Below the pieces are notes generated by a model. It saw nothing but the letters and a program-made list of their open reading frames with translations. It ran no database searches and was not told the origin of the DNA. Positions 1-64,000 of a stretch of 64,000 nt of DNA are shown here, piece after piece. Numbering within the stretch: the stretch's first letter is position 1; every line of letters begins with the position of its first letter. A program made the translations under genes and the position numbers. Source of the DNA: Oscillospiraceae bacterium (GTDB lineage: Bacteria; Bacillota; Clostridia; Oscillospirales; Oscillospiraceae); assembly GCA_021770845.1 (NCBI GenBank), contig JAETQF010000002.1, positions 124,001-188,000 of the forward strand, read 5' to 3'.

Positions 1-947
1 GATGGTTCCATGGTATCATCCGGAACCTGACAGGGTGTGTCAGGTTCCGAGGCGTGGGCGAAATAAATTTCCCGGCCCAGGGCGGCCAGCCGCCGGCGCA
101 GCGTGTCCGGCGAGAGCACCTCCACCGCCGCCCCGAAGCTGAGCAGGTAGCCGTACAGCCACTGATCCTCGGGGAACACCGTCTCCACCAGCAGGGAGCC
201 GTCCGGCTGGACGGACACACAGCCCTGATCGAACTCGTCGTACACCCGGTAGGCCATGCAGCGGGCGAAGCGCAGCCGGACGGACACCCGGAACAGGGGC
301 GGGATCTCGCCGGAATAGTCCACCTCCGGGGGGTTCAGCGGCTGGTGGAACCCCTCCCCGGTGAGCTCCGGGGACAGGATGCGGGACAGGCGGAAGGTGC
401 GGTAGCCCTCCCGCTCCGGGTCGTAGGCCTGGAGATACCACCCCTGGCCCTTGAACACCAGCCGGGCGGGCAGCACCCGCCGGGGCCGGGTGGAGCCGTA
501 GGAGCTGGCGTAGTCAAAGCGGAGCACCCGCCGCTCCAGCACCGCCCGCTTCAGGAGCTGGAACTTCTCGCTGTCCGCCGTCCCCGCCCCCCAGCGGGAC
601 AGGTTCACCTGGAGCCAGTCCTCCGGCTCCCGGCGGAACAGGGCGGACAGCTTGGTGAGGGCCTGCTCCCCCTCCCCGCCCGGCAGGCTTTGCAGGGCCA
701 GCAGGAGCTGCCGCTGCTCCTCGTCGGACAGGGCGGCCTTGTCCAGCACGTGGCCGGGGAGGAGGGCCACCCCGCCCCCGGCCCCCTGGGCGGTGTAGAC
801 GGGCACCCCGGCGGCGGACAGGGCGTCCACGTCCCGCAGCACCGTGCGCTGGGACACCTCCAGCCGCTGGGCCAGCTCGGCGGCGGTCATGCGGCCCCGC
901 TCCAGCAGCAGGTAGACCATCTGAAATTGACGGCTGACCACGGACAT
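1..947 (-). CDS. WYL-domain helix-turn-helix transcriptional regulator (C-terminus runs off the window)
   Basis: The frame starts at an ATG preceded by an AGGGGG ribosome-binding site and stays open to the window edge, giving at least 315 residues. The first 60 residues are a DeoR/YafY-type winged helix (MTAAELAQRLEVSQRTVLRD), and the rest matches a WYL ligand-sensing domain, including RVLRFDYASSYGSTRPRRV and a WYLQAYDPEREGYRTFRLSRI-like core near residues 160-200. Family members are about 300-330 residues, so the stop is probably just outside. WYL regulators usually control neighbouring genes in response to nucleic-acid or metabolite ligands, but the target is not visible here. A perfect 11-bp hairpin lies in the last visible codons. 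Confidence 0.85.
   Translation of the reverse strand, partial: MSVVSRQFQMVYLLLERGRMTAAELAQRLEVSQRTVLRDVDALSAAGVPVYTAQGAGGGVALLPGHVLDKAALSDEEQRQLLLALQSLPGGEGEQALTKLSALFRREPEDWLQVNLSRWGAGTADSEKFQLLKRAVLERRVLRFDYASSYGSTRPRRVLPARLVFKGQGWYLQAYDPEREGYRTFRLSRILSPELTGEGFHQPLNPPEVDYSGEIPPLFRVSVRLRFARCMAYRVYDEFDQGCVSVQPDGSLLVETVFPEDQWLYGYLLSFGAAVEVLSPDTLRRRLAALGREIYFAHASEPDTPCQVPDDTMEP
22..48. repeat. Perfect inverted repeat inside the 3' end of the WYL gene
   Basis: Two 11-base arms (GGAACCTGACA and its exact complement) flank a 5-base spacer. The hairpin lies inside the open frame and has no T-run on either side, so it does not look like an ordinary terminator. Confidence 0.6.
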
Positions 948-993
948 GGGCAAAGCCCCCTTTCCCCGGTTTTTCCCCATTTTACCACATAGT

Positions 994-1032
994 ATGAAGA
1001 AGGGGAAGCCCCGCGGGGCCTCCCCTTTTGGC
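994..1032. terminator. Probable terminator between two minus-strand genes
   Basis: GC-rich imperfect hairpin (AAGGGGAAGCCCC / GGGGCCTCCCCTT) just downstream of the small minus-strand gene. The T-tract on the minus strand is weak (TTCTTCAT). Confidence 0.55.
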
Positions 1033-1043
1033 CGGTATTCGGT

Positions 1044-1217
1044 TTAATCCGCTAACGTGATGTCCTCAACATTCACACCCAGGGAAGATAGCTGCGCGAC
1101 GGTCAGTTTCAACGCATAGTCAAGGGCCGCATTTTCGTGTCCGCCGTTTGCCTTCTTGATCCGTTGGAGGTCTCCGTAATGCTGAATTGTAATGGTGACT
1201 AATTCCTTGTCCGACAT
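1044..1217 (-). CDS. Small hypothetical protein, 57 residues
   Basis: The chosen start (MSDKELVTITIQHYGDLQ) follows a perfect GGAGGT ribosome-binding site at good spacing; an upstream in-frame ATG has no such site. The product is soluble and mildly acidic, with no signal peptide, membrane segment or metal motif. I do not recognise the family. It sits alone between the ABC exporter operon and the WYL regulator and is followed by a hairpin. The strong ribosome-binding site and separate terminator argue that it is a genuine gene rather than a chance frame. Confidence 0.65.
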   Translation of the reverse strand: MSDKELVTITIQHYGDLQRIKKANGGHENAALDYALKLTVAQLSSLGVNVEDITLAD

Positions 1218-1309
1218 GGTAGCACCTCCTTCCATCCAAAAATCTGGCTGAACTGTTAAAACCATTATAGCAGAGGCGCCGGCGGATTACAAGACTGATG
1301 AGGCTCCAT

Positions 1310-3511
1310 TCAATCCAATTCAAACTGCCCGGTGTAGAGCTGGTAGTACCGCCCCTGCTCCTCCATGAGCTGGGCGTGGCTGCCCTTCTCCATGATCTCG
1401 CCGTGCTCAATGACCACGATGCAGTCCGCGTTGCGCACGGTGGACAAACGGTGGGCGATGACGAACACCGTCCGCCCCTCCATCAGGGCGTCCATGCCCT
1501 GCTGGATGTGCCGCTCGGTGCGGGTGTCGATGGAGGACGTGGCCTCATCCAGCACCATGATGGGCGGATCCTTCACCGCCGCCCGGGCGATGGACAGCAG
1601 CTGCCGCTGGCCCTGGGACAGGTTGGCCCCGTCCCCGGTGAGCATGGTCTGGTAGCCCTCCGGCAGGCGGCGGATGAAGCCGTCGGCGTTGGCGGTCTTG
1701 GCGGCGGCGACGCACTCCTCGTCGGTGGCGTCCAGCCGGCCGTAGCGGATGTTGTCCAGCACCGTGCCGGTGAACAGGTGGGTGTCCTGGAGCACCGCGC
1801 CCTGGCTCAGCCGCAGGGAGTCCTTCTCGATGTCCTTCACGTCGATGCCGTCGCAGGTGATAAGGCCCCCCTGGATCTCATAGAAGCGGTTGATCAGGTT
1901 GGTGACGGTGGTTTTACCCGCGCCGGTGGAGCCCACGAAGGCGATCTTCTGCCCCGGGTCGGCGTAGACGGACATATCCTTCAGCACCGGCTTGCCCTCC
2001 ACGTAGGAGAAGTCCACATGGCTCAGCCGCACCGCGCCCCGCAGCTCGGTATAGCAGAATTCCTCGCCGGGCACGTTGCGCACGGCCCCCCGGATGAGGT
2101 GGTAGCCCATGGCTCCGTCGGGGCCGGGATACTTCCAGGCCCAGCGGTGGGAGGCCATCTCCTCCGCCGTGACGGGGGTGAGGGTGCCGTCGGAGCCGAT
2201 GCGCACCCACAGGCCGGTTTGGGAGTCCACCCCCGGGGGCAGCAGCTTCAGCGCGCCGTTCTCCTCGTCCGCCTGGCCCAGCTCGGTGACGGCCTCCTGC
2301 GCCCCCACCAGCACGGGGGCCAGGATGAGCCCGCAGTTCCGGGGCACCTTCCAGGCCCAGTTCCTGGGCCGGCCCTGACCGGTGAACTTGGACAGGGAGC
2401 CGTTGGCGTCCTTCTCCACCGGCACCAGGGTGACCTGGCCCCGATCCACCTCGGGATCGGTGTCCATGACGGCGAAGATGCGCTCCGCCCCCGCCATGGC
2501 GGACAGCAGGGAGTTCATCTGCATGGAGATCTGGTTGATGGGCTGGGTGACCTGCTGGTTGTACTTCAGGTAGGTCACCAGGGAGCCCAGGGTGAAGCCC
2601 ACGTTCACGCCGGCGCTCATGGCCAGGGCGGCCCCCAACACGGCGGTGACGGCGTAGCCGATATAGGTCAGGTTGGAGGCCACCGGCATGATGGCGGAGG
2701 AGTAGAACCCCGCCTGGCTGGCCGCCGAGCGGTACTCCTCGTTGAGGGCCTGGAACCGGGCCTTGGCCTGCTCCTCGTGGTTGAAGGCCTTGACCACCTT
2801 CATGCCCTCGATCATCTCCTGGATGTTGCCGTTCACCGCACCCAGGGCGGCCTGCTGCTTGGCAAAGTACCTCCGGCTGCGCTTGCCGAACACGGTGAAC
2901 ACCGACATGACGGCGGCCAGCATCACCACCGAGGCCAGGAACAGCAGCGGGGACAGGGTGATCATCATGGCCACCACGCCCACAAAGGTGACGGCGCTGG
3001 AGATGAGCTGCACCACCGACTGCTCCAGGGCGATCTGCACGTTGTCGGCGTCGTTGGTGAAGCGGCTCATGAGCTCGCCGTGGGTGTGGGCGTCGAAGTA
3101 GCTCAGGGGCAGCTCCTGGAGCTTGTCGAACAGCTCCTTGCGCATCCGGTTGCAGCCCTTCTGGGCCAGCTGGGCCATCAGGTTGGACTGGACGTAGGAG
3201 CACACCGACGCCAGCACATAGGCGGCCATGAGCCGCAGGCAGCAGGCGGCCAGCTCAGGCCACTGGGCCTCCCCCGCCGCCCAGGCGCTGGTGATCCCGT
3301 CGATGATGGGCTTTTGCAGGTAGGTGGCCGCCACCCCCAGCAGGGCGGACGCCACCACGCTGACCAGCGCCGCCGCCAGCAGGACGGGCCGGTTGGCGAT
3401 ATACTTCACGGTGCGCAGCATGGTGCGGCGCAGATCCTTGGGCTTGCCGTAGCCGCCCCGGGGCCCGCCATGGGGCCCGCCGGGGCCGTGAGGGCCCTTG
3501 TGCTCAGCCAT
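1310..3511 (-). CDS. ABC exporter half-transporter, catalytically intact subunit with a linker insertion
   Basis: This 733-residue fused permease-ATPase has six predicted membrane helices (about residues 40-310) and a C-terminal nucleotide-binding domain: Walker A GSTGAGKT (527-534), signature LSQGQ (631-635), Walker B IMVLDE with catalytic Glu656, switch His687. It overlaps the upstream subunit by 8 bp, so the two are translationally coupled and probably form a BmrCD/TM287-288-type heterodimer that exports drugs or other amphiphiles. Residues about 357-490 are an extra domain between permease and ATPase, holding two similar Trp-Ala-Trp-Lys motifs (RNWAWKVP and HRWAWKYP). The N-terminus is rich in Gly, Pro and His. 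The substrate is unknown. Confidence 0.92.
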   Translation of the reverse strand: MAEHKGPHGPGGPHGGPRGGYGKPKDLRRTMLRTVKYIANRPVLLAAALVSVVASALLGVAATYLQKPIIDGITSAWAAGEAQWPELAACCLRLMAAYVLASVCSYVQSNLMAQLAQKGCNRMRKELFDKLQELPLSYFDAHTHGELMSRFTNDADNVQIALEQSVVQLISSAVTFVGVVAMMITLSPLLFLASVVMLAAVMSVFTVFGKRSRRYFAKQQAALGAVNGNIQEMIEGMKVVKAFNHEEQAKARFQALNEEYRSAASQAGFYSSAIMPVASNLTYIGYAVTAVLGAALAMSAGVNVGFTLGSLVTYLKYNQQVTQPINQISMQMNSLLSAMAGAERIFAVMDTDPEVDRGQVTLVPVEKDANGSLSKFTGQGRPRNWAWKVPRNCGLILAPVLVGAQEAVTELGQADEENGALKLLPPGVDSQTGLWVRIGSDGTLTPVTAEEMASHRWAWKYPGPDGAMGYHLIRGAVRNVPGEEFCYTELRGAVRLSHVDFSYVEGKPVLKDMSVYADPGQKIAFVGSTGAGKTTVTNLINRFYEIQGGLITCDGIDVKDIEKDSLRLSQGAVLQDTHLFTGTVLDNIRYGRLDATDEECVAAAKTANADGFIRRLPEGYQTMLTGDGANLSQGQRQLLSIARAAVKDPPIMVLDEATSSIDTRTERHIQQGMDALMEGRTVFVIAHRLSTVRNADCIVVIEHGEIMEKGSHAQLMEEQGRYYQLYTGQFELD

Positions 3512-5249
3512 TGCCGTCCCCTCCTTCCTGCTGGGAGTCGTAGATCTCGCGGTAGATTTTGCTGGTTTCCATCAGCTCGTCGTGGGTGCCCACGTCGGCC
3601 ACGGTGCCCTCGTCCAGCACCACGATCTTGTCGGCATACTGCACCGAGCTGATCCGCTGGGCGATGATGATGACGGTGGTGCCCCGCAGGTTGTCCCGGA
3701 AGGACTCCCGGATGCGGCCCTCGGTGGCGGAGTCCACGGCGGAGGTGGAGTCGTCCAGAATGAGCACCGCCGGCTTTCGCACCATGGCCCGGGCAATGCA
3801 AAGGCGCTGCTTCTGCCCGCCGGACACGTTGACGCCCCCCTGCTCCAGGTAGGTGTCGAAGCCCTCGGGGAAGGACATGATGAAATCGTAGGCCTGGGCG
3901 TCCCTGGCCGCCTGGATCAGCTCCTCCTCGGTGGCGTTCTCGTTGCCCCAGAGGAGGTTTTCCCGGATGGTGCCGGAGAACAGCACGTTGTTTTGCAGCA
4001 CCATGCCGATGCGGCCCCGGAGGCCGTCCAGCGGGTAGTCCCGCACGTCCAGCCCGTCCACCAGCACCTGGCCCTTGTGCACGTCGTAGAACCGGGGGAT
4101 CAGGTTCACCAGGGAGGACTTGCCCGTGCCGGTGCCGCCCACGATGGCCACGAACTGGCCGGGGCGTATGTCCAGATTGATGTGGTGCAGCACGTCCTCC
4201 CCGGCCCCCTCGGTCTGGTAGCGGAAGGACACGTCCTTGAACTCCACCCGGCCCTGGGGGGCGGGCAGGCTCCGCTGTTCTCCGTCGGTGACGGAGGGCT
4301 GGGCGTCGATGACCTCAAACACCCGGCGGAGGGAGGCCTGGGTGCGGGTGAGCTGGAGGACGGCCATGCCCACCATCATGATGGACATGAGGATCTGCAT
4401 GATATAGTCCAGCACGGTCTGGAGGTAGCCCAGATCCATCTCCAGCCCCAGCACCATCTGGCCGCCGAAGTAGAGCACCAGCACGGTGGCAGCGGACATA
4501 CAGATCATCATCACGGGCTGGATGGCCACCATGCGGAGCACCGCCCGCAGGCCGGCGGCGGTGAAGCCGTCGTTGGCGTCCAGGAACTTCTCCCGCTCCC
4601 GATCCTCCCGGACGTAGGACTTCACCACCCGCACGGCGATGAGGTTTTCCTGCACCTGCTCGTTGAGGTGATCCAGGGCCTTCTGCATCTTCTCGAACAG
4701 GGGGAAGCAGATCTTCATCAGGATCAGCAGCGCCACCGCCATGATGGGCAGGATCACCAGCACCACCAGGGCCAGCTTGGGGTTGATGGACAGGGTGAGC
4801 ACCACGCTGGCGATGAGCATGGTCACCGCCCGGATGAGGATGCGCAGGCAGATCATGGACGTGTTCTGGATGTTGGTCACGTCATTGGTCATCCGGGTGA
4901 TGAGGGAGGAGGAGGAAAATTTGTCGATGTCGGCGAAGGAGAAGGAGGCCACCCGCTCAAACTCCGCCCGGCGCAGGTTGGCGCCCAGGCCCTGGGCGGC
5001 GTTGGTGGCGCACTTGGCCGCCGCCGCGCCGGTGAAGGTGGCCGCCAGGGCCACCACCACCATCAGCGCCCCGGACTGCCAGATGGGGGCCATGTTCTCC
5101 TTCAGGATGCCCTCGTTGATGATACGGGCCATGAGCAGGGGGATGATCAGCTGGCAGATGGTCTCCACAATCACCAGCACGGGGGAGCCGATGACATACC
5201 GGTCATAGCCCTTCATGTAAGAGGCGATGCGTTTTAACAAGTCCTGCAC
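3504..5249 (-). CDS. ABC exporter half-transporter, degenerate-site subunit
   Basis: A 581-residue fused permease-ATPase: membrane domain to about residue 310, Walker A GGTGTGKS (371-378), signature VSGGQ (475-479). The Walker B Asp is followed by Asp499 instead of the catalytic Glu, and the switch position reads AQR rather than AHR, so the consensus Glu and His are both replaced. That pattern is known for the degenerate half of heterodimeric exporters such as TM287, where only one of two ATP sites hydrolyses. The partner is the downstream gene. The start overlaps the 3' end of the MarR gene by 16 bp, so regulator and transporter form one operon. Confidence 0.92.
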   Translation of the reverse strand: MQDLLKRIASYMKGYDRYVIGSPVLVIVETICQLIIPLLMARIINEGILKENMAPIWQSGALMVVVALAATFTGAAAAKCATNAAQGLGANLRRAEFERVASFSFADIDKFSSSSLITRMTNDVTNIQNTSMICLRILIRAVTMLIASVVLTLSINPKLALVVLVILPIMAVALLILMKICFPLFEKMQKALDHLNEQVQENLIAVRVVKSYVREDREREKFLDANDGFTAAGLRAVLRMVAIQPVMMICMSAATVLVLYFGGQMVLGLEMDLGYLQTVLDYIMQILMSIMMVGMAVLQLTRTQASLRRVFEVIDAQPSVTDGEQRSLPAPQGRVEFKDVSFRYQTEGAGEDVLHHINLDIRPGQFVAIVGGTGTGKSSLVNLIPRFYDVHKGQVLVDGLDVRDYPLDGLRGRIGMVLQNNVLFSGTIRENLLWGNENATEEELIQAARDAQAYDFIMSFPEGFDTYLEQGGVNVSGGQKQRLCIARAMVRKPAVLILDDSTSAVDSATEGRIRESFRDNLRGTTVIIIAQRISSVQYADKIVVLDEGTVADVGTHDELMETSKIYREIYDSQQEGGDGNG

Positions 5250-5764
5250 TTCCTTTCAAAGGGGTCTGGGGGAGGGCCGTTTGGCGGGCCCAGGGGATCG
5301 TGGGGCGGATCCTGCCGCCTGTCCCCGCCGATCTGGTACAGATTGGCCAGCATCCGGCTGTGAAGCTGCCGCATCAGCGCCCGCTCCTCCTGGGTGAAGC
5401 CCGCGTACATATGGGCGTCCACCTGCCGAAAGGCGTCCATCCCCTGGGTGATGGCGTCCCGCCCCTTTTGGGTGATGGAGATCCGGTTGCGCCGGGTGTC
5501 CTTCTCGTCGGTGCGGCGCTCCACATAGCCCTGCCGCTCCAGCGCCTTCAGCGAGGCGGCAATGGTGGGCGGCGCGCTGTGGAGCCGGTCGGCCAGCTCC
5601 CTCTGGGTGGGGGCCTGGGCGGGATCGTCCGGGTAGGTGGACAGCTCCCACAGCAGCCGGGGGGAGCCGATGTCCCGCAGGCCCAGGGCGTTGAGGGCGG
5701 CGGTGCAGGCGTTGTGGTGGGCCCGCATGAGCTGGTGGAGCAGCAGGCCGGACGGATCGTCCAT
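5234..5764 (-). CDS. MarR-family transcriptional regulator of the ABC exporter operon
   Basis: A 176-residue winged-helix protein with the MarR layout: an N-terminal dimerisation helix, TQRELADRLHSAPPTIAASL as recognition helices (about residues 54-73), then the wing with the typical DEKDTRRNRI segment. MarR proteins generally repress their own operon and release DNA on binding small aromatic or drug-like ligands. It is the first gene of an overlapping three-gene operon with both exporter subunits, and a near-perfect palindrome covers its predicted transcription start, which supports autorepression. The C-terminal tail is Pro-rich. The ligand cannot be read from the sequence. Confidence 0.9.
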   Translation of the reverse strand: MDDPSGLLLHQLMRAHHNACTAALNALGLRDIGSPRLLWELSTYPDDPAQAPTQRELADRLHSAPPTIAASLKALERQGYVERRTDEKDTRRNRISITQKGRDAITQGMDAFRQVDAHMYAGFTQEERALMRQLHSRMLANLYQIGGDRRQDPPHDPLGPPNGPPPDPFERKCRTC

Positions 5765-5786
5765 AGGGAACCCTCCTAAATCGTTC

Positions 5787-5807
5787 GCACACTAATGATT
5801 AGCGTGC
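5787..5807. promoter_or_regulatory. Probable MarR operator palindrome
   Basis: Two 10-base arms (GCACACTAAT and ATTAGCGTGC) around one central base, with a single mismatch. It lies between the -10 element and the marR start, over the expected transcription start, where a repressor would block initiation. Confidence 0.7.
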
Positions 5808-5812
5808 TCTCT

Positions 5813-5840
5813 ATTTTACCCGGTACAGCGGAAAAGTCAA
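5813..5840 (-). promoter_or_regulatory. Sigma-A promoter of the marR-ABC operon
   Basis: On the minus strand, TTGACT is separated by 16 bp from TAAAAT. The predicted start falls inside the palindrome. Confidence 0.75.
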
Positions 5841-5894
5841 CCCCCAAAATAAAAACAATGTAATAATTTTTCCCAGCCCCCGGCCAGGGGATGC

Positions 5895-5929
5895 AAAACA
5901 GCCCTCCGGCATGGCCGGAGGGCTGTTTT
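5895..5929. terminator. Bidirectional intrinsic terminator after asnS
   Basis: A 16-bp perfect stem (core GCCCTCCGGC) with a 3-base loop and A/T tracts on both sides. It sits directly downstream of asnS on the minus strand. Confidence 0.9.
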
Positions 5930-5935
5930 ATGGGG

Positions 5936-7330
5936 TCAAAATTCCGCGTTGCCCACGGTGCGGGGGTGGAGCTCCACGTCCCGGATGTTGCTGACGCCCG
6001 TCAGGTACATCACCATCCGCTCGAAGCCCAGGCCGAAGCCCGCGTGGCGGCAGGAGCCGTACCGCCGCAGATCCAGGTACCACCAGTAGTCCTCCGGGTT
6101 CAGGCCCAGCTCCGCCATCCGCTGTTCCAGCACGTCGATGCGCTCCTCGCGCTGGGAGCCGCCGATGATCTCCCCGATCCCCGGCACCAGGCAGTCCGCC
6201 GCCGCCACCGTCTTGCCGTCGTCGTTGAGGCGCATATAGAACGCCTTGATGTCCTTGGGGTAGTCGGTAACGAACACCGGCTTCTGGTACACCTGCTCGG
6301 TGAGGTACCGCTCGTGCTCGGTCTGGAGGTCGCAGCCCCAGTCCACCTTGTAGTCGAACTTGTCGTTGTTCTTCTTGAGGATCTCCACCGCGTCGGTGTA
6401 GCTCACCCGGGCGAAGTCGGAGGAGGCCACGTGCTGAAGCCGCTCCACCAGCCCCTTGTCCACGAAGGAGTTGAAGAAGGCCATCTCGTCGGGGCATTTC
6501 TCCATCACGGTGTTGATGATATACTTGATCATGGCCTCGGCCACGTCCATGTCGTCCGCCAGGTCGGCGAAGGCCATCTCCGGCTCGATCATCCAGAACT
6601 CGGCGGCGTGGCGCTGGGTGTTGGAGTTCTCCGCCCGGAAGGTGGGGCCGAAGGTGTACACGCTGCCGAAGGCCATGGCGAAGTTCTCCGCGTTGAGCTG
6701 GCCGGACACGGTGAGGTTGGCCCGCTTGCCGAAGAAGTCCTTCGACCAGTCCACGCTGCCGTCCTCCAAACGGGGCGGGTTGTCCATGTCCAGGGTGGTG
6801 ACCTGGAACATCTCCCCCGCGCCCTCGCAGTCGGAGGCGGTGATGATGGGTGTGTGGATATACACAAAGCCCCGATCCTGGAAGAAGCAGTGGATGGCGT
6901 GGGCGGCCACGGAGCGCACCCGGAAGGCGGCGGAGAACAGGTTGGTGCGGGGCCGCAGGTGCTGGATGGTGCGCAGGTACTCCACGCTGTGGCGCTTCTT
7001 TTGCAGGGGGTAGTCCGGGGAGGAGGGGCCCTCCACCGCGATGGAGGCGGCCTTGATCTCCAGGGGCTGCTTGGCCTCCGGCGTGAGCACCACGGTGCCG
7101 GTGACGATGAGGGCGGCGCCCACGTTCTGGCCGGCGATGTCCTTATAGTTGTCCAGGGCGTTGGCGTCCATGACCACCTGGAGGTTCTTGAAGCAGGAGC
7201 CGTCGTTGAGCTCGATGAAGCCGAAGGTTTTCATGTCCCGGATGGTGCGGGCCCAGCCCATGACGGTGACGGTCTGGCCGCTTAGGCGTTCGGCGTCCGC
7301 GAAAACGGAGGCGATGGTGATGCGTTCCAT
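5936..7330 (-). CDS. asnS: Asparaginyl-tRNA synthetase
   Basis: A class IIb aminoacyl-tRNA synthetase of 464 residues that charges tRNA-Asn in the cytoplasm. An N-terminal OB-fold anticodon-binding domain (residues 1-110, [18 protein letters not shown]) precedes the catalytic domain, with motif 2 ([16 protein letters not shown], near residue 230) and motif 3 (GFGLGFERM, near residue 435). Length and motifs are normal for AsnRS. It is transcribed alone from a strong promoter through a GC-rich leader of about 100 nt. asnA, which makes asparagine, lies about 2.7 kb upstream on the same strand. Confidence 0.97.
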
Positions 7331-7433
7331 ATGCGTTCCCTCAATTCCTGATAGTCTGGGGAGCCGCCGGCGCCGGGGCGGGCGCGGCCGGCAGGGGCTC
7401 CCCGGCCCCGCCTGGGGAGGCGGGGATCAAACG
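7331..7433 (-). promoter_or_regulatory. GC-rich structured leader of asnS
   Basis: The transcribed leader can form one hairpin with CCCCGCCT/AGGCGGGG arms and a larger one with GGGGAGCC/GGCTCCCC arms. It lacks the GTGGNACCGCG antiterminator of T-box leaders, so its role is unclear. Confidence 0.4.
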
Positions 7434-7440
7434 TGGATAT

Positions 7441-7468
7441 AGTATATCATTTTTTCCGGGATTTGCAA
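7441..7468 (-). promoter_or_regulatory. Promoter of asnS
   Basis: Minus strand: TTGCAA, 16 bp, TATACT. Confidence 0.7.
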
Positions 7469-7478
7469 GGGCACACAG

Positions 7479-7504
7479 AAAAAAGGAGGCCGAAGCCTCC
7501 CTTT
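7479..7504 (-). terminator. Intrinsic terminator of the LytTR/DUF3021 operon
   Basis: On the minus strand, GGAGGC-TTCG-GCCTCC is followed by six T residues, immediately after the last gene of the operon. Confidence 0.88.
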
Positions 7505-7506
7505 TC

Positions 7507-8019
7507 TCAATACAGCGGGATGAAGAACAGCCAGGGCGCGGTGATAATCGCCATCACCAGGGCGACGATGTGCCGCTGCCTGCCGTCCAGCAGCTCGCAG
7601 GAGCCCATGGCCCGCTTGTCGAAGAAGTAGATGCACACACCCGCCAGCGCCACCCCTGCCAGCGTCCACAGGAAGGCCACGGGATGGCGGAAGGCGTTCG
7701 TCATCAGGGAGTGGCCTATCTCCCAAATCCACTCGGCGTCCGCTCCCATCCAGTCATAGGCATAGGCGGAGGACAACCAGCCCAGGATCATCCACACGAT
7801 CCCTATCGCGTCGGCGGCAAAGCCCAGCAGCCAGAACTTCCACCACAGCTTTTTCACCACCGCCCCCTTCTGGGCGTGCTTCAGGGCCAGCAGGGTGAGG
7901 AACAGCACGGCGCAGTCCACCGCCAGGTTGGCGGGGATGACGAACACCAGAAGCTGCGGGAACAGGATCAGGATCCAGATGGGAAAGATCACGTTGTAAA
8001 TCCGGGTCTGCTTTTTCAC
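7507..8019 (-). CDS. Multi-pass membrane protein of unknown function
   Basis: The 170-residue product has about four hydrophobic segments (IFPIWILILFPQLLVFVI, CAVLFLTLLAL, a central helix pair, and a C-terminal VALVMAIITAPWLFFIPLY) and few charged residues. The chosen GTG start overlaps the previous gene's stop by 4 bp, which indicates translational coupling; longer in-frame readings would invade that gene. It is the last member of the operon headed by the LytTR regulator. No domain is recognised; an envelope role is only inferred from context. Confidence 0.75.
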   Translation of the reverse strand: MKKQTRIYNVIFPIWILILFPQLLVFVIPANLAVDCAVLFLTLLALKHAQKGAVVKKLWWKFWLLGFAADAIGIVWMILGWLSSAYAYDWMGADAEWIWEIGHSLMTNAFRHPVAFLWTLAGVALAGVCIYFFDKRAMGSCELLDGRQRHIVALVMAIITAPWLFFIPLY

Positions 8020-8333
8020 AGGAGTTTCAACCCCTTTCGTTTTTGATACCGGGCCGCGTACACCGCCGCCCAGCCCGCCGCCGACCCGGCGAAGGCCCCC
8101 TCCGCCCAGTACACCAGCACCTGGGCCAGCAGCACCCGCCAGCCGGACTGGACGGATCTCACGTACAGGGCCAGCCCCAGCGCCAGCCCGGAGGAGGCGG
8201 GCAGGGCGAAGGCGCAGGGGTTGAGCCGCTGGGCCAGCCGGAGCTGGGCCAGCCCGCAGGCCGCCATCAGGGCGGTGGGCACGCCGAACACCACAACCAG
8301 CCCCGCCAGGGCCAGATAGGAAACACCGCTCAT
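8016..8333 (-). CDS. Small membrane protein of unknown function
   Basis: A 105-residue protein that is almost entirely hydrophobic, with about three membrane helices (MSGVSYLALAGLVVVFGVPT, FALPASSGLALGLALYV, VLVYWAEGAFAGSAAGWAAV) and a short basic tail. Its ATG follows directly on the stop codon of the DUF3021 gene, and it overlaps the next gene by 4 bp, so all four genes should be co-expressed. It is not recognised as any known family and is probably a partner of its neighbours in the membrane. Confidence 0.7.
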   Translation of the reverse strand: MSGVSYLALAGLVVVFGVPTALMAACGLAQLRLAQRLNPCAFALPASSGLALGLALYVRSVQSGWRVLLAQVLVYWAEGAFAGSAAGWAAVYAARYQKRKGLKLL

Positions 8334-9185
8334 TCAAGACGCCTCCTTGTCAACCGTGTTCTCCGCCCGCTGCTTCCGCTGGTGGCAGGCCGCCCCGGCC
8401 AGATTGCCCGCCAGCGCGGAAAGGAGCGCGATGGGGATCAATGCCCCGTCCGCCATGTTGGTGAACAGGCGGGCCAGGGGGATGAAGATCAGGATAAACC
8501 CCACACACGCCGCCGGGTAAATGGGGCAGAAGCCGTGCCGCCGTCCCAGGGACAGCCCGGACATGAACCCGCCCACGGGCAGCAGCAGCCAGCCGTACAG
8601 CACGCTTAGCAGGGGGGTGGGGTCGTCCAGCAGCCGCAGGGCCAGGGGCAGCGCCAGACACAGGAAGGCCGCGAAGCCCACGTAGGGCAGGGATTCCCGC
8701 CAGTGGAGGGGGGAGGGCCCGGGGGCCAGCCCCAGCTTTTCCCGGATGGCGGCCACCTCGGTGTACCATCCCACCCAGCGGCCCAGCCAGACGATGAGGT
8801 ACACCAGGGTCAGGGGCACCAGGAAGGTGAGGTAATCCGCCGGGGTGGAGCACACATTCAGCCCCGCCCACAGGCAGACGGTGGCGGCGGTGACAGCGTA
8901 GTGGATCAGCGAGCGCGCCACCAGTTCCCGGCCGCTGTCGGCAAAGGGGAGGGTGGCGACGCCCACCTCAGCGCCGAACAGGGCGAACAGGGCGAAGGAC
9001 AGCAGCACCCCCAACGGCTCGATCTCATCGGGGAACTTACAGTATGGGAATATAAATCCGCTGAAATGGGACGGGCCGAACAGGCTGAAGCTGCCCAGCA
9101 GGTAGCCCAGCAGGACGTGGGCCGCAATTCCCACGCACCCGCCGATGAGCGCCCGGGGAAGCCATTGTTTCTTGATTTCTTCCAT
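8334..9185 (-). CDS. DUF3021-type integral membrane protein with a C-terminal extension
   Basis: The first 150 or so of 283 residues match the DUF3021 layout: four helices and the conserved WYTEVAAIREKLGL end. DUF3021 proteins are nearly always encoded just after a LytTR-domain regulator, as here. The second half (about residues 160-270) adds four more hydrophobic helices and is longer than the usual family member. The ATG follows a GGAGGG ribosome-binding site; upstream in-frame extensions run into the repeat element between it and the regulator. The biochemical function of DUF3021 is unknown; modulation of the regulator is an inference. Confidence 0.8.
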   Translation of the reverse strand: MEEIKKQWLPRALIGGCVGIAAHVLLGYLLGSFSLFGPSHFSGFIFPYCKFPDEIEPLGVLLSFALFALFGAEVGVATLPFADSGRELVARSLIHYAVTAATVCLWAGLNVCSTPADYLTFLVPLTLVYLIVWLGRWVGWYTEVAAIREKLGLAPGPSPLHWRESLPYVGFAAFLCLALPLALRLLDDPTPLLSVLYGWLLLPVGGFMSGLSLGRRHGFCPIYPAACVGFILIFIPLARLFTNMADGALIPIALLSALAGNLAGAACHQRKQRAENTVDKEAS

Positions 9186-9199
9186 AAAACGTCCCTCCT

Positions 9200-9275
9200 G
9201 TAGGGGCGCACAGCGTGCGCCCGCTGTCCATGACGTGCGTCCGGGGGCGTGCGGGCGCACAATGTGCGCCCCTAC
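9200..9275. repeat. GTAGGGG-type inverted-repeat element (GCGCAC subtype)
   Basis: The arms TGTAGGGGCGCACA and their complement face each other across about 50 bp, and each arm continues into its own small palindrome. The right end begins with the stop codon of the LytTR gene (TAG within GTAG). Confidence 0.7.
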
Positions 9276-9715
9276 AGCCCCAGGGCCTGCTTGATCTTCT
9301 TCACGTACCGCCGGGACACCCAGCACACCGTCCCGCCCTCCAGGGTCATCTTGATGGTGCCCGCCAGGGTCAGATCCAGCGCCGCCACCCGATCCAGGTT
9401 GACAATCTCCGAGTTGGACACCCGGACGAATTTCGTCCCCGCCAGCGCCTCCTCCAGCTCGTACAGCCGCGCCCGGACGGTGAAGATTCCCTTCCCCGTC
9501 TGGCAGAACACGCCCTTGTCCTCGGTGTAGAACCGCAGCACCATGGCCCGGCTCACCCGCACCGCCTCCCGCTCGGTGTAGACGGTGAAGGGCTGGGGGA
9601 GGGCCGCCCCCCGGAGGCGGCGGGCCAGCTCCTCCACCTCCGCGGTGGGCATGGGGGCCCGGAGCACCACCACCGGTTCCTCCAGGGTCGGATCGATCTG
9701 CACCTCCACCTTCAA
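9272..9715 (-). CDS. LytTR-domain DNA-binding transcriptional regulator
   Basis: A 147-residue protein with a C-terminal LytTR domain: TVYTEREAVRVSRAMVLRFY, then KGIFTVRARLYELEEALAG and the hallmark FVRVSNSEIVNLDRV (about residues 96-110), ending in WVSRRYVKKIKQALG. It has no receiver domain, the standard form of the LytTR-DUF3021 pair in Firmicutes, where the regulator controls its own operon. It is the first gene of a four-gene membrane operon with a good promoter and GGAC-rich direct repeats just upstream. Its TAG stop is contributed by the GTAG end of an adjacent repeat. Confidence 0.9.
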   Translation of the reverse strand: MKVEVQIDPTLEEPVVVLRAPMPTAEVEELARRLRGAALPQPFTVYTEREAVRVSRAMVLRFYTEDKGVFCQTGKGIFTVRARLYELEEALAGTKFVRVSNSEIVNLDRVAALDLTLAGTIKMTLEGGTVCWVSRRYVKKIKQALGL

Positions 9716-9742
9716 CGGTACCCCTCCCCTCTTGTCATGCCC

Positions 9743-9771
9743 AGTATACCCAACCCGGCCCCAAATGTCCA
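9743..9771 (-). promoter_or_regulatory. Promoter of the LytTR-DUF3021 operon
   Basis: Minus strand: TGGACA, 17 bp, TATACT. Confidence 0.75.
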
Positions 9772-9779
9772 GCGAACCG

Positions 9780-9810
9780 GGACGGACGGTCGTTTTGGAC
9801 GGACGGACGG
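9780..9810. promoter_or_regulatory. Direct repeats upstream of the LytTR promoter, candidate LytTR binding sites
   Basis: GGACGGACGG occurs twice with starts 21 bp apart (two helical turns), ending about 8 bp upstream of the -35. LytTR proteins bind paired direct repeats with similar spacing; assignment to this regulator is inference. Confidence 0.4.
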
Positions 9811-9811
9811 C

Positions 9812-9841
9812 AAAAAAGGCCCCGCTCGAACGAGCGGGGCC
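9812..9841 (-). terminator. Intrinsic terminator of the 57-residue membrane protein gene
   Basis: An 11-bp perfect GC stem (GGCCCCGCTCG and complement) followed by six T residues on the minus strand. Confidence 0.88.
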
Positions 9842-9848
9842 CCTGTCC

Positions 9849-10022
9849 TCAGTATCGGATGACGAAGTAGATCACATACACCCAGCTCAACAGCCCGTGG
9901 ATGATGGCCCAGCCTACGGAGTGCCAGGTGGTATAGCTGATCACCATGGCCAGCGCGCTGCCAAAGCTGATGCCGGCCTTTGCGGCGCTGCCCGCGTTCA
10001 GGCTTCCTCTTTTATCCTCCAT
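9849..10022 (-). CDS. Small conserved-looking membrane protein, 57 residues
   Basis: Begins MEDKRGSLNAGSAAKAG, then a hydrophobic stretch ISFGSALAMVISY, a TTWHSVGWAI turn and a second helix LLSWVYVIYFVI ending in RY: two short membrane helices. The gene is complete, sits just downstream of asnA on the same strand (13 bp after its stop), and has its own strong terminator directly after the stop, so it is likely co-transcribed with asnA. Similar short GISFG...HSxxWAIxHG proteins occur in Clostridia (from memory), without known function. Too short for many gene finders. Confidence 0.75.
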   Translation of the reverse strand: MEDKRGSLNAGSAAKAGISFGSALAMVISYTTWHSVGWAIIHGLLSWVYVIYFVIRY

Positions 10023-10035
10023 GATTCCGCCCCCT

Positions 10036-11049
10036 TTACAGCAGGATCACGCCCGCCTCTTTGCAGGCCTCCATGGTGCGGGGATCCCAGATGGACGCCT
10101 GCACCTCGCCGATGTGGGCCTTGCCCAGCAGGTACATGGACACCCGGCTCTGGCCGATGCCGCCGCCGATGGTCAGGGGCAGCTCCCCCGCCAGCAGGGC
10201 CTTGTGGAAGGGCAGCTCCCGGCGCTCGTCGTGGCCGGAGAGGGACAGCTGTTTGTCCAGCGACTCCGGGCTCACCCGGATGCCCATGGACGAGATCTCA
10301 AAGGCCCGGCCCAGCAGGGGGTTCCACAGCAGGATGTCCCCGTTCAGCCCCCAGTCGTCATAGTCCGGGGCCCGGCCGTCGTGGGGCTTGCCGGACTTCA
10401 GCGCCCCGCCGATGCCCATGAGGAAGGTGGTGGGGTGATCCTTCACCCAGGCGTCCTCCCGCTCCCTGGGGGACAGCTCGGGCCAGCGATCCTCCAGCTC
10501 CTGGGCGGTGACGAAGGCCACCTCCCGGTCGATCAGCGGCAGGGGGGTGAGCTGGGGGTACACCGAGCGCAGGGTGGCCTGGGTGTTGGCCAGGGCGTTG
10601 ACGATGGTGTTCACCACCGACTTTAAGTAGTCCACCGTCCGATCCCGGGGGGCGATGACCTTCTCCCAGTCCCACTGATCCACGTAGACGGAGTGGAGGT
10701 TGTCCAGCTCCTCGTCCCGGCGGATGGCGTTCATGTCGGTGTACAGCCCCTCCCCCACCGAGAACTGGTAGCGGTGCAGGGCCATGCGCTTCCACTTGGC
10801 CAGGGAGTGCACCACCTGGGCGTCCCGGCCCGCGTCGGGCACGTCGAAGGACACCGCCCGCTCCACGCCGTTCAGGTCGTCGTTCAGGCCGGTGGACGCC
10901 TCCACAAACAGGGGGGCGGACACCCGGCGCAGGTTCAGCGCGCCGCCCAGGTCGTCCTCAAAGAGGCGCTTCAACAGACCGATGGCCTTCTGGGTGTCGT
11001 ACAGGTTGAGCAGGGGGGCGTACCCCTGGGGAATGACGGTGGTGAGCAT
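10036..11049 (-). CDS. asnA: Aspartate-ammonia ligase (asparagine synthetase A)
   Basis: A 337-residue class II synthetase-like enzyme that makes L-asparagine from aspartate, ammonia and ATP in the cytosol. Family landmarks include the N-terminal QKAIGLLKRLFEDDLG segment, the SAPLFVEASTGLNDDLNG block, HSLAKWKRMAL near residue 85, HSVYVDQWDWE near residue 120, and the C-terminal LTIGGGIGQSRVSMYLL near residue 300. Length is normal. It has its own promoter, divergent from the aminopeptidase gene, and its proximity to asnS suggests a shared asparagine-supply theme. Confidence 0.96.
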   Translation of the reverse strand: MLTTVIPQGYAPLLNLYDTQKAIGLLKRLFEDDLGGALNLRRVSAPLFVEASTGLNDDLNGVERAVSFDVPDAGRDAQVVHSLAKWKRMALHRYQFSVGEGLYTDMNAIRRDEELDNLHSVYVDQWDWEKVIAPRDRTVDYLKSVVNTIVNALANTQATLRSVYPQLTPLPLIDREVAFVTAQELEDRWPELSPREREDAWVKDHPTTFLMGIGGALKSGKPHDGRAPDYDDWGLNGDILLWNPLLGRAFEISSMGIRVSPESLDKQLSLSGHDERRELPFHKALLAGELPLTIGGGIGQSRVSMYLLGKAHIGEVQASIWDPRTMEACKEAGVILL

Positions 11050-11113
11050 AGGCGGTGTCTCCTTTTTCCCTGTTTCCCGGCCCGCCGGGGCGGGAAACGC
11101 AGCGTTAGGCTAT

Positions 11114-11142
11114 ATTATAGTACGGCCCAGAAAAAAATGCAA
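11114..11142 (-). promoter_or_regulatory. Promoter of asnA
   Basis: Minus strand: TTGCAT, 17 bp, perfect TATAAT. Confidence 0.85.
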
Positions 11143-11148
11143 ATCGAA

Positions 11149-11177
11149 TTGTGTTTCCCCCTTGAATATGGTATACT
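11149..11177 (+). promoter_or_regulatory. Promoter of the M29 aminopeptidase gene
   Basis: TTGTGT, 17 bp, TATACT; divergent from the asnA promoter and giving a leader of about 128 nt. Confidence 0.65.
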
Positions 11178-11224
11178 TTCCATATATCATGGGACAGAGC
11201 GAAAAATTTCCGGCACACTGCCCA

Positions 11225-11284
11225 GAAGCGCGGAGAAGCGGACGGCGGATATGACCAGGCGCCCCAGCCGCTTCGCGGCGTGAC
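11225..11284 (+). repeat. Leader hairpin sharing both arms with the cysE leader
   Basis: The left arm GAAGCGCGGAGAAGCGG and right arm CCGCTTCGCGGCGTGAC recur almost unchanged in the 5' leader of cysE (33355-33401), with a different loop. The arms can pair through AAGCGG/CCGCTT. Function unknown. Confidence 0.6.
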
Positions 11285-11311
11285 AACCTATCGCCAAAGG
11301 AGACGATACCA

Positions 11312-12553
11312 ATGGTTCCAGAGTTTGACGCCAAGCTCAGCGAGTACGCCCGCCTGCTGGTGGAGGTGGGCCTGAACGTCCAGCCGGGGCAGACCCCCAG
11401 CATCGAGAGCAATGTGGAGTACGCCGCCCTCACCCGCAAGTGTGTGTCCGCCTGCTTCGACTGCGGGGCCCGGAACGTGGCGCCCTACTTCGGGGACGAC
11501 TTCACCACCCGGGAGGCCTTCCTCCGGGCGGACGGGGCCGTGTTTGACGAGTACCCCAGCTATATGAAGGCCCGGGTGGATTGGCTGCTGGAGCAGAAAA
11601 GCCCCCGGCTGTCCTTCACCGGCTCCAACCCGGAGCTGCTGAAGGGGGTGGATCCCGCCCGGATCCAGGCCCGCCGGAAGGCCAGCAACCAGCCCACCAA
11701 GCCCTATTTCGACGCCATGATGGCCAACCGCTTCCAGTGGTGCGTGGGGGCCCACCCCACCCTGGCCTGGGCGGAGAAGGTGTTCCCCGACAAGAAGGGC
11801 GAGGAGGCCATGGACGCGCTGTGGGACGCCATCTTCTCCGTGTGCCGGATCACCGGGGACGGCAAGGCGGTGGAGCGGTGGAAGGAGCACGTGGCCGCCA
11901 CCGCCAAGCGCTGTAAGGCGCTGAACGAGTACCAGTTTACCTCCCTGCGTTATGCCAACTCCCTGGGCACCGACCTGACGGTGCGCCTGCCGGACAACCA
12001 CGTGTGGGCGGGGGGCAGCGAGTTCACCCCGGAGGGGGTGGAGTTCGTGGCCAACATCCCCACGGAGGAGATCTTCACCGCCCCCCGGTGGGACGGGGTG
12101 GACGGCCGGGTGTACTCCGCCCTGCCCCTGGCCATGGACGGCAACGTGATCCGGGACTTCTGGATGGACTTCAAGGACGGCCGCATCGTGGATCTGCACG
12201 CCCAGGCCGGGGAGGAGTTCCTCCGCCGGGCCATCGAGGTGGACGAGGGGGCCCGCTGCCTGGGCGAGGCGGCCCTGGTGCCCTACGACTCCCCCATCCG
12301 GAACACGGGGCTGCTGTTCTACAACACCCTGTTCGACGAGAACGCCTCCTGCCATCTGGCCTTTGGACACGCCTATCCCAGCTGCGTGAAGGGCGGCGAG
12401 GAGATGAGCGAGGAGGAGCAGAAGGCGGCGGGGCTGAACCAGTCCATGACCCACGTGGACTTTATGGTGGGCACCCCCGACCTGTCCATCGTGGGGACGA
12501 CCCGCGACGGCAAAGAGATCCCCGTGTTTGTCAACGGCAATTTCGCGTTTTGA
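11312..12553 (+). CDS. M29-family metallo-aminopeptidase
   Basis: A 413-residue cytosolic peptidase of the AmpS/AmpT/PepS type, which removes N-terminal residues from peptides using a two-metal centre. The expected ligand positions are visible: Glu252/Glu253 (IPTEEIF), Glu319 (GEAALVPY), His348 and His353 (HLAFGHAYP), His381 and Asp383 (THVDFMVG). Length is normal. The start follows an AAAGGAGACG ribosome-binding site. It is preceded by a long leader and followed by a GTAGGGG repeat element, then the phosphohexomutase gene. Confidence 0.93.
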   Translation: MVPEFDAKLSEYARLLVEVGLNVQPGQTPSIESNVEYAALTRKCVSACFDCGARNVAPYFGDDFTTREAFLRADGAVFDEYPSYMKARVDWLLEQKSPRLSFTGSNPELLKGVDPARIQARRKASNQPTKPYFDAMMANRFQWCVGAHPTLAWAEKVFPDKKGEEAMDALWDAIFSVCRITGDGKAVERWKEHVAATAKRCKALNEYQFTSLRYANSLGTDLTVRLPDNHVWAGGSEFTPEGVEFVANIPTEEIFTAPRWDGVDGRVYSALPLAMDGNVIRDFWMDFKDGRIVDLHAQAGEEFLRRAIEVDEGARCLGEAALVPYDSPIRNTGLLFYNTLFDENASCHLAFGHAYPSCVKGGEEMSEEEQKAAGLNQSMTHVDFMVGTPDLSIVGTTRDGKEIPVFVNGNFAF

Positions 12554-12579
12554 TGATGCCCGCCTGCGGCGGCGCGCCC

Positions 12580-12650
12580 GCAGGGGCGGATGTCCTCGTC
12601 TGCCCTCTGTTCCCCTTTTCGAGGGCCGATGAGGACATCGGCCCCTACAA
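12580..12650. repeat. GTAGGGG-type inverted-repeat element (CCGATG subtype)
   Basis: On the minus strand it begins GTAGGGGCCGATGTCCTC and folds back; a diverged partner arm (GGGCGGATGTCCTCGTC) lies about 30 bp away. It fills the gap between aminopeptidase and phosphohexomutase genes. Confidence 0.65.
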
Positions 12651-12692
12651 TGAAGAATACCCCTATTTTAATATATCAGGAGGAACAACCCA

Positions 12693-14417
12693 ATGGACTA
12701 CAAAAAAGCGTATGAACAATGGCTCAACTCCCCCGCCCTGTCTGAGGCGGAGAAGGCGGAGCTGGCCGCCATCGCCGGGGACGAGAAGGAGATCGAGTCC
12801 CGGTTCTTCTCCCAGCTGGAGTTTGGCACCGCCGGCCTCCGGGGCACCATGGGGGTGGGCCTGTACCGGATGAACATCCACGTCATCCGCCACGCCACCC
12901 AGGCCTTCGCCAAGGTGATCCTGAACGAGGGCCCTGAGGCGGCGAAGAAGGGCATCGCTGTCTGCTTCGACTGCCGGAACAACTCCGACGTGTTCGCCAA
13001 GGAGGCCGCCTGCATCATGGCCGCGGCGGGCATTCCCGTGCGGCTGTTCGAGTCCCTGCGCCCCACCCCGGAGCTGTCCTTTGCCATCCGGGAGTACGGC
13101 TGCATCGCCGGCATCAACATCACCGCCAGCCACAATCCCAAGGAGTACAACGGCTACAAGGTGTACTGGTCTGACGGCGCCCAGCTCCCCCCCAGCCACG
13201 CCGATCAGGTGGCCAAGATCATGCGGGAGTCCGACGTGTTCGACGTGAAAGTCGCCGACTATGACAAGGCGGTGGCCGACGGCCTCATCACCCTCATGGG
13301 CTCCGAGACGGACGAGAAGTTCCTGTCCAATGTGATGGGCCAGGTCAACGACAAGGCGGCGGTGGAGGCCGTGGCGGACACCTTCAAAATGGTGTACACC
13401 CCCTTCCACGGCACCGGCTACAAGCTCATCCCCGAGGCCCTGAAGCGGCTGGGCATGAAGCACGTGATCTGCGTCCCCGAGCAGATGGTCATTGACGGCA
13501 ACTTCCCCACCGTGGCCTCCCCCAACCCGGAGAACCCGGAGGGCTTCTACCTGGCCGTTGACCTGGCCAAGAAGGAGGGGGCGGACTTCATCCTGGGCTC
13601 CGACCCCGACGCCGACCGGGTGGGCATCATGGTGCGCACCTCCGATGGCGAGTTCAAGGTGCTCACCGGCAACCAGACCGGCGTGCTGCTGCTGGACTAC
13701 CTCATCGGGGCCAAGCAGCGCACCGGCAAGATGCCCAAGAGCCCCGTGGCCCTGAAAACCATCGTCACCACCGAGATGGCCCGGAAGGTGGCGGAGGTCA
13801 ACGGCCTCAAGTGCTACGACACCTTCACCGGCTTCAAGTTCCTGGCCCAGAAGAAGGATCAACTGGAGAGTTCCGGCGAGGGCAATGTGATCATGTCCTA
13901 CGAGGAGAGCTACGGCTATATGCTGGGCGACTATGTGCGGGACAAGGACGCCGTCACCGCCGCCGTGGCCCTCACCGAGATGGCGGCCTACTACGCCGGC
14001 AAGGGCATGACCTTGTATGACGCGCTGATGGCCCTGTACGAGAAGTACGGCAATTACGGCGAGCGCACCATGAACCTGGTGATGCCCGGGCTGGACGGCC
14101 TGAAGAAGATGGCCGACCTGATGGCGAACCTGCGGGCCAATCCCCCCAAGGAGATCGGCGGCGAGGCCGTCAAGACCTGGAAGGACTACAAGGACGGCAG
14201 CGTGGTGGACGCCGCCACCGGGGCCAAGACCTCCATGGAGCTGTCCGGCTCCAACGTGCTGCGGTACGAGCTGGCGGACGGCACCTCGGTGATCGTCCGG
14301 CCCTCCGGCACCGAGCCCAAGGTGAAGGTGTACATCCTGGCCCAGGGGGCCAGCCGGGCGGACTGCGACGACAAGGTGGCGCGGTACTCCGCCTGGGCGG
14401 AGGGGCTGAAGAACTGA
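12693..14417 (+). CDS. Alpha-D-phosphohexomutase (phosphoglucomutase/phosphomannomutase)
   Basis: A 574-residue member of the alpha-phosphohexomutase superfamily, interconverting hexose 1- and 6-phosphates. The active-site phosphoserine is Ser146 in ITASHNP, the metal-binding loop is DPDADR (Asp304, Asp306, Asp308), and the phosphate-binding loop RPSGTEPKVKVYI is near residue 535. The length fits the PgcA-type Firmicutes phosphoglucomutase rather than the shorter GlmM. It would feed glucose 1-phosphate to or from the glycogen phosphorylase encoded 1.6 kb downstream. The RBS is AGGAGG. Confidence 0.94.
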   Translation: MDYKKAYEQWLNSPALSEAEKAELAAIAGDEKEIESRFFSQLEFGTAGLRGTMGVGLYRMNIHVIRHATQAFAKVILNEGPEAAKKGIAVCFDCRNNSDVFAKEAACIMAAAGIPVRLFESLRPTPELSFAIREYGCIAGINITASHNPKEYNGYKVYWSDGAQLPPSHADQVAKIMRESDVFDVKVADYDKAVADGLITLMGSETDEKFLSNVMGQVNDKAAVEAVADTFKMVYTPFHGTGYKLIPEALKRLGMKHVICVPEQMVIDGNFPTVASPNPENPEGFYLAVDLAKKEGADFILGSDPDADRVGIMVRTSDGEFKVLTGNQTGVLLLDYLIGAKQRTGKMPKSPVALKTIVTTEMARKVAEVNGLKCYDTFTGFKFLAQKKDQLESSGEGNVIMSYEESYGYMLGDYVRDKDAVTAAVALTEMAAYYAGKGMTLYDALMALYEKYGNYGERTMNLVMPGLDGLKKMADLMANLRANPPKEIGGEAVKTWKDYKDGSVVDAATGAKTSMELSGSNVLRYELADGTSVIVRPSGTEPKVKVYILAQGASRADCDDKVARYSAWAEGLKN

Positions 14418-14437
14418 CCCCGCGTTGAAGCGCGAAG

Positions 14438-14470
14438 AACCCCCGGCGGATCACGTGTCCGCCGGGGGTT
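14438..14470. terminator. Hairpin between convergent genes
   Basis: A 13-bp perfect stem (AACCCCCGGCGGA and complement) with a 7-base loop. It overlaps the stop codon of the minus-strand gene and has little T-run. Confidence 0.7.
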
Positions 14471-14765
14471 ATCCGTCCGCGGGCAGGGCCGCGTCGTGCC
14501 AGCCCTGATTGTACATAAGGCGCGCGATGAGCTGGTTCAGCCGGTCATAGGCGCTGACAAGCTCCAGCAGATCCTTGTCCTCGAAGTCCAGCCCGGCCCG
14601 GCCGCACAGCCGCAGCCTGTGCTGGTAGATGACGTCCACCAGGGCGTCCACCTTGGCCCGCTCCCCGGCGACAAGCTCTGAGGGCGGGCCCCCTTCCAGG
14701 TATCCGTTCAGCAAGTCATAGGCCGCCTCCCGCCTCACGGGATCCGGCGCTTTCTTTTTGTCCAC
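14469..14765 (-). CDS. Hypothetical protein, 98 residues
   Basis: A soluble, mostly helical product with a lysine-rich start (MDKKKAPDP). It reads from a GTG with a GGAGGG ribosome-binding site and is driven by a fully consensus promoter (TTGACA, 17 bp, TATAAT), which makes a real gene very likely. No membrane segment or known motif is present; the helices near residues 30-90 look like a short coiled or helical bundle. It is divergent from the small XRE regulator, which may control it through the palindrome in the shared intergenic region (inference). Confidence 0.7.
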   Translation of the reverse strand: MDKKKAPDPVRREAAYDLLNGYLEGGPPSELVAGERAKVDALVDVIYQHRLRLCGRAGLDFEDKDLLELVSAYDRLNQLIARLMYNQGWHDAALPADG

Positions 14766-14800
14766 AGCGATCCCTCCGAACTGCGTAGTTTCTTCATCTC

Positions 14801-14829
14801 ATTATAGCCCACATAGAGGCGATTGTCAA
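14801..14829 (-). promoter_or_regulatory. Consensus promoter of the 98-residue protein gene
   Basis: Minus strand: TTGACA, 17 bp, TATAAT, both hexamers perfect. Confidence 0.9.
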
Positions 14830-14850
14830 TATATAGGCACCCTGTTTTGT

Positions 14851-14860
14851 GTCAATTGAC
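14851..14860. promoter_or_regulatory. Palindrome GTCAATTGAC in a divergent regulatory region
   Basis: A perfect 10-bp palindrome, with a related GTCAAT half 25 bp to the left inside the minus-strand -35 region. It is a candidate operator for the adjacent XRE regulator. Confidence 0.4.
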
Positions 14861-14934
14861 TGAACAAGGGCAATTACCGCTAATTTGGCAATACTATATG
14901 ATGAAGAAAACTCGTAAAAAGGAGTCGTATTAAA

Positions 14935-15156
14935 ATGATCGTCTATGACAAGCTGTGGGCCACCATGAAGGAACGGGGCGTCTCCCAGTACCGCCTGATC
15001 CGTGAATACCAATTCAGCAACGGCCAGCTTGACCGCCTGCGCAAAAACCAGAACATCAGCACCTACACCATCAACCTGCTGTGCAAGATCCTCCACTGCC
15101 GGGTGGAGGACATTCTGGAATACGTCGAGGAGGAGGAGCCGGAGGACGACGCGTAG
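14935..15156 (+). CDS. Small XRE/Cro-type DNA-binding protein
   Basis: A 73-residue protein of the minimal Cro/CI helix-turn-helix type: MKERGVSQYRLIREYQFSNGQLDRLRKNQNISTYTINLLCKIL spans five helices, with recognition helix SNGQLDRLRKN at about residues 29-39, followed by a very acidic tail (EYVEEEEPEDD). The start follows AAAAGGAGT. It stands alone and is divergent from the 98-residue protein gene across a region with a palindrome, so autoregulation is likely. The acidic tail resembles those that bind single partners or mimic DNA, but that is speculation. Confidence 0.85.
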   Translation: MIVYDKLWATMKERGVSQYRLIREYQFSNGQLDRLRKNQNISTYTINLLCKILHCRVEDILEYVEEEEPEDDA

Positions 15157-15206
15157 CCTGCCTGCGGGAGCTGGGGGAAGCGGCGCTGTTTTTCGCAAAT
15201 CTTAAA

Positions 15207-15235
15207 TTGTATTTTGCCGCCCGCGGGTGTATCCT
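15207..15235 (+). promoter_or_regulatory. Possible promoter of the AIM24 gene
   Basis: TTGTAT, 17 bp, TATCCT; only a weak match, but correctly placed. Confidence 0.4.
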
Positions 15236-15280
15236 TTTCCCAAAGGGGCCCGCGCCCCGGTATGAGAAGGAGGAATACTT

Positions 15281-15955
15281 ATGCGCTATAATATCACCGG
15301 CGAACCCATGCCCGTCGTCATCTGCGACGTGGAGGCCAACGAGTCCATGATCACCGAGAAGGGCTCCATGTGCTGGATGTCCCCCAACATGGAGATGCAG
15401 ACCAGCGCCGGCGGCATCGGCAAAGCCTTCGGCCGGATGTTCTCCGGCGAGTCCATGTTCCAGAACATCTACACCGCCCAGGGCGGCCCGGGCATGATCG
15501 CCTTCGCGTCCAGCTTCCCCGGCTCCATCCGGGCGGTGGAGATCACCCCGGAGCACCCCATCGTGGTGCAGAAGTCCGGCTTCCTGGCCTCCGAGGCCGG
15601 GGTGGAGCTGTCCATCTTCTTCCAGAAGAAGGGGATGTCCGGCTTCTTCAGCGGCGAGGGCTTCATCTTGCAGAAGCTGTCCGGCCACGGCACCGCGTTT
15701 TTGGAGATCGACGGCTCCGCCGTGGAGTACGACCTCGCGCCGGGCCAGCAGATCGTGGTGGACACCGGCAACTTGGCCATGATCGACGCCACCTGCACGG
15801 TGGACGTGAAGTCGGTGAAGGGGGTCAAGAATGTGCTGTTCGGCGGCGAGGGCCTGTTCAACACTGTGGTGACCGGCCCGGGCCGGGTGGTGCTCCAGAC
15901 CATGCCCATCAGCAACTTCGCCGGGGCCATCGCGGCGATTCTGCCCTCGAAATAA
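15281..15955 (+). CDS. AIM24/TIGR00266 family protein
   Basis: A 224-residue protein that matches the AIM24 (TIGR00266) beta-sandwich family: an N-terminal MPVVICDVEANESMITEKGS, the MCWMSPNMEMQTSAGG block near residues 31-46, LFSGESMFQN-type centre and VDTGNLAMIDAT near residue 165. Bacterial members are soluble, trimeric and of unknown function; the mitochondrial homologue affects respiratory-complex organisation. It is a single-gene unit with a strong ribosome-binding site (AAGGAGG) and a strong terminator. Length is normal. Confidence 0.88.
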   Translation: MRYNITGEPMPVVICDVEANESMITEKGSMCWMSPNMEMQTSAGGIGKAFGRMFSGESMFQNIYTAQGGPGMIAFASSFPGSIRAVEITPEHPIVVQKSGFLASEAGVELSIFFQKKGMSGFFSGEGFILQKLSGHGTAFLEIDGSAVEYDLAPGQQIVVDTGNLAMIDATCTVDVKSVKGVKNVLFGGEGLFNTVVTGPGRVVLQTMPISNFAGAIAAILPSK

Positions 15956-15962
15956 GAGAACG

Positions 15963-15996
15963 GCCCCCGCTCGTGAGAGCGGGGGCCTCATTTTTT
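15963..15996 (+). terminator. Intrinsic terminator after the AIM24 gene
   Basis: GCCCCCGCTC-GTGA-GAGCGGGGGC followed by CTCATTTTTT. Confidence 0.92.
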
Positions 15997-15998
15997 AC

Positions 15999-18320
15999 TC
16001 AGCTCAGGTGCCAGATATCCCGGTTGTACTCCGCGATGGTGCGGTCGCTGGAGAAGTAGCCGCTCCGGGCGGTGTTCACCAGCATCTTCCGGGCCCAGGC
16101 GGCGCGGTCGCCGTAGTCGGCGATGGCCCGATCCCGGGCGGCGCTGTACGCCTCCACGTCCAGCAGGGCCATGAACCAGTCCTTGGTGGTGAGATCCGTC
16201 CACAGGGCCTTCAGCGCCGCCTCGTCCCCCAGGGCGGTGAGGGCGGGATCCAGCAGGAAGTCCACCAGCGGCTTCACCGCCGGGCGCTCATAGTACACCT
16301 TGGGCTGATAGCCCTTCTTGCCGTCCTTGGCCTTCTGATCGTACAGCTCGATGACGTAGTTGCTGCCCGCGCCGAAGGTGTAGATGTTGTCCGGGCCCAC
16401 CAGCTCGGCGATCTCCACGTTGGCCCCGTCCAGGGTGCCCAGGGTGACGGCCCCGTTGGCCATGAACTTCATGTTGCCGGTGCCGCTGGCCTCCTTGGAC
16501 GCCAGGGAGATCTGCTCGGAGATGTCGCAGGCGGGGATGAGCCGCTCCGCCCAGGTGACGTTGTAGTTCTCCACCATGGCCACATGGAGCCAGGGCCGCA
16601 CCTGGGGATCGCTCTCGATGAGCTTCCGCAGGCACAGGATCAGGTGGATGATGTGCTTGGCCATCACATAGGCCGGGGCGGCCTTGGCGCCGAACACCAC
16701 GGTGACGGGCCGCTCCGGGATCTTCCCGGCCTTGATCTCCAGGTATTTGCGGATGATATACAAAGCGTTCATCTGCTGGCGCTTGTACTCGTGGAGCCGC
16801 TTCACCTGGATGTCGAACACGGCGTCGGGGTTGAGCCGGATGCCGTACTGATCCCGGGCGAACAGCTGGTCGGCCCGGCGCTTGTTGGCGGCCTTGATGT
16901 CCAGCAGTTTGTCCAGCGCCGCGCTGTCGTTGTAGAAGTCCATCAGCCTGTTCAGCCGGGTGGGGTCGGTGCGCCACTCCGGCCCCACGCACTCGTCCAG
17001 CAGGGCGGCCAGCCGGGGATTGCACACCTCCAGCCAGCGGCGCAGGGTGACGCCGTTGGTCTTGTTGTTGAACTTGGCGGGGTAGATGTCGTAGAAGTGG
17101 CGCAGCTCGGAGTTCTTCAGGATCTCCGTGTGGAGGGCGGCCACGCCGTTCACCGAGTAGCCGTAGTGGATGTCCAGATGGGCCATGTGGACGATCTCCT
17201 GGGAGGTCTCCCTGCCGTCCTTGTCCTTATGGGTGACGGTCTGGAGGATGGCCACCTTGGGGTCGGCGTGGGCGGCCTTGGCCCGCGCGTCCAGCTCCCG
17301 GAGGATGGGCACCAGCTGGGGGGCCACCCTCTCGATGAAGGTGAGGGGCCACTTCTCCAGGGCCTCCGCCAGGATGGTGTGGTTGGTGTAGGCGCAGGTC
17401 TTGGACACCTGCTCCACCGCCGCGTCCATGGACAGGCCCCGCTGGGTCAGCAGCCGCACCAGCTCGGGTATGACCATAGAGGGGTGGGTGTCGTTGATCT
17501 GGATGGCCACGTGCTCGCTGATGGTGTCCAGGGCAAAGCCCCGCTCCTCCAGCTCCTTCAGGATGAGCTGGGCCCCGGCGGACACCATGAAATACTGCTG
17601 GTACACCCGGAGCAGCCGCCCGTTTTCGTCGCTGTCGTCGGGGTAGAGGAAGGAGGTCAGCCGGGCGGGCAGGTCGGTCTTGTCGAAGTCGATGCCGTCG
17701 GCGGGGGCGGGGGCGGGCTGCTCCACGTCGAACAGGTGGAGCCGGTTGGCCACGCCGCTGTTGGCCCCGGGCACGGCGATGTCAAAGAGCTTGGCCTTCA
17801 CCGGGCCGAAGCCGAAGGGCACCTCAAACGTCACGCCGGTGGGGAGCAGCCAGCTCTCGTCCTCGATCCAGGGGTTGGGCTGCTCGTACTGGCGGCTCTT
17901 GTGGAACTCCTGCTTGAACAGGCCGTAGTGGTAATTGAGGCCCACCCCGTCCCCGGGCAGGCCCAGGGCGGCGATGGAGTCCAGGAAGCAGGCGGCCAGC
18001 CGGCCCAGCCCGCCGTTGCCCAGGGAGGGCTCGGGCTCCACGTCCTCAATGGCGGACAGGGACTTGCCACACTGGGCCAGGAGGCTGTTCACCTCGTCGT
18101 AAACGCCCAGGGCCAGCAGGTTGTTGCTCAGCAGCTTGCCAATGAGGAACTCGGCGGAGAAATAGTACAGCTTGCGCTCCCCCTTGGGGGCGGGGCGGGG
18201 GTTGGACAGCTCCTGGGTGAGCTGAAGCAGGGCGTGGTAGAGCTGGCTGTCGCCGCACTGGGACAGCTCCAGGCCGTACCTGGCCCGGGTGATCTCCTGG
18301 AGGCGGTTTTTCACGTCCAT
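15999..18320 (-). CDS. glgP: Glycogen/starch/maltodextrin phosphorylase
   Basis: A 773-residue GT35 phosphorylase that releases glucose 1-phosphate from alpha-1,4-glucans with pyridoxal phosphate. Landmarks: [20 protein letters not shown] near residue 100, the histidine loop in QINDTHPSM near residue 285, and the PLP-binding Lys618 in [13 protein letters not shown] chose the ATG of MDVKNRLQ because AAAGGAGA lies 9 bases upstream; an ATG seven codons earlier has no such site. The gene follows malQ on the same strand but has its own promoter between the two. Confidence 0.96.
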
Positions 18321-18382
18321 GGGAAACGTTCTCCTTTCCAAAAATCGTGCCCTTCGGCACAGTCATATCACAATTCGCGGCA

Positions 18383-18411
18383 AGTATACCCCGCTTTGTC
18401 CGGCCCGTCAA
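18383..18411 (-). promoter_or_regulatory. Promoter of glgP
   Basis: Minus strand: TTGACG, 17 bp, TATACT, located between malQ and glgP. Confidence 0.8.
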
Positions 18412-18429
18412 CGGGCAAAATGACCAAAT

Positions 18430-19986
18430 TCAGCGGGTTCTGCCCTTCCGCTTGGCCCGTTCCGGCGTTTTCTCCTGATTTTGGGCCTTCTTCGGGGCCG
18501 CGGGGGCGGGCAGCCGGTGGTAGAGGGCCATGGACTGCCGCAGCCGGGCCGCCAGCGCCCCGTCCGCCTGGCCGGGCAGCATCCGCCACTGCCAGTTGCC
18601 GCCTAACGTGGAGGGGATGTTGATCCGGCCCTCTGCCCCGATGGACAGCAGATCCTGCATCTGCATCACCGCCAGATCGGCCACGCTGGCCCAGCCCCCC
18701 CGCATGACCCCCCAGGCCCAGCCCTCCCGCCGGGTGAGCTGGAAGTACCCCTTGGCATAGCGCCGGGTCTTGGCAGGGGCGGCAGCCAGCCAGCCCTCGA
18801 TGGTCTCGTTGTCGTGGGTGCCGGCGTACACCACGCAGTTGCGGGGGTAGTTGTGGGGCAGGTACTCGCTATCCGAGCCCTTGGGGTCGAAAGCGAACTC
18901 CAGCACCTTCATGCCGGGGTAGCCCGTGTCCCGCAACAGCTTGCGAACCGACGGAGTGAGAAAGCCCAGATCCTCGGCGATGATCTGGCGCTTGCCCAGT
19001 TCTTGATTGACCGCCTTGAAGAACTCCAAACCCGGCCCCGGCTTCCAGCGGCCGTTCCGGGCGGTCTTGTCCCCAAAGGGGATGGCATAGTATTCGTCGA
19101 AGCCCCGGAAGTGGTCGATCCGCAGCACGTCGAACAGCCGGAACTGAAAGCCGATCCGCCGCAGCCACCAGCGGTAGCCGTCCTCCTTCATCCGCTCCCA
19201 GTCAAAGAGGGGGTTGCCCCACAGCTGACCGTCGGCGGTAAAGGCGTCCGGCGGGCAGCCCGCCACCTCCACCGGGTTCAGATCGGCGTCGGTCTGGAAC
19301 TGCTTGGGGTCGGCCCACATATCGGCGCTGTCCCGGGCGGCGTAGATGGGCAGATCCCCGATGATGGAGATCCCCTTGGCCCCGGCCAGCGCCTTCAGCG
19401 CGTCCCACTGGCGGAAGAACAGGTACTGCACCCCCCGCCAGAAGTCCAGCTCCCCCGCCAGCCGGGCTTTGGCGGCAGCCAGGGCGTTGGGCCTGCGAAG
19501 CCGCTCCCCCTCCGGCCACTGATCCCAGGAGATACCGCCGTGCTCCCCCTTCAGGGCCATGAACAGGGCGTAGTCCTCCAGCCAGTGGCCGTTCTCCTCC
19601 AAGAAGGCGGCGTAGTCCGCCGGGGGGGCGGCCAGCAGCCGCTCCACTGCGCGGCGCAGCACCGGGTAGCGCTTTTCGTACAGCAGGGCGTAGTCCACCC
19701 GCTCGGGGCTTCCCCAGTCTATGCCCCGATAGTCCGCCGGTTCCAGCAGGCCGTCCGCCGCCAGGTCGTCCAGGTCGATGAAGTACGGGTTGCCCGCGAA
19801 GGAGGAGAAGGACTGGTAGGGGGAGTCCCCGTAGCTGGTGGGCCCCACGGGCAGGAGCTGCCAATAGCTCTGGCCCCCGGCCTGGAGGAAGTCCAGGAAG
19901 TCCCGGGCGGCCTGCCCCAGCGTCCCGATCCCGCAGGGGGAGGGGAGGGAAAAGATGGGCATCAAAATGCCGGCGCTTCGCTTCAT
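18430..19986 (-). CDS. malQ: 4-alpha-glucanotransferase (amylomaltase)
   Basis: A 518-residue GH77 disproportionating enzyme that transfers alpha-1,4-glucan segments between chains, making substrates for the phosphorylase encoded next. Landmarks: N-terminal SPCGIGTLGQAARDFLDFL, GDSPYQSFSSFAGNPYFIDL near residue 52, IIGDLPIYAARDSADMWADP near residue 205, the nucleophile region LRIDHFRGFDEYY near residue 285, IAEDLGFLTP near residue 340, and GTHDNETIEGW near residue 390. The last 25 residues are a Lys/Arg-rich tail not typical of the family. It overlaps the SprT-like gene by 4 bp (ATGA). Confidence 0.96.
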   Translation of the reverse strand: MKRSAGILMPIFSLPSPCGIGTLGQAARDFLDFLQAGGQSYWQLLPVGPTSYGDSPYQSFSSFAGNPYFIDLDDLAADGLLEPADYRGIDWGSPERVDYALLYEKRYPVLRRAVERLLAAPPADYAAFLEENGHWLEDYALFMALKGEHGGISWDQWPEGERLRRPNALAAAKARLAGELDFWRGVQYLFFRQWDALKALAGAKGISIIGDLPIYAARDSADMWADPKQFQTDADLNPVEVAGCPPDAFTADGQLWGNPLFDWERMKEDGYRWWLRRIGFQFRLFDVLRIDHFRGFDEYYAIPFGDKTARNGRWKPGPGLEFFKAVNQELGKRQIIAEDLGFLTPSVRKLLRDTGYPGMKVLEFAFDPKGSDSEYLPHNYPRNCVVYAGTHDNETIEGWLAAAPAKTRRYAKGYFQLTRREGWAWGVMRGGWASVADLAVMQMQDLLSIGAEGRINIPSTLGGNWQWRMLPGQADGALAARLRQSMALYHRLPAPAAPKKAQNQEKTPERAKRKGRTR

Positions 19987-20522
19987 GTTCTCTCGTCACC
20001 TTTCTCATAGCCTATGGCCCGCACCCCGGCCGCGGGCTCCACCCGCAGGGTGCCGCCGCAGGCGCAGCGGTACCGCCCGGGGTAATCCACCAGGGGGGAA
20101 CGCTTCATCCGGGGGATCCGCCGCCCGCACCGCTGGCACACCACATAGTACCGCACCGGGCGGTCGTCCTCAATGCCCAGGGCGTCGTAGTTGTCGGTGC
20201 GCTGTATGTCGTAGCCGTAGGCGGCGTTCATCCGCTGGGCATACCCCCGCCACCGGGGGCCGTGGTTGGAGCAGCCGCAGCAGGTGTGGAGCACCTCGTG
20301 GCACAGCACCTGCATCACCGCCCGCTCCGAGCCCTCCCGGGCCAGCTGGGCGGACAGCTCGATGGTGTACCGCCCCTCCCGGCGGACGCAGCAGCCGAAG
20401 CGGGTGCGGGCCCTTTGGTTCAGCCGCACCCGGGGGCAGATATGCGGGGACACGGGGATGTTCACCGCCCGGGCCTGGGCCACCGCCCGGGCCAGCAGCC
20501 TGTCCACGTCCTCCTGGGTCAT
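19983..20522 (-). CDS. SprT-like zinc metalloprotease-type protein
   Basis: A 179-residue protein with an HEVLH zinc motif (His75, Glu76, His79) and a third His at about 87 in SNHGPRWRGYAQRMN, the SprT-like pattern, then a C-terminal zinc ribbon (VCQRCG near 128 and RCACGG near 155). SprT/Spartan-type proteins cut DNA-bound proteins or have unknown peptidase roles. The start MTQED has GGGGGTGGGG upstream; an ATG ten codons earlier lacks a site. It overlaps malQ by 4 bp, though no functional link is evident. Confidence 0.88.
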   Translation of the reverse strand: MTQEDVDRLLARAVAQARAVNIPVSPHICPRVRLNQRARTRFGCCVRREGRYTIELSAQLAREGSERAVMQVLCHEVLHTCCGCSNHGPRWRGYAQRMNAAYGYDIQRTDNYDALGIEDDRPVRYYVVCQRCGRRIPRMKRSPLVDYPGRYRCACGGTLRVEPAAGVRAIGYEKGDERT

Positions 20523-20573
20523 ATCCCCACCCCCCTGTCGATTTTTTAACATTGCCCACTATATCACCATGGC

Positions 20574-20607
20574 GCATAAAAATCAAGGGAGGGCGGAAGC
20601 CCTCCCT
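20574..20607 (-). terminator. Intrinsic terminator of the sfsA operon
   Basis: AGGGAGGGC-TTCC-GCCCTCCCT on the minus strand followed by TTGATTTTTATG. Confidence 0.88.
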
Positions 20608-20613
20608 CTCCGG

Positions 20614-21342
20614 TCACAGCACCACGGGCACAGGGGCGGTCATGACCAAACTGTCCGGCGTGACGGCGCACTCCACCGCCAGCACCTTCACCCCCGCTGC
20701 CGCCGCCTCCCGCAGGGCCGCGCCGAAGGCCGGGTGGGTGCGGTCGTTGGGGGAGAAGGCCCCCATCCCCGCCATCTGGATCACAAAGCACACCGCCGCC
20801 TCATACCCCGCCCCCCGGCAGGCCATGAGCTCCCGCAGATGCTTCACCCCCCGCTCCGTGGGGGCGTCGGGGAACAGGGCCAGGCCGTCCTCCTCCAGGG
20901 TGCAGCCCTTGACCTCCACAAATCCCCGCCGGGGCGGGGAGCTGCCCGCCGCGTCCGACAACTCCCAGTAGAAGTCAAATCGAGAATTCCCCCAGGTTGT
21001 CTCCGGGCGGAGGAGAGTGGGTTCAGGCAGGCCCAGCTCCGCCCCCTTCCCCGCCGCCATCCACGCCCCGAACACCCGGTTGGGGGCCTGGGCGTCCATG
21101 TTGATCAGCAGGGGCGGCAGGCCCGGGCGGGCCTTTTCCACCGCCACCAGATCGTACTTCGTTTTGCGGGCCGGGTTGGCGCTCCCCTCCAGGTACACCG
21201 TGCACCCCGGCACCAGCAGCTCCCGGCAGCGGCCAGTGTTTTTGACGTGCACCGTCTCCTCCCGCCCGTCCACCTCCACCTGGGCGATGAAGCGGTTGGG
21301 CCGGGACAGGAACACCGCCCGGTGGATGTCCCGATAGGTCAT
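20614..21342 (-). CDS. sfsA: SfsA family DNA/RNA nuclease
   Basis: A 242-residue protein that aligns throughout with SfsA: an N-terminal OB-like part (RPNRFIAQVEVDG, VHVKNTGRCRELLVPG), then a PD-(D/E)XK nuclease-like core with SRFDFYWELSD, GFVEVKGCTLEEDGLALFPDAPTERG-type strand (Glu and Lys of EVKG) and HLRELMACRGAGYEAAVCFVIQM. SfsA was first named for sugar-fermentation stimulation; later work points to nucleic-acid binding and nuclease activity. It is the second gene of a two-gene operon, overlapping the membrane protein gene by 4 bp. Confidence 0.94.
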   Translation of the reverse strand: MTYRDIHRAVFLSRPNRFIAQVEVDGREETVHVKNTGRCRELLVPGCTVYLEGSANPARKTKYDLVAVEKARPGLPPLLINMDAQAPNRVFGAWMAAGKGAELGLPEPTLLRPETTWGNSRFDFYWELSDAAGSSPPRRGFVEVKGCTLEEDGLALFPDAPTERGVKHLRELMACRGAGYEAAVCFVIQMAGMGAFSPNDRTHPAFGAALREAAAAGVKVLAVECAVTPDSLVMTAPVPVVL

Positions 21343-22016
21343 GGCAGATCCTCCCCGCCGTCCGCTCGGGGAACCTCCGGGGCGGCGTCCTCTGGGACGG
21401 GCTCCCCGCCCTCCGGGGCCGGGGGCGCGTCCGCCGGGGCTTCCTCCGGGCTGCCCGGAGCCGGGGCGTCCGGGGCGGCGTTCTCCGGGGCCGCCGGGGT
21501 TTGGGCGGGGGTATGGTAGGGCAGCAGAATGTCCACCCCGCAGGCCAGCGCCACGCCGATCAGCGTCTCAAACAGCCGATCAATGGAGTAGATCACCGGG
21601 GTGTCGTCCACGCTGTGGTTGACGGTGACGCACAGAAACACGATGCAGGCCATGGCGGCGCACCCCGGCTTCTTGATCCACAGGCACAGCTCGATGATGG
21701 GGATGAGCAGCAGGGCGGACAGGGTGTACCGGGCCAGCTCGACATATAGAATCCCCAGCGCGTCCATGGCGTATACCATCACCACCCCCGCCACGCCGCC
21801 GATGAGGGTGCCGATCATCCGGTTGATGGACGATTCAATGGTCTTGCCCGCCGTGTTCTGCACGCACACCACGGCGGCGATCATGGAGTAGAAGCCGGAC
21901 TGCCCCCGGGCCCAGGCCAGCACGCCGCAGACAAACACGGCGATGACCGTCTTGACAATGCGCATTCCGATGTGGCGGCGGTGTTCGGGGGGTACGGCGG
22001 GTTTCTGGTGTTCCAT
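21339..22016 (-). CDS. Aromatic-acid-exporter-type (ArAE/DUF939) membrane protein
   Basis: A 225-residue protein whose first 165 residues form four to five membrane helices with the ArAE_1 pattern (VKTVIAVFVCGVLAWARGQSG-type first helix, SINRMIGTLIGGVAGVV, VNHSVDDTPVIYSIDRLFETLIGVALAC). The last 60 residues are a Pro/Ala/Glu/Asp-rich disordered cytoplasmic tail. These proteins are related to FUSC-type exporters of aromatic acids; the substrate is unknown. It leads an operon with sfsA and has a promoter just upstream. Confidence 0.85.
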   Translation of the reverse strand: MEHQKPAVPPEHRRHIGMRIVKTVIAVFVCGVLAWARGQSGFYSMIAAVVCVQNTAGKTIESSINRMIGTLIGGVAGVVMVYAMDALGILYVELARYTLSALLLIPIIELCLWIKKPGCAAMACIVFLCVTVNHSVDDTPVIYSIDRLFETLIGVALACGVDILLPYHTPAQTPAAPENAAPDAPAPGSPEEAPADAPPAPEGGEPVPEDAAPEVPRADGGEDLP

Positions 22017-22053
22017 GGCGCGCCTCCTTTTGAGTTTGGATTAAGATAGGACT

Positions 22054-22083
22054 ATCATACCATACGGAAGGCGGCGGGCGCAA
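22054..22083 (-). promoter_or_regulatory. Promoter of the ArAE-sfsA operon
   Basis: Minus strand: TTGCGC, 18 bp, TATGAT. Confidence 0.6.
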
Positions 22084-22128
22084 CCGTTTTCCCCCGGTGG
22101 AAAAGTTACGTTCCGCGGGGAGCGGCGG

Positions 22129-22230
22129 GTAGGGGCCGGTGGGGACACCGGCCCCTACCCGCACCCTGTCGGGGCCCTACCCGCACCCTGTCGGGGCCCT
22201 ACCCGTAGGGGCCGATGTCTCCATCGGCCC
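22129..22230. repeat. Cluster of GTAGGGG hairpins with a 22-bp tandem duplication
   Basis: A near-perfect 30-nt hairpin starting GTAGGGGCCGGTG is followed by two exact head-to-tail 22-bp copies (unit CTACCCGCACCCTGTCGGGG plus CC) and then a second element, GTAGGGGCCGATGTCTCC folding on ATCGGCCC. Together with the ArAE promoter this fills the non-coding gap before the DUF6442 gene. Confidence 0.75.
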
Positions 22231-22279
22231 ACCCTGCATTGCGTACAGGAATTTTGCATAGAAAACTTTGCAAAATATG

Positions 22280-22308
22280 TTGACAAGAAAACTTGGCGGT
22301 GCTATGAT
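22280..22308 (+). promoter_or_regulatory. Promoter of the DUF6442-XRE pair
   Basis: TTGACA, 17 bp, TATGAT. Confidence 0.85.
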
Positions 22309-22329
22309 AAAGATACCAAGTAAACTTGG
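22291..22329. promoter_or_regulatory. Candidate XRE operator sites
   Basis: CCAAGT-AA-ACTTGG is a perfect palindrome just after the -10 (22316-22329), and another ACTTGG half-site lies inside the promoter spacer. The arrangement suggests autorepression by the XRE protein encoded downstream. Confidence 0.55.
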
Positions 22330-22354
22330 CGATACGGTTTGGGAGGTTCCCACT

Positions 22355-22681
22355 ATGGAGAAAGACGAAATTTTGAAAAAGAGCCGGGAGGAGAACAAGA
22401 ACCGGGACTTTGTGGAGGAGGAGGCCGTCAACAGGGCCAACGCCGTTGCTTTCTCGGTGGGAATGATGGTGTGCGGCCTGCTCAGCGTGCTCCACGGCAT
22501 CTTCCGGGAGAGCGTGGAGTTCAGCGTGTGGGTGGTGATGTGGGCAATCTCGGCGTCTGTGTTCCTGGTGAAGTACCGCCGCCTCCACAAGCGGCATGAG
22601 CTGGTCTTCGGACTGTTTTATGGGGCGCTGGCCATCTTCTTTTTCGTGCTCTACCTCCGCCGGACGCTGGGGGTATTTTGA
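22355..22681 (+). CDS. DUF6442-type small membrane protein
   Basis: A 108-residue protein starting MEKDEILKKSREENKNRDF, the typical DUF6442 start with a charged amphipathic helix, followed by three membrane helices (AVAFSVGMMVCGLLSVLHG, VWVVMWAISASVFLV, LVFGLFYGALAIFFFVLYL). The ATG follows GGGAGG. Its stop overlaps the ATG of the XRE regulator by one base (TGATG), so they are translationally coupled. DUF6442 proteins usually pair with such regulators; the function is unknown and could be a membrane sensor or antagonist of the regulator (inference). Confidence 0.85.
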   Translation: MEKDEILKKSREENKNRDFVEEEAVNRANAVAFSVGMMVCGLLSVLHGIFRESVEFSVWVVMWAISASVFLVKYRRLHKRHELVFGLFYGALAIFFFVLYLRRTLGVF

Positions 22682-22887
22682 TGGACGAGAGCCTGATCCT
22701 GAAAAACCGCCTGAAGGAAGCCCGCACGGAGGCGGGCCTGTCCCAGGCGGCGCTGGCGGAGCTGGTGGGCGTGTCCCGGAACACCATCAGCTCCATTGAG
22801 ACGGGGCAGTTCAACCCCACCGCCAAGCTGGCGCTGATCTTGTGCGTGGCGCTGGACAAGAAATTCGAGGAGCTGTTCTACTTTTGA
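22681..22887 (+). CDS. XRE-family transcriptional regulator
   Basis: A 68-residue minimal Cro/CI-type helix-turn-helix protein: LILKNRLKEARTEAGLSQAA, then LAELVGVSRNTISSIETGQ as recognition helix (about residues 24-42), ending in NPTAKLALILCVALDKKFEELFYF. This subfamily is encoded with small membrane proteins across Firmicutes. It shares an operon with DUF6442 under a promoter that carries a palindrome, so it probably represses itself and its partner. A strong hairpin follows. Confidence 0.92.
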   Translation: MDESLILKNRLKEARTEAGLSQAALAELVGVSRNTISSIETGQFNPTAKLALILCVALDKKFEELFYF

Positions 22888-22896
22888 GCGCAAGAA

Positions 22897-22925
22897 GCCC
22901 CCTCCGCCCGGTGGACGGAGGGGGC
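22897..22925. terminator. Hairpin terminator between convergent operons
   Basis: GCCCCCTCCG and its complement around a 9-base loop, placed between the convergent XRE and ABC permease genes. Confidence 0.75.
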
Positions 22926-22933
22926 CGCTTCGT

Positions 22934-23590
22934 TCAAATATCCTGGTTCCCGTAGAAGTGCCGGGACAGCAGGAAGGATGGGGCCAGCAGAACCAAGCCC
23001 GCCAGGGCCGCCGCGGCGGGAACGACGACCGCCTGCGCGAAGGTGGGCTCGGCGATCTCCAGGGTCTTGAGCCAGTCCAGCCCGCCCAGGGGGAGCAGGG
23101 CCACGACAAACAGCAGGAAGATCCCGCCCATGATGCCGAAGAACATCATCCGGGCCCGCTCCGGGCCGAACTTGTACAGGAAGGGCAGCAGGATGGCGTT
23201 GACCAGTACGGACATCAGCCCCATCACCGAACAGGTCACCATGAACTCCACGGGCTCATCCACCCGCCCGGCGGCGTACAGCGCCGCGCCCAGAACAGCG
23301 GTCAGCGCCACGCTGAGCACGCATAGCAGCAGCACGCACAGATACCGGGCGGCCACGGTTTTGGTGCGGCCCACCGGCAGGGCCAGGCCGTAGGTGTCCC
23401 ACTGGCACTGCTTGTCGTAGGCAAAGATGTTCATGGGAAGCATCATCAAAACGACCACCATGAGACCCCCCACGATGTCCGCCGTCCACACCCCGCTGAA
23501 GGCGATCGCCGTGTATACAATCATGATGAACAGATAGGTGCGCAGGGTCTTGCGCAGAATGAGAAAATCCTTCAAAATCAGCCCGGTCAT
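22934..23590 (-). CDS. ABC-2 type transporter permease
   Basis: A 218-residue membrane protein with six predicted helices (first TYLFIMIVYTAIAFSGVW, last VVVPAAAALAGLVLLAPSFLL) and the ABC-2 permease pattern, beginning MTGLILKDFLILRKTLRTY. The start overlaps the end of the ATPase gene by 4 bp (ATGA). With the GntR regulator and ATPase it forms a YtrABC-like three-gene operon. Such transporters respond to cell-wall or peptide antibiotic stress in several Firmicutes; the role here is inferred from that layout. Confidence 0.88.
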   Translation of the reverse strand: MTGLILKDFLILRKTLRTYLFIMIVYTAIAFSGVWTADIVGGLMVVVLMMLPMNIFAYDKQCQWDTYGLALPVGRTKTVAARYLCVLLLCVLSVALTAVLGAALYAAGRVDEPVEFMVTCSVMGLMSVLVNAILLPFLYKFGPERARMMFFGIMGGIFLLFVVALLPLGGLDWLKTLEIAEPTFAQAVVVPAAAALAGLVLLAPSFLLSRHFYGNQDI

Positions 23591-24435
23591 GCCTGTTCCC
23601 CCTTTACGATAAATACCATCAGCTCGTCCAGCGTCACCGGCTCCACCGTCAGCCGGGGATAGAGGCGCTGGAAGTCGCCCCGGCGCCGGATGAGGGCCTC
23701 GGTGGAGAACTGGCTTTTCCGGGTGGACACGAGGTAGCCCCGATCCACCTGCTCCAGATCCGCCCGGGTGCACACCAGCCGGCCGTAGCTCTCCAGCAGG
23801 CGATCCTTCTCGTCGCACAGCAGCAGCTTCCCCTGATGGAGATAGGCGATGTAGTCCGCCACCTTCTCCAGATCCGAAGTGATGTGGCTGGAGATGAGGA
23901 TAGCGTGATCCTCGTCGGAGACAAAGGCCAGGAACTCGTCCAGAATCTCGTCCCGCACCACCGGATCCAGCCCCGCCGTGGCCTCGTCCAGCAGCAAGAG
24001 CTTTGGCCGGTGGGCCAGCGCCGCCGCCAGGGACAGCTTCATCCGCATTCCCCGGGAAAGCTCCTTGATGTTCTTCGTCCCGGACAGGCCGAATTTGTCC
24101 AGATAGTCCCGGTACAGCCCCTTATCCCAGGTCTTGAACACCCGGCACAGCACCGTCTCCACATCCTTGACGCGCAGGTACTCGGAGAAGAAGCAGTCGT
24201 CCAGCACGATGCCGATGTCCTCCTTGGCGTGATCCGGGTCGGTGCCCAGCAGGGTGACCGCCCCGGCGGTGGGCCGGGTGATGCCCAGCATGGACTTGAT
24301 CAGGGTGGTTTTGCCCGCCCCGTTCTCCCCGATGAGGCCCAGAATGGTGCCGCCGGGCACCTGGAGGTCGATGGGCCCCAGGGTGAAGGTCTTGTACTCC
24401 TTGACAAGGCCCTTGACTTCAATACAATTTGTCAT
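23587..24435 (-). CDS. ABC transporter ATP-binding protein (YtrB-like)
   Basis: A 282-residue nucleotide-binding subunit: Walker A GENGAGKT (about residues 36-43), a degenerate signature LSRGMRMKL in place of LSGGQ, Walker B KLLLLDEATAGLDP near residue 150, and switch His in ISSHITSD near residue 185. A roughly 80-residue C-terminal extension is typical of the EcsA/YtrB/BcrA-type ATPases. It is flanked by its GntR regulator (3-bp gap) and permease (4-bp overlap). It powers the ABC-2 permease; the substrate is unknown. Confidence 0.92.
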   Translation of the reverse strand: MTNCIEVKGLVKEYKTFTLGPIDLQVPGGTILGLIGENGAGKTTLIKSMLGITRPTAGAVTLLGTDPDHAKEDIGIVLDDCFFSEYLRVKDVETVLCRVFKTWDKGLYRDYLDKFGLSGTKNIKELSRGMRMKLSLAAALAHRPKLLLLDEATAGLDPVVRDEILDEFLAFVSDEDHAILISSHITSDLEKVADYIAYLHQGKLLLCDEKDRLLESYGRLVCTRADLEQVDRGYLVSTRKSQFSTEALIRRRGDFQRLYPRLTVEPVTLDELMVFIVKGEQA

Positions 24436-24438
24436 AAG

Positions 24439-24813
24439 TCATCCCTCATGATACAGTGTGTTAAGCATTTCGGTGAGCTCGTCCAGGCCCACGGCCCCGG
24501 CCTTCGCCGCGTCCACCGCCTGGGACAGATGCTCCTCCACCTGGCACAGCACGGCCTCCCGCCGGGTCTCTCGGTTCTGGGCGGCCACAAAGCAGCCCTT
24601 GCCGGGGACGGTGGTGAGAAAGCCCTCCCGCTCCAGCTCCTCGTAGGCCCGTTTGGTGGTGATCACCGAGATCCGGAGATCCCGGGCCAGCAGCCGCATG
24701 GAGGGCAGGGCCTCGCCCTCGGGCAGCGCGCCGGAAAGGATGAGCCCTTTCAGCTGGCGGACGATCTGCTCATAGATCGGCGCCCGGTCGGAATTGCTGA
24801 TGATGATGTCCAT
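24439..24813 (-). CDS. GntR-family (YtrA-type) transcriptional regulator
   Basis: A 124-residue protein with the short YtrA form of GntR: winged helix IYEQIVRQLKGLILSGALPEGEALPSMR followed by recognition helix LARDLRISVITTKRAYEELEREGFLTTVPGKGCFV (to about residue 75), and a short helical dimerisation tail with no large effector domain. The ATG follows GAGGTG. It heads an ABC operon, and two GTATA-type palindromes overlap its promoter, as in known YtrA autorepression. Codon use matches its neighbours. Confidence 0.93.
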   Translation of the reverse strand: MDIIISNSDRAPIYEQIVRQLKGLILSGALPEGEALPSMRLLARDLRISVITTKRAYEELEREGFLTTVPGKGCFVAAQNRETRREAVLCQVEEHLSQAVDAAKAGAVGLDELTEMLNTLYHEG

Positions 24814-24858
24814 GGTGCACCTCATTTCGGCTCCGCTCGTCAGCGGGGCCGATATTTT

Positions 24859-24893
24859 GTATATATACGATATACACAGTATAAACGGTATAC
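24859..24893. promoter_or_regulatory. Candidate YtrA operators
   Basis: Two palindromes, GTATA-N5-TATAC (24879-24893) and GTATAT-N5-ATATAC (24859-24875), lie over and just after the -10 element. Confidence 0.6.
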
Positions 24894-24906
24894 ACGCCCT
24901 TGTCAA
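24878..24906 (-). promoter_or_regulatory. Promoter of the GntR-ABC operon
   Basis: Minus strand: TTGACA, 17 bp, TATACT. Confidence 0.88.
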
Positions 24907-24956
24907 GGGGGTGGGTAAAAAAATTTCCCCGGGCCCGGGGAGGGGGCAGGAAGCGT

Positions 24957-25735
24957 CCTGCGGGGGCGTTCCTTTCTGCTCGTGCAGAAAGGAACCGAAA
25001 GACACGCTTAGGGGGTGGCCACCGGTTCGACTCCGGGCCAAAGGACGGCCCTGCGCTCACAGGATGGCCACCCCCTAAGAACCCCCTTTTACGGGGGCTG
25101 TCAGATCGGTGGGTTGGGTGGTTACCCTTCCGGCGCGGAGCGGATACCGACGCGGGAGCCCCTGTCGCCGCTGCCGCTGAGGGTGTGGGCACTGAGAGGT
25201 GGGTGGGATCCACGTCAGATGCGCCTGGGTGTCGTGTGGTGCTTCACGGGTGCGGATTGGGTGCGCTGTCTGCGGCGGGGCGGTTAGCCTGAGAAGCTTA
25301 GGCGCTGGAAAGAGAACCCCATGTTTTCAGTGTCTGCGAAAGTCAGGCCCGGTGTGGGCCGGAAAAAGAAGTGGAACCCATTCGTAACCCGCAATAGCCG
25401 GTTACTCTCCCACAACCTGAAATCGACGGTGCACCTCCCACCACCCCAGAGCATCCACCGCACCACCCAGGCGCCAACCGAGGGCACCGCCTGGAAGTTG
25501 TCCCACACACGAGCGGCAGCACCAATGGGAAGTACACCAGTCCAGCCCCCGCGCGCCGGTCACTCCCCCGCCCCGCAAAATCGACGTGCCCTTGATCTTA
25601 ACGGGGGTTCTTAGGGGGTGGCCAACCTGTGAGCGCAGGGCCGCCCTTCGGCCCGGAGACGAACCGGTGGCCACCCCCTAAGCGCGCTCTTTGGTTACTT
25701 TCTCTCGCGCGAGAGAAAGTAACGCCCCCCGCAGG
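24957..25735. mobile_element. Gene-less inverted-repeat element, about 780 bp
   Basis: Two arms of about 130 bp in opposite orientation (24957-25085 and 25604-25735) enclose a core of about 520 bp. Each arm carries a perfect terminal hairpin (GTTCCTTTCTGC/GCAGAAAGGAAC on the left, GTTACTTTCTCTCG/CGAGAGAAAGTAAC on the right) and a 73-nt palindrome-ended module (25007-25079, 25610-25682) bounded by CTTAGGGGGTGGCCA. By eye the two modules match at about 69 of 73 positions. No frame in the core has a convincing ribosome-binding site or recognised domain, and there is no transposase. It fills the gap between the GntR operon and degV. It may be a non-autonomous mobile element or a large structured RNA. 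Confidence 0.6.
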
Positions 25736-25759
25736 GGCGTACCCTGCAGGGGGCGTCGA

Positions 25760-26632
25760 TTACCGGTGCTTACCGGTAAAGAACAGCGATACGCACCCCG
25801 GGCCGGTGTGGGCTCCGATCACCGGGCCGATGGGGTTGATGATGATCTCCTTGACGCCATAACGCTCCTTTACCTGATCGGAGATATACTGGGCGTCCTC
25901 CAGGCAGTCGCTGTGGCAGATGAACATGGTCTGGGAGGCGGGATCCTCCCCCAGCTCGGCCACCTTGTCGATGATGGCCCTCAGGGACGCCTTGCGGCCC
26001 CGGGCGGTGTCCACCTTGATCAGATGGCCCTCGTTGTCCACGTGCATGACGGGCTTGATCTGGAGCATGGTGCCCACCACGGCGGTGGCGGCGGACACCC
26101 GGCCCCCCTTCTTCAGGAAGAACAGGTCGTTCACCGTGAACCAGTGGCACTGGTGGAGCTTGTTGGCCTCCACCCAGTCCCGCACCTCCTCGATGGACTT
26201 GCCCTCCTGGCGCAGCTTAGCCGCCTGGTAAACCAGCATTCCCTGGCCCAGAGAGGCGCACAGGGTGTCCACGGCGTACACCTTGCGGTCAGGGTACTTC
26301 TCGGACAGGTCGTCCGCCGCGATCTGGAAGGAGTTGTAGGTGGTGGACAGCCCGGAGGAGAAGGCCAGCACCAGCGCGTCCTTCCCCTGCTTGAGCACGG
26401 CCTCAATGGCGTCGGTGGCCTCACCCACGTTGACGGCGTTGGTGGTGGCCATGAGGCCCTCCCGCTCCTTGTTGTAGAACTCCTCGGGGGACATCTCCCG
26501 GTTGTCCGGGTAGTTCCGGTAGGTCTTGCCGTCCATGATAAACGCCAGGGGGAGCACCTCCAGCTCCAGCTCCTTGACAATGCTGTCGGGCAGATCGCAG
26601 GACGAATCGGTGATGATGACATAGCTGCTCAT
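25760..26632 (-). CDS. DegV family fatty-acid-binding protein
   Basis: A 290-residue protein with the DegV fold signatures: VIITDSSCDLPDSIVKEL at the start, LVLAFSSGLSTTYNSFQIAA near residue 88 (lipid head-group Ser/Thr), VDTLCASLGQGMLVYQAAKL near residue 121, FFLKKGGRVSAATAVVGTML near residue 170, and IGPVIGAHTGPGCVSLFFTG at the C-terminus. DegV (FakB) proteins hold fatty acids for phosphorylation by FakA kinase, which is not in this window. It follows the DUF1836 gene by 48 bp in a probable operon. Confidence 0.94.
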   Translation of the reverse strand: MSSYVIITDSSCDLPDSIVKELELEVLPLAFIMDGKTYRNYPDNREMSPEEFYNKEREGLMATTNAVNVGEATDAIEAVLKQGKDALVLAFSSGLSTTYNSFQIAADDLSEKYPDRKVYAVDTLCASLGQGMLVYQAAKLRQEGKSIEEVRDWVEANKLHQCHWFTVNDLFFLKKGGRVSAATAVVGTMLQIKPVMHVDNEGHLIKVDTARGRKASLRAIIDKVAELGEDPASQTMFICHSDCLEDAQYISDQVKERYGVKEIIINPIGPVIGAHTGPGCVSLFFTGKHR

Positions 26633-26680
26633 GGTTCAGTTCCTCCAAACAACAAAATTGGTTTTTGCGCCGCGCGCGGC

Positions 26681-27214
26681 TTACTTCTTCTTGTTCAGCA
26701 GATCCTCATGGCCGGTGCGTTGGGCCAGGATGGCCAGGGCCTGGTGGCAGGCCAGCATATTGGCATAGCTGCGCATGGCCAGATCCAGCACCAGCTTGGG
26801 CAGGTCGTGGTCGGTGGTGTTCTCGTCCAGCCGGTGGGCGGCGTCCGACATGGCCTGATCCAGGTACTTGCAGAAATACTCGTACTGCTTTTCCGGGGCC
26901 CGCATCTCCCGGCCCACGGTGGTGAGCACCTTCATCTCCCGGACGCTCATCACCTGCTTGAGGGCGCTGATGGCGGTGAGGTAGGCCAGATGCTCCTGGC
27001 CGTATTTCTTGCCGTTGGCCCGCTCCAGCAGGCCGTCCTTGATATAGTTGTTGATCATGGCGGAGGTAAGCCCGTCCCCGTCGCCAAAAACCGCCGCCTG
27101 CCGGGCCAGATAGCCCACCACCTGATCCATATACAGCGGGATATCGGGCAGGCTGTCCCACCCCGCCGGGCGGGCCTCCATCAGCTGCCGCTTCAGCTCG
27201 GCCAGCTCCTCCAT
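26681..27214 (-). CDS. DUF1836 domain-containing protein
   Basis: A 177-residue protein with the DUF1836 core: DIPLYMDQVVGYLARQAAVF, then TSAMINNYIKDGLL and ANGKKYGQEHLAYLTAISALKQVMSV (residues about 25-95), which resembles a MerR-like helix-turn-helix. These are thought to be DNA-binding regulators of Firmicutes, with unknown targets. The rest is helical. It is the first gene of an operon with degV and has its own promoter, so it may control the pair (inference). Confidence 0.88.
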   Translation of the reverse strand: MEELAELKRQLMEARPAGWDSLPDIPLYMDQVVGYLARQAAVFGDGDGLTSAMINNYIKDGLLERANGKKYGQEHLAYLTAISALKQVMSVREMKVLTTVGREMRAPEKQYEYFCKYLDQAMSDAAHRLDENTTDHDLPKLVLDLAMRSYANMLACHQALAILAQRTGHEDLLNKKK

Positions 27215-27259
27215 GTTGATCCCCCCAATCGTGATTTGCGCCGCAATGTGATATAGGGA

Positions 27260-27288
27260 ATTATATCATATCATCTTTGAGACGTAAA
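27260..27288 (-). promoter_or_regulatory. Promoter of the DUF1836-degV operon
   Basis: Minus strand: TTTACG, 17 bp, perfect TATAAT. Confidence 0.6.
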
Positions 27289-27302
27289 GGGGGGACGCGA
27301 AA

Positions 27303-27336
27303 AAAAGCCGTCCCGCATCGGTGCGGGACGGCTTTT
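27303..27336 (-). terminator. Intrinsic terminator of the leucine-rich repeat protein gene
   Basis: A perfect 15-bp stem with AAAA/TTTT ends (core GCCGTCCCGCA) and seven T residues on the minus strand. Confidence 0.92.
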
Positions 27337-27347
27337 GAGACTGTATA

Positions 27348-29198
27348 TCACTTCAGGCGGGCCGCCGGGACGCAGGCTCGATGGAGAAAGGTGACGATGT
27401 GGCCCCGGGTGCACACCTTGTTGGGGCTGAACTCGGTCTGGGCGGCGTTGTCGCCGTTGGTGATGCCGTTGGCCACCGCCCAGTCCACCGCCTTGGCGCA
27501 GCTGGCGTTGGGATCCACGTCGGTGAAGCTGCTGGCTGGGGCGTCCTCCTTGCCCAGGGCCTGCCAGATGTAGCTCACCGCGTCCGCCCGGGTGCAGGGC
27601 TTGCTGCCGTCAAAGCCGGCGTCAATCATGCCCTTCCCCATGGCCCAGGACACGGCCTTGTCCATGTCGGCGGCCTCGGCCTTGCCCTGGCCCCGATCCG
27701 CGCGGTAGAGGAAGGTCAGGATCTGGGCGTGGGTGCAGCTCTCAGCGGGGGCAAAGGTGGTGGGGGTGGCACCGTTGGTGATGCCCCGCTCCACCGCCCA
27801 GGCCACGGCGTCCGCGAAGTAGTCGCCCGGCTTCACGTCGGTGAAGCCGGCGGGATCCCCGGGGGGCTCCGGCATGGGGGCGCCGCAGTGGATGGCGGCG
27901 CTGGTCAGGTCGCGGTTGGAGCCGTGTATGTCAATCTGCTTCCACTGCGCCTCGCTGCCGCCGTAGTAGACGTCGGTCAGGCTGGAGCAGTCCCGGAACG
28001 CCTCCTGTCCAATTTCGGTGACGCTGGCGGGGATGGTCACGCTTTTCAGGCCGGAGCAGCCCTCGAAGATCCAGTTCGGGATACGGGTGACGCCGGCGGG
28101 GATGGTCACACTGGCCAGGCTGACGCAGTCCTCAAAGGCCAGAACTCCAAGGCTGGTGACGCTGCCGGGGATGGTCACGCTTTTCAGGCCGGCGCAGCTC
28201 TGAAACGCGCGCTCGCCAATGCTGGTGACACCGTTGGGGATGGTCAGGCCGGTCAGGCTGGTACAGTCCTGAAACGCAAAGTTACCGATGCTGGTGAGGC
28301 CGGCGGGGAGGGTGACGCTGGTCAGGCCGGCACAGCCCGCGAACACGGCGCTGCCGACGCTGGCGACGCCGGCGGGGAGAGTGACGCTGGTCAAGCCGGT
28401 ACAGCCCCCGAACGCGTTCACTCCAATGCTGGTGACACTGGAGGGGATGGTCAGGCCGGTGAGGCCGGTACAGCCGGAAAACGCGCTGTCCCCAATGCTG
28501 GTGACGCCGTTGGGGATGGTCACACCGGTCAGCTCCTCACAGCCGAAGAACGCGCCGGCTCCAATGTGGGTGACGCCCGCCGGGATGGCGGCCGTGCCGC
28601 CGCCGCCCTGGTACGCCAGCAAAACCCCGTTCACCACCGGGAGCTTCCCCAGGCCCGCCAGCCATGGCGTGCCGTCGAAGGCGTGCCCCGCGATATCGGT
28701 GACATCGCCGGGGAGGGCGACGCTGGTCAGAGCGGTGCAGCCCTCAAACGCGTACCCGGAAATGGAGGCGTGTTCCTTGATGGTGACGCTGGTCAGAGCG
28801 GTGCAGCCCTCAAATGCGCGCCCGCCAAGGTAGACGGGCCCGGGGAGGGTGACGCCGGTCAGAGCGGTGCAGCCGGAAAACGCACAGTCTTGAATGAAGC
28901 CGACGCTGCTGGGAAAGGTGACGCTGGTCAGGCCGGAGCACTCATAAAACGCGTGGTGCAGGATGAGCATGACGCTGTCCGGGATGGTGACGCTGGTCAC
29001 ATCCTTGCGGTGGGCGAACGCCATCGACTCAATTTTAACGACGCCGCTGGGGATCACCACGTCCCCGCCGGGGCCGTCGTACAGATAGAGCACGCCGTCC
29101 TTGATGCTGAAGCCGTCGTCCGCCGCGAACGCGGATAAGGGAAGCAGGGTCAGGCACATTGCCAGCGCCAGCGCCAGGGAGAACAGTTTTTTCTTCAT
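27348..29198 (-). CDS. Secreted BspA-type leucine-rich repeat protein with three S-layer homology domains
   Basis: A 616-residue surface protein. The signal peptide MKKKLFSLALALAMCLTLLP ends near Ala25 (AFA-AD). About 16 BspA/LRR_5-type repeats of 22-23 residues follow (pattern AFxGCTxLTSVTIPxxVTSIG) over residues about 40-420. Three S-layer homology repeats close the protein (FTDVKPGDYFADAVAWAVER near 440, then MDKAVSWAMGKGMIDAG and FTDVDPNASCAKAVDWAVAN), anchoring it to cell-wall polysaccharide. The wall-binding motif reads CTHA/CTRA/CTRG where TRAE is usual. BspA-type repeats often mediate adhesion. The C-terminal domain is nearly identical to that of the transglutaminase protein beyond mnmE. 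Confidence 0.93.
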   Translation of the reverse strand: MKKKLFSLALALAMCLTLLPLSAFAADDGFSIKDGVLYLYDGPGGDVVIPSGVVKIESMAFAHRKDVTSVTIPDSVMLILHHAFYECSGLTSVTFPSSVGFIQDCAFSGCTALTGVTLPGPVYLGGRAFEGCTALTSVTIKEHASISGYAFEGCTALTSVALPGDVTDIAGHAFDGTPWLAGLGKLPVVNGVLLAYQGGGGTAAIPAGVTHIGAGAFFGCEELTGVTIPNGVTSIGDSAFSGCTGLTGLTIPSSVTSIGVNAFGGCTGLTSVTLPAGVASVGSAVFAGCAGLTSVTLPAGLTSIGNFAFQDCTSLTGLTIPNGVTSIGERAFQSCAGLKSVTIPGSVTSLGVLAFEDCVSLASVTIPAGVTRIPNWIFEGCSGLKSVTIPASVTEIGQEAFRDCSSLTDVYYGGSEAQWKQIDIHGSNRDLTSAAIHCGAPMPEPPGDPAGFTDVKPGDYFADAVAWAVERGITNGATPTTFAPAESCTHAQILTFLYRADRGQGKAEAADMDKAVSWAMGKGMIDAGFDGSKPCTRADAVSYIWQALGKEDAPASSFTDVDPNASCAKAVDWAVANGITNGDNAAQTEFSPNKVCTRGHIVTFLHRACVPAARLK

Positions 29199-29276
29199 GG
29201 TTCCTTTCCTTTCTGTTGGTGGCTGTGGAAGCGGCGCCCAGGGAGCGGAACCACCTGCCGCGCCCTGCACCCTTTC

Positions 29277-29305
29277 AGTGTACCGGATCGGGCCAGGAAA
29301 TGCAA
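29277..29305 (-). promoter_or_regulatory. Promoter of the leucine-rich repeat protein gene
   Basis: Minus strand: TTGCAT, 17 bp, TACACT. Confidence 0.65.
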
Positions 29306-29330
29306 GGGATTTCCCAAAACAGCGGGGGCG

Positions 29331-30713
29331 CTATTTCCCCACGCAGAACCGTTCAAAGATCCGGGCGGTCACGTCCTCCCGCACGGTGCGGCCCGTCAGC
29401 TCGCCTAACGCGGACAGGGCCTCCTCCACGTCGGCCACCACCGCGTCGGGGGGCATCCCGGCGTTCAGCGCCTCCGCCCCCCGGCGGACGGCCTGCCGGG
29501 CCCGGTTTGCCGCCTCCGCCTGCCGGGCGTTGGTGAGCATACTCCCGGCCTCGCTCCGGGGCGGCTGGGGGAACAGGGCGGCCACTGCCTGCTCCAGCTT
29601 GTCCAGCCCCTCCCCCGTCCTGGCGGACAGGGAGATGGAGGCGGCGGGGGCGTTCCCCTTCCAGCCCGTGTGCCACAGGGCGCTGGGCCCCGTCAGATCC
29701 CGCTTGCTCACCACCCAGATCCACGGCCTGCCCGACTGGCTGGCCAGCCGGAGCACCTCCGTGTCCTCCGGGGTGAAGTCCGCCGCTCCGTCGGTGACGG
29801 CCAGGATCAGCTCCGCCCCCTCCAGCGCCGCCCGGGAGCGTTCCACGCCCAGGCGCTCCACCGCGTTCTCCGTCTCCCGCAGGCCCGCCGTGTCGATGAG
29901 CCGGAGCAGCACGCCGCCGAAGTTGACCCGCTCCTCCACCGTGTCCCGGGTGGTGCCGGGTATGTCGGTGACGATGGCCCGCTCCCGGCCCAGCAGGGCG
30001 TTAAACAGGGTGGACTTGCCCGCGTTGGGCCGCCCCACGATGGCGCAGGGCACCCCCTCGTTCAGCAGGCGGCCCCGCTTGTAGGTGTCCGCCAGCGCGT
30101 CCAGCTCCGTCGCCGCCCGGGACAGCGCCTGGGACAGCTCCGCCGCCTCGAAGGGCTCGATGTCCTCGTCCGGGTAGTCCAGCACGGCGTGGAAGTGGGC
30201 GCACAGGCCGGTGAGCCGGTCATAGATTCCATCCACAATCCGGGCCAGCGCCCCGCCCAGCTGGCCCGCGGCCTGATAGACGGCGGCGGGGCTCTCGGCG
30301 TGGATGAGGTCGGCCGCCGCCTCGGCGCCGGTGAGATCCAGCTTGCCGTTCAAAAAGGCCCGCTGGGTGAACTCCCCGGGGAGGGCCTGCCGGGCCCCGG
30401 CGGCAAACAGCGCCTCCAGCCCCAGGGCCAGCGCCGCCGGGGAGCCGTGGCATTGCAGCTCGGCGGTGTCCTCGCCGGTGTAGCTGTGGGGGGCCCGGGA
30501 GACGGTGCACAGGCAGTGGTCGATGACGCCGCCGTCCCTATCGTGGAGGGCGCCGTACACCAGCGCCCGGTCGGGGCGGGTGGACATGGGCCCGCCGTGG
30601 AAGGGGGTGAACACCCGATCCGCGGCGGCGGCGGCCTCCGGCCCGGACAGGCGGAGGATGCCGATGGCGGAGGGGATGGGCGGGGTGGCGATGGCGGCTA
30701 TGGTGTCGGTCAT
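29331..30713 (-). CDS. mnmE: tRNA uridine-5-carboxymethylaminomethyl(34) GTPase
   Basis: A 460-residue GTPase that, with MnmG, modifies the wobble uridine of certain tRNAs. N-terminal formyl-THF-binding domain (TDTIAAIATPPIPSAIGILR, then CHGSPAALALGLE), helical domain, and an inserted G domain with P-loop VGRPNAGKST near residue 220, DIPGTTRD, DTAGLRET and SKRD. The C-terminal FCVGK holds the conserved Cys457. I chose the ATG of MTDTIAAI because GAGGTG lies six bases upstream. It is monocistronic here, separated from its usual partners (rnpA, yidC, mnmG). Confidence 0.97.
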   Translation of the reverse strand: MTDTIAAIATPPIPSAIGILRLSGPEAAAAADRVFTPFHGGPMSTRPDRALVYGALHDRDGGVIDHCLCTVSRAPHSYTGEDTAELQCHGSPAALALGLEALFAAGARQALPGEFTQRAFLNGKLDLTGAEAAADLIHAESPAAVYQAAGQLGGALARIVDGIYDRLTGLCAHFHAVLDYPDEDIEPFEAAELSQALSRAATELDALADTYKRGRLLNEGVPCAIVGRPNAGKSTLFNALLGRERAIVTDIPGTTRDTVEERVNFGGVLLRLIDTAGLRETENAVERLGVERSRAALEGAELILAVTDGAADFTPEDTEVLRLASQSGRPWIWVVSKRDLTGPSALWHTGWKGNAPAASISLSARTGEGLDKLEQAVAALFPQPPRSEAGSMLTNARQAEAANRARQAVRRGAEALNAGMPPDAVVADVEEALSALGELTGRTVREDVTARIFERFCVGK

Positions 30714-30743
30714 AGAGGTCACCTCGGGGGGAAAGTTTTCCCC

Positions 30744-30772
30744 AGTTTAGCACAAACCGGGGCGGGTTTCAA
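30744..30772 (-). promoter_or_regulatory. Promoter of mnmE
   Basis: Minus strand: TTGAAA, 17 bp, TAAACT. Confidence 0.7.
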
Positions 30773-30773
30773 C

Positions 30774-30812
30774 GAAAAAAGGCCCCGTCCCCACAGCGGG
30801 GGACGGGGCTTT
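30774..30812 (-). terminator. Intrinsic terminator of the transglutaminase-SLH gene
   Basis: GC stem with GCCCCGTCCCC arms followed by six T residues on the minus strand. Its T-tract overlaps the mnmE promoter region. Confidence 0.9.
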
Positions 30813-30818
30813 GCCGGG

Positions 30819-32393
30819 TTACTTCAGACGGGCCTCGGGGACATAGGCCCGGTGGAGGAAGGTGACGATGTGGCCCCGGGTGCACACCTTGTTGGGGCTG
30901 AACTCGGTCTGGGCGGCGTTGTCGCCGTTGGTGACGCCGTTGGCCACCGCCCAGTCCACCGCCTTGGCGTAGCTGGCGTTGGGATCCACGTCGGTGAAGC
31001 TACTGGCCTTGGCGCTCTCCTTGCCCAGGGCCTGCCAGATGTAGTTCACCGCGTCCGCCCGGGTGCAGGGCTTGCTGCCGTTGAAGCCGCCGTCGATCAT
31101 GCCCTTCTCCCTGGCCCAGGCCACGGCCTTGTCCATGTCGGCGGGATCGGCCGCGCCCTGGCCCCGGTTGGCGCGGTAGAGGAAGGTCAGAATCTGGGCG
31201 TGGGTGCAGTTCTGGGTGGGGGAGAACTTTCCGTCCCCGGTGCCGTTGGTAATGTCCTTGGACACCGCCCAGTCCACGGCGTCGGCATACCACGTTCCGG
31301 CGTCTACGTCGGTGAAGGTGGGGGTGGGCGTTGACGGCTGGCTGTCCGGCGTGTAAGGCGTGGAGCTTATGGGCAGGAAGCCATCGGTGAACAGGCCCTC
31401 CTGATCGTCGCGATAAGTGTAGGTATACCGCTGGTTGCCGGCGGAAACGACGTACTTCCGCCCATTTCCGGAGGCATTGGCCATAAACACGCTGTCTTTC
31501 CCGATCCGGCTGTTGTCACTGTAGGTGATGTCCGCTATGTAAAACTTCTCGTCCTCCATGCGAACCACGTTCCACATATGATTGTCGTTGCCTTCAGTGC
31601 CTTCGGCAATGTAGCAGGCCACGTCCCCGTCAAAATCAGACAGGTCACATAGATATTTAAACGCTTTGGCGTAGCCCTCGCACAGCACGTTGGTTCTGGG
31701 ATTGCCATCAAAGACGTAAATTAACTGCCAAGGATTTCCATATACAGAATCGTCTTTCATCAAAGCGTTGTAAGCGTCGTCGTTATAGGTATTCAGTGCG
31801 CAGATTTCGTCCCGGTAGGCTACCAGCTTTTCATAATCGGACTTGCCCGCGTTCGCCCGGACGATGGATTCCGCCTTCCCTTTGACCGCATTGGCCTGGG
31901 CAATCTTAGCCGGGTCTACCGTGGTCTTGCTGCTGCCCCGATAATCGGGAGACACATCAAAGGAAACGGTTAGGCTCGTGATCCAAACGGTGCTGTCGGT
32001 ATGCTGCTGGTACCAATACCAACTCCAAGAGTTATTCGCCCAAAACATCTCAAAGGGGAGATCCATCTCTAAGCAGGTATAAACCTTATCCAATACTTCA
32101 TTGACTTTTTTGTTCAGCGCGTCTTCCAGTTTCTCATCATCAACGCTGGAAAGGCCCAACTCCTGCACCGACCACTCCATTTCCCCCTTCTCCATTAGGA
32201 GGTCGGTTTCTGTGCTGGTTTGCTTCCCCCCGGCCACCTTCTCGACAACGTCTTTCATCTCCTGATAGATCCGCTGGTTCACCCCGCTGAGCTTTTCCCC
32301 CGCCACAGACGGGACTGCGGACGCGAAGGCCGGAACAATCAGCCCGATACACAAGGCCAGCGCCAGGAAAATTGCCGCAAACCGTTTTTTCAT
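30819..32393 (-). CDS. Secreted transglutaminase-like protein with three S-layer homology domains
   Basis: A 524-residue surface protein. Signal peptide MKKRFAAIFLALALCIGLIV, cleavage near AFA-SA (residue 25). A transglutaminase/protease-like core spans about residues 180-310 with a complete triad: Cys238 (NVLCEGYAKAF), His272 (DNHMWNVV) and Asp288 (YIADITYSD). A Pro/Thr/Ser linker (TPYTPDSQPSTPTPTF) precedes three S-layer homology repeats (residues about 345-524) nearly identical to those of the leucine-rich repeat protein. Such enzymes may cross-link or cut wall or protein substrates; the reaction is not known. The leader is about 300 nt and carries a terminator-like hairpin. Confidence 0.92.
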   Translation of the reverse strand: MKKRFAAIFLALALCIGLIVPAFASAVPSVAGEKLSGVNQRIYQEMKDVVEKVAGGKQTSTETDLLMEKGEMEWSVQELGLSSVDDEKLEDALNKKVNEVLDKVYTCLEMDLPFEMFWANNSWSWYWYQQHTDSTVWITSLTVSFDVSPDYRGSSKTTVDPAKIAQANAVKGKAESIVRANAGKSDYEKLVAYRDEICALNTYNDDAYNALMKDDSVYGNPWQLIYVFDGNPRTNVLCEGYAKAFKYLCDLSDFDGDVACYIAEGTEGNDNHMWNVVRMEDEKFYIADITYSDNSRIGKDSVFMANASGNGRKYVVSAGNQRYTYTYRDDQEGLFTDGFLPISSTPYTPDSQPSTPTPTFTDVDAGTWYADAVDWAVSKDITNGTGDGKFSPTQNCTHAQILTFLYRANRGQGAADPADMDKAVAWAREKGMIDGGFNGSKPCTRADAVNYIWQALGKESAKASSFTDVDPNASYAKAVDWAVANGVTNGDNAAQTEFSPNKVCTRGHIVTFLHRAYVPEARLK

Positions 32394-32481
32394 GCATCCT
32401 CTCTCCTTCACAAAGTTATGTCTCCAACAGACCGGCCCGGGACAGGCCGTGCGCCCGCCCCCGGCAGCCTGCCGGAAACAT

Positions 32482-32516
32482 AAAAAGCGGTGTCGAGTTT
32501 GAATACCCAACACCGC
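32482..32516 (-). terminator. Terminator-like hairpin within the leader of the transglutaminase-SLH gene
   Basis: On the minus strand, GCGGTGT and ACACCGC arms around a 16-base loop are followed by TTTTT, about 90 nt before the ATG. It may end a short RNA or act as an attenuator. Confidence 0.55.
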
Positions 32517-32560
32517 CTTGAAAATCAACGCGAACACAAAGCCTATCCCAATTTCTCGCC

Positions 32561-32589
32561 TTGCCATTCCGGCGGAAAACGGATATAAT
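32561..32589 (+). promoter_or_regulatory. Promoter of the candidate small RNA
   Basis: TTGCCA, 17 bp, perfect TATAAT, with no coding frame behind it. Confidence 0.75.
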
Positions 32590-32595
32590 AGGCCC

Positions 32596-32687
32596 GTGGT
32601 ACGATCCAAGATCGCTGTGTTGAGTGGGTGCCTCACTCGCGCAGGGCCGTGGGGTGTTCCCGCACCCCATGGCCCTGCCGCCTTTTA
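32596..32687 (+). ncRNA. Candidate small RNA, about 92 nt, with three hairpins
   Basis: After a strong promoter the transcript would fold into CGATC-CAA-GATCG (32602-32614), GAGTG-N7-CACTC (32622-32638) and a long terminator hairpin with GCAGGGCCGTGGGGTG as left arm (32641-32678, one mismatch), ending CGCCTTTTA. There is no ribosome-binding site or plausible frame. I do not recognise an Rfam family; it does not carry the conserved SRP RNA loop or T-box sequence. Confidence 0.6.
32641..32687 (+). terminator. Terminator of the candidate small RNA
   Basis: A 16-bp stem with one mismatch, 6-base loop, then CGCCTTTTA. Confidence 0.65.
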
Positions 32688-32700
32688 TGCTTCCGCCCCC

Positions 32701-32729
32701 ATTTTATCCGATCCGCCTGGAAAATGCAA
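32701..32729 (-). promoter_or_regulatory. Promoter reading toward the transglutaminase-SLH gene
   Basis: Minus strand: TTGCAT, 17 bp, TAAAAT. The resulting RNA would run antisense through the small RNA and then into the leader with the terminator-like hairpin. Confidence 0.65.
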
Positions 32730-32754
32730 GGGCTTTTTGCCTTTTCCCACACAA

Positions 32755-32784
32755 AAACGCCCCGCCGGCCGGCGGGGCGCGATG
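32755..32784 (-). terminator. Terminator of the zinc-ribbon membrane protein gene
   Basis: GCCCCGCCGG and complement followed by GTTTTTGTG on the minus strand. Confidence 0.85.
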
Positions 32785-32787
32785 CTG

Positions 32788-33183
32788 TCAGCTTTTCTCC
32801 TCAAAGGCCGCCCCGCAGGCGCGGCAGTGGACGGTGATCCGCCCCTTCCCCTTGGGCACCCGCATCAGCTGGCCGCAGTTGGGGCATTTGAAATAGCGGT
32901 GCTCCTTGTCGTGGGCCCGGGCCCGGAAGGCGGCCCACTTGCGCCAAATGGGGCGGACGATCTGGAGGAAGCGGTTGTTCTCCGCCCGGCGGCGCTCCAG
33001 GTTCCGGGACAGGCAGCGGAACAGGGTGAGCACCAGCACCACGGTACCCAGCAGCTCAAACACCAGCAGCCGGCTAAACAGAAAGACCACATAGAGCACC
33101 AGGTACAGCACGATCAGGAACAGGTTGAGCTGATCCCCTCCATAGCGCCCCGCCATAAAGCGGGCCAGAGAACGGCGGATCAT
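32788..33183 (-). CDS. Membrane protein with a C-terminal zinc ribbon
   Basis: A 131-residue protein with two adjacent membrane helices (LNLFLIVLYLVLYVVFLFS, LLVFELLGTVVLVLTLF, about residues 19-58), a basic helix (NLERRRAENNRFLQIVRPIWRK), and a four-Cys zinc ribbon (CPNCGQ near 100 and CRACGA near 122) facing the cytosol. No enzyme family is recognised; similar Clostridia proteins are annotated as hypothetical. It has its own promoter and terminator. A second TM-plus-zinc-ribbon protein follows rplI. Confidence 0.82.
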   Translation of the reverse strand: MIRRSLARFMAGRYGGDQLNLFLIVLYLVLYVVFLFSRLLVFELLGTVVLVLTLFRCLSRNLERRRAENNRFLQIVRPIWRKWAAFRARAHDKEHRYFKCPNCGQLMRVPKGKGRITVHCRACGAAFEEKS

Positions 33184-33225
33184 GGGCGCTCACCTCCTAT
33201 GCGGCGGAAATTTCGGAATATACCT

Positions 33226-33254
33226 ATGATAGCGCGGCAATTTGGCCGCGTCAA
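33226..33254 (-). promoter_or_regulatory. Promoter of the zinc-ribbon membrane protein gene
   Basis: Minus strand: TTGACG, 17 bp, TATCAT. Confidence 0.75.
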
Positions 33255-33310
33255 TGGGGTAAGCGTAAACAAAATGTGAATTTCCGCCGGAAATAGCCTC
33301 CCAATTTTGC

Positions 33311-33339
33311 TTGACACCCCCCGGGGGCCGTGATAATAT
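33311..33339 (+). promoter_or_regulatory. Promoter of the cysE-cysS operon
   Basis: TTGACA, 17 bp, TAATAT; a TATAAT three bases further on is less well spaced. Confidence 0.85.
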
Positions 33340-33354
33340 AATGAAACAGCGCCG

Positions 33355-33401
33355 GAAGCGCGGAGAGGCGGCCCAACGTCCTGGCCGCTTCGCGGCGTGA
33401 C
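33355..33401 (+). repeat. 5' leader hairpin shared with the aminopeptidase leader
   Basis: The arms GAAGCGCGGAGAGGCGG and CCGCTTCGCGGCGTGAC match those at 11225-11284. It lies between the promoter and the T-box proper. Confidence 0.6.
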
Positions 33402-33439
33402 GACAGCGTGAAAACCAAATATCGCGGGGAACGCTCAGG

Positions 33440-33670
33440 CGGGGCCGTCGGCTGGCCCGCCTGAAAGTAGTCCGTTTTGGAACCGGCAGAGAGGGGCGGC
33501 CATGGGCTGAAAGCCGCCCTGGGGGAAGATCCGGGCGAACTGCAAGCGGGAGCGAGGGGGACTTGGGAGCCCTCCGTCCGGCCACGTCACGGCCAGGAGC
33601 GATAAACGAGAGTGGAACCGCGGTACCGCCGCCTCTCATGCCATCGGGCATGGGGGGCTTTTGTTTTTTA
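33440..33670 (+). promoter_or_regulatory. Cysteine-specific T-box leader
   Basis: T-box elements appear in order: the AGTA motif (33466), a GAGAGGGGCGGCC...GGCTGAAAGCC hairpin, specifier codon TGC (Cys) at 33541-33543 in CGAACTGCAAG, the T-box sequence GTGGAACCGCGG (33612-33623) and a terminator hairpin (33631-33658) with a T-tract. Uncharged tRNA-Cys would bind and allow read-through into cysE and cysS. The codon agrees with both downstream genes. Confidence 0.93.
33631..33669 (+). terminator. T-box-regulated terminator
   Basis: GCCTCTCATGCC pairs with GGGCATGGGGGGC, followed by TTTTGTTTTTT. It competes with the antiterminator that contains the GTGGAACCGCGG element. Confidence 0.9.
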
Positions 33671-33693
33671 TCTGGACAAGGAGGAACCTTTTT

Positions 33694-34344
33694 ATGACCC
33701 GATTAGGGGAAACCCTCCGGGCCTACCAGGCCCGGGATCCGGCGGCCCGGAGCAGGCTGGAGATCTTCCTGCTCTACCCCGGGGTGCACGCCACCCTGTA
33801 CCACCGATTGGCCCACGTTTTATACCGCCATCGCCTGAAATTCCTGGCCCGGTGCGTCTCCCAGTGGAGCCGCTTCTGGACGGGCATCGAGATCCACCCG
33901 GGGGCGAAGATCGGCCGCCGCCTGGTGATTGACCACGGCATGGGCATCGTCATCGGCGAGACCGCCGAGGTGGGGGACGACTGCCTGATCTACCACGGCG
34001 TCACCCTGGGGGGCACCGGCAAGGATCAGGGCAAGCGCCACCCCACCATCGGCAGCAACGTGCTCATCTCCACCGGGGCCAAGGTGCTGGGCCCCTTCAA
34101 GGTGGGGGACAACGCCCGCATCGCCGCCAACGCCGTGGTGCTCAGCGAGGTGCCCCCCGACGCCACCGCCGTGGGCATCCCGGCCCAGATCGTGCGCATC
34201 GCCGGGCGCTCCACCCACTACGCCGACGAGGTGGATCAGACCAGCGTGAAAAACCCCACCCTGGAGCGGCTGGCGGCGCTGTCCGATCGGGTGGAGGTTC
34301 TGGAGAAATTGTTGGACGAGAAATACACCACATCCCACCCGTAG
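33694..34344 (+). CDS. cysE: Serine O-acetyltransferase
   Basis: A 216-residue left-handed beta-helix acetyltransferase that makes O-acetylserine, the precursor of cysteine, from serine and acetyl-CoA. It has the short Firmicutes form, with a helical N-terminus, IEIHPGAKIGRRLVIDHGMG (catalytic His), ETAEVGDDCLIYHGVTLGGT, KRHPTIGSNVLISTGAKVLG and a C-terminal coiled helix. The ATG follows AAGGAGG. It is under cysteine T-box control and shares the leader with cysS. Its TAG stop is the GTAG end of a GTAGGGG repeat, so the repeat may define its C-terminus. Confidence 0.95.
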   Translation: MTRLGETLRAYQARDPAARSRLEIFLLYPGVHATLYHRLAHVLYRHRLKFLARCVSQWSRFWTGIEIHPGAKIGRRLVIDHGMGIVIGETAEVGDDCLIYHGVTLGGTGKDQGKRHPTIGSNVLISTGAKVLGPFKVGDNARIAANAVVLSEVPPDATAVGIPAQIVRIAGRSTHYADEVDQTSVKNPTLERLAALSDRVEVLEKLLDEKYTTSHP

Positions 34345-34450
34345 GGGCCGATGTCCCCATCGGCCCGGCGTGGGAGGATCCCGGGGGGATTGATACCCCC
34401 ATCGGCCCGCACGGAAGGATCCCGGGGGCGATGGAGACATCGCCCCCTGC
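34341..34450. repeat. GTAGGGG repeat cluster between cysE and cysS
   Basis: It begins GTAGGGGCCGATGTCCCC folding on ATCGGCCC, then continues with two decayed copies (CCCCCATCGGCCC and GGGCGATGGAGACATCGCCC) separated by GGATCCCGGGGG repeats. Confidence 0.7.
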
Positions 34451-34482
34451 ACACAGACACGAAGAAAATGGAGGACAATATC

Positions 34483-35934
34483 ATGTATCTTTACAATTCC
34501 GCCACCCACAAGAAAGAGGAGTTCAAAACCCACACCCCCGGCCGGGTGGAGATGTACACCTGCGGCCCCACCGTCTACCACTTCGCCCACATCGGCAACC
34601 TGCGCTCCTACATCATGGAGGACGTGCTGGAGAAGTTCCTGCGGTACGAGGGCTATGACGTGAACCGGGTCATGAACATCACCGACGTGGGCCACCTGGC
34701 GTCGGACGCCGACACCGGGGAGGACAAGATGCTCAAGGGCGCCAAGCGGGAGCACAAGTCAGTGATGGAGATCGCCAAGTTCTACACCGACGCCTTCTTC
34801 GCCGACTGCGCCAAGCTGAACATCAAAACCCCCGACGTGGTGCAGCCCGCCACGGGGCTGATCGACCAGTTCATCCAGGTGGTGTCCGGCCTCATCGACA
34901 AGGGGTACGCCTATGTGGCGGGGGGCAACGTGTATTTCGACACCTCCAGGCTGGAGCACTACTACGTGTTCAACGACCACGACGAGGAGGATCTGGCGGT
35001 GGGCGTCCGGGAGGGCGTGGAGGAGGACGCCAACAAGCGGAACAAGAACGACTTCGTCCTCTGGTTCACCAAGTCCAAGTTTGAGGATCAGGCGCTGAAG
35101 TGGGACTCCCCCTGGGGGGTGGGCTACCCCGGCTGGCACATCGAGTGCTCCTGCATCTCCATGAAGTTCAACGGGGAGTATCTGGATCTCCACTGCGGCG
35201 GGGTGGACAACGCCTTCCCCCACCACACCAACGAGATCGCCCAGTCCGAGGCGTACCTGGGCCACCCCTGGTGCGCCCAGTGGTTCCACGTCCACCACCT
35301 GAACACCAACTCCGGCAAGATGTCCAAGTCCAAGGGGGAGTTCCTCACGGTGTCCCTGCTGGAGGAGAAGGGGTACGACCCGCTGGCCTACCGCTTCTTC
35401 TGCCTCCAGAGCCACTACCGCAAGGGGCTGGTGTTCTCCTGGGAGAACCTGGACAACGCCGCCGGGGCCTACAATAAGCTGATCAAGAGGATCGCTGCCC
35501 TGACCGATACCGAAGGGGCGGTGGACGAGGAGGCCGCCGCCCAGATGAAGGAGAAATTCCTCACCCAGGTGGGCAACGACCTGAACACCTCCATGGGCAT
35601 CACCTGCCTGTACGACGTGCTCAAGGCCCCGGTGAACGACGTGACCAAGCGGGCGGTGCTGGCCAGCTTTGACAGCGTGCTGTCCCTGTCCCTGCTGGAG
35701 AAGGCGGCGGCGCTGCGGGAGAAGGAGGCGGCCCAGGCCAAAACGGCCAATGCCTCCGGCGGCTTCACCGTCCAGGGCGAGGGCGACCCGGGGATCGACG
35801 CCCTGGTGCTCCAGCGGGCGGAGGCGAAAAAGGCGAAAGACTTCGCCCAGGCCGACCGCATCCGGGAGGAGCTGAAGGCAAAGGGCGTGGAGATCACCGA
35901 CGTGCCCGGCGGGGCGGTTTGGAAGCGGATTTGA
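34483..35934 (+). CDS. cysS: Cysteinyl-tRNA synthetase
   Basis: A 483-residue class Ia synthetase that charges tRNA-Cys. HIGH-like motif FAHIGNLRSY (about residues 35-44) after the zinc Cys in MYTCGPTVYH; other zinc ligands in HIECSC near residue 222 and the HTNE block; KMSKS loop GKMSKSKG near 282. The helical anticodon-binding part includes AKDFAQADRIREEL. The ATG lies downstream of the repeat cluster and follows GGAGGACA; the long upstream in-frame reading crosses the repeat and is rejected. It is the second gene of the T-box operon. Confidence 0.97.
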   Translation: MYLYNSATHKKEEFKTHTPGRVEMYTCGPTVYHFAHIGNLRSYIMEDVLEKFLRYEGYDVNRVMNITDVGHLASDADTGEDKMLKGAKREHKSVMEIAKFYTDAFFADCAKLNIKTPDVVQPATGLIDQFIQVVSGLIDKGYAYVAGGNVYFDTSRLEHYYVFNDHDEEDLAVGVREGVEEDANKRNKNDFVLWFTKSKFEDQALKWDSPWGVGYPGWHIECSCISMKFNGEYLDLHCGGVDNAFPHHTNEIAQSEAYLGHPWCAQWFHVHHLNTNSGKMSKSKGEFLTVSLLEEKGYDPLAYRFFCLQSHYRKGLVFSWENLDNAAGAYNKLIKRIAALTDTEGAVDEEAAAQMKEKFLTQVGNDLNTSMGITCLYDVLKAPVNDVTKRAVLASFDSVLSLSLLEKAAALREKEAAQAKTANASGGFTVQGEGDPGIDALVLQRAEAKKAKDFAQADRIREELKAKGVEITDVPGGAVWKRI

Positions 35935-35939
35935 CGGAG

Positions 35940-35979
35940 AAACGGGCGGGGATTTGAATTCAAACCCCCGCCCGTTTCC
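35940..35979 (+). terminator. Terminator after cysS
   Basis: A long hairpin with ACGGGCGGGGATTTGA as left arm and near-perfect complement, centred on GAATTC. Confidence 0.75.
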
Positions 35980-35986
35980 CAACCTG

Positions 35987-36015
35987 TTGACATCGGCGGG
36001 CAAACTTGATAAAAT
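35987..36015 (+). promoter_or_regulatory. Promoter of the hybrid histidine kinase gene
   Basis: TTGACA, 17 bp, TAAAAT. Confidence 0.85.
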
Positions 36016-36095
36016 GCCCATGACTGTGTAATTTTCCCCCGCCGACAGGGGGACAGGCGGCGCGGATCGCGCCGCCCCTGGGAGGATTCAGCGAA

Positions 36096-39000
36096 ATGTA
36101 TCACTGTCATCTCCGGTTTTATCTGATGGGCCGGGATCGCGGCCTGCTGGACGCCGTGCGGGGGGCGCCGCCCCTGGAGCGGTTCACCCACGCCTTTACA
36201 GAAAGCGAGCACCCCGACGCCGCCCTGTGCGCCGGGGCGGATGTGATCCTGCTGGATCTCCGGGGCATGGACGGCCCCAACCTGCTGGACGCCCTGCTGC
36301 CCCACGTGAGGGAGGGGGCGGAGGCGCTGGCCGTGGCGTCCCGGGATCAGCTGCCCGGGCTGGCCCCCTGGCTGCCCCGGCTGCGGGATCTGTGGATCGA
36401 CCCCGCCCCGGAGGAGATCCCCTTCCGCTTCCTGCGCTGGCAGGAGGGCCGGAAGCAGAGGGTGGATCTGTGGGAGCGGGAGCACTTCCTGGAGGCCGCC
36501 GTCAACGGCGTGCCCAGCCTGATCTGGTTCAAGACGAAGGACGGCGTCCACGAGCGGGTGAACGACAGCTTCTGCCGGACGGTGAAAAAGACCCGGGAGC
36601 AGGTGCAGGGCCAGCGCCACGCCTACATCTGGGACGTGGAGCAGGACGACCCCGCCTGCATCCAGTCCGAGCGGGAGGTCATGAAGAAGCGGAAGACCTG
36701 CGTGTCCGAGGAGACCATCGAGACGGGGGAGGGCCAGCGCACCCTCACCACCTACAAATCCCCCCTGTACGACATAGACGGCTCCGTGATGGGCACCGTG
36801 GGGGTGGGCATCGACGTGACCCGGGAGCGGGAATACCAGGGGGAGCTGATCCGCAAGACGGAGATGCTGGAGTCCCTGTTCACCACCATGGACTGCGGCG
36901 TGCTGACCCACTCGCTGGACGGCAGGCAGATCCTCAACGTCAACCGGGCCGCGCTGAACATACTGGGCTTCAACAGCCGGGAGGAGCTGCTGGCCGGCGG
37001 CTTCGACCTCATCGCCTCCACCGTGGAGGAGGACGACAAGCCCCGGCTGCGCTCCTGCATCCGCTCCCTGAAGGAGGAGGGGGACAGCGTGGGCATCGCC
37101 TACCGGGTGCGCCACCCGGACGGGCGGCTGCTGCATATCATGGGCAACGTGAAGCTGGTGCGGCACAACGGCGCGCTGGTGTGCCGCCGCTTCCTGCTGG
37201 ACTGCACCGCCCAGAAGGAGCAGGAGCAGCGGGAGCGGCTGGAGCAGGAGCGCCGCCAGATGGAGCTCATACAGGCCCTCAGCATGGACTTCCGCCTGGT
37301 GTACTTCCTGGATCTGGACACCGGAAGCGGCTACCCCCTCCAGATGGCGGAGGGTGTGGAGGAGGCCCTGCGGGCCTTCCGACGGGGCCGCTCCTTCCAG
37401 AAGGGGCTGGAGGAGTACATCGACCAGGCCGTCTGCCCCGCCGACCGGGAGGTTCTGCGCAGGGCCTGCACCCTGGAGGCCCTGAGAGAGCGTTTGAGCC
37501 GGGACAAGACCTTCTACCTCAACTACCGGGCCATGTCCCGGAAGGGGGCGGCCTATTACCAGCTCAAGGCCGTCCGGGCGGGGGCCTGGGACGGCAGGCG
37601 GGGCATCGTGCTGGGCGTGCGCAACGTGGACGACGCCACCCGGGTGGAGCTGGAGCAGAAGACCCTGCTGCGGGAGGCGCTGTCCCAGGCCAACCGGGCC
37701 AACGAGGCGAAAAGCGCCTTCCTGTCCAATATGTCCCACGACATCCGCACCCCCATGAACGCCATCATCGGCTTCACCGTGCTGCTGGCCAAGGACGCGG
37801 AGAACCCGGACAAGGTGCGGGAGTACACCCGGAAGATCACCGCCTCCAGCCACCACCTGCTCAGCCTCATCAACGATGTGCTGGACATGAGCAAGATCGA
37901 GAGCGGCAAGACCTCGCTGAACGTGGCCCCCTTCAGCCTGCCCGAGCTGATGGAGGAGCTGTACACCATCCTGCTGCCCCAGACCCGGGCCAAGGAGCAG
38001 TCCTTCGAGTTCCAGGTGAAGGGCCGCCCCGCGGAGCAGCTGCTGGGCGACAAGCTGCACGTGAACCAGATCCTGATCAACCTGCTGTCCAACGCCATCA
38101 AGTACACCCCCAGCGGGGGCGCCATCTCGCTGACGGTGGAGGATCTGGCCCCCACCGCCCCCCAGTTCGCCCACCTGCGCTTTGTGGTGCGGGACAACGG
38201 CATCGGCATGAGCCCGGACTTTTTAAAGACCGTATTCGACCCCTTCAGCCGGGAGGAGAACTCCACCACCAGCGGCATCCAGGGCACCGGCCTGGGCATG
38301 GCCATCACCAAGAACCTGGTGGATCTGATGGGGGGCGTGGTCCGGGCGGAGAGCCGCCAGGGGGAGGGCAGCGTGTTCACCGTGGAGCTGTCCTTCGCCC
38401 TGCCCGCCTCGCTGGACGAGGGCGACTTCTGGAGCCGCCGGGGGATCTCCCGCATCCTGGTGGCGGACGACGAGGAGCAGGTGTGCCTGGATATCCGGGA
38501 GATGATGGAGGACACCGGGGTACAGGTGGCCTACGCCACCGACGGCCCCTCCGCCGTGGACGAGGCGGAACGGGCCATGGCCCGGGGGGAGGAGTTCCAC
38601 GCCATCCTGCTGGACTGGAAAATGCCGGGGCAGAGCGGCGTGGACACCGCCCGCCAGCTCCGGGAGAAGGTGGGCCGGGAGATCCCCATCCTGGTGCTCA
38701 CCGCCTACGACTGGAGCGCCATTGAGGAGGAGGCCGTGGCCGCCGGGGTGGACGCCTTCCTGCCCAAGCCCTTCTTCGTGTCCACCTTCCGGCAGACGCT
38801 GGAGGGCCTGGCCGCCGGGCCGGAGGACAAGGCCGCCCCCGCCCCGGAGGACGCCTTGCAGGGTCTGTTCTTCCTGGTGGCGGAGGACAACGAGCTCAAC
38901 GCCGAGATCCTGTGCGAGATGCTGGACATGGAGGGGGCCCGGTGCGAGGTGGTGCCCAACGGGGAGCTAGCGGTGGAGCGGTTCCTCCGGGAGCCCCCGG

Positions 39001-39242
39001 ACAAGTACGACATGATCCTCATGGACGTGCAGATGCCGGTGATGGGGGGCTACGAGGCCACCCGGAGGATCCGGGCCTGCGGCCACCCCCGGGCCAAGGA
39101 CATCCCCATTGTGGCCATGACCGCCAACGCCTTCGCCGAGGACGTGCGCCACGCCCTGGACGCGGGGATGAACGGCCACCTGTCCAAGCCCATCAACATG
39201 GACGCGGTGCGGGAGCTTCTGGGCCGCCTGCGGGAGGAATAA
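36096..39242 (+). CDS. Cytosolic hybrid sensor histidine kinase with two receiver domains
   Basis: A 1048-residue protein with no membrane segment. Residues 1-115 look like a degenerate receiver (DVILLDLRGMDGPNLLDALL). Two or three PAS-like domains follow (about 130-520), then HisKA with His548 (NMSHDIRTPMNAIIGF), HATPase (GNDKLHVNQ-type N box, DNGIGMSPDF, GTGLGMAI), receiver 1 (Asp840 in LLDWKMPG) and receiver 2 (Asp977 in LMDVQMPVMGG). There is no Hpt or output domain, so signal must pass to another protein. It is a single-gene unit with its own promoter and terminator. The ligand sensed is unknown. Confidence 0.94.
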   Translation: MYHCHLRFYLMGRDRGLLDAVRGAPPLERFTHAFTESEHPDAALCAGADVILLDLRGMDGPNLLDALLPHVREGAEALAVASRDQLPGLAPWLPRLRDLWIDPAPEEIPFRFLRWQEGRKQRVDLWEREHFLEAAVNGVPSLIWFKTKDGVHERVNDSFCRTVKKTREQVQGQRHAYIWDVEQDDPACIQSEREVMKKRKTCVSEETIETGEGQRTLTTYKSPLYDIDGSVMGTVGVGIDVTREREYQGELIRKTEMLESLFTTMDCGVLTHSLDGRQILNVNRAALNILGFNSREELLAGGFDLIASTVEEDDKPRLRSCIRSLKEEGDSVGIAYRVRHPDGRLLHIMGNVKLVRHNGALVCRRFLLDCTAQKEQEQRERLEQERRQMELIQALSMDFRLVYFLDLDTGSGYPLQMAEGVEEALRAFRRGRSFQKGLEEYIDQAVCPADREVLRRACTLEALRERLSRDKTFYLNYRAMSRKGAAYYQLKAVRAGAWDGRRGIVLGVRNVDDATRVELEQKTLLREALSQANRANEAKSAFLSNMSHDIRTPMNAIIGFTVLLAKDAENPDKVREYTRKITASSHHLLSLINDVLDMSKIESGKTSLNVAPFSLPELMEELYTILLPQTRAKEQSFEFQVKGRPAEQLLGDKLHVNQILINLLSNAIKYTPSGGAISLTVEDLAPTAPQFAHLRFVVRDNGIGMSPDFLKTVFDPFSREENSTTSGIQGTGLGMAITKNLVDLMGGVVRAESRQGEGSVFTVELSFALPASLDEGDFWSRRGISRILVADDEEQVCLDIREMMEDTGVQVAYATDGPSAVDEAERAMARGEEFHAILLDWKMPGQSGVDTARQLREKVGREIPILVLTAYDWSAIEEEAVAAGVDAFLPKPFFVSTFRQTLEGLAAGPEDKAAPAPEDALQGLFFLVAEDNELNAEILCEMLDMEGARCEVVPNGELAVERFLREPPDKYDMILMDVQMPVMGGYEATRRIRACGHPRAKDIPIVAMTANAFAEDVRHALDAGMNGHLSKPINMDAVRELLGRLREE

Positions 39243-39248
39243 TATAGG

Positions 39249-39286
39249 AACAGGCCGTCCGGCTTTGCCGGACGGCCTGTTTTTTC
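39249..39286 (+). terminator. Terminator after the hybrid kinase gene
   Basis: CAGGCCGTCCGGC-TTT-GCCGGACGGCCTG followed by TTTTTT; it also serves the convergent operon. Confidence 0.93.
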
Positions 39287-39291
39287 GCGGA

Positions 39292-41643
39292 TTACGGGCG
39301 GGGCATTCCCCAGACGTACCGGAACAGCAGCCGCCGCCACCACGCCGGCCCCACCGACAGCCGGACGCGCTCCCCGTCCAGCAGCCCGGTGAGCCGGGCC
39401 AGCTCCTCCTCGGTGAGGGTGTGGGCGCTGTACTTGGCCTTTTCCGCCAGCTCCACCGCCTGGGGGTCGATCCGGCCGCCCCAGCGGGACAGCCGCTCCA
39501 GGCAGCGGTAGGCGTACAGCGCCGCCCGGTTCCGATCCGGATCGGCCAGCCGCTGTGTCCGATGGCGCTTGAGGGCGAACTGGAGCAGCCACAGCAGGCC
39601 GCACAGGCCCGCCAGCGCCGCCAGCCCCTTCAGAACCGGCAGCAGCGCCGCCCCCAGGCTCCCGGCGGGATCGTCCTCCCCTTCCCCGGGCCCCGCCGGG
39701 CCCCCCGGCCCCTGGGAGGGAGCGGGGGTCTCGCCGGGGTCGTCCGTGGGCTGGGGGGTGGGGGTGGCGTCCGCCGAGGGCAGGGGATCCGGGTTGTCCC
39801 CCCCGGGCTGGGCCAGCTGCTCGAAGGCGGCGGCGGGGGTGACCTCCACCGGATACCAGCCGAAGCCGTCCAGCCACACCTCCACCCAGGCGTGGGCCGC
39901 CCGGTCGGGCACGTCCACCTGCCGGCCGGGCTGGGGCAGCGCCGTGAACCCGCTGACGTACCGGGCGGGGATGCCCATGGTTCTCAGCAGCAGGGTGGCG
40001 GCGGAGGCGTAGTGCATACAGTAGCCCCGGCGGCTCTCATTGAGGAAGTAGAGCACCGGATCCGTCCCCTCGGGGGCGGCGGGGGCGGACTGATCGTAGG
40101 CGCAGAAGGTGCTGAGGAAGTCGGCCAGCTGCCCGGCGTAGCGGGGGGCATCCCCATTGGAGAAGCTGGGCGCGCTCAAATAGCGATCACCCAGCGCCCC
40201 CGCCGACCAGGCCATCCGGATCAGCTCCTCCAGCTCGCCCCGCAGCTCCTCCGGCACGTCCAGGTAGTGGGCCTGGGCAAACTGCCTGTATTCATCCGCG
40301 CTCCCCCGGTAGAAGGGATAGGAGACGCCTGCCGTCGTATGTGCCACATACCCCGTATCATTCCGCTCCACGCTGTACCGGCTGATCTCCACGAAGGACA
40401 GGGTGTGGCTCCACTGGCCCTGCCTCCGGGCCAGGTAGGCGTCCTCCACCGGCAGGAAGCCCAACTCCTCCGCCCCCTCCTCCGGCAGGGTGAGGTGATA
40501 GGGAGCGTAGACGCAGGTTCCCACCGCCCCCACGTTGTCCACCATGGCGGTGTAGACCTGCCGCTCCCCCGCCGCCAGGGCGGGGAAATACAGGGGGAAC
40601 AGCCGGGGGCTGTCCGTGGTGCTGTATTCCTCATAGGTTCCCTCGGGCAGGGCCTTCCACACCCCGTCCTCATAGATCGCCAGGGACGAGCCCCGCAGGT
40701 AGAGCAGCCTGTCGTAGTCGGAAGTGACCCGCAGCACCGTCCGGCCGGAGTAGTTCAGCGGCCCGGCGTGGGCCAGATCCGCCTCCTCCGCCGAGCCCAC
40801 GAAGGTGACGGTGGTGTGGAAGGGGCCGTCCTCCCACCGGGGGAGCCAGTCCGCCGCCCGGTTGGCCAGGTTGGCCAGATCCTCCTGGGCCTTCAGCGCC
40901 CAGGGGGGGCGGGTGTAGCCCTCCCGGGGGAAGATCAGGGTGATGGCCGCCAGCGCCAGCGCCGACGCCCCCAGGGCGGCCAGGGTGAGCCGTCCCCGGG
41001 GGTCGGGCGCGGCCCACCGGCACAGGGAGGAGATCAGCATGGCGCACCAGCAGGCGCACAGGGCCAGGAAGGCGGGCCAGCTGGGGTAGAGATCGGCCAG
41101 CAGCCCGGGCAGCAGAGGGGGCAGGGTGATCAGCGCCGCCATCCACCACCGGCGGGCCCGCACCACCACCCAGCCAAGAACCAGCGCCAGCAGGGCCAGG
41201 GCCAGGATCAGGAACAGCCGCACCGCCTCCCGCTGGGCCTGGAGGAGCAGGCCGGAGTCGTAGGTAAAGGTGCGGCCCCAGACCACCCGGGAGGCGAACA
41301 GGTCGGCCACCGACTGGACGGTGAGGACGGCCCCGGCGGACACGGCCTGCCAGTTTCCCCACAGGGCCAGCCCCCACAGGGCGGCCAGCCCCCCCGCCGC
41401 CGTCCACCGGAACCGGGGCAGGCTCCACACACACAGCGACAGCAGGGCGAACAGCGCCGCCAGGAGCAGGAGCTGATCCCCCTGGGCGGCGGCCCAGTCC
41501 AGGGGCTCCATGAGGGCGGGGGATATCCCGGTGCGGCCGTACAGGGACAGGAAGCTGGCCGTCAGCCCCAGCAGGGCGCACAGCAGCAGCAAACCGTCCC
41601 CCAGCACGGACAGGGGGGAGAGGCGCTTTTCCTGCTCAGCCAT
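39292..41643 (-). CDS. Membrane-bound transglutaminase-like protein (DUF3488/TgpA type)
   Basis: A 783-residue protein with six N-terminal membrane helices (about residues 10-235), an extracellular transglutaminase-like core, and one C-terminal helix (about residues 660-680) before a cytosolic tail. Catalytic residues: Cys in RRGYCMHYASAATLLLR, His in AHAWVEVW; the third position reads WYPVEVTPA, with Glu where many members have Asp. A Pro/Gly-rich linker follows. It overlaps the DUF58 gene by 8 bp and follows a MoxR ATPase, the standard MoxR-DUF58-TgpA operon of uncertain envelope function. Confidence 0.92.
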   Translation of the reverse strand: MAEQEKRLSPLSVLGDGLLLLCALLGLTASFLSLYGRTGISPALMEPLDWAAAQGDQLLLLAALFALLSLCVWSLPRFRWTAAGGLAALWGLALWGNWQAVSAGAVLTVQSVADLFASRVVWGRTFTYDSGLLLQAQREAVRLFLILALALLALVLGWVVVRARRWWMAALITLPPLLPGLLADLYPSWPAFLALCACWCAMLISSLCRWAAPDPRGRLTLAALGASALALAAITLIFPREGYTRPPWALKAQEDLANLANRAADWLPRWEDGPFHTTVTFVGSAEEADLAHAGPLNYSGRTVLRVTSDYDRLLYLRGSSLAIYEDGVWKALPEGTYEEYSTTDSPRLFPLYFPALAAGERQVYTAMVDNVGAVGTCVYAPYHLTLPEEGAEELGFLPVEDAYLARRQGQWSHTLSFVEISRYSVERNDTGYVAHTTAGVSYPFYRGSADEYRQFAQAHYLDVPEELRGELEELIRMAWSAGALGDRYLSAPSFSNGDAPRYAGQLADFLSTFCAYDQSAPAAPEGTDPVLYFLNESRRGYCMHYASAATLLLRTMGIPARYVSGFTALPQPGRQVDVPDRAAHAWVEVWLDGFGWYPVEVTPAAAFEQLAQPGGDNPDPLPSADATPTPQPTDDPGETPAPSQGPGGPAGPGEGEDDPAGSLGAALLPVLKGLAALAGLCGLLWLLQFALKRHRTQRLADPDRNRAALYAYRCLERLSRWGGRIDPQAVELAEKAKYSAHTLTEEELARLTGLLDGERVRLSVGPAWWRRLLFRYVWGMPRP

Positions 41644-42637
41644 GGCCGTCCCCTCCTTCCCCGGCGGCGATGTGGATCCGGAAGGCCGGGACGCCCGCCC
41701 CCAGCAGCTCGGGATGATCGTCCAGGGCGGGGCCCGCCTCCCCCGCGGGGCCGGTGAGCAGGGCGGTGAGCAGCAGGCTGTACTCCCGCTCGTCGGACAC
41801 GGGGTGGAGCTGGGGCTCCCCCGCCCCGTCCAGCCACAGCACGGCATGGGGCCGCTGGGCTGACAGCAGGGCGCGGCTCATCCCCGCGGCCCGATCCAGC
41901 AGCTCGTCCAGCGCCTCCGGCGATCCGAAGCGATCCAGGGTGAGCAGGGGCAGGGGGGTCACTGTCTCCCCCCGCTCCTTGACGATGAGCTCGTCCCACT
42001 TGGAGGACAGCTTCCAGTGCACCGAGCGCAGGGGGTCGCCGGGGCGGTACTCCCGGAGGTCATAGTCCTCCCCGGGGCCCCGGCGGGCGGCGTTCTGGGC
42101 CGCGGGACGGGCTCCCATCCCCTCCGGGATGCGGGGGGCCTCGGCCTGGGCGGGGATGGGCCGGCACAGCAGCCGGGCCGGGGCCGGGTCGGGCAGGCGC
42201 AGGCTGAACAGCCCCAGGTAGTCGCACACCCGGGCCCGCTCCGCCCGGAGCTCCAGCAGGCCGCAGTGATCGGTGACGGCGTCCGCCCGGGCGGGGCGGC
42301 GGCGGGCCACCCCGGTGAGCTTGAGCTTTGCCCGCTGGATCTGCCCGGTGAGGAGGTTTTCCTCCGTCAGCCGCAGGGTGAGCCGGGCGATGGGCAGGCT
42401 GCCGGGTGTGTCGATCTCCACCGCCCACTGGGCCTTGCCCCCCCGATCCAGACTGGCGGGGTCGGCGGACAGGGTGAGGCGGCAGCGGAGCATCCCCGGC
42501 AGGGACAGGGCCAGGGACAGCAGGGGCAGGGCGACGCACAGGGCGGTGAGGAACTGCCCCAGATAGTTGTTGTTGGTGATCTGGAACAGCAGGGCGGCCG
42601 TCAGCGCCCCGGCCCAGATCAGGCGCCGGATCCACAT
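41636..42637 (-). CDS. DUF58 domain-containing protein
   Basis: A 333-residue protein with two N-terminal membrane helices (LIWAGALTAALLFQI, FLTALCVALPLLSLALSLPG) and the DUF58 motif YDLREYRPGDPLRSVHWKLSS near residue 205, in a von Willebrand A-like fold. DUF58 proteins act with MoxR ATPases and transglutaminase-like proteins in surface or stress functions that are not well defined. The ATG lies 4 bp after the MoxR stop; its own stop overlaps the next gene's start. Order and spacing fix the operon. Confidence 0.92.
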   Translation of the reverse strand: MWIRRLIWAGALTAALLFQITNNNYLGQFLTALCVALPLLSLALSLPGMLRCRLTLSADPASLDRGGKAQWAVEIDTPGSLPIARLTLRLTEENLLTGQIQRAKLKLTGVARRRPARADAVTDHCGLLELRAERARVCDYLGLFSLRLPDPAPARLLCRPIPAQAEAPRIPEGMGARPAAQNAARRGPGEDYDLREYRPGDPLRSVHWKLSSKWDELIVKERGETVTPLPLLTLDRFGSPEALDELLDRAAGMSRALLSAQRPHAVLWLDGAGEPQLHPVSDEREYSLLLTALLTGPAGEAGPALDDHPELLGAGVPAFRIHIAAGEGGDGHG

Positions 42638-42641
42638 AACG

Positions 42642-43580
42642 TCACCGCAGCCGGGGCGGGCGCACCGAGTCCAGCACCTCCCCGGCGATGTCCGCCGCCC
42701 GGGTTCCAACCTCCGCCGTCCCGGCGGGCAGCACCAGCCGGTGGGCGATGGCGTCCGTCCAGATGTAGCTCACGTCCCCGGGCACCACGTAGTCCCGGCC
42801 CCGGAGGTAGGCCACCCCCCGGCACAGGGCGCACAGGGAGATGGCGGCCCGGGGGCTGGCGCCCTGGGCCAGTCCCCGGTGGCTCCGGGTGGCCCGCACC
42901 AGCTGGAGAATGTACTGCAAAATCTCGTCGTCCAAAAAGACCCGCTCCACCTGGGCGCGCAGCTGGGCCAGCTGGCGGGCGTCGGCGGCCTGGGCCACCT
43001 CCCCCATGGCGTCCCCCCGGAGCTTGCGCTGGAGCAGCTCCAGCTCGTCCGCCGGGGCGGGGTAGCCCATGGACAGCCGCAAGGCGAACCGATCCAGCTG
43101 GGAGTCGGGCAGCAGCTGGGTGCCGGAGGCGCCGGCGGGGTTCTGGGTGGCGATGACCAGGAAGGGGTCGGGCACCGGGCGGGACACGCCGTCCACCGTC
43201 ACCTTCCCCTCCTCCATGGCCTCCAGCAGGGCGGACTGGGTGCGGCTGGTGGCCCGGTTCAGCTCGTCGGCCAGGAACAGGTTGCACAGCAGCGCCCCGG
43301 GCTGGTACTCCATCTGACCCGTGGCCTTGTTATAGAGGGAGAAGCCCGTCAGATCGGAGGGCATCACGTCGGGGGTGAACTGCACCCGGTTATATTTCAG
43401 GCCCAGGGCCTTGGAAAAGGCGATGGCCAGGGTGGTTTTGCCCACCCCGGGGATGTCCTCCAGCAGGAGGTGCCCCCGGGCCAGAATGGCCAACAGGGCC
43501 TTGATCACAATGTCGTCCTTGCCCACCACGGCCTTTTTGACCTCGGTGACCACCTGGGCGGCAAGCTGCTTTTCCATCAT
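42642..43580 (-). CDS. MoxR family AAA+ ATPase
   Basis: A 312-residue MoxR ATPase: Walker A in HLLLEDIPGVGKTTLAIAFS (about residues 40-59), VMPSDLTGFSLYN, Walker B LFLADELNRATSRTQSALLE near residue 107, sensor 1 in IATQNPAG near residue 147, and the C-terminal lid. MoxR proteins act as chaperones that assemble or load metal into partner proteins, often the DUF58 protein encoded next. The start is one of two adjacent ATG codons about 8 bases after AAGGAAG. It is the first gene of a three-gene operon. Confidence 0.95.
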   Translation of the reverse strand: MMEKQLAAQVVTEVKKAVVGKDDIVIKALLAILARGHLLLEDIPGVGKTTLAIAFSKALGLKYNRVQFTPDVMPSDLTGFSLYNKATGQMEYQPGALLCNLFLADELNRATSRTQSALLEAMEEGKVTVDGVSRPVPDPFLVIATQNPAGASGTQLLPDSQLDRFALRLSMGYPAPADELELLQRKLRGDAMGEVAQAADARQLAQLRAQVERVFLDDEILQYILQLVRATRSHRGLAQGASPRAAISLCALCRGVAYLRGRDYVVPGDVSYIWTDAIAHRLVLPAGTAEVGTRAADIAGEVLDSVRPPRLR

Positions 43581-43613
43581 CAGTGTCACTTCCTTGGTAA
43601 ACTGGGATGAGCT

Positions 43614-43648
43614 ATTATATCAAAAAAAGGGGGGCTTGAACAGCCCCC
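43614..43648 (-). terminator. Minus-strand hairpin upstream of the moxR operon, overlapping its -10 region
   Basis: AAGGGGGGC and GCCCCCCTT arms followed by seven T residues on the minus strand; TATAAT (43614-43619) for the moxR operon comes directly after. It would insulate the operon from minus-strand transcription of the toxin-antitoxin-like locus. Confidence 0.7.
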
Positions 43649-43649
43649 C

Positions 43650-43678
43650 TTGCGGTTTGACAAAATTCGTGATAAAAT
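43650..43678 (+). promoter_or_regulatory. Possible promoter of the short peptide transcript
   Basis: TTGCGG, 17 bp, TAAAAT, about 90 bp upstream of the peptide start. Confidence 0.5.
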
Positions 43679-43702
43679 GACGATGGCCCCGTAAAAAGGG
43701 CT

Positions 43703-43908
43703 GGGCTATGCACATCAACAAGTAGTTGACAGGCGGTCGGTCACATAACCCCGAAAGGGGGTGACTATATGCGGATCACGCTCCATATCGGACAGTATAC
43801 TGTTACGATAATTGTGAAAAGCAGAAACCGCCACTCCCACAAGTGACGGTTTCTCGTACGTTGAGTAAACCCAATCCTTCGTAGGGCCGACCGCTTGGTG
43901 CATAGCCC
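43703..43908. repeat. Inverted repeats bounding the toxin-antitoxin-like locus
   Basis: GGGCTATGCAC (43703-43713) and GCGGTCGG (43733-43740) recur inverted as GTGCATAGCCC (43898-43908) and CCGACCGC (43887-43894). In RNA these would allow the 5' part of the sense transcript to pair with the 5' part of the antisense RNA. Confidence 0.6.
43769..43846 (+). CDS. Candidate type I toxin-like peptide, 25 residues
   Basis: The peptide begins MRITLHIGQYTVTIIVK and ends in a basic, polar tail (KSRNRHSHK): a short amphipathic or hydrophobic segment with a positively charged end, as in small membrane-acting peptides. A strong AAAGGGGGTG ribosome-binding site stands before the ATG. An opposing promoter and an antisense terminator hairpin cover its 3' end, the geometry of type I toxin-antitoxin loci. 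I recall similar short frames recurring in gut Firmicutes, but no named family is certain. Toxicity is inference. Confidence 0.5.
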   Translation: MRITLHIGQYTVTIIVKSRNRHSHK

Positions 43909-43914
43909 TTCTAT
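43816..43914 (-). ncRNA. Candidate antisense RNA, about 99 nt
   Basis: It starts at a fully consensus minus-strand promoter and ends at a 13-bp hairpin (AGAAACCGTCACT on the minus strand, 43823-43854) followed by TGCTTTTC. It overlaps the last codons of the short peptide frame and its 3' untranslated part. No coding frame with a ribosome-binding site is present on this strand. Confidence 0.6.
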
Positions 43915-43920
43915 TTGTCA

Positions 43921-43949
43921 TTATAGCCTGCCGCCCGGGATTTGTCAAG
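43921..43949 (-). promoter_or_regulatory. Consensus promoter of the antisense RNA
   Basis: Minus strand: TTGACA, 17 bp, TATAAT, both perfect. The TGA in the -35 is also the stop codon of the upstream gene. Confidence 0.88.
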
Positions 43950-44154
43950 GCGTATCCCCGCGATCTGGTTCCGGCAGATCCACAAGCATATGCTTCACCA
44001 GCCCCTCGGGGGTTACAATCCGCTGAACTCTCTTTCCGGGCGGGATGACGGGATCGGTGAGCAAAAACTTTGTGCCAGATCCGATGTGACTTGTGCAGTC
44101 CCTTGCCTCATTGCTTTTGCGCTGGGGATCCTGATGTTCATAGTCAATAGACAT
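43945..44154 (-). CDS. Hypothetical protein, 69 residues
   Basis: The start MSIDYEHQDPQRKSNEARD has GGGAGGT about 10 bases upstream; an earlier in-frame start lies nearer the promoter without a site. The product is small, soluble and charged (includes GKRVQRIVTPEGLVKHMLVDL). No family recognised. It has its own promoter, is divergent from a small XRE regulator, and its stop codon is embedded in the -35 hexamer of the antisense RNA promoter. Local GC content is lower than in the flanking operons, hinting at acquisition. Confidence 0.6.
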   Translation of the reverse strand: MSIDYEHQDPQRKSNEARDCTSHIGSGTKFLLTDPVIPPGKRVQRIVTPEGLVKHMLVDLPEPDRGDTP

Positions 44155-44184
44155 TTTGAATAAGACCTCCCTTCTATGAGATAT

Positions 44185-44213
44185 ACTATAACACAAAGAA
44201 TAAAGACTTTCAA
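44185..44213 (-). promoter_or_regulatory. Promoter of the 69-residue protein gene
   Basis: Minus strand: TTGAAA, 17 bp, TATAGT. Confidence 0.7.
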
Positions 44214-44255
44214 TCTATATATAAGATTTTATGTGCGTTCCGAATTGCCCGCCTT

Positions 44256-44278
44256 CTCTGTAAAATACATATACAGAG
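44256..44278. promoter_or_regulatory. Candidate operator for the divergent XRE regulator
   Basis: CTCTGTA and TACAGAG, an exact inverted pair with a 9-base spacer, just upstream of the XRE start. Confidence 0.5.
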
Positions 44279-44290
44279 GGAGGTGGCGGT

Positions 44291-44521
44291 TTGAAGGCGG
44301 AATATGAAAGTCGCTACATTCAATTTGGGCTGAATGTGGTCTATTACCGTAAGAAAAATCGTTTGTCGCAATCTGTGCTGGCTGAGTTTATTGATGTGCA
44401 CCCCACCTATATCAGTAGGATTGAACGGGGGTTGGTAGGCCCCTCCTTCGATGTGCTGTTCAAATTGTGTGACGTGCTTCGGATTGAACCCAAACAACTC
44501 TTTGACTTCAGGGAAGATTAA
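44291..44521 (+). CDS. XRE-family transcriptional regulator
   Basis: A 76-residue Cro/CI-type protein: FGLNVVYYRKKNRLSQSVLA, recognition helix HPTYISRIERGLVGPS (about residues 37-52), then FDVLFKLCDVLRIEPKQLF. It reads from a TTG start with GGGAGGTG seven bases upstream; no nearer ATG exists. It is divergent from the 69-residue protein gene, with a palindrome between them, so local control of both is likely. A strong terminator follows. Base composition is more AT-rich than the core genes around it. Confidence 0.88.
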   Translation: MKAEYESRYIQFGLNVVYYRKKNRLSQSVLAEFIDVHPTYISRIERGLVGPSFDVLFKLCDVLRIEPKQLFDFRED

Positions 44522-44523
44522 AA

Positions 44524-44560
44524 GGACGCGGGGGCAGCTCCCTCCGCGTCCTCTTTTTTG
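44524..44560 (+). terminator. Terminator after the XRE gene
   Basis: GGACGCGGGG and CCCTCCGCGTCC arms followed by TCTTTTTTG. Confidence 0.85.
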
Positions 44561-44566
44561 TGTTCC

Positions 44567-45829
<1,263 letters not shown>

Positions 45830-45859
45830 ATGGGGTAAATTACCTCGTTTTCTTTGGGA

Positions 45860-46360
45860 TTATACCTGTTTCAGCGCCTCCACGATCTCGCCCCAGTACA
45901 TGGTGTGGTAGTCGCCCTTGTACCACTTGTCCTTCACGTCCTCCGGCATGAGGGCGGGATCCATGGGCATGGACATCCGCTTGCGGCACACCAGCACCAG
46001 CTGGGCCTGCTCAAAGTAGGGGGCGTTCCCCGCCCCGGCGGCCACGGTGAAGCCGCACTCCTTTACCTTGTCCACGTCCCGGCCGCTCTTGGAGCCGCAC
46101 AGGCTGAGCTGGGGGCGGTACTCCTCCCCGAAGAAGGACAGGGTGAAATATCCGGCTCCGTCCACAAACTCCTTGGTGTACCGCTGGGGGCGGAGATAGC
46201 AGGTGGCCATGGGCGCCCCCCACAGCACCCCTAAGCCGCCCCAGGAGGCGGTCATGGTGTTGAGCCGCTCCGGGGTGCCGGCGGTGATGAGCATCCACTG
46301 ATCGCCGATGGCGGCGAAGGGGTTCAGGGCCAGGGACTTGGGATCGACCTTCTGGAACAT
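45860..46360 (-). CDS. Flavin reductase-like FMN-binding protein
   Basis: A 166-residue split-barrel flavoprotein of the flavin reductase family. Typical segments are MTASWGGLGVLWGAPMATCYLR (about residues 36-57, FMN phosphate contacts), RYTKEFVDGAGYFTLSFFG and ECGFTVAAG. Such proteins bind FMN and reduce flavins with NAD(P)H, or act as flavin oxidoreductases of unknown substrate. The ATG follows GGAGGT. It lies upstream of hflX in a likely two-gene unit. Confidence 0.88.
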   Translation of the reverse strand: MFQKVDPKSLALNPFAAIGDQWMLITAGTPERLNTMTASWGGLGVLWGAPMATCYLRPQRYTKEFVDGAGYFTLSFFGEEYRPQLSLCGSKSGRDVDKVKECGFTVAAGAGNAPYFEQAQLVLVCRKRMSMPMDPALMPEDVKDKWYKGDYHTMYWGEIVEALKQV

Positions 46361-46388
46361 GATGGGATACCTCCACAAAAAATAATGA

Positions 46389-46516
46389 GTAGGGGAGGGG
46401 GCGATGAGCGCCGGCGGCGCTCGTCCATCGCCGACCGAGCCGAAGGCGAGACATTGCCCCTCCCGGGGAAAGGGTTTTTGCCCCTTTAAGGCGGGAGGGG
46501 CAAGCCCCTCCCCTAC
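46389..46516. repeat. GTAGGGG-type inverted-repeat element (AGGGGC subtype)
   Basis: The ends GTAGGGGAGGGG and CCCCTCCCCTAC face each other; the interior holds a GGCGATGAGCGCC...GGCGCTCGTCCATCGCC hairpin. The right arm (GGGAGGGGCAAGCCCCTCCC) is identical to that of the element before rplI. It fills the gap between flavin reductase and rpmE. Confidence 0.7.
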
Positions 46517-46561
46517 AGGGTTTTCCTGTGTAGTATATGCGGGACAGGGTGAAAAAAGAGA

Positions 46562-46590
46562 AAGACCCGCTGCCGTGTGCAGCGGGTCTT
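46562..46590 (-). terminator. Terminator of rpmE
   Basis: AAGACCCGCTGC and exact complement around a 5-base loop, then TCTCTTTTTT on the minus strand. Confidence 0.92.
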
Positions 46591-46604
46591 GGAGTGACAG
46601 GGTT

Positions 46605-46805
46605 TCAGCCCAGGCCGAACTTCTTGTTGAAGCGGCTGACGCGTCCGCCGGTATCCACCATCTTCTGCTTACCGGTGTAGAAGGGGTGACACTTGGAGCA
46701 GACTTCCACCTTGATGTCCTTCCTGGTCGAGCCAGTCTCGATGACGTTGCCGCACGCGCACGTAATGGTGGTGTGGTTGTAGCTGGGATGGATGCCTTCC
46801 TTCAC
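46605..46805 (-). CDS. rpmE: 50S ribosomal protein L31 (zinc-binding type)
   Basis: A 66-residue ribosomal protein with the zinc-binding Cys pattern (TCACGNV near residue 16 and [14 protein letters not shown] near 35), the C+ form of L31. The C-terminal [12 protein letters not shown] is typical. The start is a GTG with GAGGTG upstream; no ATG fits. It is transcribed alone from a good promoter through a leader of about 65 nt containing a GAAGCC-CTCGC-GGCTTC hairpin, which might act in L31 autoregulation (inference). Confidence 0.97.
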
Positions 46806-46873
46806 GGGGATTCACCTCTTTCTGTCGATGAAAAGTCCGGAAGCCGCGAGGGCTTCTTTTAAACGCAAACCGT

Positions 46874-46902
46874 ATCTTATCATGTCCCGGGGGAAAATGC
46901 AA
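46874..46902 (-). promoter_or_regulatory. Promoter of rpmE
   Basis: Minus strand: TTGCAT, 17 bp, TAAGAT. Confidence 0.75.
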
Positions 46903-46999
46903 GTACTTTTTTTCATTCCCAGGATCTTTCTTTTTCAGCCGTCCCCGCGGCCGGAACGCCGCGGGAGAAAAGTATTTTCCCGAATTGACCGCCACGCCC

Positions 47000-47028
47000 T
47001 TGCCTTTGCCGCCGCGATTTGGTATAAT
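47000..47028 (+). promoter_or_regulatory. Promoter of gdpP
   Basis: TTGCCT, 17 bp, perfect TATAAT, about 40 bp before the start codon. Confidence 0.8.
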
Positions 47029-47066
47029 CTTTTATCTATGGGAAAATGGGAAACGAGGTGTGCGCG

Positions 47067-49079
47067 GTGTATCAGAAGCTGACCCGGATGCTGGCCCCCC
47101 GGATCGGGCTGTATTTCGCGGTGCTGCTGGCCTTCTGCGGCGTGACCGGCCTGCTGGGCCGGTGGGACGCCGCCGCCGTGGAGCTGGCGGCGGCGGCGGC
47201 GCTGTTCGCGGCCTACCTGGCCGACCGCCTGCGCCGCCGGAAGGCGGCCAACCGCTATCTCAAGGAGCTGCTGGACAGCATGGATCAGGCCACCCGGGAC
47301 GGCACCCTGAACTGCCCCCTGCCCCTGGTGATCTTCCGGCCGGAGACGGACGAGGTGGTGTGGTCCAACGAGCGGTTCCTCCGGCTCACCGGAGACCGGG
47401 AGGGCCTGTTCGACACCAAGCTGGCGGATCTGGCCCCCGCCTTCGACAGCCGCTGGCTGCTGGAGGGCAAGACCGAGTGCCCGGAGGAGGTGGAGCTGGG
47501 GGGCCGGCGCTACCAGGTGTTCGGCGACGTGGTTCGCTCCGCCGCCGGCGGGGAGGAGGCGGTGCTGGCCACCACCTACTGGCTGGACGTGACGGAGCTG
47601 TTGGACACCCGGGACGTCTACCACGCCACCCGGCCGGTGCTGGCCCTGCTGCTGCTGGATAACTACGAGGACGCCATCAACGGCCAGGACGAGAACATCC
47701 GCTCCGCCATGCTCAGCCAGATCAGCCAGCGGCTGTCCCAGTGGGTGGAGGACTCCAAGGGGATCTTCCTCCGGCTGGATCGGGATCGGTTCCTGTTCCT
47801 CTTTGAGGAGCAGTACCTGGCGGGCTTCAAGGCGGAAAAATTCTCCCTGCTGGACAGCGTGCGGGAGGTGGTAAACCCCGCCGGCATCGCCGCCACCATG
47901 TCCATCGGCATCGGCGTGGACGGGGACACCTTCGACGAGCTGTACCGCTTCGCCAACCTGTCGGTGGAGATGGCCCTGTCCCGGGGGGGCGATCAGGCGG
48001 TGATCAAAAACCGCTTCACCTTTGAATTTTACGGCGGGCGCAGCAAGGAGGCGGAGCGCCGCACCAAGGTCAAGAGCCGGGTGATGGCCTCCGCCATGGG
48101 CGAGCTGGTGGCGGACGCCTCCCAGGTGCTGGTGATGGGCCACAAGTCCCCGGATATGGACGCGGTGGGGGCGGCGGTGGGGGTGTGCGCCATCGCCCGG
48201 ATGAAGGGGATCCCCCACTACATCGTCCGGGAGCCTGGCTCCACCCCCGCCGACGAGCTGTACGACCGGGTGGCCAGGCTGCCCCAGTATGAGGGCGTGC
48301 TGCTGGATCCCCAGGAGGCCATGCTCCGGGCGGACTCCCAGTCCCTGCTGGTGGTGGTGGACACCAACCGGCCCGAGCAGGTGCAGGATCGGGAGCTGCT
48401 GGCCTCCTGCAACAAGGTGGCGGTCATCGACCACCACCGGCGGGCGGCCACCTATATCGAGGGGGCGGCGCTGAACTTCCACGAGCCCTACGCCTCCTCC
48501 GCCTGCGAGCTGGTGGCGGAGCTCATCGCCTACCTGATGGAGCCCACCGACCTGCTGCCCGGGGAGGCCCAGGCCATGATGGCGGGGCTGATGCTGGACA
48601 CCAAGAACTTCACCATGCGCACCGGGGGCCGCACCTTCGAGGCGGCGGCCATGCTCCGCCGGGCCGGCGGGGACACCGGCGAGGTGCGCAAGCTGTTTCA
48701 GACCGACTTTCACGACACGGTGGCCAAGTACGGCGTCATCCAGGCCGCCAAGCTCTACCGGCCGGACATCGCCATCGCCGCGGTGGACGCCGCCGTGGGC
48801 CGGGTCACCGCCGCCCAGGCGGCGGACGAGCTGCTGAACATCGCGGGCATTTCCGCCTCCTTCGTCCTCTACCCCGACGGGGATCGGGTGGTGCTCTCCG
48901 CCCGGAGCATCGGCGCCACCAACGTGCAGGTCATTGTGGAGGCCCTGGGCGGCGGCGGCAACGCGGCGGCGGCGGGGGCCCAGATCCCCGGCCGGACGGT
49001 GGACGAGGTGCGCCGGGAGCTCACCGCGGTGCTGGACAGCTATTTTGACAACGGCAAGGAAAAACAAGACGAAACGTAA
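47067..49079 (+). CDS. gdpP: Cyclic-di-AMP phosphodiesterase GdpP
   Basis: A 670-residue membrane-bound enzyme that hydrolyses c-di-AMP to pApA. Two N-terminal helices (about residues 12-55), a PAS domain (LVIFRPETDEVVWSNERFL), a degenerate GGDEF domain (DRFLFLFEEQYLAGF), then DHH/DHHA1 domains: VMGHKSPDMDAVGAAVGVC, VVVDTNRPEQV, VIDHHRRAATY and GLMLDTKNF. I chose the GTG six bases after GAGGTG; the ATG seven codons earlier lacks a site. The neighbourhood (rplI, dnaB downstream) is the usual Firmicutes order, interrupted by a repeat element. Confidence 0.95.
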   Translation: MYQKLTRMLAPRIGLYFAVLLAFCGVTGLLGRWDAAAVELAAAAALFAAYLADRLRRRKAANRYLKELLDSMDQATRDGTLNCPLPLVIFRPETDEVVWSNERFLRLTGDREGLFDTKLADLAPAFDSRWLLEGKTECPEEVELGGRRYQVFGDVVRSAAGGEEAVLATTYWLDVTELLDTRDVYHATRPVLALLLLDNYEDAINGQDENIRSAMLSQISQRLSQWVEDSKGIFLRLDRDRFLFLFEEQYLAGFKAEKFSLLDSVREVVNPAGIAATMSIGIGVDGDTFDELYRFANLSVEMALSRGGDQAVIKNRFTFEFYGGRSKEAERRTKVKSRVMASAMGELVADASQVLVMGHKSPDMDAVGAAVGVCAIARMKGIPHYIVREPGSTPADELYDRVARLPQYEGVLLDPQEAMLRADSQSLLVVVDTNRPEQVQDRELLASCNKVAVIDHHRRAATYIEGAALNFHEPYASSACELVAELIAYLMEPTDLLPGEAQAMMAGLMLDTKNFTMRTGGRTFEAAAMLRRAGGDTGEVRKLFQTDFHDTVAKYGVIQAAKLYRPDIAIAAVDAAVGRVTAAQAADELLNIAGISASFVLYPDGDRVVLSARSIGATNVQVIVEALGGGGNAAAAGAQIPGRTVDEVRRELTAVLDSYFDNGKEKQDET

Positions 49080-49091
49080 AATAAAAAATAG

Positions 49092-49167
49092 GTAGGGGAG
49101 GGGCTTGCCCCTCCCGGGATAAGGGTTTCTGCTTCTTACAGGCGGGAGGGGCAAGCCCCTCCCCTAC
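49092..49167. repeat. GTAGGGG-type inverted-repeat element before rplI
   Basis: Ends GTAGGGGAGGGGCTTGCCCC and complement; each end is itself a hairpin. The same family as the element before rpmE. Confidence 0.75.
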
Positions 49168-49207
49168 GGTGCGGTATATACCCGGATTTCACAGGAGGTA
49201 ACCAGTC

Positions 49208-49657
49208 ATGAAGGTAATTTTACAGCAGGACGTAAAGGGCCAGGGCAAGAAGGGCCAGATGGTGGAGGTGTCCGACGGCTACGGGCGGAACTTCCTCCTG
49301 CCCCGGAAGCTGGCGGTGGAGGCCACGGCGGAGAACGTGAACACCATGAAGATGCAGGACAAGGCCAAGGCCGCCCGGCTGGCCGAGGAGAAGGCGGCGG
49401 CCCAGGCCCTGGCGGAGCGGCTGGAGGGCGTGCAGGTGAAGATCAAGGCCCGGGCGGGCCAGGGGGGCAAGCTGTTCGGCTCCATCACCAGCAAGGAGAT
49501 CTCCGAGGAGCTGAAAAAGCAGTTTGACATGGACGTGGGCAAGAGCAAGATCGTGCTGGCCGAGCCCATCAAGTCCTTCGGCGCCTTTGACGTGAAGTGC
49601 AAGCTGGGCAGCGAGGTGTCCGGCGTGATCCACGTGCTGGCCATCGAGGACAAGTAG
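49208..49657 (+). CDS. rplI: 50S ribosomal protein L9
   Basis: A 149-residue ribosomal protein with the classic start MKVILQQDVKGQGKKGQMVE and GYGRNFLLPRKLAVEAT, then a long connecting helix (KMQDKAKAARLAEEKAAAQA) and the C-terminal RNA-binding domain (GQGGKLFGSITSKEISEEL). It follows GGAGGTAACC. It is the first gene of an operon with a small membrane protein and dnaB, the common Firmicutes order. Confidence 0.98.
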   Translation: MKVILQQDVKGQGKKGQMVEVSDGYGRNFLLPRKLAVEATAENVNTMKMQDKAKAARLAEEKAAAQALAERLEGVQVKIKARAGQGGKLFGSITSKEISEELKKQFDMDVGKSKIVLAEPIKSFGAFDVKCKLGSEVSGVIHVLAIEDK

Positions 49658-49930
49658 ATGGCGAAGAAGGAAAAAGCGCCCCCCGCCCCCCGCCGCTGGA
49701 CGCCCAAGCAGGCCCAGGGCATCATCGGGCGGCTGCTGGTGCCCGCCATCCTGCTGGGGGTGCTGGCGGTGTCCATCCGGCAGGTGTGGCCTCTGTACCT
49801 GGCCTTCGGGCTGTGGGTGGTGATGGCCCTGATCCTCTATAAATACTGGCGCTGCCCCAAGTGCGGCAAGACCCTGCCCAAGACGGGCAAAACCTTCGAG
49901 TGCCCCAGGTGCGGGGCCAAAATCGATTGA
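49658..49930 (+). CDS. Small membrane protein with a C-terminal zinc ribbon
   Basis: A 90-residue protein whose ATG directly follows the rplI stop (TAGATG). A basic N-terminus (MAKKEKAPPAPRRWTPKQAQ) precedes two membrane helices (LLVPAILLGVLAVSI, LYLAFGLWVVMALILYKYW) and a four-Cys ribbon (CPKCGK near 67, CPRCGA near 83). Function unknown; tight coupling between rplI and dnaB suggests co-expression with replication and translation genes. It resembles the zinc-ribbon membrane protein near 33 kb in layout but not in sequence. Confidence 0.82.
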   Translation: MAKKEKAPPAPRRWTPKQAQGIIGRLLVPAILLGVLAVSIRQVWPLYLAFGLWVVMALILYKYWRCPKCGKTLPKTGKTFECPRCGAKID

Positions 49931-49961
49931 ATACCCCATCCGCTGAAAGGAGGCCGGCCCC

Positions 49962-51323
49962 ATGCCCGTGGACGAGCTGATGGAATTGCAGCTTCCCCAT
50001 TCCGTGGTGGCGGAGCAGTCGGTGCTGGGATCCATGCTCATCGACGAGCGGTGCGTCCCCGCCGTCATGGAGCGGCTGCGGCCCGACGACTTTTATATGC
50101 GCCAGAACCGGGCGCTGTTCGACGTGATGTTCACCATGTTCAACCGGTTCAAGACCATCGACCTGGTGACGGTGGTGGATCAGATGAAGCAGGCGGGGGC
50201 CTATGACGACAGCACGATGCCCTACCTGCGCCAGCTCATGGAGATCACCCCCACCGCCGCCAACGTCATGGACTACGTGGACATTGTGCTGGACAAGGCC
50301 CTGCTGCGCCGGGTGGGGGAGGCCGCCGCCGAGCTGGGCGAAATGGTGCGCGCTGAGTCGGGCACCTCCGCCCAGCTCCTGGAGGCGGCGGAGCAGCGCA
50401 TTTACGCCATCCGGCAGGGCCGATCCGCCCGGGAGCCGAGCCACATCTCCGCCGTGATGAGCGAGGTGTGGGAGACCATCAAGGAGCGGCAGGCCCAGGG
50501 GGGCGAGTTCCCCGGCATCTCCACGGGGCTGGTGGATCTGGATCGGCGGATCTCCGGGCTGAATGACTCCGACCTCATCATCGTGGCGGGCCGGCCCGGC
50601 ATGGGCAAGTCCTCCCTGGCCATGAACATCGGGGTGGAGGCCGCCAAGCACTCGGGGAAAAGCGTGGCGGTGTTTTCCCTGGAAATGAGCAAGGCCCAGC
50701 TGGGCCTGCGGCTGGTGGCCACCGAGGCCCTCATCGACAACAAGAAGCTGACCACCGGGCGCATTGTGGGGGAGGACGAGTGGGGCCGGGTGGCCCTGGC
50801 GGTGGCCAGCCTGAGCCAGGCCAAGATGTACCTGGACGACGACGCCTCCCTGTCGGTGGCGGAGATCAACGCCAAGTGCCGCCGCATCGACGATCTGGGG
50901 CTGGTGATTGTGGACTACCTCCAGCTCATGACCTCGGCGGGGGGCCCGCCCAAGAACAATGAGAACCGGCAGCAGATCGTGTCCGATATGTCCCGCTCCC
51001 TGAAGCTGATGGCCAAGGAGCTGAACGTGCCGGTGATCTGCGCCTCCCAGCTGTCCCGGGCCAACGAGAGCCGCAGCGCCGGCCAGCGCCGGCCCATGCT
51101 GTCCGACCTGCGGGAGTCCGGCGCCATCGAGCAGGACGCGGATATCGTCATGTTCATCCACCGGGAGAGCTACTACGAGGACGACACGGAGAACCCCAAC
51201 CTGGCCGAGTGCATCGTGGCGAAAAACCGCCACGGCGAGACGGGCACCGTCATGATGGAGTGGCGGCCGGAGTTCACCGTGTTCCGCAATCTGGCCTACC
51301 AATATGACGACGAGGATCTGTGA
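49962..51323 (+). CDS. dnaB: Replicative DNA helicase DnaB
   Basis: A 453-residue hexameric helicase that unwinds DNA at the replication fork (called DnaC in Bacillus). N-terminal domain HSVVAEQSVLGSMLIDERCV, linker helix, and RecA-like domain with Walker A GRPGMGKSSLAMN near residue 208, ISGLNDSDLIIVAGRPG, Walker B LVIVDYLQLM near 310 and LSRANESRSAGQRRPMLSDL. The ATG follows AAAGGAGG. Length is normal and no intein is present. It is followed by tilS after one base. Confidence 0.97.
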   Translation: MPVDELMELQLPHSVVAEQSVLGSMLIDERCVPAVMERLRPDDFYMRQNRALFDVMFTMFNRFKTIDLVTVVDQMKQAGAYDDSTMPYLRQLMEITPTAANVMDYVDIVLDKALLRRVGEAAAELGEMVRAESGTSAQLLEAAEQRIYAIRQGRSAREPSHISAVMSEVWETIKERQAQGGEFPGISTGLVDLDRRISGLNDSDLIIVAGRPGMGKSSLAMNIGVEAAKHSGKSVAVFSLEMSKAQLGLRLVATEALIDNKKLTTGRIVGEDEWGRVALAVASLSQAKMYLDDDASLSVAEINAKCRRIDDLGLVIVDYLQLMTSAGGPPKNNENRQQIVSDMSRSLKLMAKELNVPVICASQLSRANESRSAGQRRPMLSDLRESGAIEQDADIVMFIHRESYYEDDTENPNLAECIVAKNRHGETGTVMMEWRPEFTVFRNLAYQYDDEDL

Positions 51324-51324
51324 G

Positions 51325-52662
51325 ATGGGCGACCCCTTCCGCTTTGACCTGATCCCCCCGGGGACGGGGGTGCTGTGCGCCCTGTCCGGCGGGGCGGACA
51401 GTATGTACCTGCTGTGCCGCCTGCTGGAGGGGCGGGAGAAGTACGGCTGGACGATCCAGGCCGCCCACCTGAACCACGGCCTGCGGCCCTCCGCCGCCCG
51501 GGACGAGGACTTCGTCCGGGACTGGTGCCGGCGGCAGGGCGTGCCCCTGTCCGTGGGCCGCGCCGACGCGGCGGCCTTCGCCGCCCGGGAGGGCCTGTCC
51601 ATCGAGGAGGGGGCCCGGACGCTGCGCTACGCCTTCCTGAAGGGGGCGGCGGAGCGGGAGGGCCTGGCCCTCATCGCCACCGGGCACCACGCCGGGGACA
51701 ACGCCGAGACGGTGCTGATGAACCTGATCCGGGGCTGCGGCCTCCGCGGGCTGACGGGCATTCCGGAGCGCCGGGGGAACATCGTCCGGCCCATGCTGAA
51801 CGCCGTCCGGCGGGAGATTGAGGACTATCTGGAGGAACACAGCGTCCCCCATGTGGAGGACGAGACCAACGCCGACCCGGCCTACACCCGCAACCGGGTG
51901 CGCCTGGAGCTGCTGCCCCTGCTGGAGGAGCTGAACCCCCGGGCGGCGGAGCACATCTGCGCCGCCGCCGCCCGCCTGCGGGAGGACGAGGAGGAGCTGT
52001 CCCGGCAGGCGGCCCGGATCAGCGGGAAGGGGCTGGAGGTGCCGGGGGGGCTGGCGGTCAACGTGGACGATCTGCGGGAGGCGCCCCGGCCCATCGCCCT
52101 GCGGGCCTGCGGCCAGCTGCTGGAGCAGACGGGGCTGGGGGGTGAGGCCGTCCACCGGGAGGGGATGCTGGCCCTGGCCCTGGGGGAGGATCCCTCCGCC
52201 GCCCTGGACGTGCCGGGGGGGCGCGTCCAGCGCAGGTACGGCCTGCTGGCCCTGTCCCCCCTGCCCCAGCGGCCGCCGCCGGAGGAGGCGGCGCTGACGG
52301 AGGGGGAGCTGCGCTGGGGGGACTGGCGGATTACCTGCGCCCCGGCCCTGTGCCCCGGCAAGGCGTATGTGAGCCCCGGGGAGTTCTACCTGAAGCCGGG
52401 GGCGTACACCGTCCGCCCCCGCCGGGAGGGGGACGTGATCACCCTGGGGAAGCGCCCGCCAAAGACGGTGAAAAAGCTGATGATCGAGGGCCGGGTGCCC
52501 GCCTGCCGCCGGGGGCTTGTCCCTGTGCTGGACGCTTCGGGGCGGGCGGCGGCCCTGGGGGGCTTCGGCCCCGGCTGGGAGTTTCTGGCCCAGCCGGGAG
52601 AACCGGCCCTGCATATTATTTTAAGAGCAGAGGAGAATGAACATGATCCATCCAGACATTGA
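51325..52662 (+). CDS. tilS: tRNA(Ile)-lysidine synthase
   Basis: A 445-residue N-type ATP pyrophosphatase that converts cytidine 34 of tRNA-Ile2 to lysidine. P-loop SGGADS (residues 21-26), HLNHGLRPSAARDEDFVRDW near residue 50, ATGHHAGDNAETVLMNLIRG near 115, and TilS C-terminal domains with FYLKPGAYTVRPRREGDVI and KKLMIEGRVPACRR. I chose the ATG one base after the dnaB stop, with GAGGA upstream. It overlaps hpt by 20 bp. The tilS-hpt-ftsH order is widely conserved in Firmicutes. Confidence 0.95.
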   Translation: MGDPFRFDLIPPGTGVLCALSGGADSMYLLCRLLEGREKYGWTIQAAHLNHGLRPSAARDEDFVRDWCRRQGVPLSVGRADAAAFAAREGLSIEEGARTLRYAFLKGAAEREGLALIATGHHAGDNAETVLMNLIRGCGLRGLTGIPERRGNIVRPMLNAVRREIEDYLEEHSVPHVEDETNADPAYTRNRVRLELLPLLEELNPRAAEHICAAAARLREDEEELSRQAARISGKGLEVPGGLAVNVDDLREAPRPIALRACGQLLEQTGLGGEAVHREGMLALALGEDPSAALDVPGGRVQRRYGLLALSPLPQRPPPEEAALTEGELRWGDWRITCAPALCPGKAYVSPGEFYLKPGAYTVRPRREGDVITLGKRPPKTVKKLMIEGRVPACRRGLVPVLDASGRAAALGGFGPGWEFLAQPGEPALHIILRAEENEHDPSRH

Positions 52663-53185
52663 ACAGGTGCTGTACACCGAGGAGCAGCTTCGGGATCGCG
52701 TCCGGGAGGTGGGACAGCAGATCGCCGCCGACTACGCGGGCCGGGAGCCCATGCTGATCTCCGTGCTGCGGGGATCCTACATCTTCATGGCCGACCTCAC
52801 CCGGGCCATCGACCTGAACGTGACGGTGGACTTCATGGCCGTGTCCTCCTACGGGGCGGGCACCACCAGCTCCGGGCAGGTGGAGATCAAGAAGGATCTG
52901 TCCGACTCCATCGAGGGCAAGGATCTGATCATCGTGGAGGACATCCTGGACTCGGGCAACACCCTGTACTACCTGATGGATGTGCTCCGGGCCCGGAAGC
53001 CCGCCTCCATCCGCATCTGCGCCCTCATGGACAAGCCGGAGCGCCGGGCCAAGCCCATCACCGCCGACTACGTGGGCTTCACCATCCCCGACGCCTTCAT
53101 CGTGGGCTACGGGCTGGACTACGCGGAGAAGTACCGCAACCTGCCCTACGTGGGGATCCTGAAGCCCAGCGTCTACGGGGCGTAA
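52643..53185 (+). CDS. hpt: Hypoxanthine phosphoribosyltransferase
   Basis: A 180-residue purine-salvage enzyme that makes IMP (and GMP) from hypoxanthine or guanine and PRPP. PRPP-binding motif IIVEDILDSGNTL near residue 95, RGSYIFMADLTRAI near 37, and the VGYGLDYAEKYRNLPYVG end. The second ATG is preferred because GAGGAGA lies seven bases upstream; the first is too close. It overlaps the tilS 3' end. I count 10 GATC sites in its 543 bp. Confidence 0.96.
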   Translation: MIHPDIEQVLYTEEQLRDRVREVGQQIAADYAGREPMLISVLRGSYIFMADLTRAIDLNVTVDFMAVSSYGAGTTSSGQVEIKKDLSDSIEGKDLIIVEDILDSGNTLYYLMDVLRARKPASIRICALMDKPERRAKPITADYVGFTIPDAFIVGYGLDYAEKYRNLPYVGILKPSVYGA

Positions 53186-53331
53186 CGACGGGGCGGGCCC
53201 GTTGCGGGGCCCCCGCAAAGCCGGCCTTTGGCTTTGTGGGGAGAGGAGGGGCAGCGAAATGAACGAGCTTTCGCCGCAGGCGGAAGCGAGCGATATGGAG
53301 CTTGCCCCGACGATGAGAAGGAGAAAAAACG

Positions 53332-55191
53332 TTGAAGCAGCAAAACAGATTGGTAAGTATCCTATTTTATGTGGCCATCCTGGCCGCCCTGCTGTGGGGG
53401 CTGGCCGCCTTCACCGGGGCGGGCCGGGGGGGCCAGGTGACCTACTCCGCCGCGCTGGGCTACTTCCAGCGGGAGCAGGTGTCCCGGTTCGTGGTGGACG
53501 GCAGCGGCCTGCTCACCATGGAGCTGCGGGACGGCAGCGTGCGCCGCCATGAGCTGGCGGACGTGGACGCCTTCCGGCAGGAGCTGGAGCCCCTGATCCA
53601 GGAGCAGACGGAAAAGGGCATTCTGGAGGAATACGACTTCCGCAGGCCCTTTGAGCTGCCCCTGTGGCTGGTGGTGCTGATCCCGTGCCTGGCGTCGGCG
53701 GTGCTGGCGCTGGTGCTGTGGATGATGCTGAACGCCCGGCAGCAGAGCGCCTCCCAGGGGGGCGGCGGCCCGGGGATCAGCCGCTTCGGCCAGGCCCGCA
53801 CCGTGGAGGGCGGCAAGGACAGCGCCGTCACCTTCGACGACGTGGCCGGGGCGGACGAGGAGAAGCAGGAGCTCCAGGAGCTGGTGGACTTCCTCAAGGA
53901 TCCCCAGAAGTTCATCGACCTGGGGGCCCGCATCCCCAAGGGGGTGCTGCTGGTGGGCCCGCCGGGGACGGGCAAGACCCTGCTGGCCAAGGCCGTGGCC
54001 GGGGAAGCGGGGGTGAAGTTCCTGTCCATCTCCGGCTCCGACTTTGTGGAGCTGTATGTGGGCGTGGGCGCGTCCCGGGTGCGGGATCTGTTCGACCAGG
54101 CCAAGAAGGACTGCCCCGCCATCGTGTTCATCGACGAGATCGACGCCGTGGGCCGCCAGCGGGGCACCGGCCTGGGCGGCGGCCACGACGAGCGGGAGCA
54201 GACCCTGAACCAGCTGCTGGTGGAGATGGACGGCTTCTCCGCCAACGAGGGGGTCATCGTGCTGGCGGCGACAAACCGGCAGGACATTCTGGATCCCGCC
54301 CTGCTCCGCCCGGGCCGGTTCGACCGGCAGGTGTACGTGGGCCGGCCGGACATGAAGGGCCGGGAGGAGATCCTCCGGGTGCACACCCGGAAGAAGCCCC
54401 TGGCGGAGGACGTGGATCTGCGGGAGATCGCCCGGGAAACCACCGGCTTCACCGGGGCGGATCTGGAGAACCTGATGAACGAGTCCGCCCTGCTGGCCGC
54501 CCGGAAGGACGAGCGGTTCATCACCCTGGCGGACGTGCAGGAGTCGGTGATCAAGGTGCTGGCGGGCCCCGAGAAGCGCAGCCGGGCCCGGATCGAGGAG
54601 GATCGGCGGATCACCGCCTATCACGAGGCGGGCCACGCCGTGGTGAGCCACGCCCTGCCCACCCAGGATCCGGTGCAGCAGATCACCATCGTCCCCCGGG
54701 GCAACGCCGCGGGCATGACCATCAACCGGCCCCAGGAGGATCGGGATCACGTGACCCAGCTGCGGCTGGAGGAGACGCTGGCCACCCTCCTGGGGGGCCG
54801 CTGCGCCGAGGAGACCGCCCTGGGCTTCGTGTGCACCGGCGCGGTGAGCGACCTGGAGCGGGCCACCTCCATTGCCCGGGACATGGTGACGAAATACGGC
54901 ATGAGCGGACGGCTGGGCCACACCGCCTTCGGCGGGGGCCACGACGAGGTGTTCATCGGCCGCTCCATGGCCCAGGCCAAGCCCTATTCCGAGGAGACCG
55001 CCGCCCTCATCGACCGGGAGGTGAAGGCCCTGCTGGACGGGGCCTATGAGAAGTGCCGGGAAATATTGCGGCGGGATCGGGACAAATTAGAGACGGTGGC
55101 CCAATTCCTGCTGAAGCACGAGAGCATGGACGCCGCCCAGTTCCAGCTGGTGTACGACGATCCGGCGGCGCTGGAGGCGGGGGAAGGCTGA
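53332..55191 (+). CDS. ftsH: ATP-dependent zinc metalloprotease FtsH
   Basis: A 619-residue membrane AAA+ protease that degrades unassembled membrane proteins and regulators. Two membrane helices (about residues 8-25 and 112-130) flank a periplasmic-side domain; AAA module with Walker A GPPGTGKT (209-216), [15 protein letters not shown] and [12 protein letters not shown]; zinc motif HEAGH (His431, Glu432, His435). It reads from a TTG with AAGGAG upstream; no ATG fits. A short overlapping frame with a ribosome-binding site precedes it but has no coding signature. Confidence 0.97.
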
Positions 55192-55194
55192 ACC

Positions 55195-55824
55195 ATGGAA
55201 AGGGACAATCGGATGGATGATAAGTTAGACGAACTGCGGGACACGCCCGGCCCGGAGGAGGGGCAGGATCCCGCCGGCGGCAGGGCCAAACGGGACGGCT
55301 CCGCCAGCCGGGATCTGTACCTGAATGTGCGGGTGCTGGTGGGGATGATGGCGGTGTTTGTGCTGCTGTTTACCTTTGTGGCCCGGGTGATCGTGGTCAG
55401 CGGGCCGTCCATGGAGAGCACCCTGTGGGAGCGGGATCTGATCTTCGTCTGGGCCCTGGGCTACGAGCCCAGGCAGGGGGACATCGTGGTGCTCACCCAG
55501 GAGCACTACCAGGAGGACTCCATCATCAAGCGGGTCATCGCCACCGGCGGCCAGCGGGTGGACATCGACTACAACACCGGCACGGTGTACGTGGACGGTC
55601 AGGCCCTTCAGGAGGACTATATCAACGAACCCATGCGCCTGCCCGGCTGGGGGGAGGGGGTCAACCATGTGGAGGTGCCCGAGGGGTGCATCTTCGTCAT
55701 GGGAGACAACCGGAACCACTCCGCCGACAGCCGCCATCCCGACATCGGGATCGTGGACACCCGGTGCGTCATCGGCCGGGGGCTGGCGGTGCTGTTCCCC
55801 TTCAGCCACTGGCAGGGATTATGA
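55195..55824 (+). CDS. lepB: Signal peptidase I
   Basis: A 209-residue membrane peptidase that removes signal peptides from secreted proteins. One N-terminal helix (LVGMMAVFVLLFTFVARVIVV, about residues 47-67), catalytic Ser72 in VSGPSMEST, catalytic Lys112 in IIKRVIATGG, and MGDNRNHSADSR near residue 170. The 40 residues before the helix are acidic and polar. Two starts are possible (ATG here or 18 bp further). It follows ftsH by 3 bp and precedes an unknown membrane protein gene. Confidence 0.95.
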   Translation: MERDNRMDDKLDELRDTPGPEEGQDPAGGRAKRDGSASRDLYLNVRVLVGMMAVFVLLFTFVARVIVVSGPSMESTLWERDLIFVWALGYEPRQGDIVVLTQEHYQEDSIIKRVIATGGQRVDIDYNTGTVYVDGQALQEDYINEPMRLPGWGEGVNHVEVPEGCIFVMGDNRNHSADSRHPDIGIVDTRCVIGRGLAVLFPFSHWQGL

Positions 55825-55834
55825 GGTGGAAGCG

Positions 55835-56785
55835 ATGAAAAACAGCGTATCCGGGCGGACATCCTGGCTGATCTCCGTGGGGGCGGCGGCACTGGCCGCG
55901 GCCCTGCTGCGGCGGTGGCAGCTGGCCTCCGCCTTTGAGCCGGACACCGGCCTGGCCACACCGGGGGCTCAGGCCAGCGTGATCCTGATGTGCCTGCTGG
56001 TGATGGCGGGGGCGTGGCTGATCCTGCTGGCCATGGGCCGGGCGGGGGGGCCGGATCCGGCCCGCCGCTGGGACATGGTGTTCGTGACCCGGGGAGATCC
56101 GGTGTTCCCCGCCCTGGCGGTGGGGGCGGCGGTACTGGCGGCGCTGGCGGTGCCGGTGCTGTTCGTGGTGGGGGTGGATCAGTTCCAGCTCTACCAGATG
56201 GCCCGGGAGGCCGGCGTCCAGCCCCCCAGCAACAACGGGATGCTCACCCTGGCCACGGCGGCGGGGGCGCTGCTGGCGGCCCTGGGCCTGCTGCAGATGG
56301 GCCGGGACGGGCTGCGCCCCGGCAGGCGGGGCAAGGGGGGCTTTTCCGCCGCCCTGCCCGGGGCGGCGGGCTGCGTGTGGCTGATGGAGAGCTTCCGGGC
56401 CCACGCCGCCAACCCCGTCCAGTGGGACTACGCCCCCCAGCTCATCGCCATTGTGGTGGGCATGGGGTTCTATATGGACTTCGCCGGTATGTCCGCCGGG
56501 GCCCCACGGCCCCGCCGCCTGCTGTGGATGGCGGGCATGACCGTGATCCTGTCCGCGCCGCCGCTGGCCACCGTGCTGGCGGAGCTGTCCGCCCGGACAG
56601 CCGCGGGGAGCTCCCTGCTGGCCGCCGAGACCGGGGACGCGCTGCTGCTGCTGTCCCAGCTGCTGGCGGCGGCGGGGGTGCTGTGGCGGCTGCCCCCCTA
56701 TTTGGAGCGTTTAGACCGGTCCGGCCCGGATCGATCCGGCGGCCTGGAGGAAGCAAGCATAGAGGAGGAAACCACCGATGAATGA
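55835..56785 (+). CDS. Multi-pass membrane protein of unknown function
   Basis: A 316-residue protein with about seven to eight hydrophobic helices (for example SWLISVGAAALAAALLR, VILMCLLVMAGAWLILLAM, PALAVGAAVLAALAVPVLFVVG, LIAIVVGMGFYMDFAGM) and an acidic C-terminal tail (LEEASIEEETTDE). No family recognised. GAGGTGG precedes the chosen ATG; upstream in-frame readings overlap lepB. It lies 10 bp after lepB and overlaps metG by 8 bp, so it belongs to the operon. Confidence 0.8.
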   Translation: MKNSVSGRTSWLISVGAAALAAALLRRWQLASAFEPDTGLATPGAQASVILMCLLVMAGAWLILLAMGRAGGPDPARRWDMVFVTRGDPVFPALAVGAAVLAALAVPVLFVVGVDQFQLYQMAREAGVQPPSNNGMLTLATAAGALLAALGLLQMGRDGLRPGRRGKGGFSAALPGAAGCVWLMESFRAHAANPVQWDYAPQLIAIVVGMGFYMDFAGMSAGAPRPRRLLWMAGMTVILSAPPLATVLAELSARTAAGSSLLAAETGDALLLLSQLLAAAGVLWRLPPYLERLDRSGPDRSGGLEEASIEEETTDE

Positions 56786-58841
56786 GAAAAAGAGCTACTA
56801 TATCACCACGCCCATCTACTACCCCTCGGGCAAGCTGCACATCGGCCACGCCTACTGCACCGTGGCCACCGACGCCATGGCCCGGTACAAGCGGCTGTGC
56901 GGCTATGACGTGATGTTCCTCACCGGCACCGACGAGCACGGCCAGAAGATCGAGGACAAGGCCAGGGAGGCCGGCGTCACCCCCCAGGAGTTCGTGGACA
57001 ACATCGTGGCCGCCCCCGGCGGCGTGCTGGATCTGTGGAAGCTGATGAACATCAGCTACGACCGGTTCATCCGCACCACCGATGATTACCATGTGGAATC
57101 CATCCAGAAAATATTCCGGAAAATGTACGACAACGGGGACATTTACAAGGGCTCCTACAAGGGCAAGTACTGCAAGCCCTGCGAGTCCTTCTGGACGGAA
57201 TCCCAGCTGGTGGACGGCAAGTGCCCCGACTGCGGCCGGGAGGTGATGGACGCGGAGGAGGAGGCCTACTTCTTCCGGGCGTCCAAGTACGCCGACCGGG
57301 TGCGGGAGCTGCTGCTGAACACCGACTTCTTGGAGCCCAAGAGCCGGGTGCACGAGATGGTGAACAACTTCATCGACTGCGAGGGCGGCCTCCAGGATCT
57401 GTGCGTGTCCCGCACCTCCTTCACCTGGGGGGTGCCGGTGGACTTCGACCCGGGCCATGTGGTGTACGTGTGGCTGGACGCGCTGTTCAACTATATGACC
57501 GCGCTGGGTTATCAAAACGAGAAATATGACGATGTGGAGAACTTCTGGCCCGCCGACGCCCACTTCGTGGGCAAGGAGATCGTCCGCTTCCATGCTATCT
57601 ACTGGCCTGCCTTCCTCATGAGCATGGGGCTGCCCCTGCCCAGGAAAGTGTACGGCCACGGCTGGCTCAACTTCAACGGGGATAAGATGTCCAAGTCCAA
57701 GGGCAACGTGGTGGATCCCCACCTGCTGTCCCAGCGGTATGGCGTGGACGCCCTGCGGTTCTTCCTGCTGCGCTCCTTCCCCTTTGGCTCCGACGGCAAC
57801 TTCACCAACGAGCTGCTGATCCAGACCATCAACAACGATCTGGCCAACGACCTGGGCAACCTGGTGAGCCGCACCACCGCCATGGCGGAGAAGTACTTCG
57901 GCGGGAACTTGCCGGAGGGCTGCGGCGCCGACGAGGTGGAGACGCAGGTCGCGGAGTTGGTACGGAGCAGGGAATCTTCGGTGGGGGTGATGTCCAAGCA
58001 TGGTGGACGCCCCGAGCTGCTGATTGACCTGGAACTGGTGCGGGAGGCAGCGGGCTTGCGGGCCGCCTACGAGGGGCAGATGGAGCGGTTCCAGTTCCAG
58101 AACGCCCTGAATGCCGTTTTTTGCGTCATCCAGCGGGCCAACAAGTATATCGACGAAAACGCCCCCTGGGCGCTGGCCAAGGACATGGAGGCCAACGGAG
58201 CCCGTTTGGCCCATGTGCTCTACAACCTGCTGGAGGCCGTCCGGGTGTGCACCGTACTGCTGATCCCCTTCATGCCCGAGAGCTGCGAGAAGATCTTCGC
58301 CCAGATCGGCGCGGACGAAGGGGCCCGCACCTGGGACAGCGCGGCGCAATGGGGGGTACTGCCCGCCACCGTGTCCGTCACCAAGGGGGACAACCTGTTC
58401 CCGCGGATCGACATGGACAAGGAGCTGAAGGAATTGGACGCCATCATGGAGGAGGCCAAGAAAGCCGCCCTGCCCGCCCTGGAGGTGGAGCCCTTCCTGG
58501 AGGAGCAGGTGGACTTCGACACCTTCTGCAAGTCCGACTTCCGGGCCGTCAAGGTCAAAGCCTGCGAGAACGTGAAGAAGTCCGCCAAGCTGCTGCGCTT
58601 TACCCTGGACGACGGCACGGGCACGGATCGGCAGATCCTGTCCGGCATCGCCATGTACTACAAGCCGGAGGAGCTGGTGGGCAAGACCCTGGTGGCCATC
58701 GTCAACCTGCCCCCCCGGAAGATGATGGGGCTGGACAGCTGCGGTATGCTGATTTCCGCCGTCCACACCGAACAGGGGGAGGAGCGGCTCCACCTGCTGA
58801 TGGTGGACGACGCCATCCCCGCCGGGGCCAAGCTGTGCTGA
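56778..58841 (+). CDS. metG: Methionyl-tRNA synthetase with C-terminal tRNA-binding domain
   Basis: A 687-residue class Ia synthetase that charges initiator and elongator tRNA-Met. HIGH-like motif SGKLHIGHAYC near residue 15, one zinc knuckle (CKPCES...CPDCGRE near residues 131-154), KMSKS loop GDKMSKSKGN near 300, and a C-terminal EMAP-II/Arc1p-like domain (FRAVKVKACENVKKSAKLL, about residues 580-687) that helps dimerise and bind tRNA. Length and layout are normal for Firmicutes. It is the last gene of the dnaB-to-metG run. Confidence 0.97.
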   Translation: MNEKKSYYITTPIYYPSGKLHIGHAYCTVATDAMARYKRLCGYDVMFLTGTDEHGQKIEDKAREAGVTPQEFVDNIVAAPGGVLDLWKLMNISYDRFIRTTDDYHVESIQKIFRKMYDNGDIYKGSYKGKYCKPCESFWTESQLVDGKCPDCGREVMDAEEEAYFFRASKYADRVRELLLNTDFLEPKSRVHEMVNNFIDCEGGLQDLCVSRTSFTWGVPVDFDPGHVVYVWLDALFNYMTALGYQNEKYDDVENFWPADAHFVGKEIVRFHAIYWPAFLMSMGLPLPRKVYGHGWLNFNGDKMSKSKGNVVDPHLLSQRYGVDALRFFLLRSFPFGSDGNFTNELLIQTINNDLANDLGNLVSRTTAMAEKYFGGNLPEGCGADEVETQVAELVRSRESSVGVMSKHGGRPELLIDLELVREAAGLRAAYEGQMERFQFQNALNAVFCVIQRANKYIDENAPWALAKDMEANGARLAHVLYNLLEAVRVCTVLLIPFMPESCEKIFAQIGADEGARTWDSAAQWGVLPATVSVTKGDNLFPRIDMDKELKELDAIMEEAKKAALPALEVEPFLEEQVDFDTFCKSDFRAVKVKACENVKKSAKLLRFTLDDGTGTDRQILSGIAMYYKPEELVGKTLVAIVNLPPRKMMGLDSCGMLISAVHTEQGEERLHLLMVDDAIPAGAKLC

Positions 58842-58888
58842 CGGGCTGTTATGCCTTTTGGCTATGATGGGATATTCGTTTTAAGCAT

Positions 58889-58917
58889 TTGCATTTCCCC
58901 GGCGGCGGGGGTATATT
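58889..58917 (+). promoter_or_regulatory. Promoter of the amino-acid importer operon
   Basis: TTGCAT, 17 bp, TATATT, followed within a few bases by a hairpin with TTTAGGGG/CCCCTAAA-type arms (58915-58947). Confidence 0.65.
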
Positions 58918-58961
58918 TAGGGGGCGGCGAAAGCCGTCCCCTAAAGTAAGGAGTGACCCCC

Positions 58962-59006
58962 ATGGGACATAGACAAGCACACCGGAGGAGGATCCCCCAT
59001 GGATAG
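58962..59006 (+). CDS. Possible leader peptide overlapping the permease start
   Basis: A 14-residue, Arg/His-rich frame (MGHRQAHRRRIPHG) with its own AAGGAGTG ribosome-binding site. Its stop codon lies just past the ATG of the permease gene in another frame, so ribosomes leaving it could re-initiate there. It may be a coupling device or chance. Confidence 0.4.
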   Translation: MGHRQAHRRRIPHG

Positions 59007-59673
59007 CCGACTGCTGGATATCCTGGTGGATTCCTTCCCCAAAATCCTCATACCCGGGCTGACGGTGACCCTGCCGCTCACCGCCATCGCCTTTTCCATC
59101 GCCATGGTGATCGCGGTGGCGGCGGCGCTGGCCCAGTTCGCCCGGGTGCCGGTGATCACCCAGATCTGCCGGCTGTACATCTGGATCTTCCGGGGCACCC
59201 CTTTGCTGGTGCAGCTCTTTGTGGTGTTCTTCGGGATGCCCAAAATTGGGATCACCATCGCCCCCTTCCCCGCCGCCGTCATCGTGTTCTCGCTGAACGA
59301 GGGGGCCTACTGCGCGGAGACGGTGCGGGCCGCCCTGGAATCGGTGCCCTCCGGGCAGCTGGAGGCGGGGCTGTGCGCGGGGCTGAGCTATTTGCAGACC
59401 ATGAGGCGGATCATCCTCCCGCAAGCCATGCGAACCGCCTTCCCGCCCCTGTCCAACTCCCTCATCGCCATGGTGAAGGACACCTCCCTGGCGGCCAACA
59501 TCACGGTGGTGGAGATGCTCCGGGCCACGGAGCAGATCAACGCCCGGGTGTACGAGCCCCTGGCGCTGTACATCGAGGTAGGGCTGATCTACCTGCTGTT
59601 CTCCACCGTGCTGACCTGGCTTCAGCGCGTCGGGGAGAAGCGGCTGGGCGCCTATGAGAACCGGGGGGTGTAG
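58999..59673 (+). CDS. Polar amino acid ABC transporter permease
   Basis: A 224-residue His/Glu/Gln/Arg-type permease with five helices; the loop facing the ATPase reads EAGLCAGLSYLQTMRRIILPQAM (EAA motif, near residue 120), and the N-terminal GLTVTLPLTAIAFSIAMVIA and WIFRGTPLLVQLF are typical. It pairs with the ATPase and binding protein encoded next. The importer resembles those for cystine or other polar amino acids. The ATG follows GGAGGAGG. Confidence 0.94.
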   Translation: MDSRLLDILVDSFPKILIPGLTVTLPLTAIAFSIAMVIAVAAALAQFARVPVITQICRLYIWIFRGTPLLVQLFVVFFGMPKIGITIAPFPAAVIVFSLNEGAYCAETVRAALESVPSGQLEAGLCAGLSYLQTMRRIILPQAMRTAFPPLSNSLIAMVKDTSLAANITVVEMLRATEQINARVYEPLALYIEVGLIYLLFSTVLTWLQRVGEKRLGAYENRGV

Positions 59674-59676
59674 CCG

Positions 59677-60414
59677 ATGCTGCTGCGTGTGGAAAACGTC
59701 CACAAGTCCTTCGGGGCGCTGGAGGTGCTCCGGGGCGTGGAGCTGTCGGTGGACAAGGGGGACGTGGTGGCCATTCTGGGCCCCAGCGGCTCGGGCAAGA
59801 CCACCCTGCTGCGGTGCGTCAACTTTCTGGAGCGGGCGGACGAGGGAATCCTCACCTTCGACGGGGAGCGGTTCGATTTGGCCCGTATGTCCAAGCGGGA
59901 CGCGGCCCGGCTGCGGAAAAAGACCGCCTTTGTGTTCCAGAGCTACAACCTGTTCCTCAACAAGACCGCCCTGGAAAACGTCACCGAGGGGCTGATCACC
60001 GGCCGGAGGATCCCCAAGGGGTCGGCGGTGGACGCCGCCCGCCGGGCCCTGGACAAGGTGGGGATGCTGGACCGGGCGGATCACTATCCCAGCCAGCTGT
60101 CCGGCGGGCAGCAGCAGCGGACGGCCATCGCCCGGGCCATCGCCGCCCAGCCGGAGATCGTCTACTTCGACGAGCCCACCTCCGCCCTGGATCCGGAGCT
60201 GACGGGGGAGGTGCTGTCCGTCATGCGGCAGCTGGCGGAGGAGGGGATGACCATGCTGGTGGTGACCCACGAGCTGGGCTTCGCCCGCACCGTGTCCAGC
60301 CAGGTGGTGTTCATGGAGGGCGGCGTGGTGGTGGAGGCCGGGCCGTCCCGGCAGATCTTTGAGGCGCCCAGGCAGGCCCGCACCAGGGCTTTCCTGCAAA
60401 CCGATCAAGCGTAA
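59677..60414 (+). CDS. Polar amino acid ABC transporter ATP-binding protein
   Basis: A 245-residue ATPase with Walker A GPSGSGKTT (near residue 34), the Q-loop in AFVFQSYNLFLNKTALEN, signature LSGGQQQRTAIARA near 142, Walker B IVYFDEPTSALDPELTGEV and switch His in VVTHELGFA. It matches the GlnQ/TcyC-type ATPases of amino-acid importers. It starts 3 bp after the permease stop and drives transport with the neighbouring permease. Confidence 0.95.
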   Translation: MLLRVENVHKSFGALEVLRGVELSVDKGDVVAILGPSGSGKTTLLRCVNFLERADEGILTFDGERFDLARMSKRDAARLRKKTAFVFQSYNLFLNKTALENVTEGLITGRRIPKGSAVDAARRALDKVGMLDRADHYPSQLSGGQQQRTAIARAIAAQPEIVYFDEPTSALDPELTGEVLSVMRQLAEEGMTMLVVTHELGFARTVSSQVVFMEGGVVVEAGPSRQIFEAPRQARTRAFLQTDQA

Positions 60415-60426
60415 GGAGTTTTTGCC

Positions 60427-61245
60427 ATGAAGTTCAAGCGTTTCGCCGCGGCGGTGTCCGCTGTGGCGGTTGTTGTGCTGGGCCTGCTGCTGCTGACGGG
60501 CTGCGCCCCCAAGGGGGAGGACAAGGGCGGCGACCTGCTGGCCCGCATCCAGGCCAAGGGGGAGATCACCGTGGCCCTGGAGGGCACCTGGGCCCCCTGG
60601 GGCTACCACGACGAGTCAGGCGAGCTGGTGGGCTACGATGTGGAGGTGGCCCGGCTCATCGGGGAAAAGCTGGGGGTGAAGGTGACCTTCGTGGAGGGCG
60701 AGTTCACCGGCCTGCTGGCGGGGCTGGAGGCCGGACGGTACGACGTGATCATCAACGGCGTGGACATCGACGACAGCCGGCGGGAGAAGTACGACTTCAC
60801 CGTGCCCTACGCCTACAACCGCACGGTGGTGGTTGTCCGGGCGGACGACGACTCCATCCAGTCCATGGAGGATCTGGACGGCAAGTCCACCGCCAACACC
60901 CTGAACAGCACCTATTCCAAGGTGGCGGAGGGCTACGGGGCCACCGTCACCCCGGTGGACGACTTCATCCAGACCATCGAGCTGCTGACCTCGGGGCGGA
61001 TTGACGCCACCCTCAACGCCGAGGTGAGTTACAACGACTACCTTGTCCAGCACCCGGAGGCCCCCATCAAGGTGGCCTGCGTGGATCCCGCCGTCACCCA
61101 GACGGCCATCCCCCTGCGGAAGGGGGCGGACAGCGACGCCCTGCGGGCAGAGCTGGACAGGATCCTGGGGGAGCTGGCGGCGGACGGCACCCTCACCGAG
61201 CTGTCCGTGAAGTATTTCGGCCTGGACATTTCCAAGGGGGATTGA
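60427..61245 (+). CDS. Amino acid ABC transporter substrate-binding lipoprotein (cystine type)
   Basis: A 272-residue periplasmic-binding-protein-3 family lipoprotein: signal peptide with lipobox LLTGC (Cys26), then EITVALEGTWAPWGYHDESG and ELVGYDVEVARLIGEKLGVK near residues 50-80, YDFTVPYAYNRTVVVVRADD near 125. The overall pattern is like the FliY/TcyA cystine-binding proteins, but other polar substrates are possible. It is followed after one base by mtnA, which suggests a sulfur-related cargo (inference). Confidence 0.92.
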   Translation: MKFKRFAAAVSAVAVVVLGLLLLTGCAPKGEDKGGDLLARIQAKGEITVALEGTWAPWGYHDESGELVGYDVEVARLIGEKLGVKVTFVEGEFTGLLAGLEAGRYDVIINGVDIDDSRREKYDFTVPYAYNRTVVVVRADDDSIQSMEDLDGKSTANTLNSTYSKVAEGYGATVTPVDDFIQTIELLTSGRIDATLNAEVSYNDYLVQHPEAPIKVACVDPAVTQTAIPLRKGADSDALRAELDRILGELAADGTLTELSVKYFGLDISKGD

Positions 61246-61246
61246 C

Positions 61247-62305
61247 ATGGATCCGCTGACGCTGGAGAGCGCGGCCCTGTCCGCGGACGGACGGGCGCTG
61301 GTGATACTGGATCAGACCCTGCTGCCGGGGGAGGTCAAGTACCTGTCCCTGACGGAGACGGACGAGATCGTGGAGGCCATCCGCGCCCTGCGGGTGCGGG
61401 GGGCTCCGGCCATCGGGGTGGCGGCGGCCTACGGGCTGTACCTGGCCGCCCTGGAGCTGGACGGGTCGGACAGGGACGAATTCCTGTCCGGTCTGCGGAC
61501 GGCGGCGGACAAGCTCAACGCCTCCCGGCCCACCGCCGTCAACCTGTCCTGGGCGCTGGCGCGGATGCTGGGGACGGCGGAGCAGAACCGGGCCCTGCCC
61601 GTGGCGGAGCTGAAGGCCCTGCTGCGCCGGGAGGCGGACGCCATCCGGGAGGAGGACATCGCCATCAGCCGGGAGATCGGGCGGCTGGGGCTGGGCCTGC
61701 TGCGGCCCGGGGACGGCATCCTCACCCACTGCAACGCCGGGACGCTGGCCACCGCCAGGTACGGCACCGCCCTGGCCCCCATTTACGCCGCCCTGGAGGC
61801 GGGGTGGACGGATCTGCGGGTGTACTGCGACGAGACACGGCCCCTGCTCCAGGGGGCGCGGCTCACCGCCTTTGAGCTCCAGTCCGCCGGGGTGGACACC
61901 ACCCTGATCTGCGACAACATGGCCTCCGCCACCATGGCAAAGGGCAAGGTGGATATCGTGTTCGTGGGCTGCGACCGGGTGTGCGCCAACGGGGACTTCG
62001 CCAACAAGATCGGCACCAGCGGCGTGGCCATCCTGGCCCGGCACTACGGCATCCCCTTCTATGTGTGCGCCCCCTCGTCCACCATCGACATGAGCTTATC
62101 CCGCGGGGCGGAGATCCCCATCGAGGAGCGCCCGCCGGAGGAGGTCACCGAGCTGTGGTACGCCCGCCGGATGGCCCCGGAGGGGGTGAAGGTGGACAAC
62201 CCCGCCTTCGACGTGACGGATCACAGGCTGGTGACCGGGTTTATCACCGAGAAGGGGATCGCCTATCCGCCCTTTGACAAGGCGTTTCGGGCGTTTGGGT
62301 TTTGA
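61247..62305 (+). CDS. mtnA: S-methyl-5-thioribose-1-phosphate isomerase
   Basis: A 352-residue isomerase that converts methylthioribose 1-phosphate to methylthioribulose 1-phosphate in methionine salvage. Landmarks: RVRGAPAIGVAAAYGLYLAA near residue 48, catalytic Cys in THCNAGTLATARYGTALAPI near 160, and catalytic Asp in VGCDRVCANGDFANKIGT near 245. Other salvage genes (mtnK, mtnB and so on) are not in the window. It is tightly linked to the ABC importer upstream, and a DNA methyltransferase gene follows by 44 bp. Confidence 0.95.
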   Translation: MDPLTLESAALSADGRALVILDQTLLPGEVKYLSLTETDEIVEAIRALRVRGAPAIGVAAAYGLYLAALELDGSDRDEFLSGLRTAADKLNASRPTAVNLSWALARMLGTAEQNRALPVAELKALLRREADAIREEDIAISREIGRLGLGLLRPGDGILTHCNAGTLATARYGTALAPIYAALEAGWTDLRVYCDETRPLLQGARLTAFELQSAGVDTTLICDNMASATMAKGKVDIVFVGCDRVCANGDFANKIGTSGVAILARHYGIPFYVCAPSSTIDMSLSRGAEIPIEERPPEEVTELWYARRMAPEGVKVDNPAFDVTDHRLVTGFITEKGIAYPPFDKAFRAFGF

Positions 62306-62349
62306 CGGGGCGGCTGACCCGGCCACTTTAGACAGACAGGAGCCTTTCC

Positions 62350-63141
62350 ATGAGAGAATACCTGAAGGGCCGCGTCACGCCCTATTATGAGACGGACAAC
62401 GAGCTGCTGCTGCTGGGGGACACCCTCGCCCTGCTGAAGAAGATCCGCCCCGGCAGCGTGGATCTGGTGTTTGCCGACCCGCCCTACTTCCTGAGCAACG
62501 GCGGGATCACCTGCCAGGGGGGCAAAATGGCGCCGGTGGACAAGGGGGACTGGGACAGGGCCCCCGCCCTGGCGGACAAGCACCGCTTCAACCGGCGGTG
62601 GATCAAGCTGTGCCGTCAGGCCCTCGCCCCCGACGGCACCATCTGGATCAGCGGCACCCTCCACAACATCTACAGCATCGGCATGGCGCTGGAGCAGGAG
62701 GGGTTCAAGATCCTCAACAATATTACCTGGGAAAAGACCAACCCGCCCCCCAATCTGGCCTGCCGGTGCTTCACCCACAGCACGGAGACGGTGATCTGGG
62801 CCCGGAAGGACGAGAAGGGGGCCAAGCACCGGTTCAACTACGAGCTGATGAAGGAGCGCAACGGCGGCAGGCAGATGAAGGACGTGTGGACGGGCCCCCT
62901 CACCCCGCCGGGGGAGAAGCGGCAGGGGCGGCACCCCACCCAGAAGCCGCTGTACCTGCTGGAGCGGATCCTGGAGGCGGCCAGCCTGCCCGGGGATCTG
63001 GTGCTGGATCCCTTCTGCGGCAGCTCGTCCACCGGGGTGGCGGCCAGGGCCCTGGGGCGGCGGTATATCGGGATTGACCGCGAGGAGGCGTACCTGGAGC
63101 TGTCCCGGCGGAGGCTGGAGGAGCGGATGGCGGGGGCGTGA
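62350..63141 (+). CDS. DpnA-like GATC-type adenine DNA methyltransferase, solitary
   Basis: A 263-residue beta-class amino-methyltransferase: DPPY (residues 43-46) comes before the S-adenosylmethionine motif DPFCGSSSTG (from residue 220). The central part (ADPPYFLSNGGI, VDKGDWD, WISGTLHNIYSIGMALEQEG, NITWEKTNPPPNLACR, GRHPTQKP) closely matches, from memory, DpnA of Streptococcus pneumoniae, which methylates adenine in GATC. No restriction endonuclease or second methylase is adjacent, so it looks like a solitary enzyme with a regulatory or protective role. The usual GSG(T) in motif I reads GSS. GATC is unusually frequent in the window. Confidence 0.9.
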   Translation: MREYLKGRVTPYYETDNELLLLGDTLALLKKIRPGSVDLVFADPPYFLSNGGITCQGGKMAPVDKGDWDRAPALADKHRFNRRWIKLCRQALAPDGTIWISGTLHNIYSIGMALEQEGFKILNNITWEKTNPPPNLACRCFTHSTETVIWARKDEKGAKHRFNYELMKERNGGRQMKDVWTGPLTPPGEKRQGRHPTQKPLYLLERILEAASLPGDLVLDPFCGSSSTGVAARALGRRYIGIDREEAYLELSRRRLEERMAGA

Positions 63142-63186
63142 TTGGGTTCGAAATTTGGATTGGGATTTTGGATTGGGATGAAAAGA

Positions 63187-63218
63187 GCGCCGGGAGGCTT
63201 CAGCCTCCCGGCGCTTTT
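63187..63218. terminator. Bidirectional terminator
   Basis: GCGCCGGGAGGC-TTCA-GCCTCCCGGCGC followed by TTTT on the plus strand and TCTTTT on the minus strand, between the convergent methyltransferase and zinc-ribbon genes. Confidence 0.9.
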
Positions 63219-63224
63219 GCGGGC

Positions 63225-63392
63225 TTATGTGGATACATGAATTTGTTTTCCGCAAGAACAGGTAATGGTGTCATTACCCAGACACATTGCGGAACACATC
63301 CTTCCGCAGTTTGGACACCTGACAGTGACCCGCTTCGCATGGCTCATTACTTGATCGTGGAGCTTTTTGTTGCTATTTCCAAACAATCCCAT
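63225..63392 (-). CDS. Small zinc-ribbon protein, 55 residues
   Basis: Starts MGLFGNSNKKLHDQVMSHAK and carries two Cys pairs (VRCPNCGRMCSAMC and TITCSCGKQIHV) likely binding one zinc. The chosen ATG has GAAGGCAGGG upstream. A fully consensus promoter drives it. Low local GC in the promoter region and a lone position suggest an accessory gene. It could bind nucleic acid; no family is recognised. Confidence 0.7.
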   Translation of the reverse strand: MGLFGNSNKKLHDQVMSHAKRVTVRCPNCGRMCSAMCLGNDTITCSCGKQIHVST

Positions 63393-63458
63393 TACCCTGC
63401 CTTCTTTCGTATTGATTTGAAACGACACATAATAAAAGCTCTTGTAGGCGATAAATCT

Positions 63459-63487
63459 ATTATAAATATCATTAATACAATTGTCAA
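63459..63487 (-). promoter_or_regulatory. Consensus promoter of the zinc-ribbon protein gene
   Basis: Minus strand: TTGACA, 17 bp, TATAAT, both perfect. Confidence 0.9.
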
Positions 63488-63565
63488 GCCTTTTTATATG
63501 TTTGAAGATTGTTTATTGTGGAGAATAATTTGCTATGATGGAGGTGAAAGAATGAGAGGGATCAT

Positions 63566-63892
63566 ATGGAACTGGATTATACCGAGATAGGCCGGCGGAT
63601 TGCGGCCCGCCGCAGAACGCTGAAGCTCAAGCAGGCAGAGGTCAGTGAGCGTGCAGATATCAGCGTGACCTATATGTCCAGCATTGAACGCGCGGTGTCG
63701 ATTCCTTCTACCGAGGTTATCATGCGCTTGGCCATTGCGTTAGAGACAACGCCGGATGAATTTTTGGTCGGAACAGCCCACGGTACAGGCGAGGTTTGGC
63801 AAGATGTGGCGCAGCTTTTGCGGCCTTTGAATGAAAAGAAATTGCGTTTTGTTCGCAGTTTTTTGCTTTGGCTCAACGAAAACGAGTTATAA
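63566..63892 (+). CDS. XRE-family transcriptional regulator
   Basis: A 108-residue protein with an N-terminal Cro/CI domain: IGRRIAARRRTLKLKQAEVS, recognition helix ISVTYMSSIERAVSIPS (about residues 32-48), VIMRLAIALETTPDEFLVG, then a C-terminal helical stretch (LRPLNEKKLRFVRSFLLWL) typical of SinR-like regulators. It is divergent from the zinc-ribbon protein gene across an AT-rich region and may control it. A strong terminator follows. Confidence 0.9.
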   Translation: MELDYTEIGRRIAARRRTLKLKQAEVSERADISVTYMSSIERAVSIPSTEVIMRLAIALETTPDEFLVGTAHGTGEVWQDVAQLLRPLNEKKLRFVRSFLLWLNENEL

Positions 63893-63896
63893 AGGA

Positions 63897-63930
63897 GGGC
63901 CCGGACGAAATTTCGTCCGGGCCCTTTTTT
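63897..63930 (+). terminator. Terminator after the last XRE gene
   Basis: GGGCCCGGACGAAA and exact complement, then TTTTTT. Confidence 0.93.
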
Positions 63931-64000
63931 ACCACTTGTTCTCCACCTTTTCCGCAAAGCCCATCAGATCCTTGACCTCCAGCCGTGTCCCGTCGTCCAG
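63929..64000 (-). CDS. C-terminus of an unidentified gene (cut by the window edge)
   Basis: The last 23 codons read LDDGTRLEVKDLMGFAEKVE plus NKW and a TAA stop that overlaps the T-tract of the neighbouring terminator. Too short to identify; the GAC/GAT-C codon use matches the window. It is convergent with the XRE gene. Confidence 0.5.
   Translation of the reverse strand: MDDGTRLEVKDLMGFAEKVENKW

What the first reader, a model, noticed from the sequence alone, without database searches (positions are those of the whole stretch)
1..64000. Apparent strong enrichment of GATC, matched by a solitary DpnA-type GATC methyltransferase
By eye GATC is far more common than expected. In hpt (52643-53185) I count 10 sites in 543 bp, about five times what base composition predicts (roughly 2); in the ATPase gene 59677-60414 I count 7. 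The excess appears in all frames: Asp is often GAT when the next base is C, Gly-Ser is written GGA-TCC and Arg-Ser CGA-TCC although GGA and CGA look rare elsewhere. The importer operon ends with a DpnA-like enzyme at 62350 and no partner nuclease. Together this suggests genome-wide selection for, or tolerance of, a methylated GATC signal, which is little described in gut Clostridia as far as I know.
Basis: partly seen in the sequence, partly recalled or inferred. Interest (0 to 1): 0.8.

Follow-up and report, generated by a model that had tools for sequence, protein, structure and literature searches.

The report
GATC excess caused by GGWCC avoidance
The many GATC sites are mostly a side effect: this bacterium has almost erased another short DNA word, GGACC/GGTCC, probably to escape a cutting enzyme, and the simplest silent change that removes it often writes GATC; the lone GATC-methylase-like gene is real but does not explain the pattern.

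Summary
The counts are right: 10 GATC in hpt, 7 in the ATPase gene, 445 in the window, 2.2 times base composition. With codon usage preserved, observed/expected is 1.11 in the window and 1.025 in 294 kb more of the genome. The Asp effect is real, but it depends on the base before the codon: GAT is used at 120 of 121 window sites reading (G)GA?(C), against 6% and 9% where the next base is not C. The avoided word is GGACC/GGTCC (GGWCC): 4 seen, 161 expected, in the window; over 358 kb it is missing in the two codon frames with enough sites and outside genes, while GGSCC is normal. GAC to GAT at (G)GAC|C is the silent escape from GGACC and writes GATC; this accounts for about 113 of the 445 sites. 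The genome carries a cytosine methylase related to those of SinI/Eco47II-type systems; a genus member with a SinI-family endonuclease shows the same pattern. The DpnA-type gene (62350-63141) is solitary and conserved in one sister species. A small GATC preference remains in frames 0 and 1 and is reversed in frame 2; its link to dpnA is not established. Verdict: restriction-site avoidance, unusually strong.

The parts
1..64000 (.). Window-wide near-absence of GGWCC (GGACC/GGTCC): 4 sites seen, 161 expected by maximal Markov; in called genes 3 seen against a codon-shuffle mean of 206
   Evidence: 200 shuffles, minimum 182
38339..38343 (+). surviving GGTCC
47362..47366 (+). surviving GGTCC
56718..56722 (+). 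surviving GGTCC, outside my called genes (an uncalled ORF, 55667-56785, covers it)
60069..60073 (+). surviving GGACC, inside the ATPase gene
52637..53185 (+). hpt (hypoxanthine phosphoribosyltransferase); 10 GATC, of which 3 are (G)GAT|C, 5 xxG-ATC, 1 frame 1, 1 in the overlap with the upstream called gene
   Evidence: (TIGR01203)
59677..60414 (+). ABC-transporter-type ATPase gene; 7 GATC, of which 2 are (G)GAT|C, 4 xxG-ATC and 1 other frame 0; the ABC label is mine from the sequence and its neighbours, no family search was run on it
61247..62305 (+). mtnA-type S-methyl-5-thioribose-1-phosphate isomerase, directly upstream of dpnA
   Evidence: TIGR00512
62350..63141 (+). solitary DpnA-type beta-class adenine methylase gene with DPPY and DPFxGS motifs; in sister G207 also after mtnA (93% identity, dN/dS 0.17)
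63566..63892 (+). small helix-turn-helix regulator in a lower-GC stretch after dpnA (0.514; the gap before it 0.413); no link to dpnA shown

Best explanation
The excess of GATC is mainly a by-product of the near-elimination of GGWCC (GGACC/GGTCC). Where a codon ending in G is followed by Asp and then a codon starting with C, GAC would complete GGACC; the only synonymous Asp codon is GAT, which writes GATC. Shown: the depletion, in the two codon frames with enough sites and outside genes, and its match to the GAT choice. Inferred: that the pressure is present or past restriction by a SinI-type (GGWCC) restriction-modification system, represented now by a related cytosine methylase elsewhere in the genome (G000:C22). 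Also inferred: that DpnA methylates GATC but plays no major part in the pattern.
For: Window: GAT at G|Asp|C 120/121, G|Asp|not-C 27/480, notG|Asp|C 33/129, notG|Asp|not-C 29/321; GGWCC 4/161 in the window and 49/745 elsewhere; GGSCC 0.92 and 0.87. Over 358 kb: GGWCC codon-shuffle ratios 0.03-0.05 in frames 1 and 2 and 16/152 outside genes. The 20 of 42 genus genomes sampled: lower GGWCC goes with higher GAT at G|C (Spearman -0.82) but not with frame-2 GATC (-0.05); the first correlation is partly mechanical. Of 70 GGWCC sites in the relative G235 aligned to this genome 1% are kept; the inner C is T in 50% against 9-10% in control contexts (a looser alignment gave 85 sites, 1 kept, 36 to GGATC). 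Own methylase L157:9863-11065 is 38-43% identical to four plasmid methylases beside annotated SinI-family nucleases. G206, with a SinI-family nuclease and a SinI-like methylase, has the second lowest GGWCC ratio of the 26 genomes sampled (0.11) and GAT 0.97 at G|C.
Against: Frame 0 is not informative on its own: 5 GGWCC seen, 19 expected, and GGTCC there only 0.58. No SinI, Eco47II or TdeIII nuclease family was found in this genome (it is 82% complete). The own methylase is not placed inside the SinI-linked clade: its position beside the SinI- and Eco47II-linked groups is unresolved. Sister G207 is strongly depleted (0.14) with no match to the own methylase at E 1e-30. The GATC residual in frame 0 outside GGWCC contexts (odds ratio 2.0) and in frame 1 is not explained.
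Confidence: 0.92

Rival explanations
1. One reading: selection for, or tolerance of, a DpnA-methylated GATC signal raises GATC genome-wide.
For: The two dpnA-bearing sisters G000 and G207 have GATC odds ratios of 1.99 and 2.04 in frame 0 outside GGWCC contexts, against 0.86 in G235, which lacks dpnA; GGA/CGA before TC is about doubled in both (31/403 against 69/1628; 29/247 against 61/1010) and not in G235 (2/116 against 20/453); dpnA has dN/dS 0.17.
Against: Frame 2, the largest class, shows mild avoidance (0.77) like most genomes sampled; G125 and G078, without a dpnA match, have the same frame-0 residual, though both have strong Dam-domain matches; the bulk of the Asp effect needs a preceding G; the two carriers are sisters and count as one event.
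Confidence: 0.1
2. GGWCC is lost mainly by mutation, not selection: a methylase marks the inner cytosine (GGW-m5C-C), whose deamination gives GGATC or GAACC.
For: Sites that are GGWCC in G235: inner-C transitions here 50% (one strand) and 13% (other strand) against 9-10% and 4% in controls, nothing above control at the outer C. One paper cites M.SinI papers where it says that inner-C methylation of GGWCC blocks Eco47I (PMC10899764, passages seen).
Against: Frame 1, where inner-C changes are not all silent, is as depleted as frame 2; Gly/Arg codons before ACC move to C-ending (0.91 against 0.39), not A-ending (0.055 against 0.084). Val at G|C: GTT does rise (0.072 against 0.027) beside GTG (0.886 against 0.828), but GTT rises equally in G235 without the depletion there (0.085 against 0.021). 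In the closer pair with G207 (20 sites) lost sites became GGGCC as often as inner C became T (35% each). Asp offers no silent change but C to T, which mimics this signature. Direction was argued without an outgroup.
Confidence: 0.2
3. Plain compositional or codon-usage effect with no avoidance of any word.
For: Markov and codon-shuffle GATC ratios are near 1.
Against: It cannot give 3 GGWCC in genes where 200 shuffles gave at least 182, nor the dependence on the preceding G.
Confidence: 0.02

Closest known systems
Restriction-site avoidance of type II recognition sites (PMC4687349, abstract in part and passages seen)
   Same: A short palindromic site is depleted genome-wide; relatives carry the matching system; that paper reports avoidance left as a trace of lost systems.
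   Different: The depletion here is extreme (0.02-0.07 by Markov), and it is a five-base degenerate site whose silent escape raises another palindrome, GATC. GGWCC absence is in print for a group of haloviruses (PMC7230728, passages seen).
SinI-type GGWCC restriction-modification (specificity of SinI recalled)
   Same: The own cytosine methylase is related to methylases next to SinI-family nucleases; one of 42 genus genomes has such a nuclease.
   Different: No such nuclease found in this genome; methylase outside the SinI-linked clade.
DpnA, second methylase of DpnII-type systems (PMC3573125, abstract and section list seen)
   Same: 60-70% identical to methylases that sit beside a Dam-domain methylase and a nuclease in Lactococcus, Staphylococcus and the family genomes G030 and G082.
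   Different: Stands alone after mtnA, with no Dam-domain methylase or DpnII beside it.
HIP1 GATC-centred palindromes of cyanobacteria (PMC4390886, passages seen)
   Same: GATC together with orphan methylases.
   Different: No iterated longer palindrome here: CGATCG is nearly absent (4 in 358 kb) and the GATC-containing octamers listed are at most about twice expectation.

Membership tests
DpnA-type GATC methylase | beta-class N6/N4 methylase domain with DPPY before the FxG motif | tested here: met
   PF01555 E 8.6e-58; DPPY at 43-46, DPFxGS at 220-225
DpnA-type GATC methylase | closest relatives are the second methylase of DpnII-type cassettes | tested here: met
   62.6% to the pSRQ700 gene in a cassette with PF02086 methylase and PF04556 nuclease; 70% and 69% to family genomes G030 and G082, G082 with a PF04556 nuclease, G030 with a MutH-like one
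DpnA-type GATC methylase | part of a three-gene DpnM-DpnA-DpnII cassette | tested here: not met
   neighbours are mtnA and, after a gap, a small regulator; no PF04556 match in 42 genus genomes; two PF02086 proteins lie on other contigs, C1 and C15
DpnA-type GATC methylase | methylates GATC, also on single strands | not testable with these tools
   needs enzyme assay or methylome
CcrM (GANTC) | NCBIfam equivalog cut-off | tested here: not met
   234.9 bits against 830, although the best solved relative is CcrM, E 5.7e-61
Restriction-site avoidance of GGWCC | site depleted in coding frames and outside genes, sister word GGSCC not | tested here: met
   frame 0 alone too few sites to judge
Restriction-site avoidance of GGWCC | matching methylase in the genome | tested here: inconclusive
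   related methylase at G000:C22; placement unresolved
Restriction-site avoidance of GGWCC | matching nuclease in the genome | tested here: not met
   no SinI, Eco47II or TdeIII family match in an 82% complete assembly; the Eco47II search rang in no control and no genus genome
GATC-centred iterated palindrome (HIP1-like) | strongly over-represented longer word containing GATC | tested here: not met

The most novel reading that the evidence does not exclude
The GATC excess is the chemical footprint of a long-resident GGW(m5C)C methylase: deamination turned GGACC into GGATC while restriction purged the rest. The gene beside the methylase (a cold-shock-like domain plus a conserved D...DLK region resembling a nuclease site) would be an undescribed, recurrent part of SinI/Eco47II/TdeIII-type systems, acting in cutting or repair at those sites.
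Probability: 0.13. Interest if true: 0.5.

Novelty: new member of a known kind. Interest (0 to 1): 0.33.

Why it matters
It shows how avoidance of one word can look like selection for another, and that a shuffle preserving codon usage can hide such a signal; splitting codon choice by both flanking bases settles it. It also predicts a restriction history for this lineage, testable in relatives.

Tried and rejected
HIP1-like longer palindrome: rejected. GATC enrichment as a general property: not borne out by Markov and codon shuffles. GGNCC avoidance: rejected, GGSCC normal. Deamination alone: not supported in frame 1 nor by the G207 pair. CcrM identity for the window methylase: cut-off not met. 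Partner nuclease for DpnA: none found. Fold search of the gene beside the own cytosine methylase, with a model of its relative in L211 (mean pLDDT 83.9): cold-shock domains lead, no match at E 0.001; RecU, BglI and EcoRV appear weakly among many others, so the nuclease idea rests on conserved residues that I read as such. Of its four plasmid relatives two were opened and neither has a methylase in the stretch shown. Of its 7 relatives in genome contigs, 5 have a related cytosine methylase within the 4 kb flanks (L212 and L213 do not); L211, L213 and L214 have a SinI-family nuclease, L215 and L217 an Eco47II-family one, L211 also a TdeIII-family one; the TdeIII look-alikes in L213 and L216 were not tested. 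Gene calls are from my own simple ORF and codon-score script; it called 46 genes, missed some (for example 63566-63892) and left 12.5 kb of the window uncalled. Organism name: not determined. GGWCC statistics cover 20 of 42 genus genomes and 6 other family genomes, 14 to 402 kb each. The first search listing for single-strand methylase papers and the general avoidance listing were seen as listings only, apart from the papers named.

Full report
WHERE THE WINDOW LIES. The window is bases 124001-188000 of contig C28 of an unnamed assembly of 2.48 Mb in 48 contigs, 82% complete. Its G+C is 0.656. No call named the organism.

THE OBSERVATION. Better nulls remove most of this. The maximal-Markov ratio is 1.15. 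Shuffling synonymous codons gives 1.11 (z 3.3) in the window and 1.025 (z 1.8) in 294 kb from the same genome. Against that, Asp is GAT in 61% of cases before C and 7% otherwise, while the pooled other two-fold C/T-ending amino acids go slightly the other way (0.14 before C, 0.19 otherwise). A codon-usage-preserving shuffle absorbs this, because it keeps the inflated GAT count. So the signal is real and its cause needed finding.

THE CAUSE OF THE ASP SIGNAL. A scan of five-letter words in 358 kb of the genome showed GGACC/GGTCC at 53 against 907 expected, the strongest deficit of the pentamers ranked. Splitting Asp codons by both neighbours settles the matter. In the window GAT is used at 120 of 121 sites with G before and C after, 27 of 480 with G before and no C after, 33 of 129 with no G before and C after, 29 of 321 with neither. 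GAC at the first kind of site would complete GGACC. At the 6% rate seen at G|not-C about 7 of the 121 would be GAT; so about 113 of the 445 GATC sites are due to this escape (my arithmetic). The depletion holds with codon usage preserved: 3 GGWCC in the window's called genes, where 200 shuffles gave 206 on average and never fewer than 182. Over 358 kb the ratios are 0.03-0.05 in frames 1 and 2, and 16 against 152 outside called genes; frame 0 has only 5 seen and 19 expected, with GGTCC there 4 against 7. GGCCC/GGGCC are near normal.

RELATIVES. Twenty of 42 genus genomes, this one included, and six other family genomes were sampled. GGWCC codon-shuffle ratios run from 0.04 (this genome), 0.11 (G206) and 0.14 (G207) to 1.13 (G211) within the genus. 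GAT at G|Asp|C is 0.97, 0.97 and 0.89 in the first three and falls towards background as the ratio rises (Spearman -0.82 for the excess over G|not-C, n 20; partly mechanical, since this choice is one way to lose the site). Frame-2 GATC does not move with it (-0.05). G206 has no dpnA match at E 1e-10 yet shows GAT at 38 of 39 such sites.

ORTHOLOGOUS SITES. Of 70 GGWCC sites in relative G235 (44.9 kb aligned, 87.8% identity), 1% are kept here. The inner C is T in 50%, against 10% (other bases before GACC) and 9% (GGAC before other bases); the outer C shows no excess. A looser alignment gave 85 sites, 1 kept, 36 now GGATC and 6 GAACC. Own GGATC sites are C at that position in G235 in 23% of cases, other GATC contexts in 7%, which argues that most changes were losses here rather than gains in G235. 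This fits deamination of a methylated inner cytosine, but Asp offers no other silent change. Frame-1 escapes use C-ending codons and Thr ACG instead, and in the closer pair with G207 (20 sites) as many became GGGCC as had the inner C changed to T. I keep deamination as a rival, and lowered its odds to 0.2 (and those of the novel case to 0.13) when the G207 result was added on checking.

WHAT MAY HAVE DRIVEN IT. This genome has a cytosine methylase at C22, G+C 0.60. Eight plasmid regions with relatives were opened: four (Psychrobacter, Vibrio, Acinetobacter, Lactiplantibacillus; 38-43% identity) have an annotated SinI-family nuclease beside the methylase; Bacteroides has an Eco47II-family one; Acetobacter and Rhodococcus show none; the Rhizobium record, the closest at 48.6%, has no annotation. 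That SinI cuts GGWCC, and Eco47II and TdeIII GGNCC, is recalled. In a 14-row tree the own methylase falls beside, not inside, the SinI-linked and Eco47II-linked clades. No SinI, Eco47II or TdeIII nuclease was found in this genome (the Eco47II search rang nowhere). Only G206 among 42 has a SinI-family nuclease. A lost or missed system is therefore likely but not shown; avoidance left by lost systems is described in PMC4687349 (passages).

THE DPNA-TYPE GENE. The protein at 62350-63141 is a beta-class methylase (PF01555), 60-70% identical to second methylases of GATC-type cassettes. In G082 the cassette has a DpnII-family nuclease; in G030 a MutH-like one. Here it stands alone, 44 bases after mtnA. 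The sister G207 has it in the same place at 93% identity, dN/dS 0.17 against 0.33 for mtnA and 0.14 for the ATPase gene, so it looks functional. G235 has mtnA without it. Of 200 family genomes drawn, three, this one included, have a match of 70% or more. Two Dam-domain proteins elsewhere in this genome could also act on GATC.

WHAT REMAINS UNEXPLAINED. Leaving out contexts where GGWCC matters, frame-0 GATC still has an odds ratio of 1.99 here and 2.04 in G207, but also 2.20 in G125 and 1.87 in G078, which have no dpnA match at E 1e-20 and do have strong PF02086 matches. Frame 1 is about doubled here and in G207. Frame 2 is 0.77 here, mild avoidance. Most of the other genomes sampled have frame-0 ratios near or below 1.

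VERDICT. The pattern is a very strong case of GGWCC avoidance, a known kind of phenomenon. One search for GGWCC with avoidance and restriction listed a single paper, on haloviruses, which notes GGWCC missing from that virus group but one.

Noticed in passing
G000:C22, L157:9040-9795 (-): 252-aa protein beside the own cytosine methylase: no Pfam or NCBIfam match; a relative (L217) starts with a cold-shock domain, the relatives share a conserved D...DLK region, and 5 of 7 genome relatives have a related cytosine methylase within 4 kb, several with SinI, TdeIII or Eco47II nucleases. Possibly an undescribed part of these systems.
   Followed up: partly
window and 294 kb more of the genome: CTAG is almost absent (1 in the window, 1 in 294 kb), and CGATCG too (2 against 13 and 2 against 54 expected); CTAG is low in all sampled relatives but one, G132.
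   Followed up: no
G203 (L193, L194): GATC itself is nearly erased (0.72 per kb, codon-shuffle ratio 0.19), suggesting a GATC restriction history; no DpnII-family nuclease was found there.
   Followed up: no
L037:13306-14061 and L038:9150-10100: Two Dam-domain (PF02086) proteins in this genome, the first in a lower-GC stretch (0.53); dpnA may not be the only GATC methylase candidate.
   Followed up: partly
G206, L186:1264-2682: SinI-like cytosine methylase with an N-terminal extension that looks DNA-binding (no family search on it), on contig C57, while the SinI-family nuclease lies on C43.
   Followed up: no
G125 and G078: Frame-0 GATC preference outside GGWCC contexts (odds ratios 2.20 and 1.87) in genomes with strong Dam-domain matches but no dpnA match at E 1e-20.
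   Followed up: no
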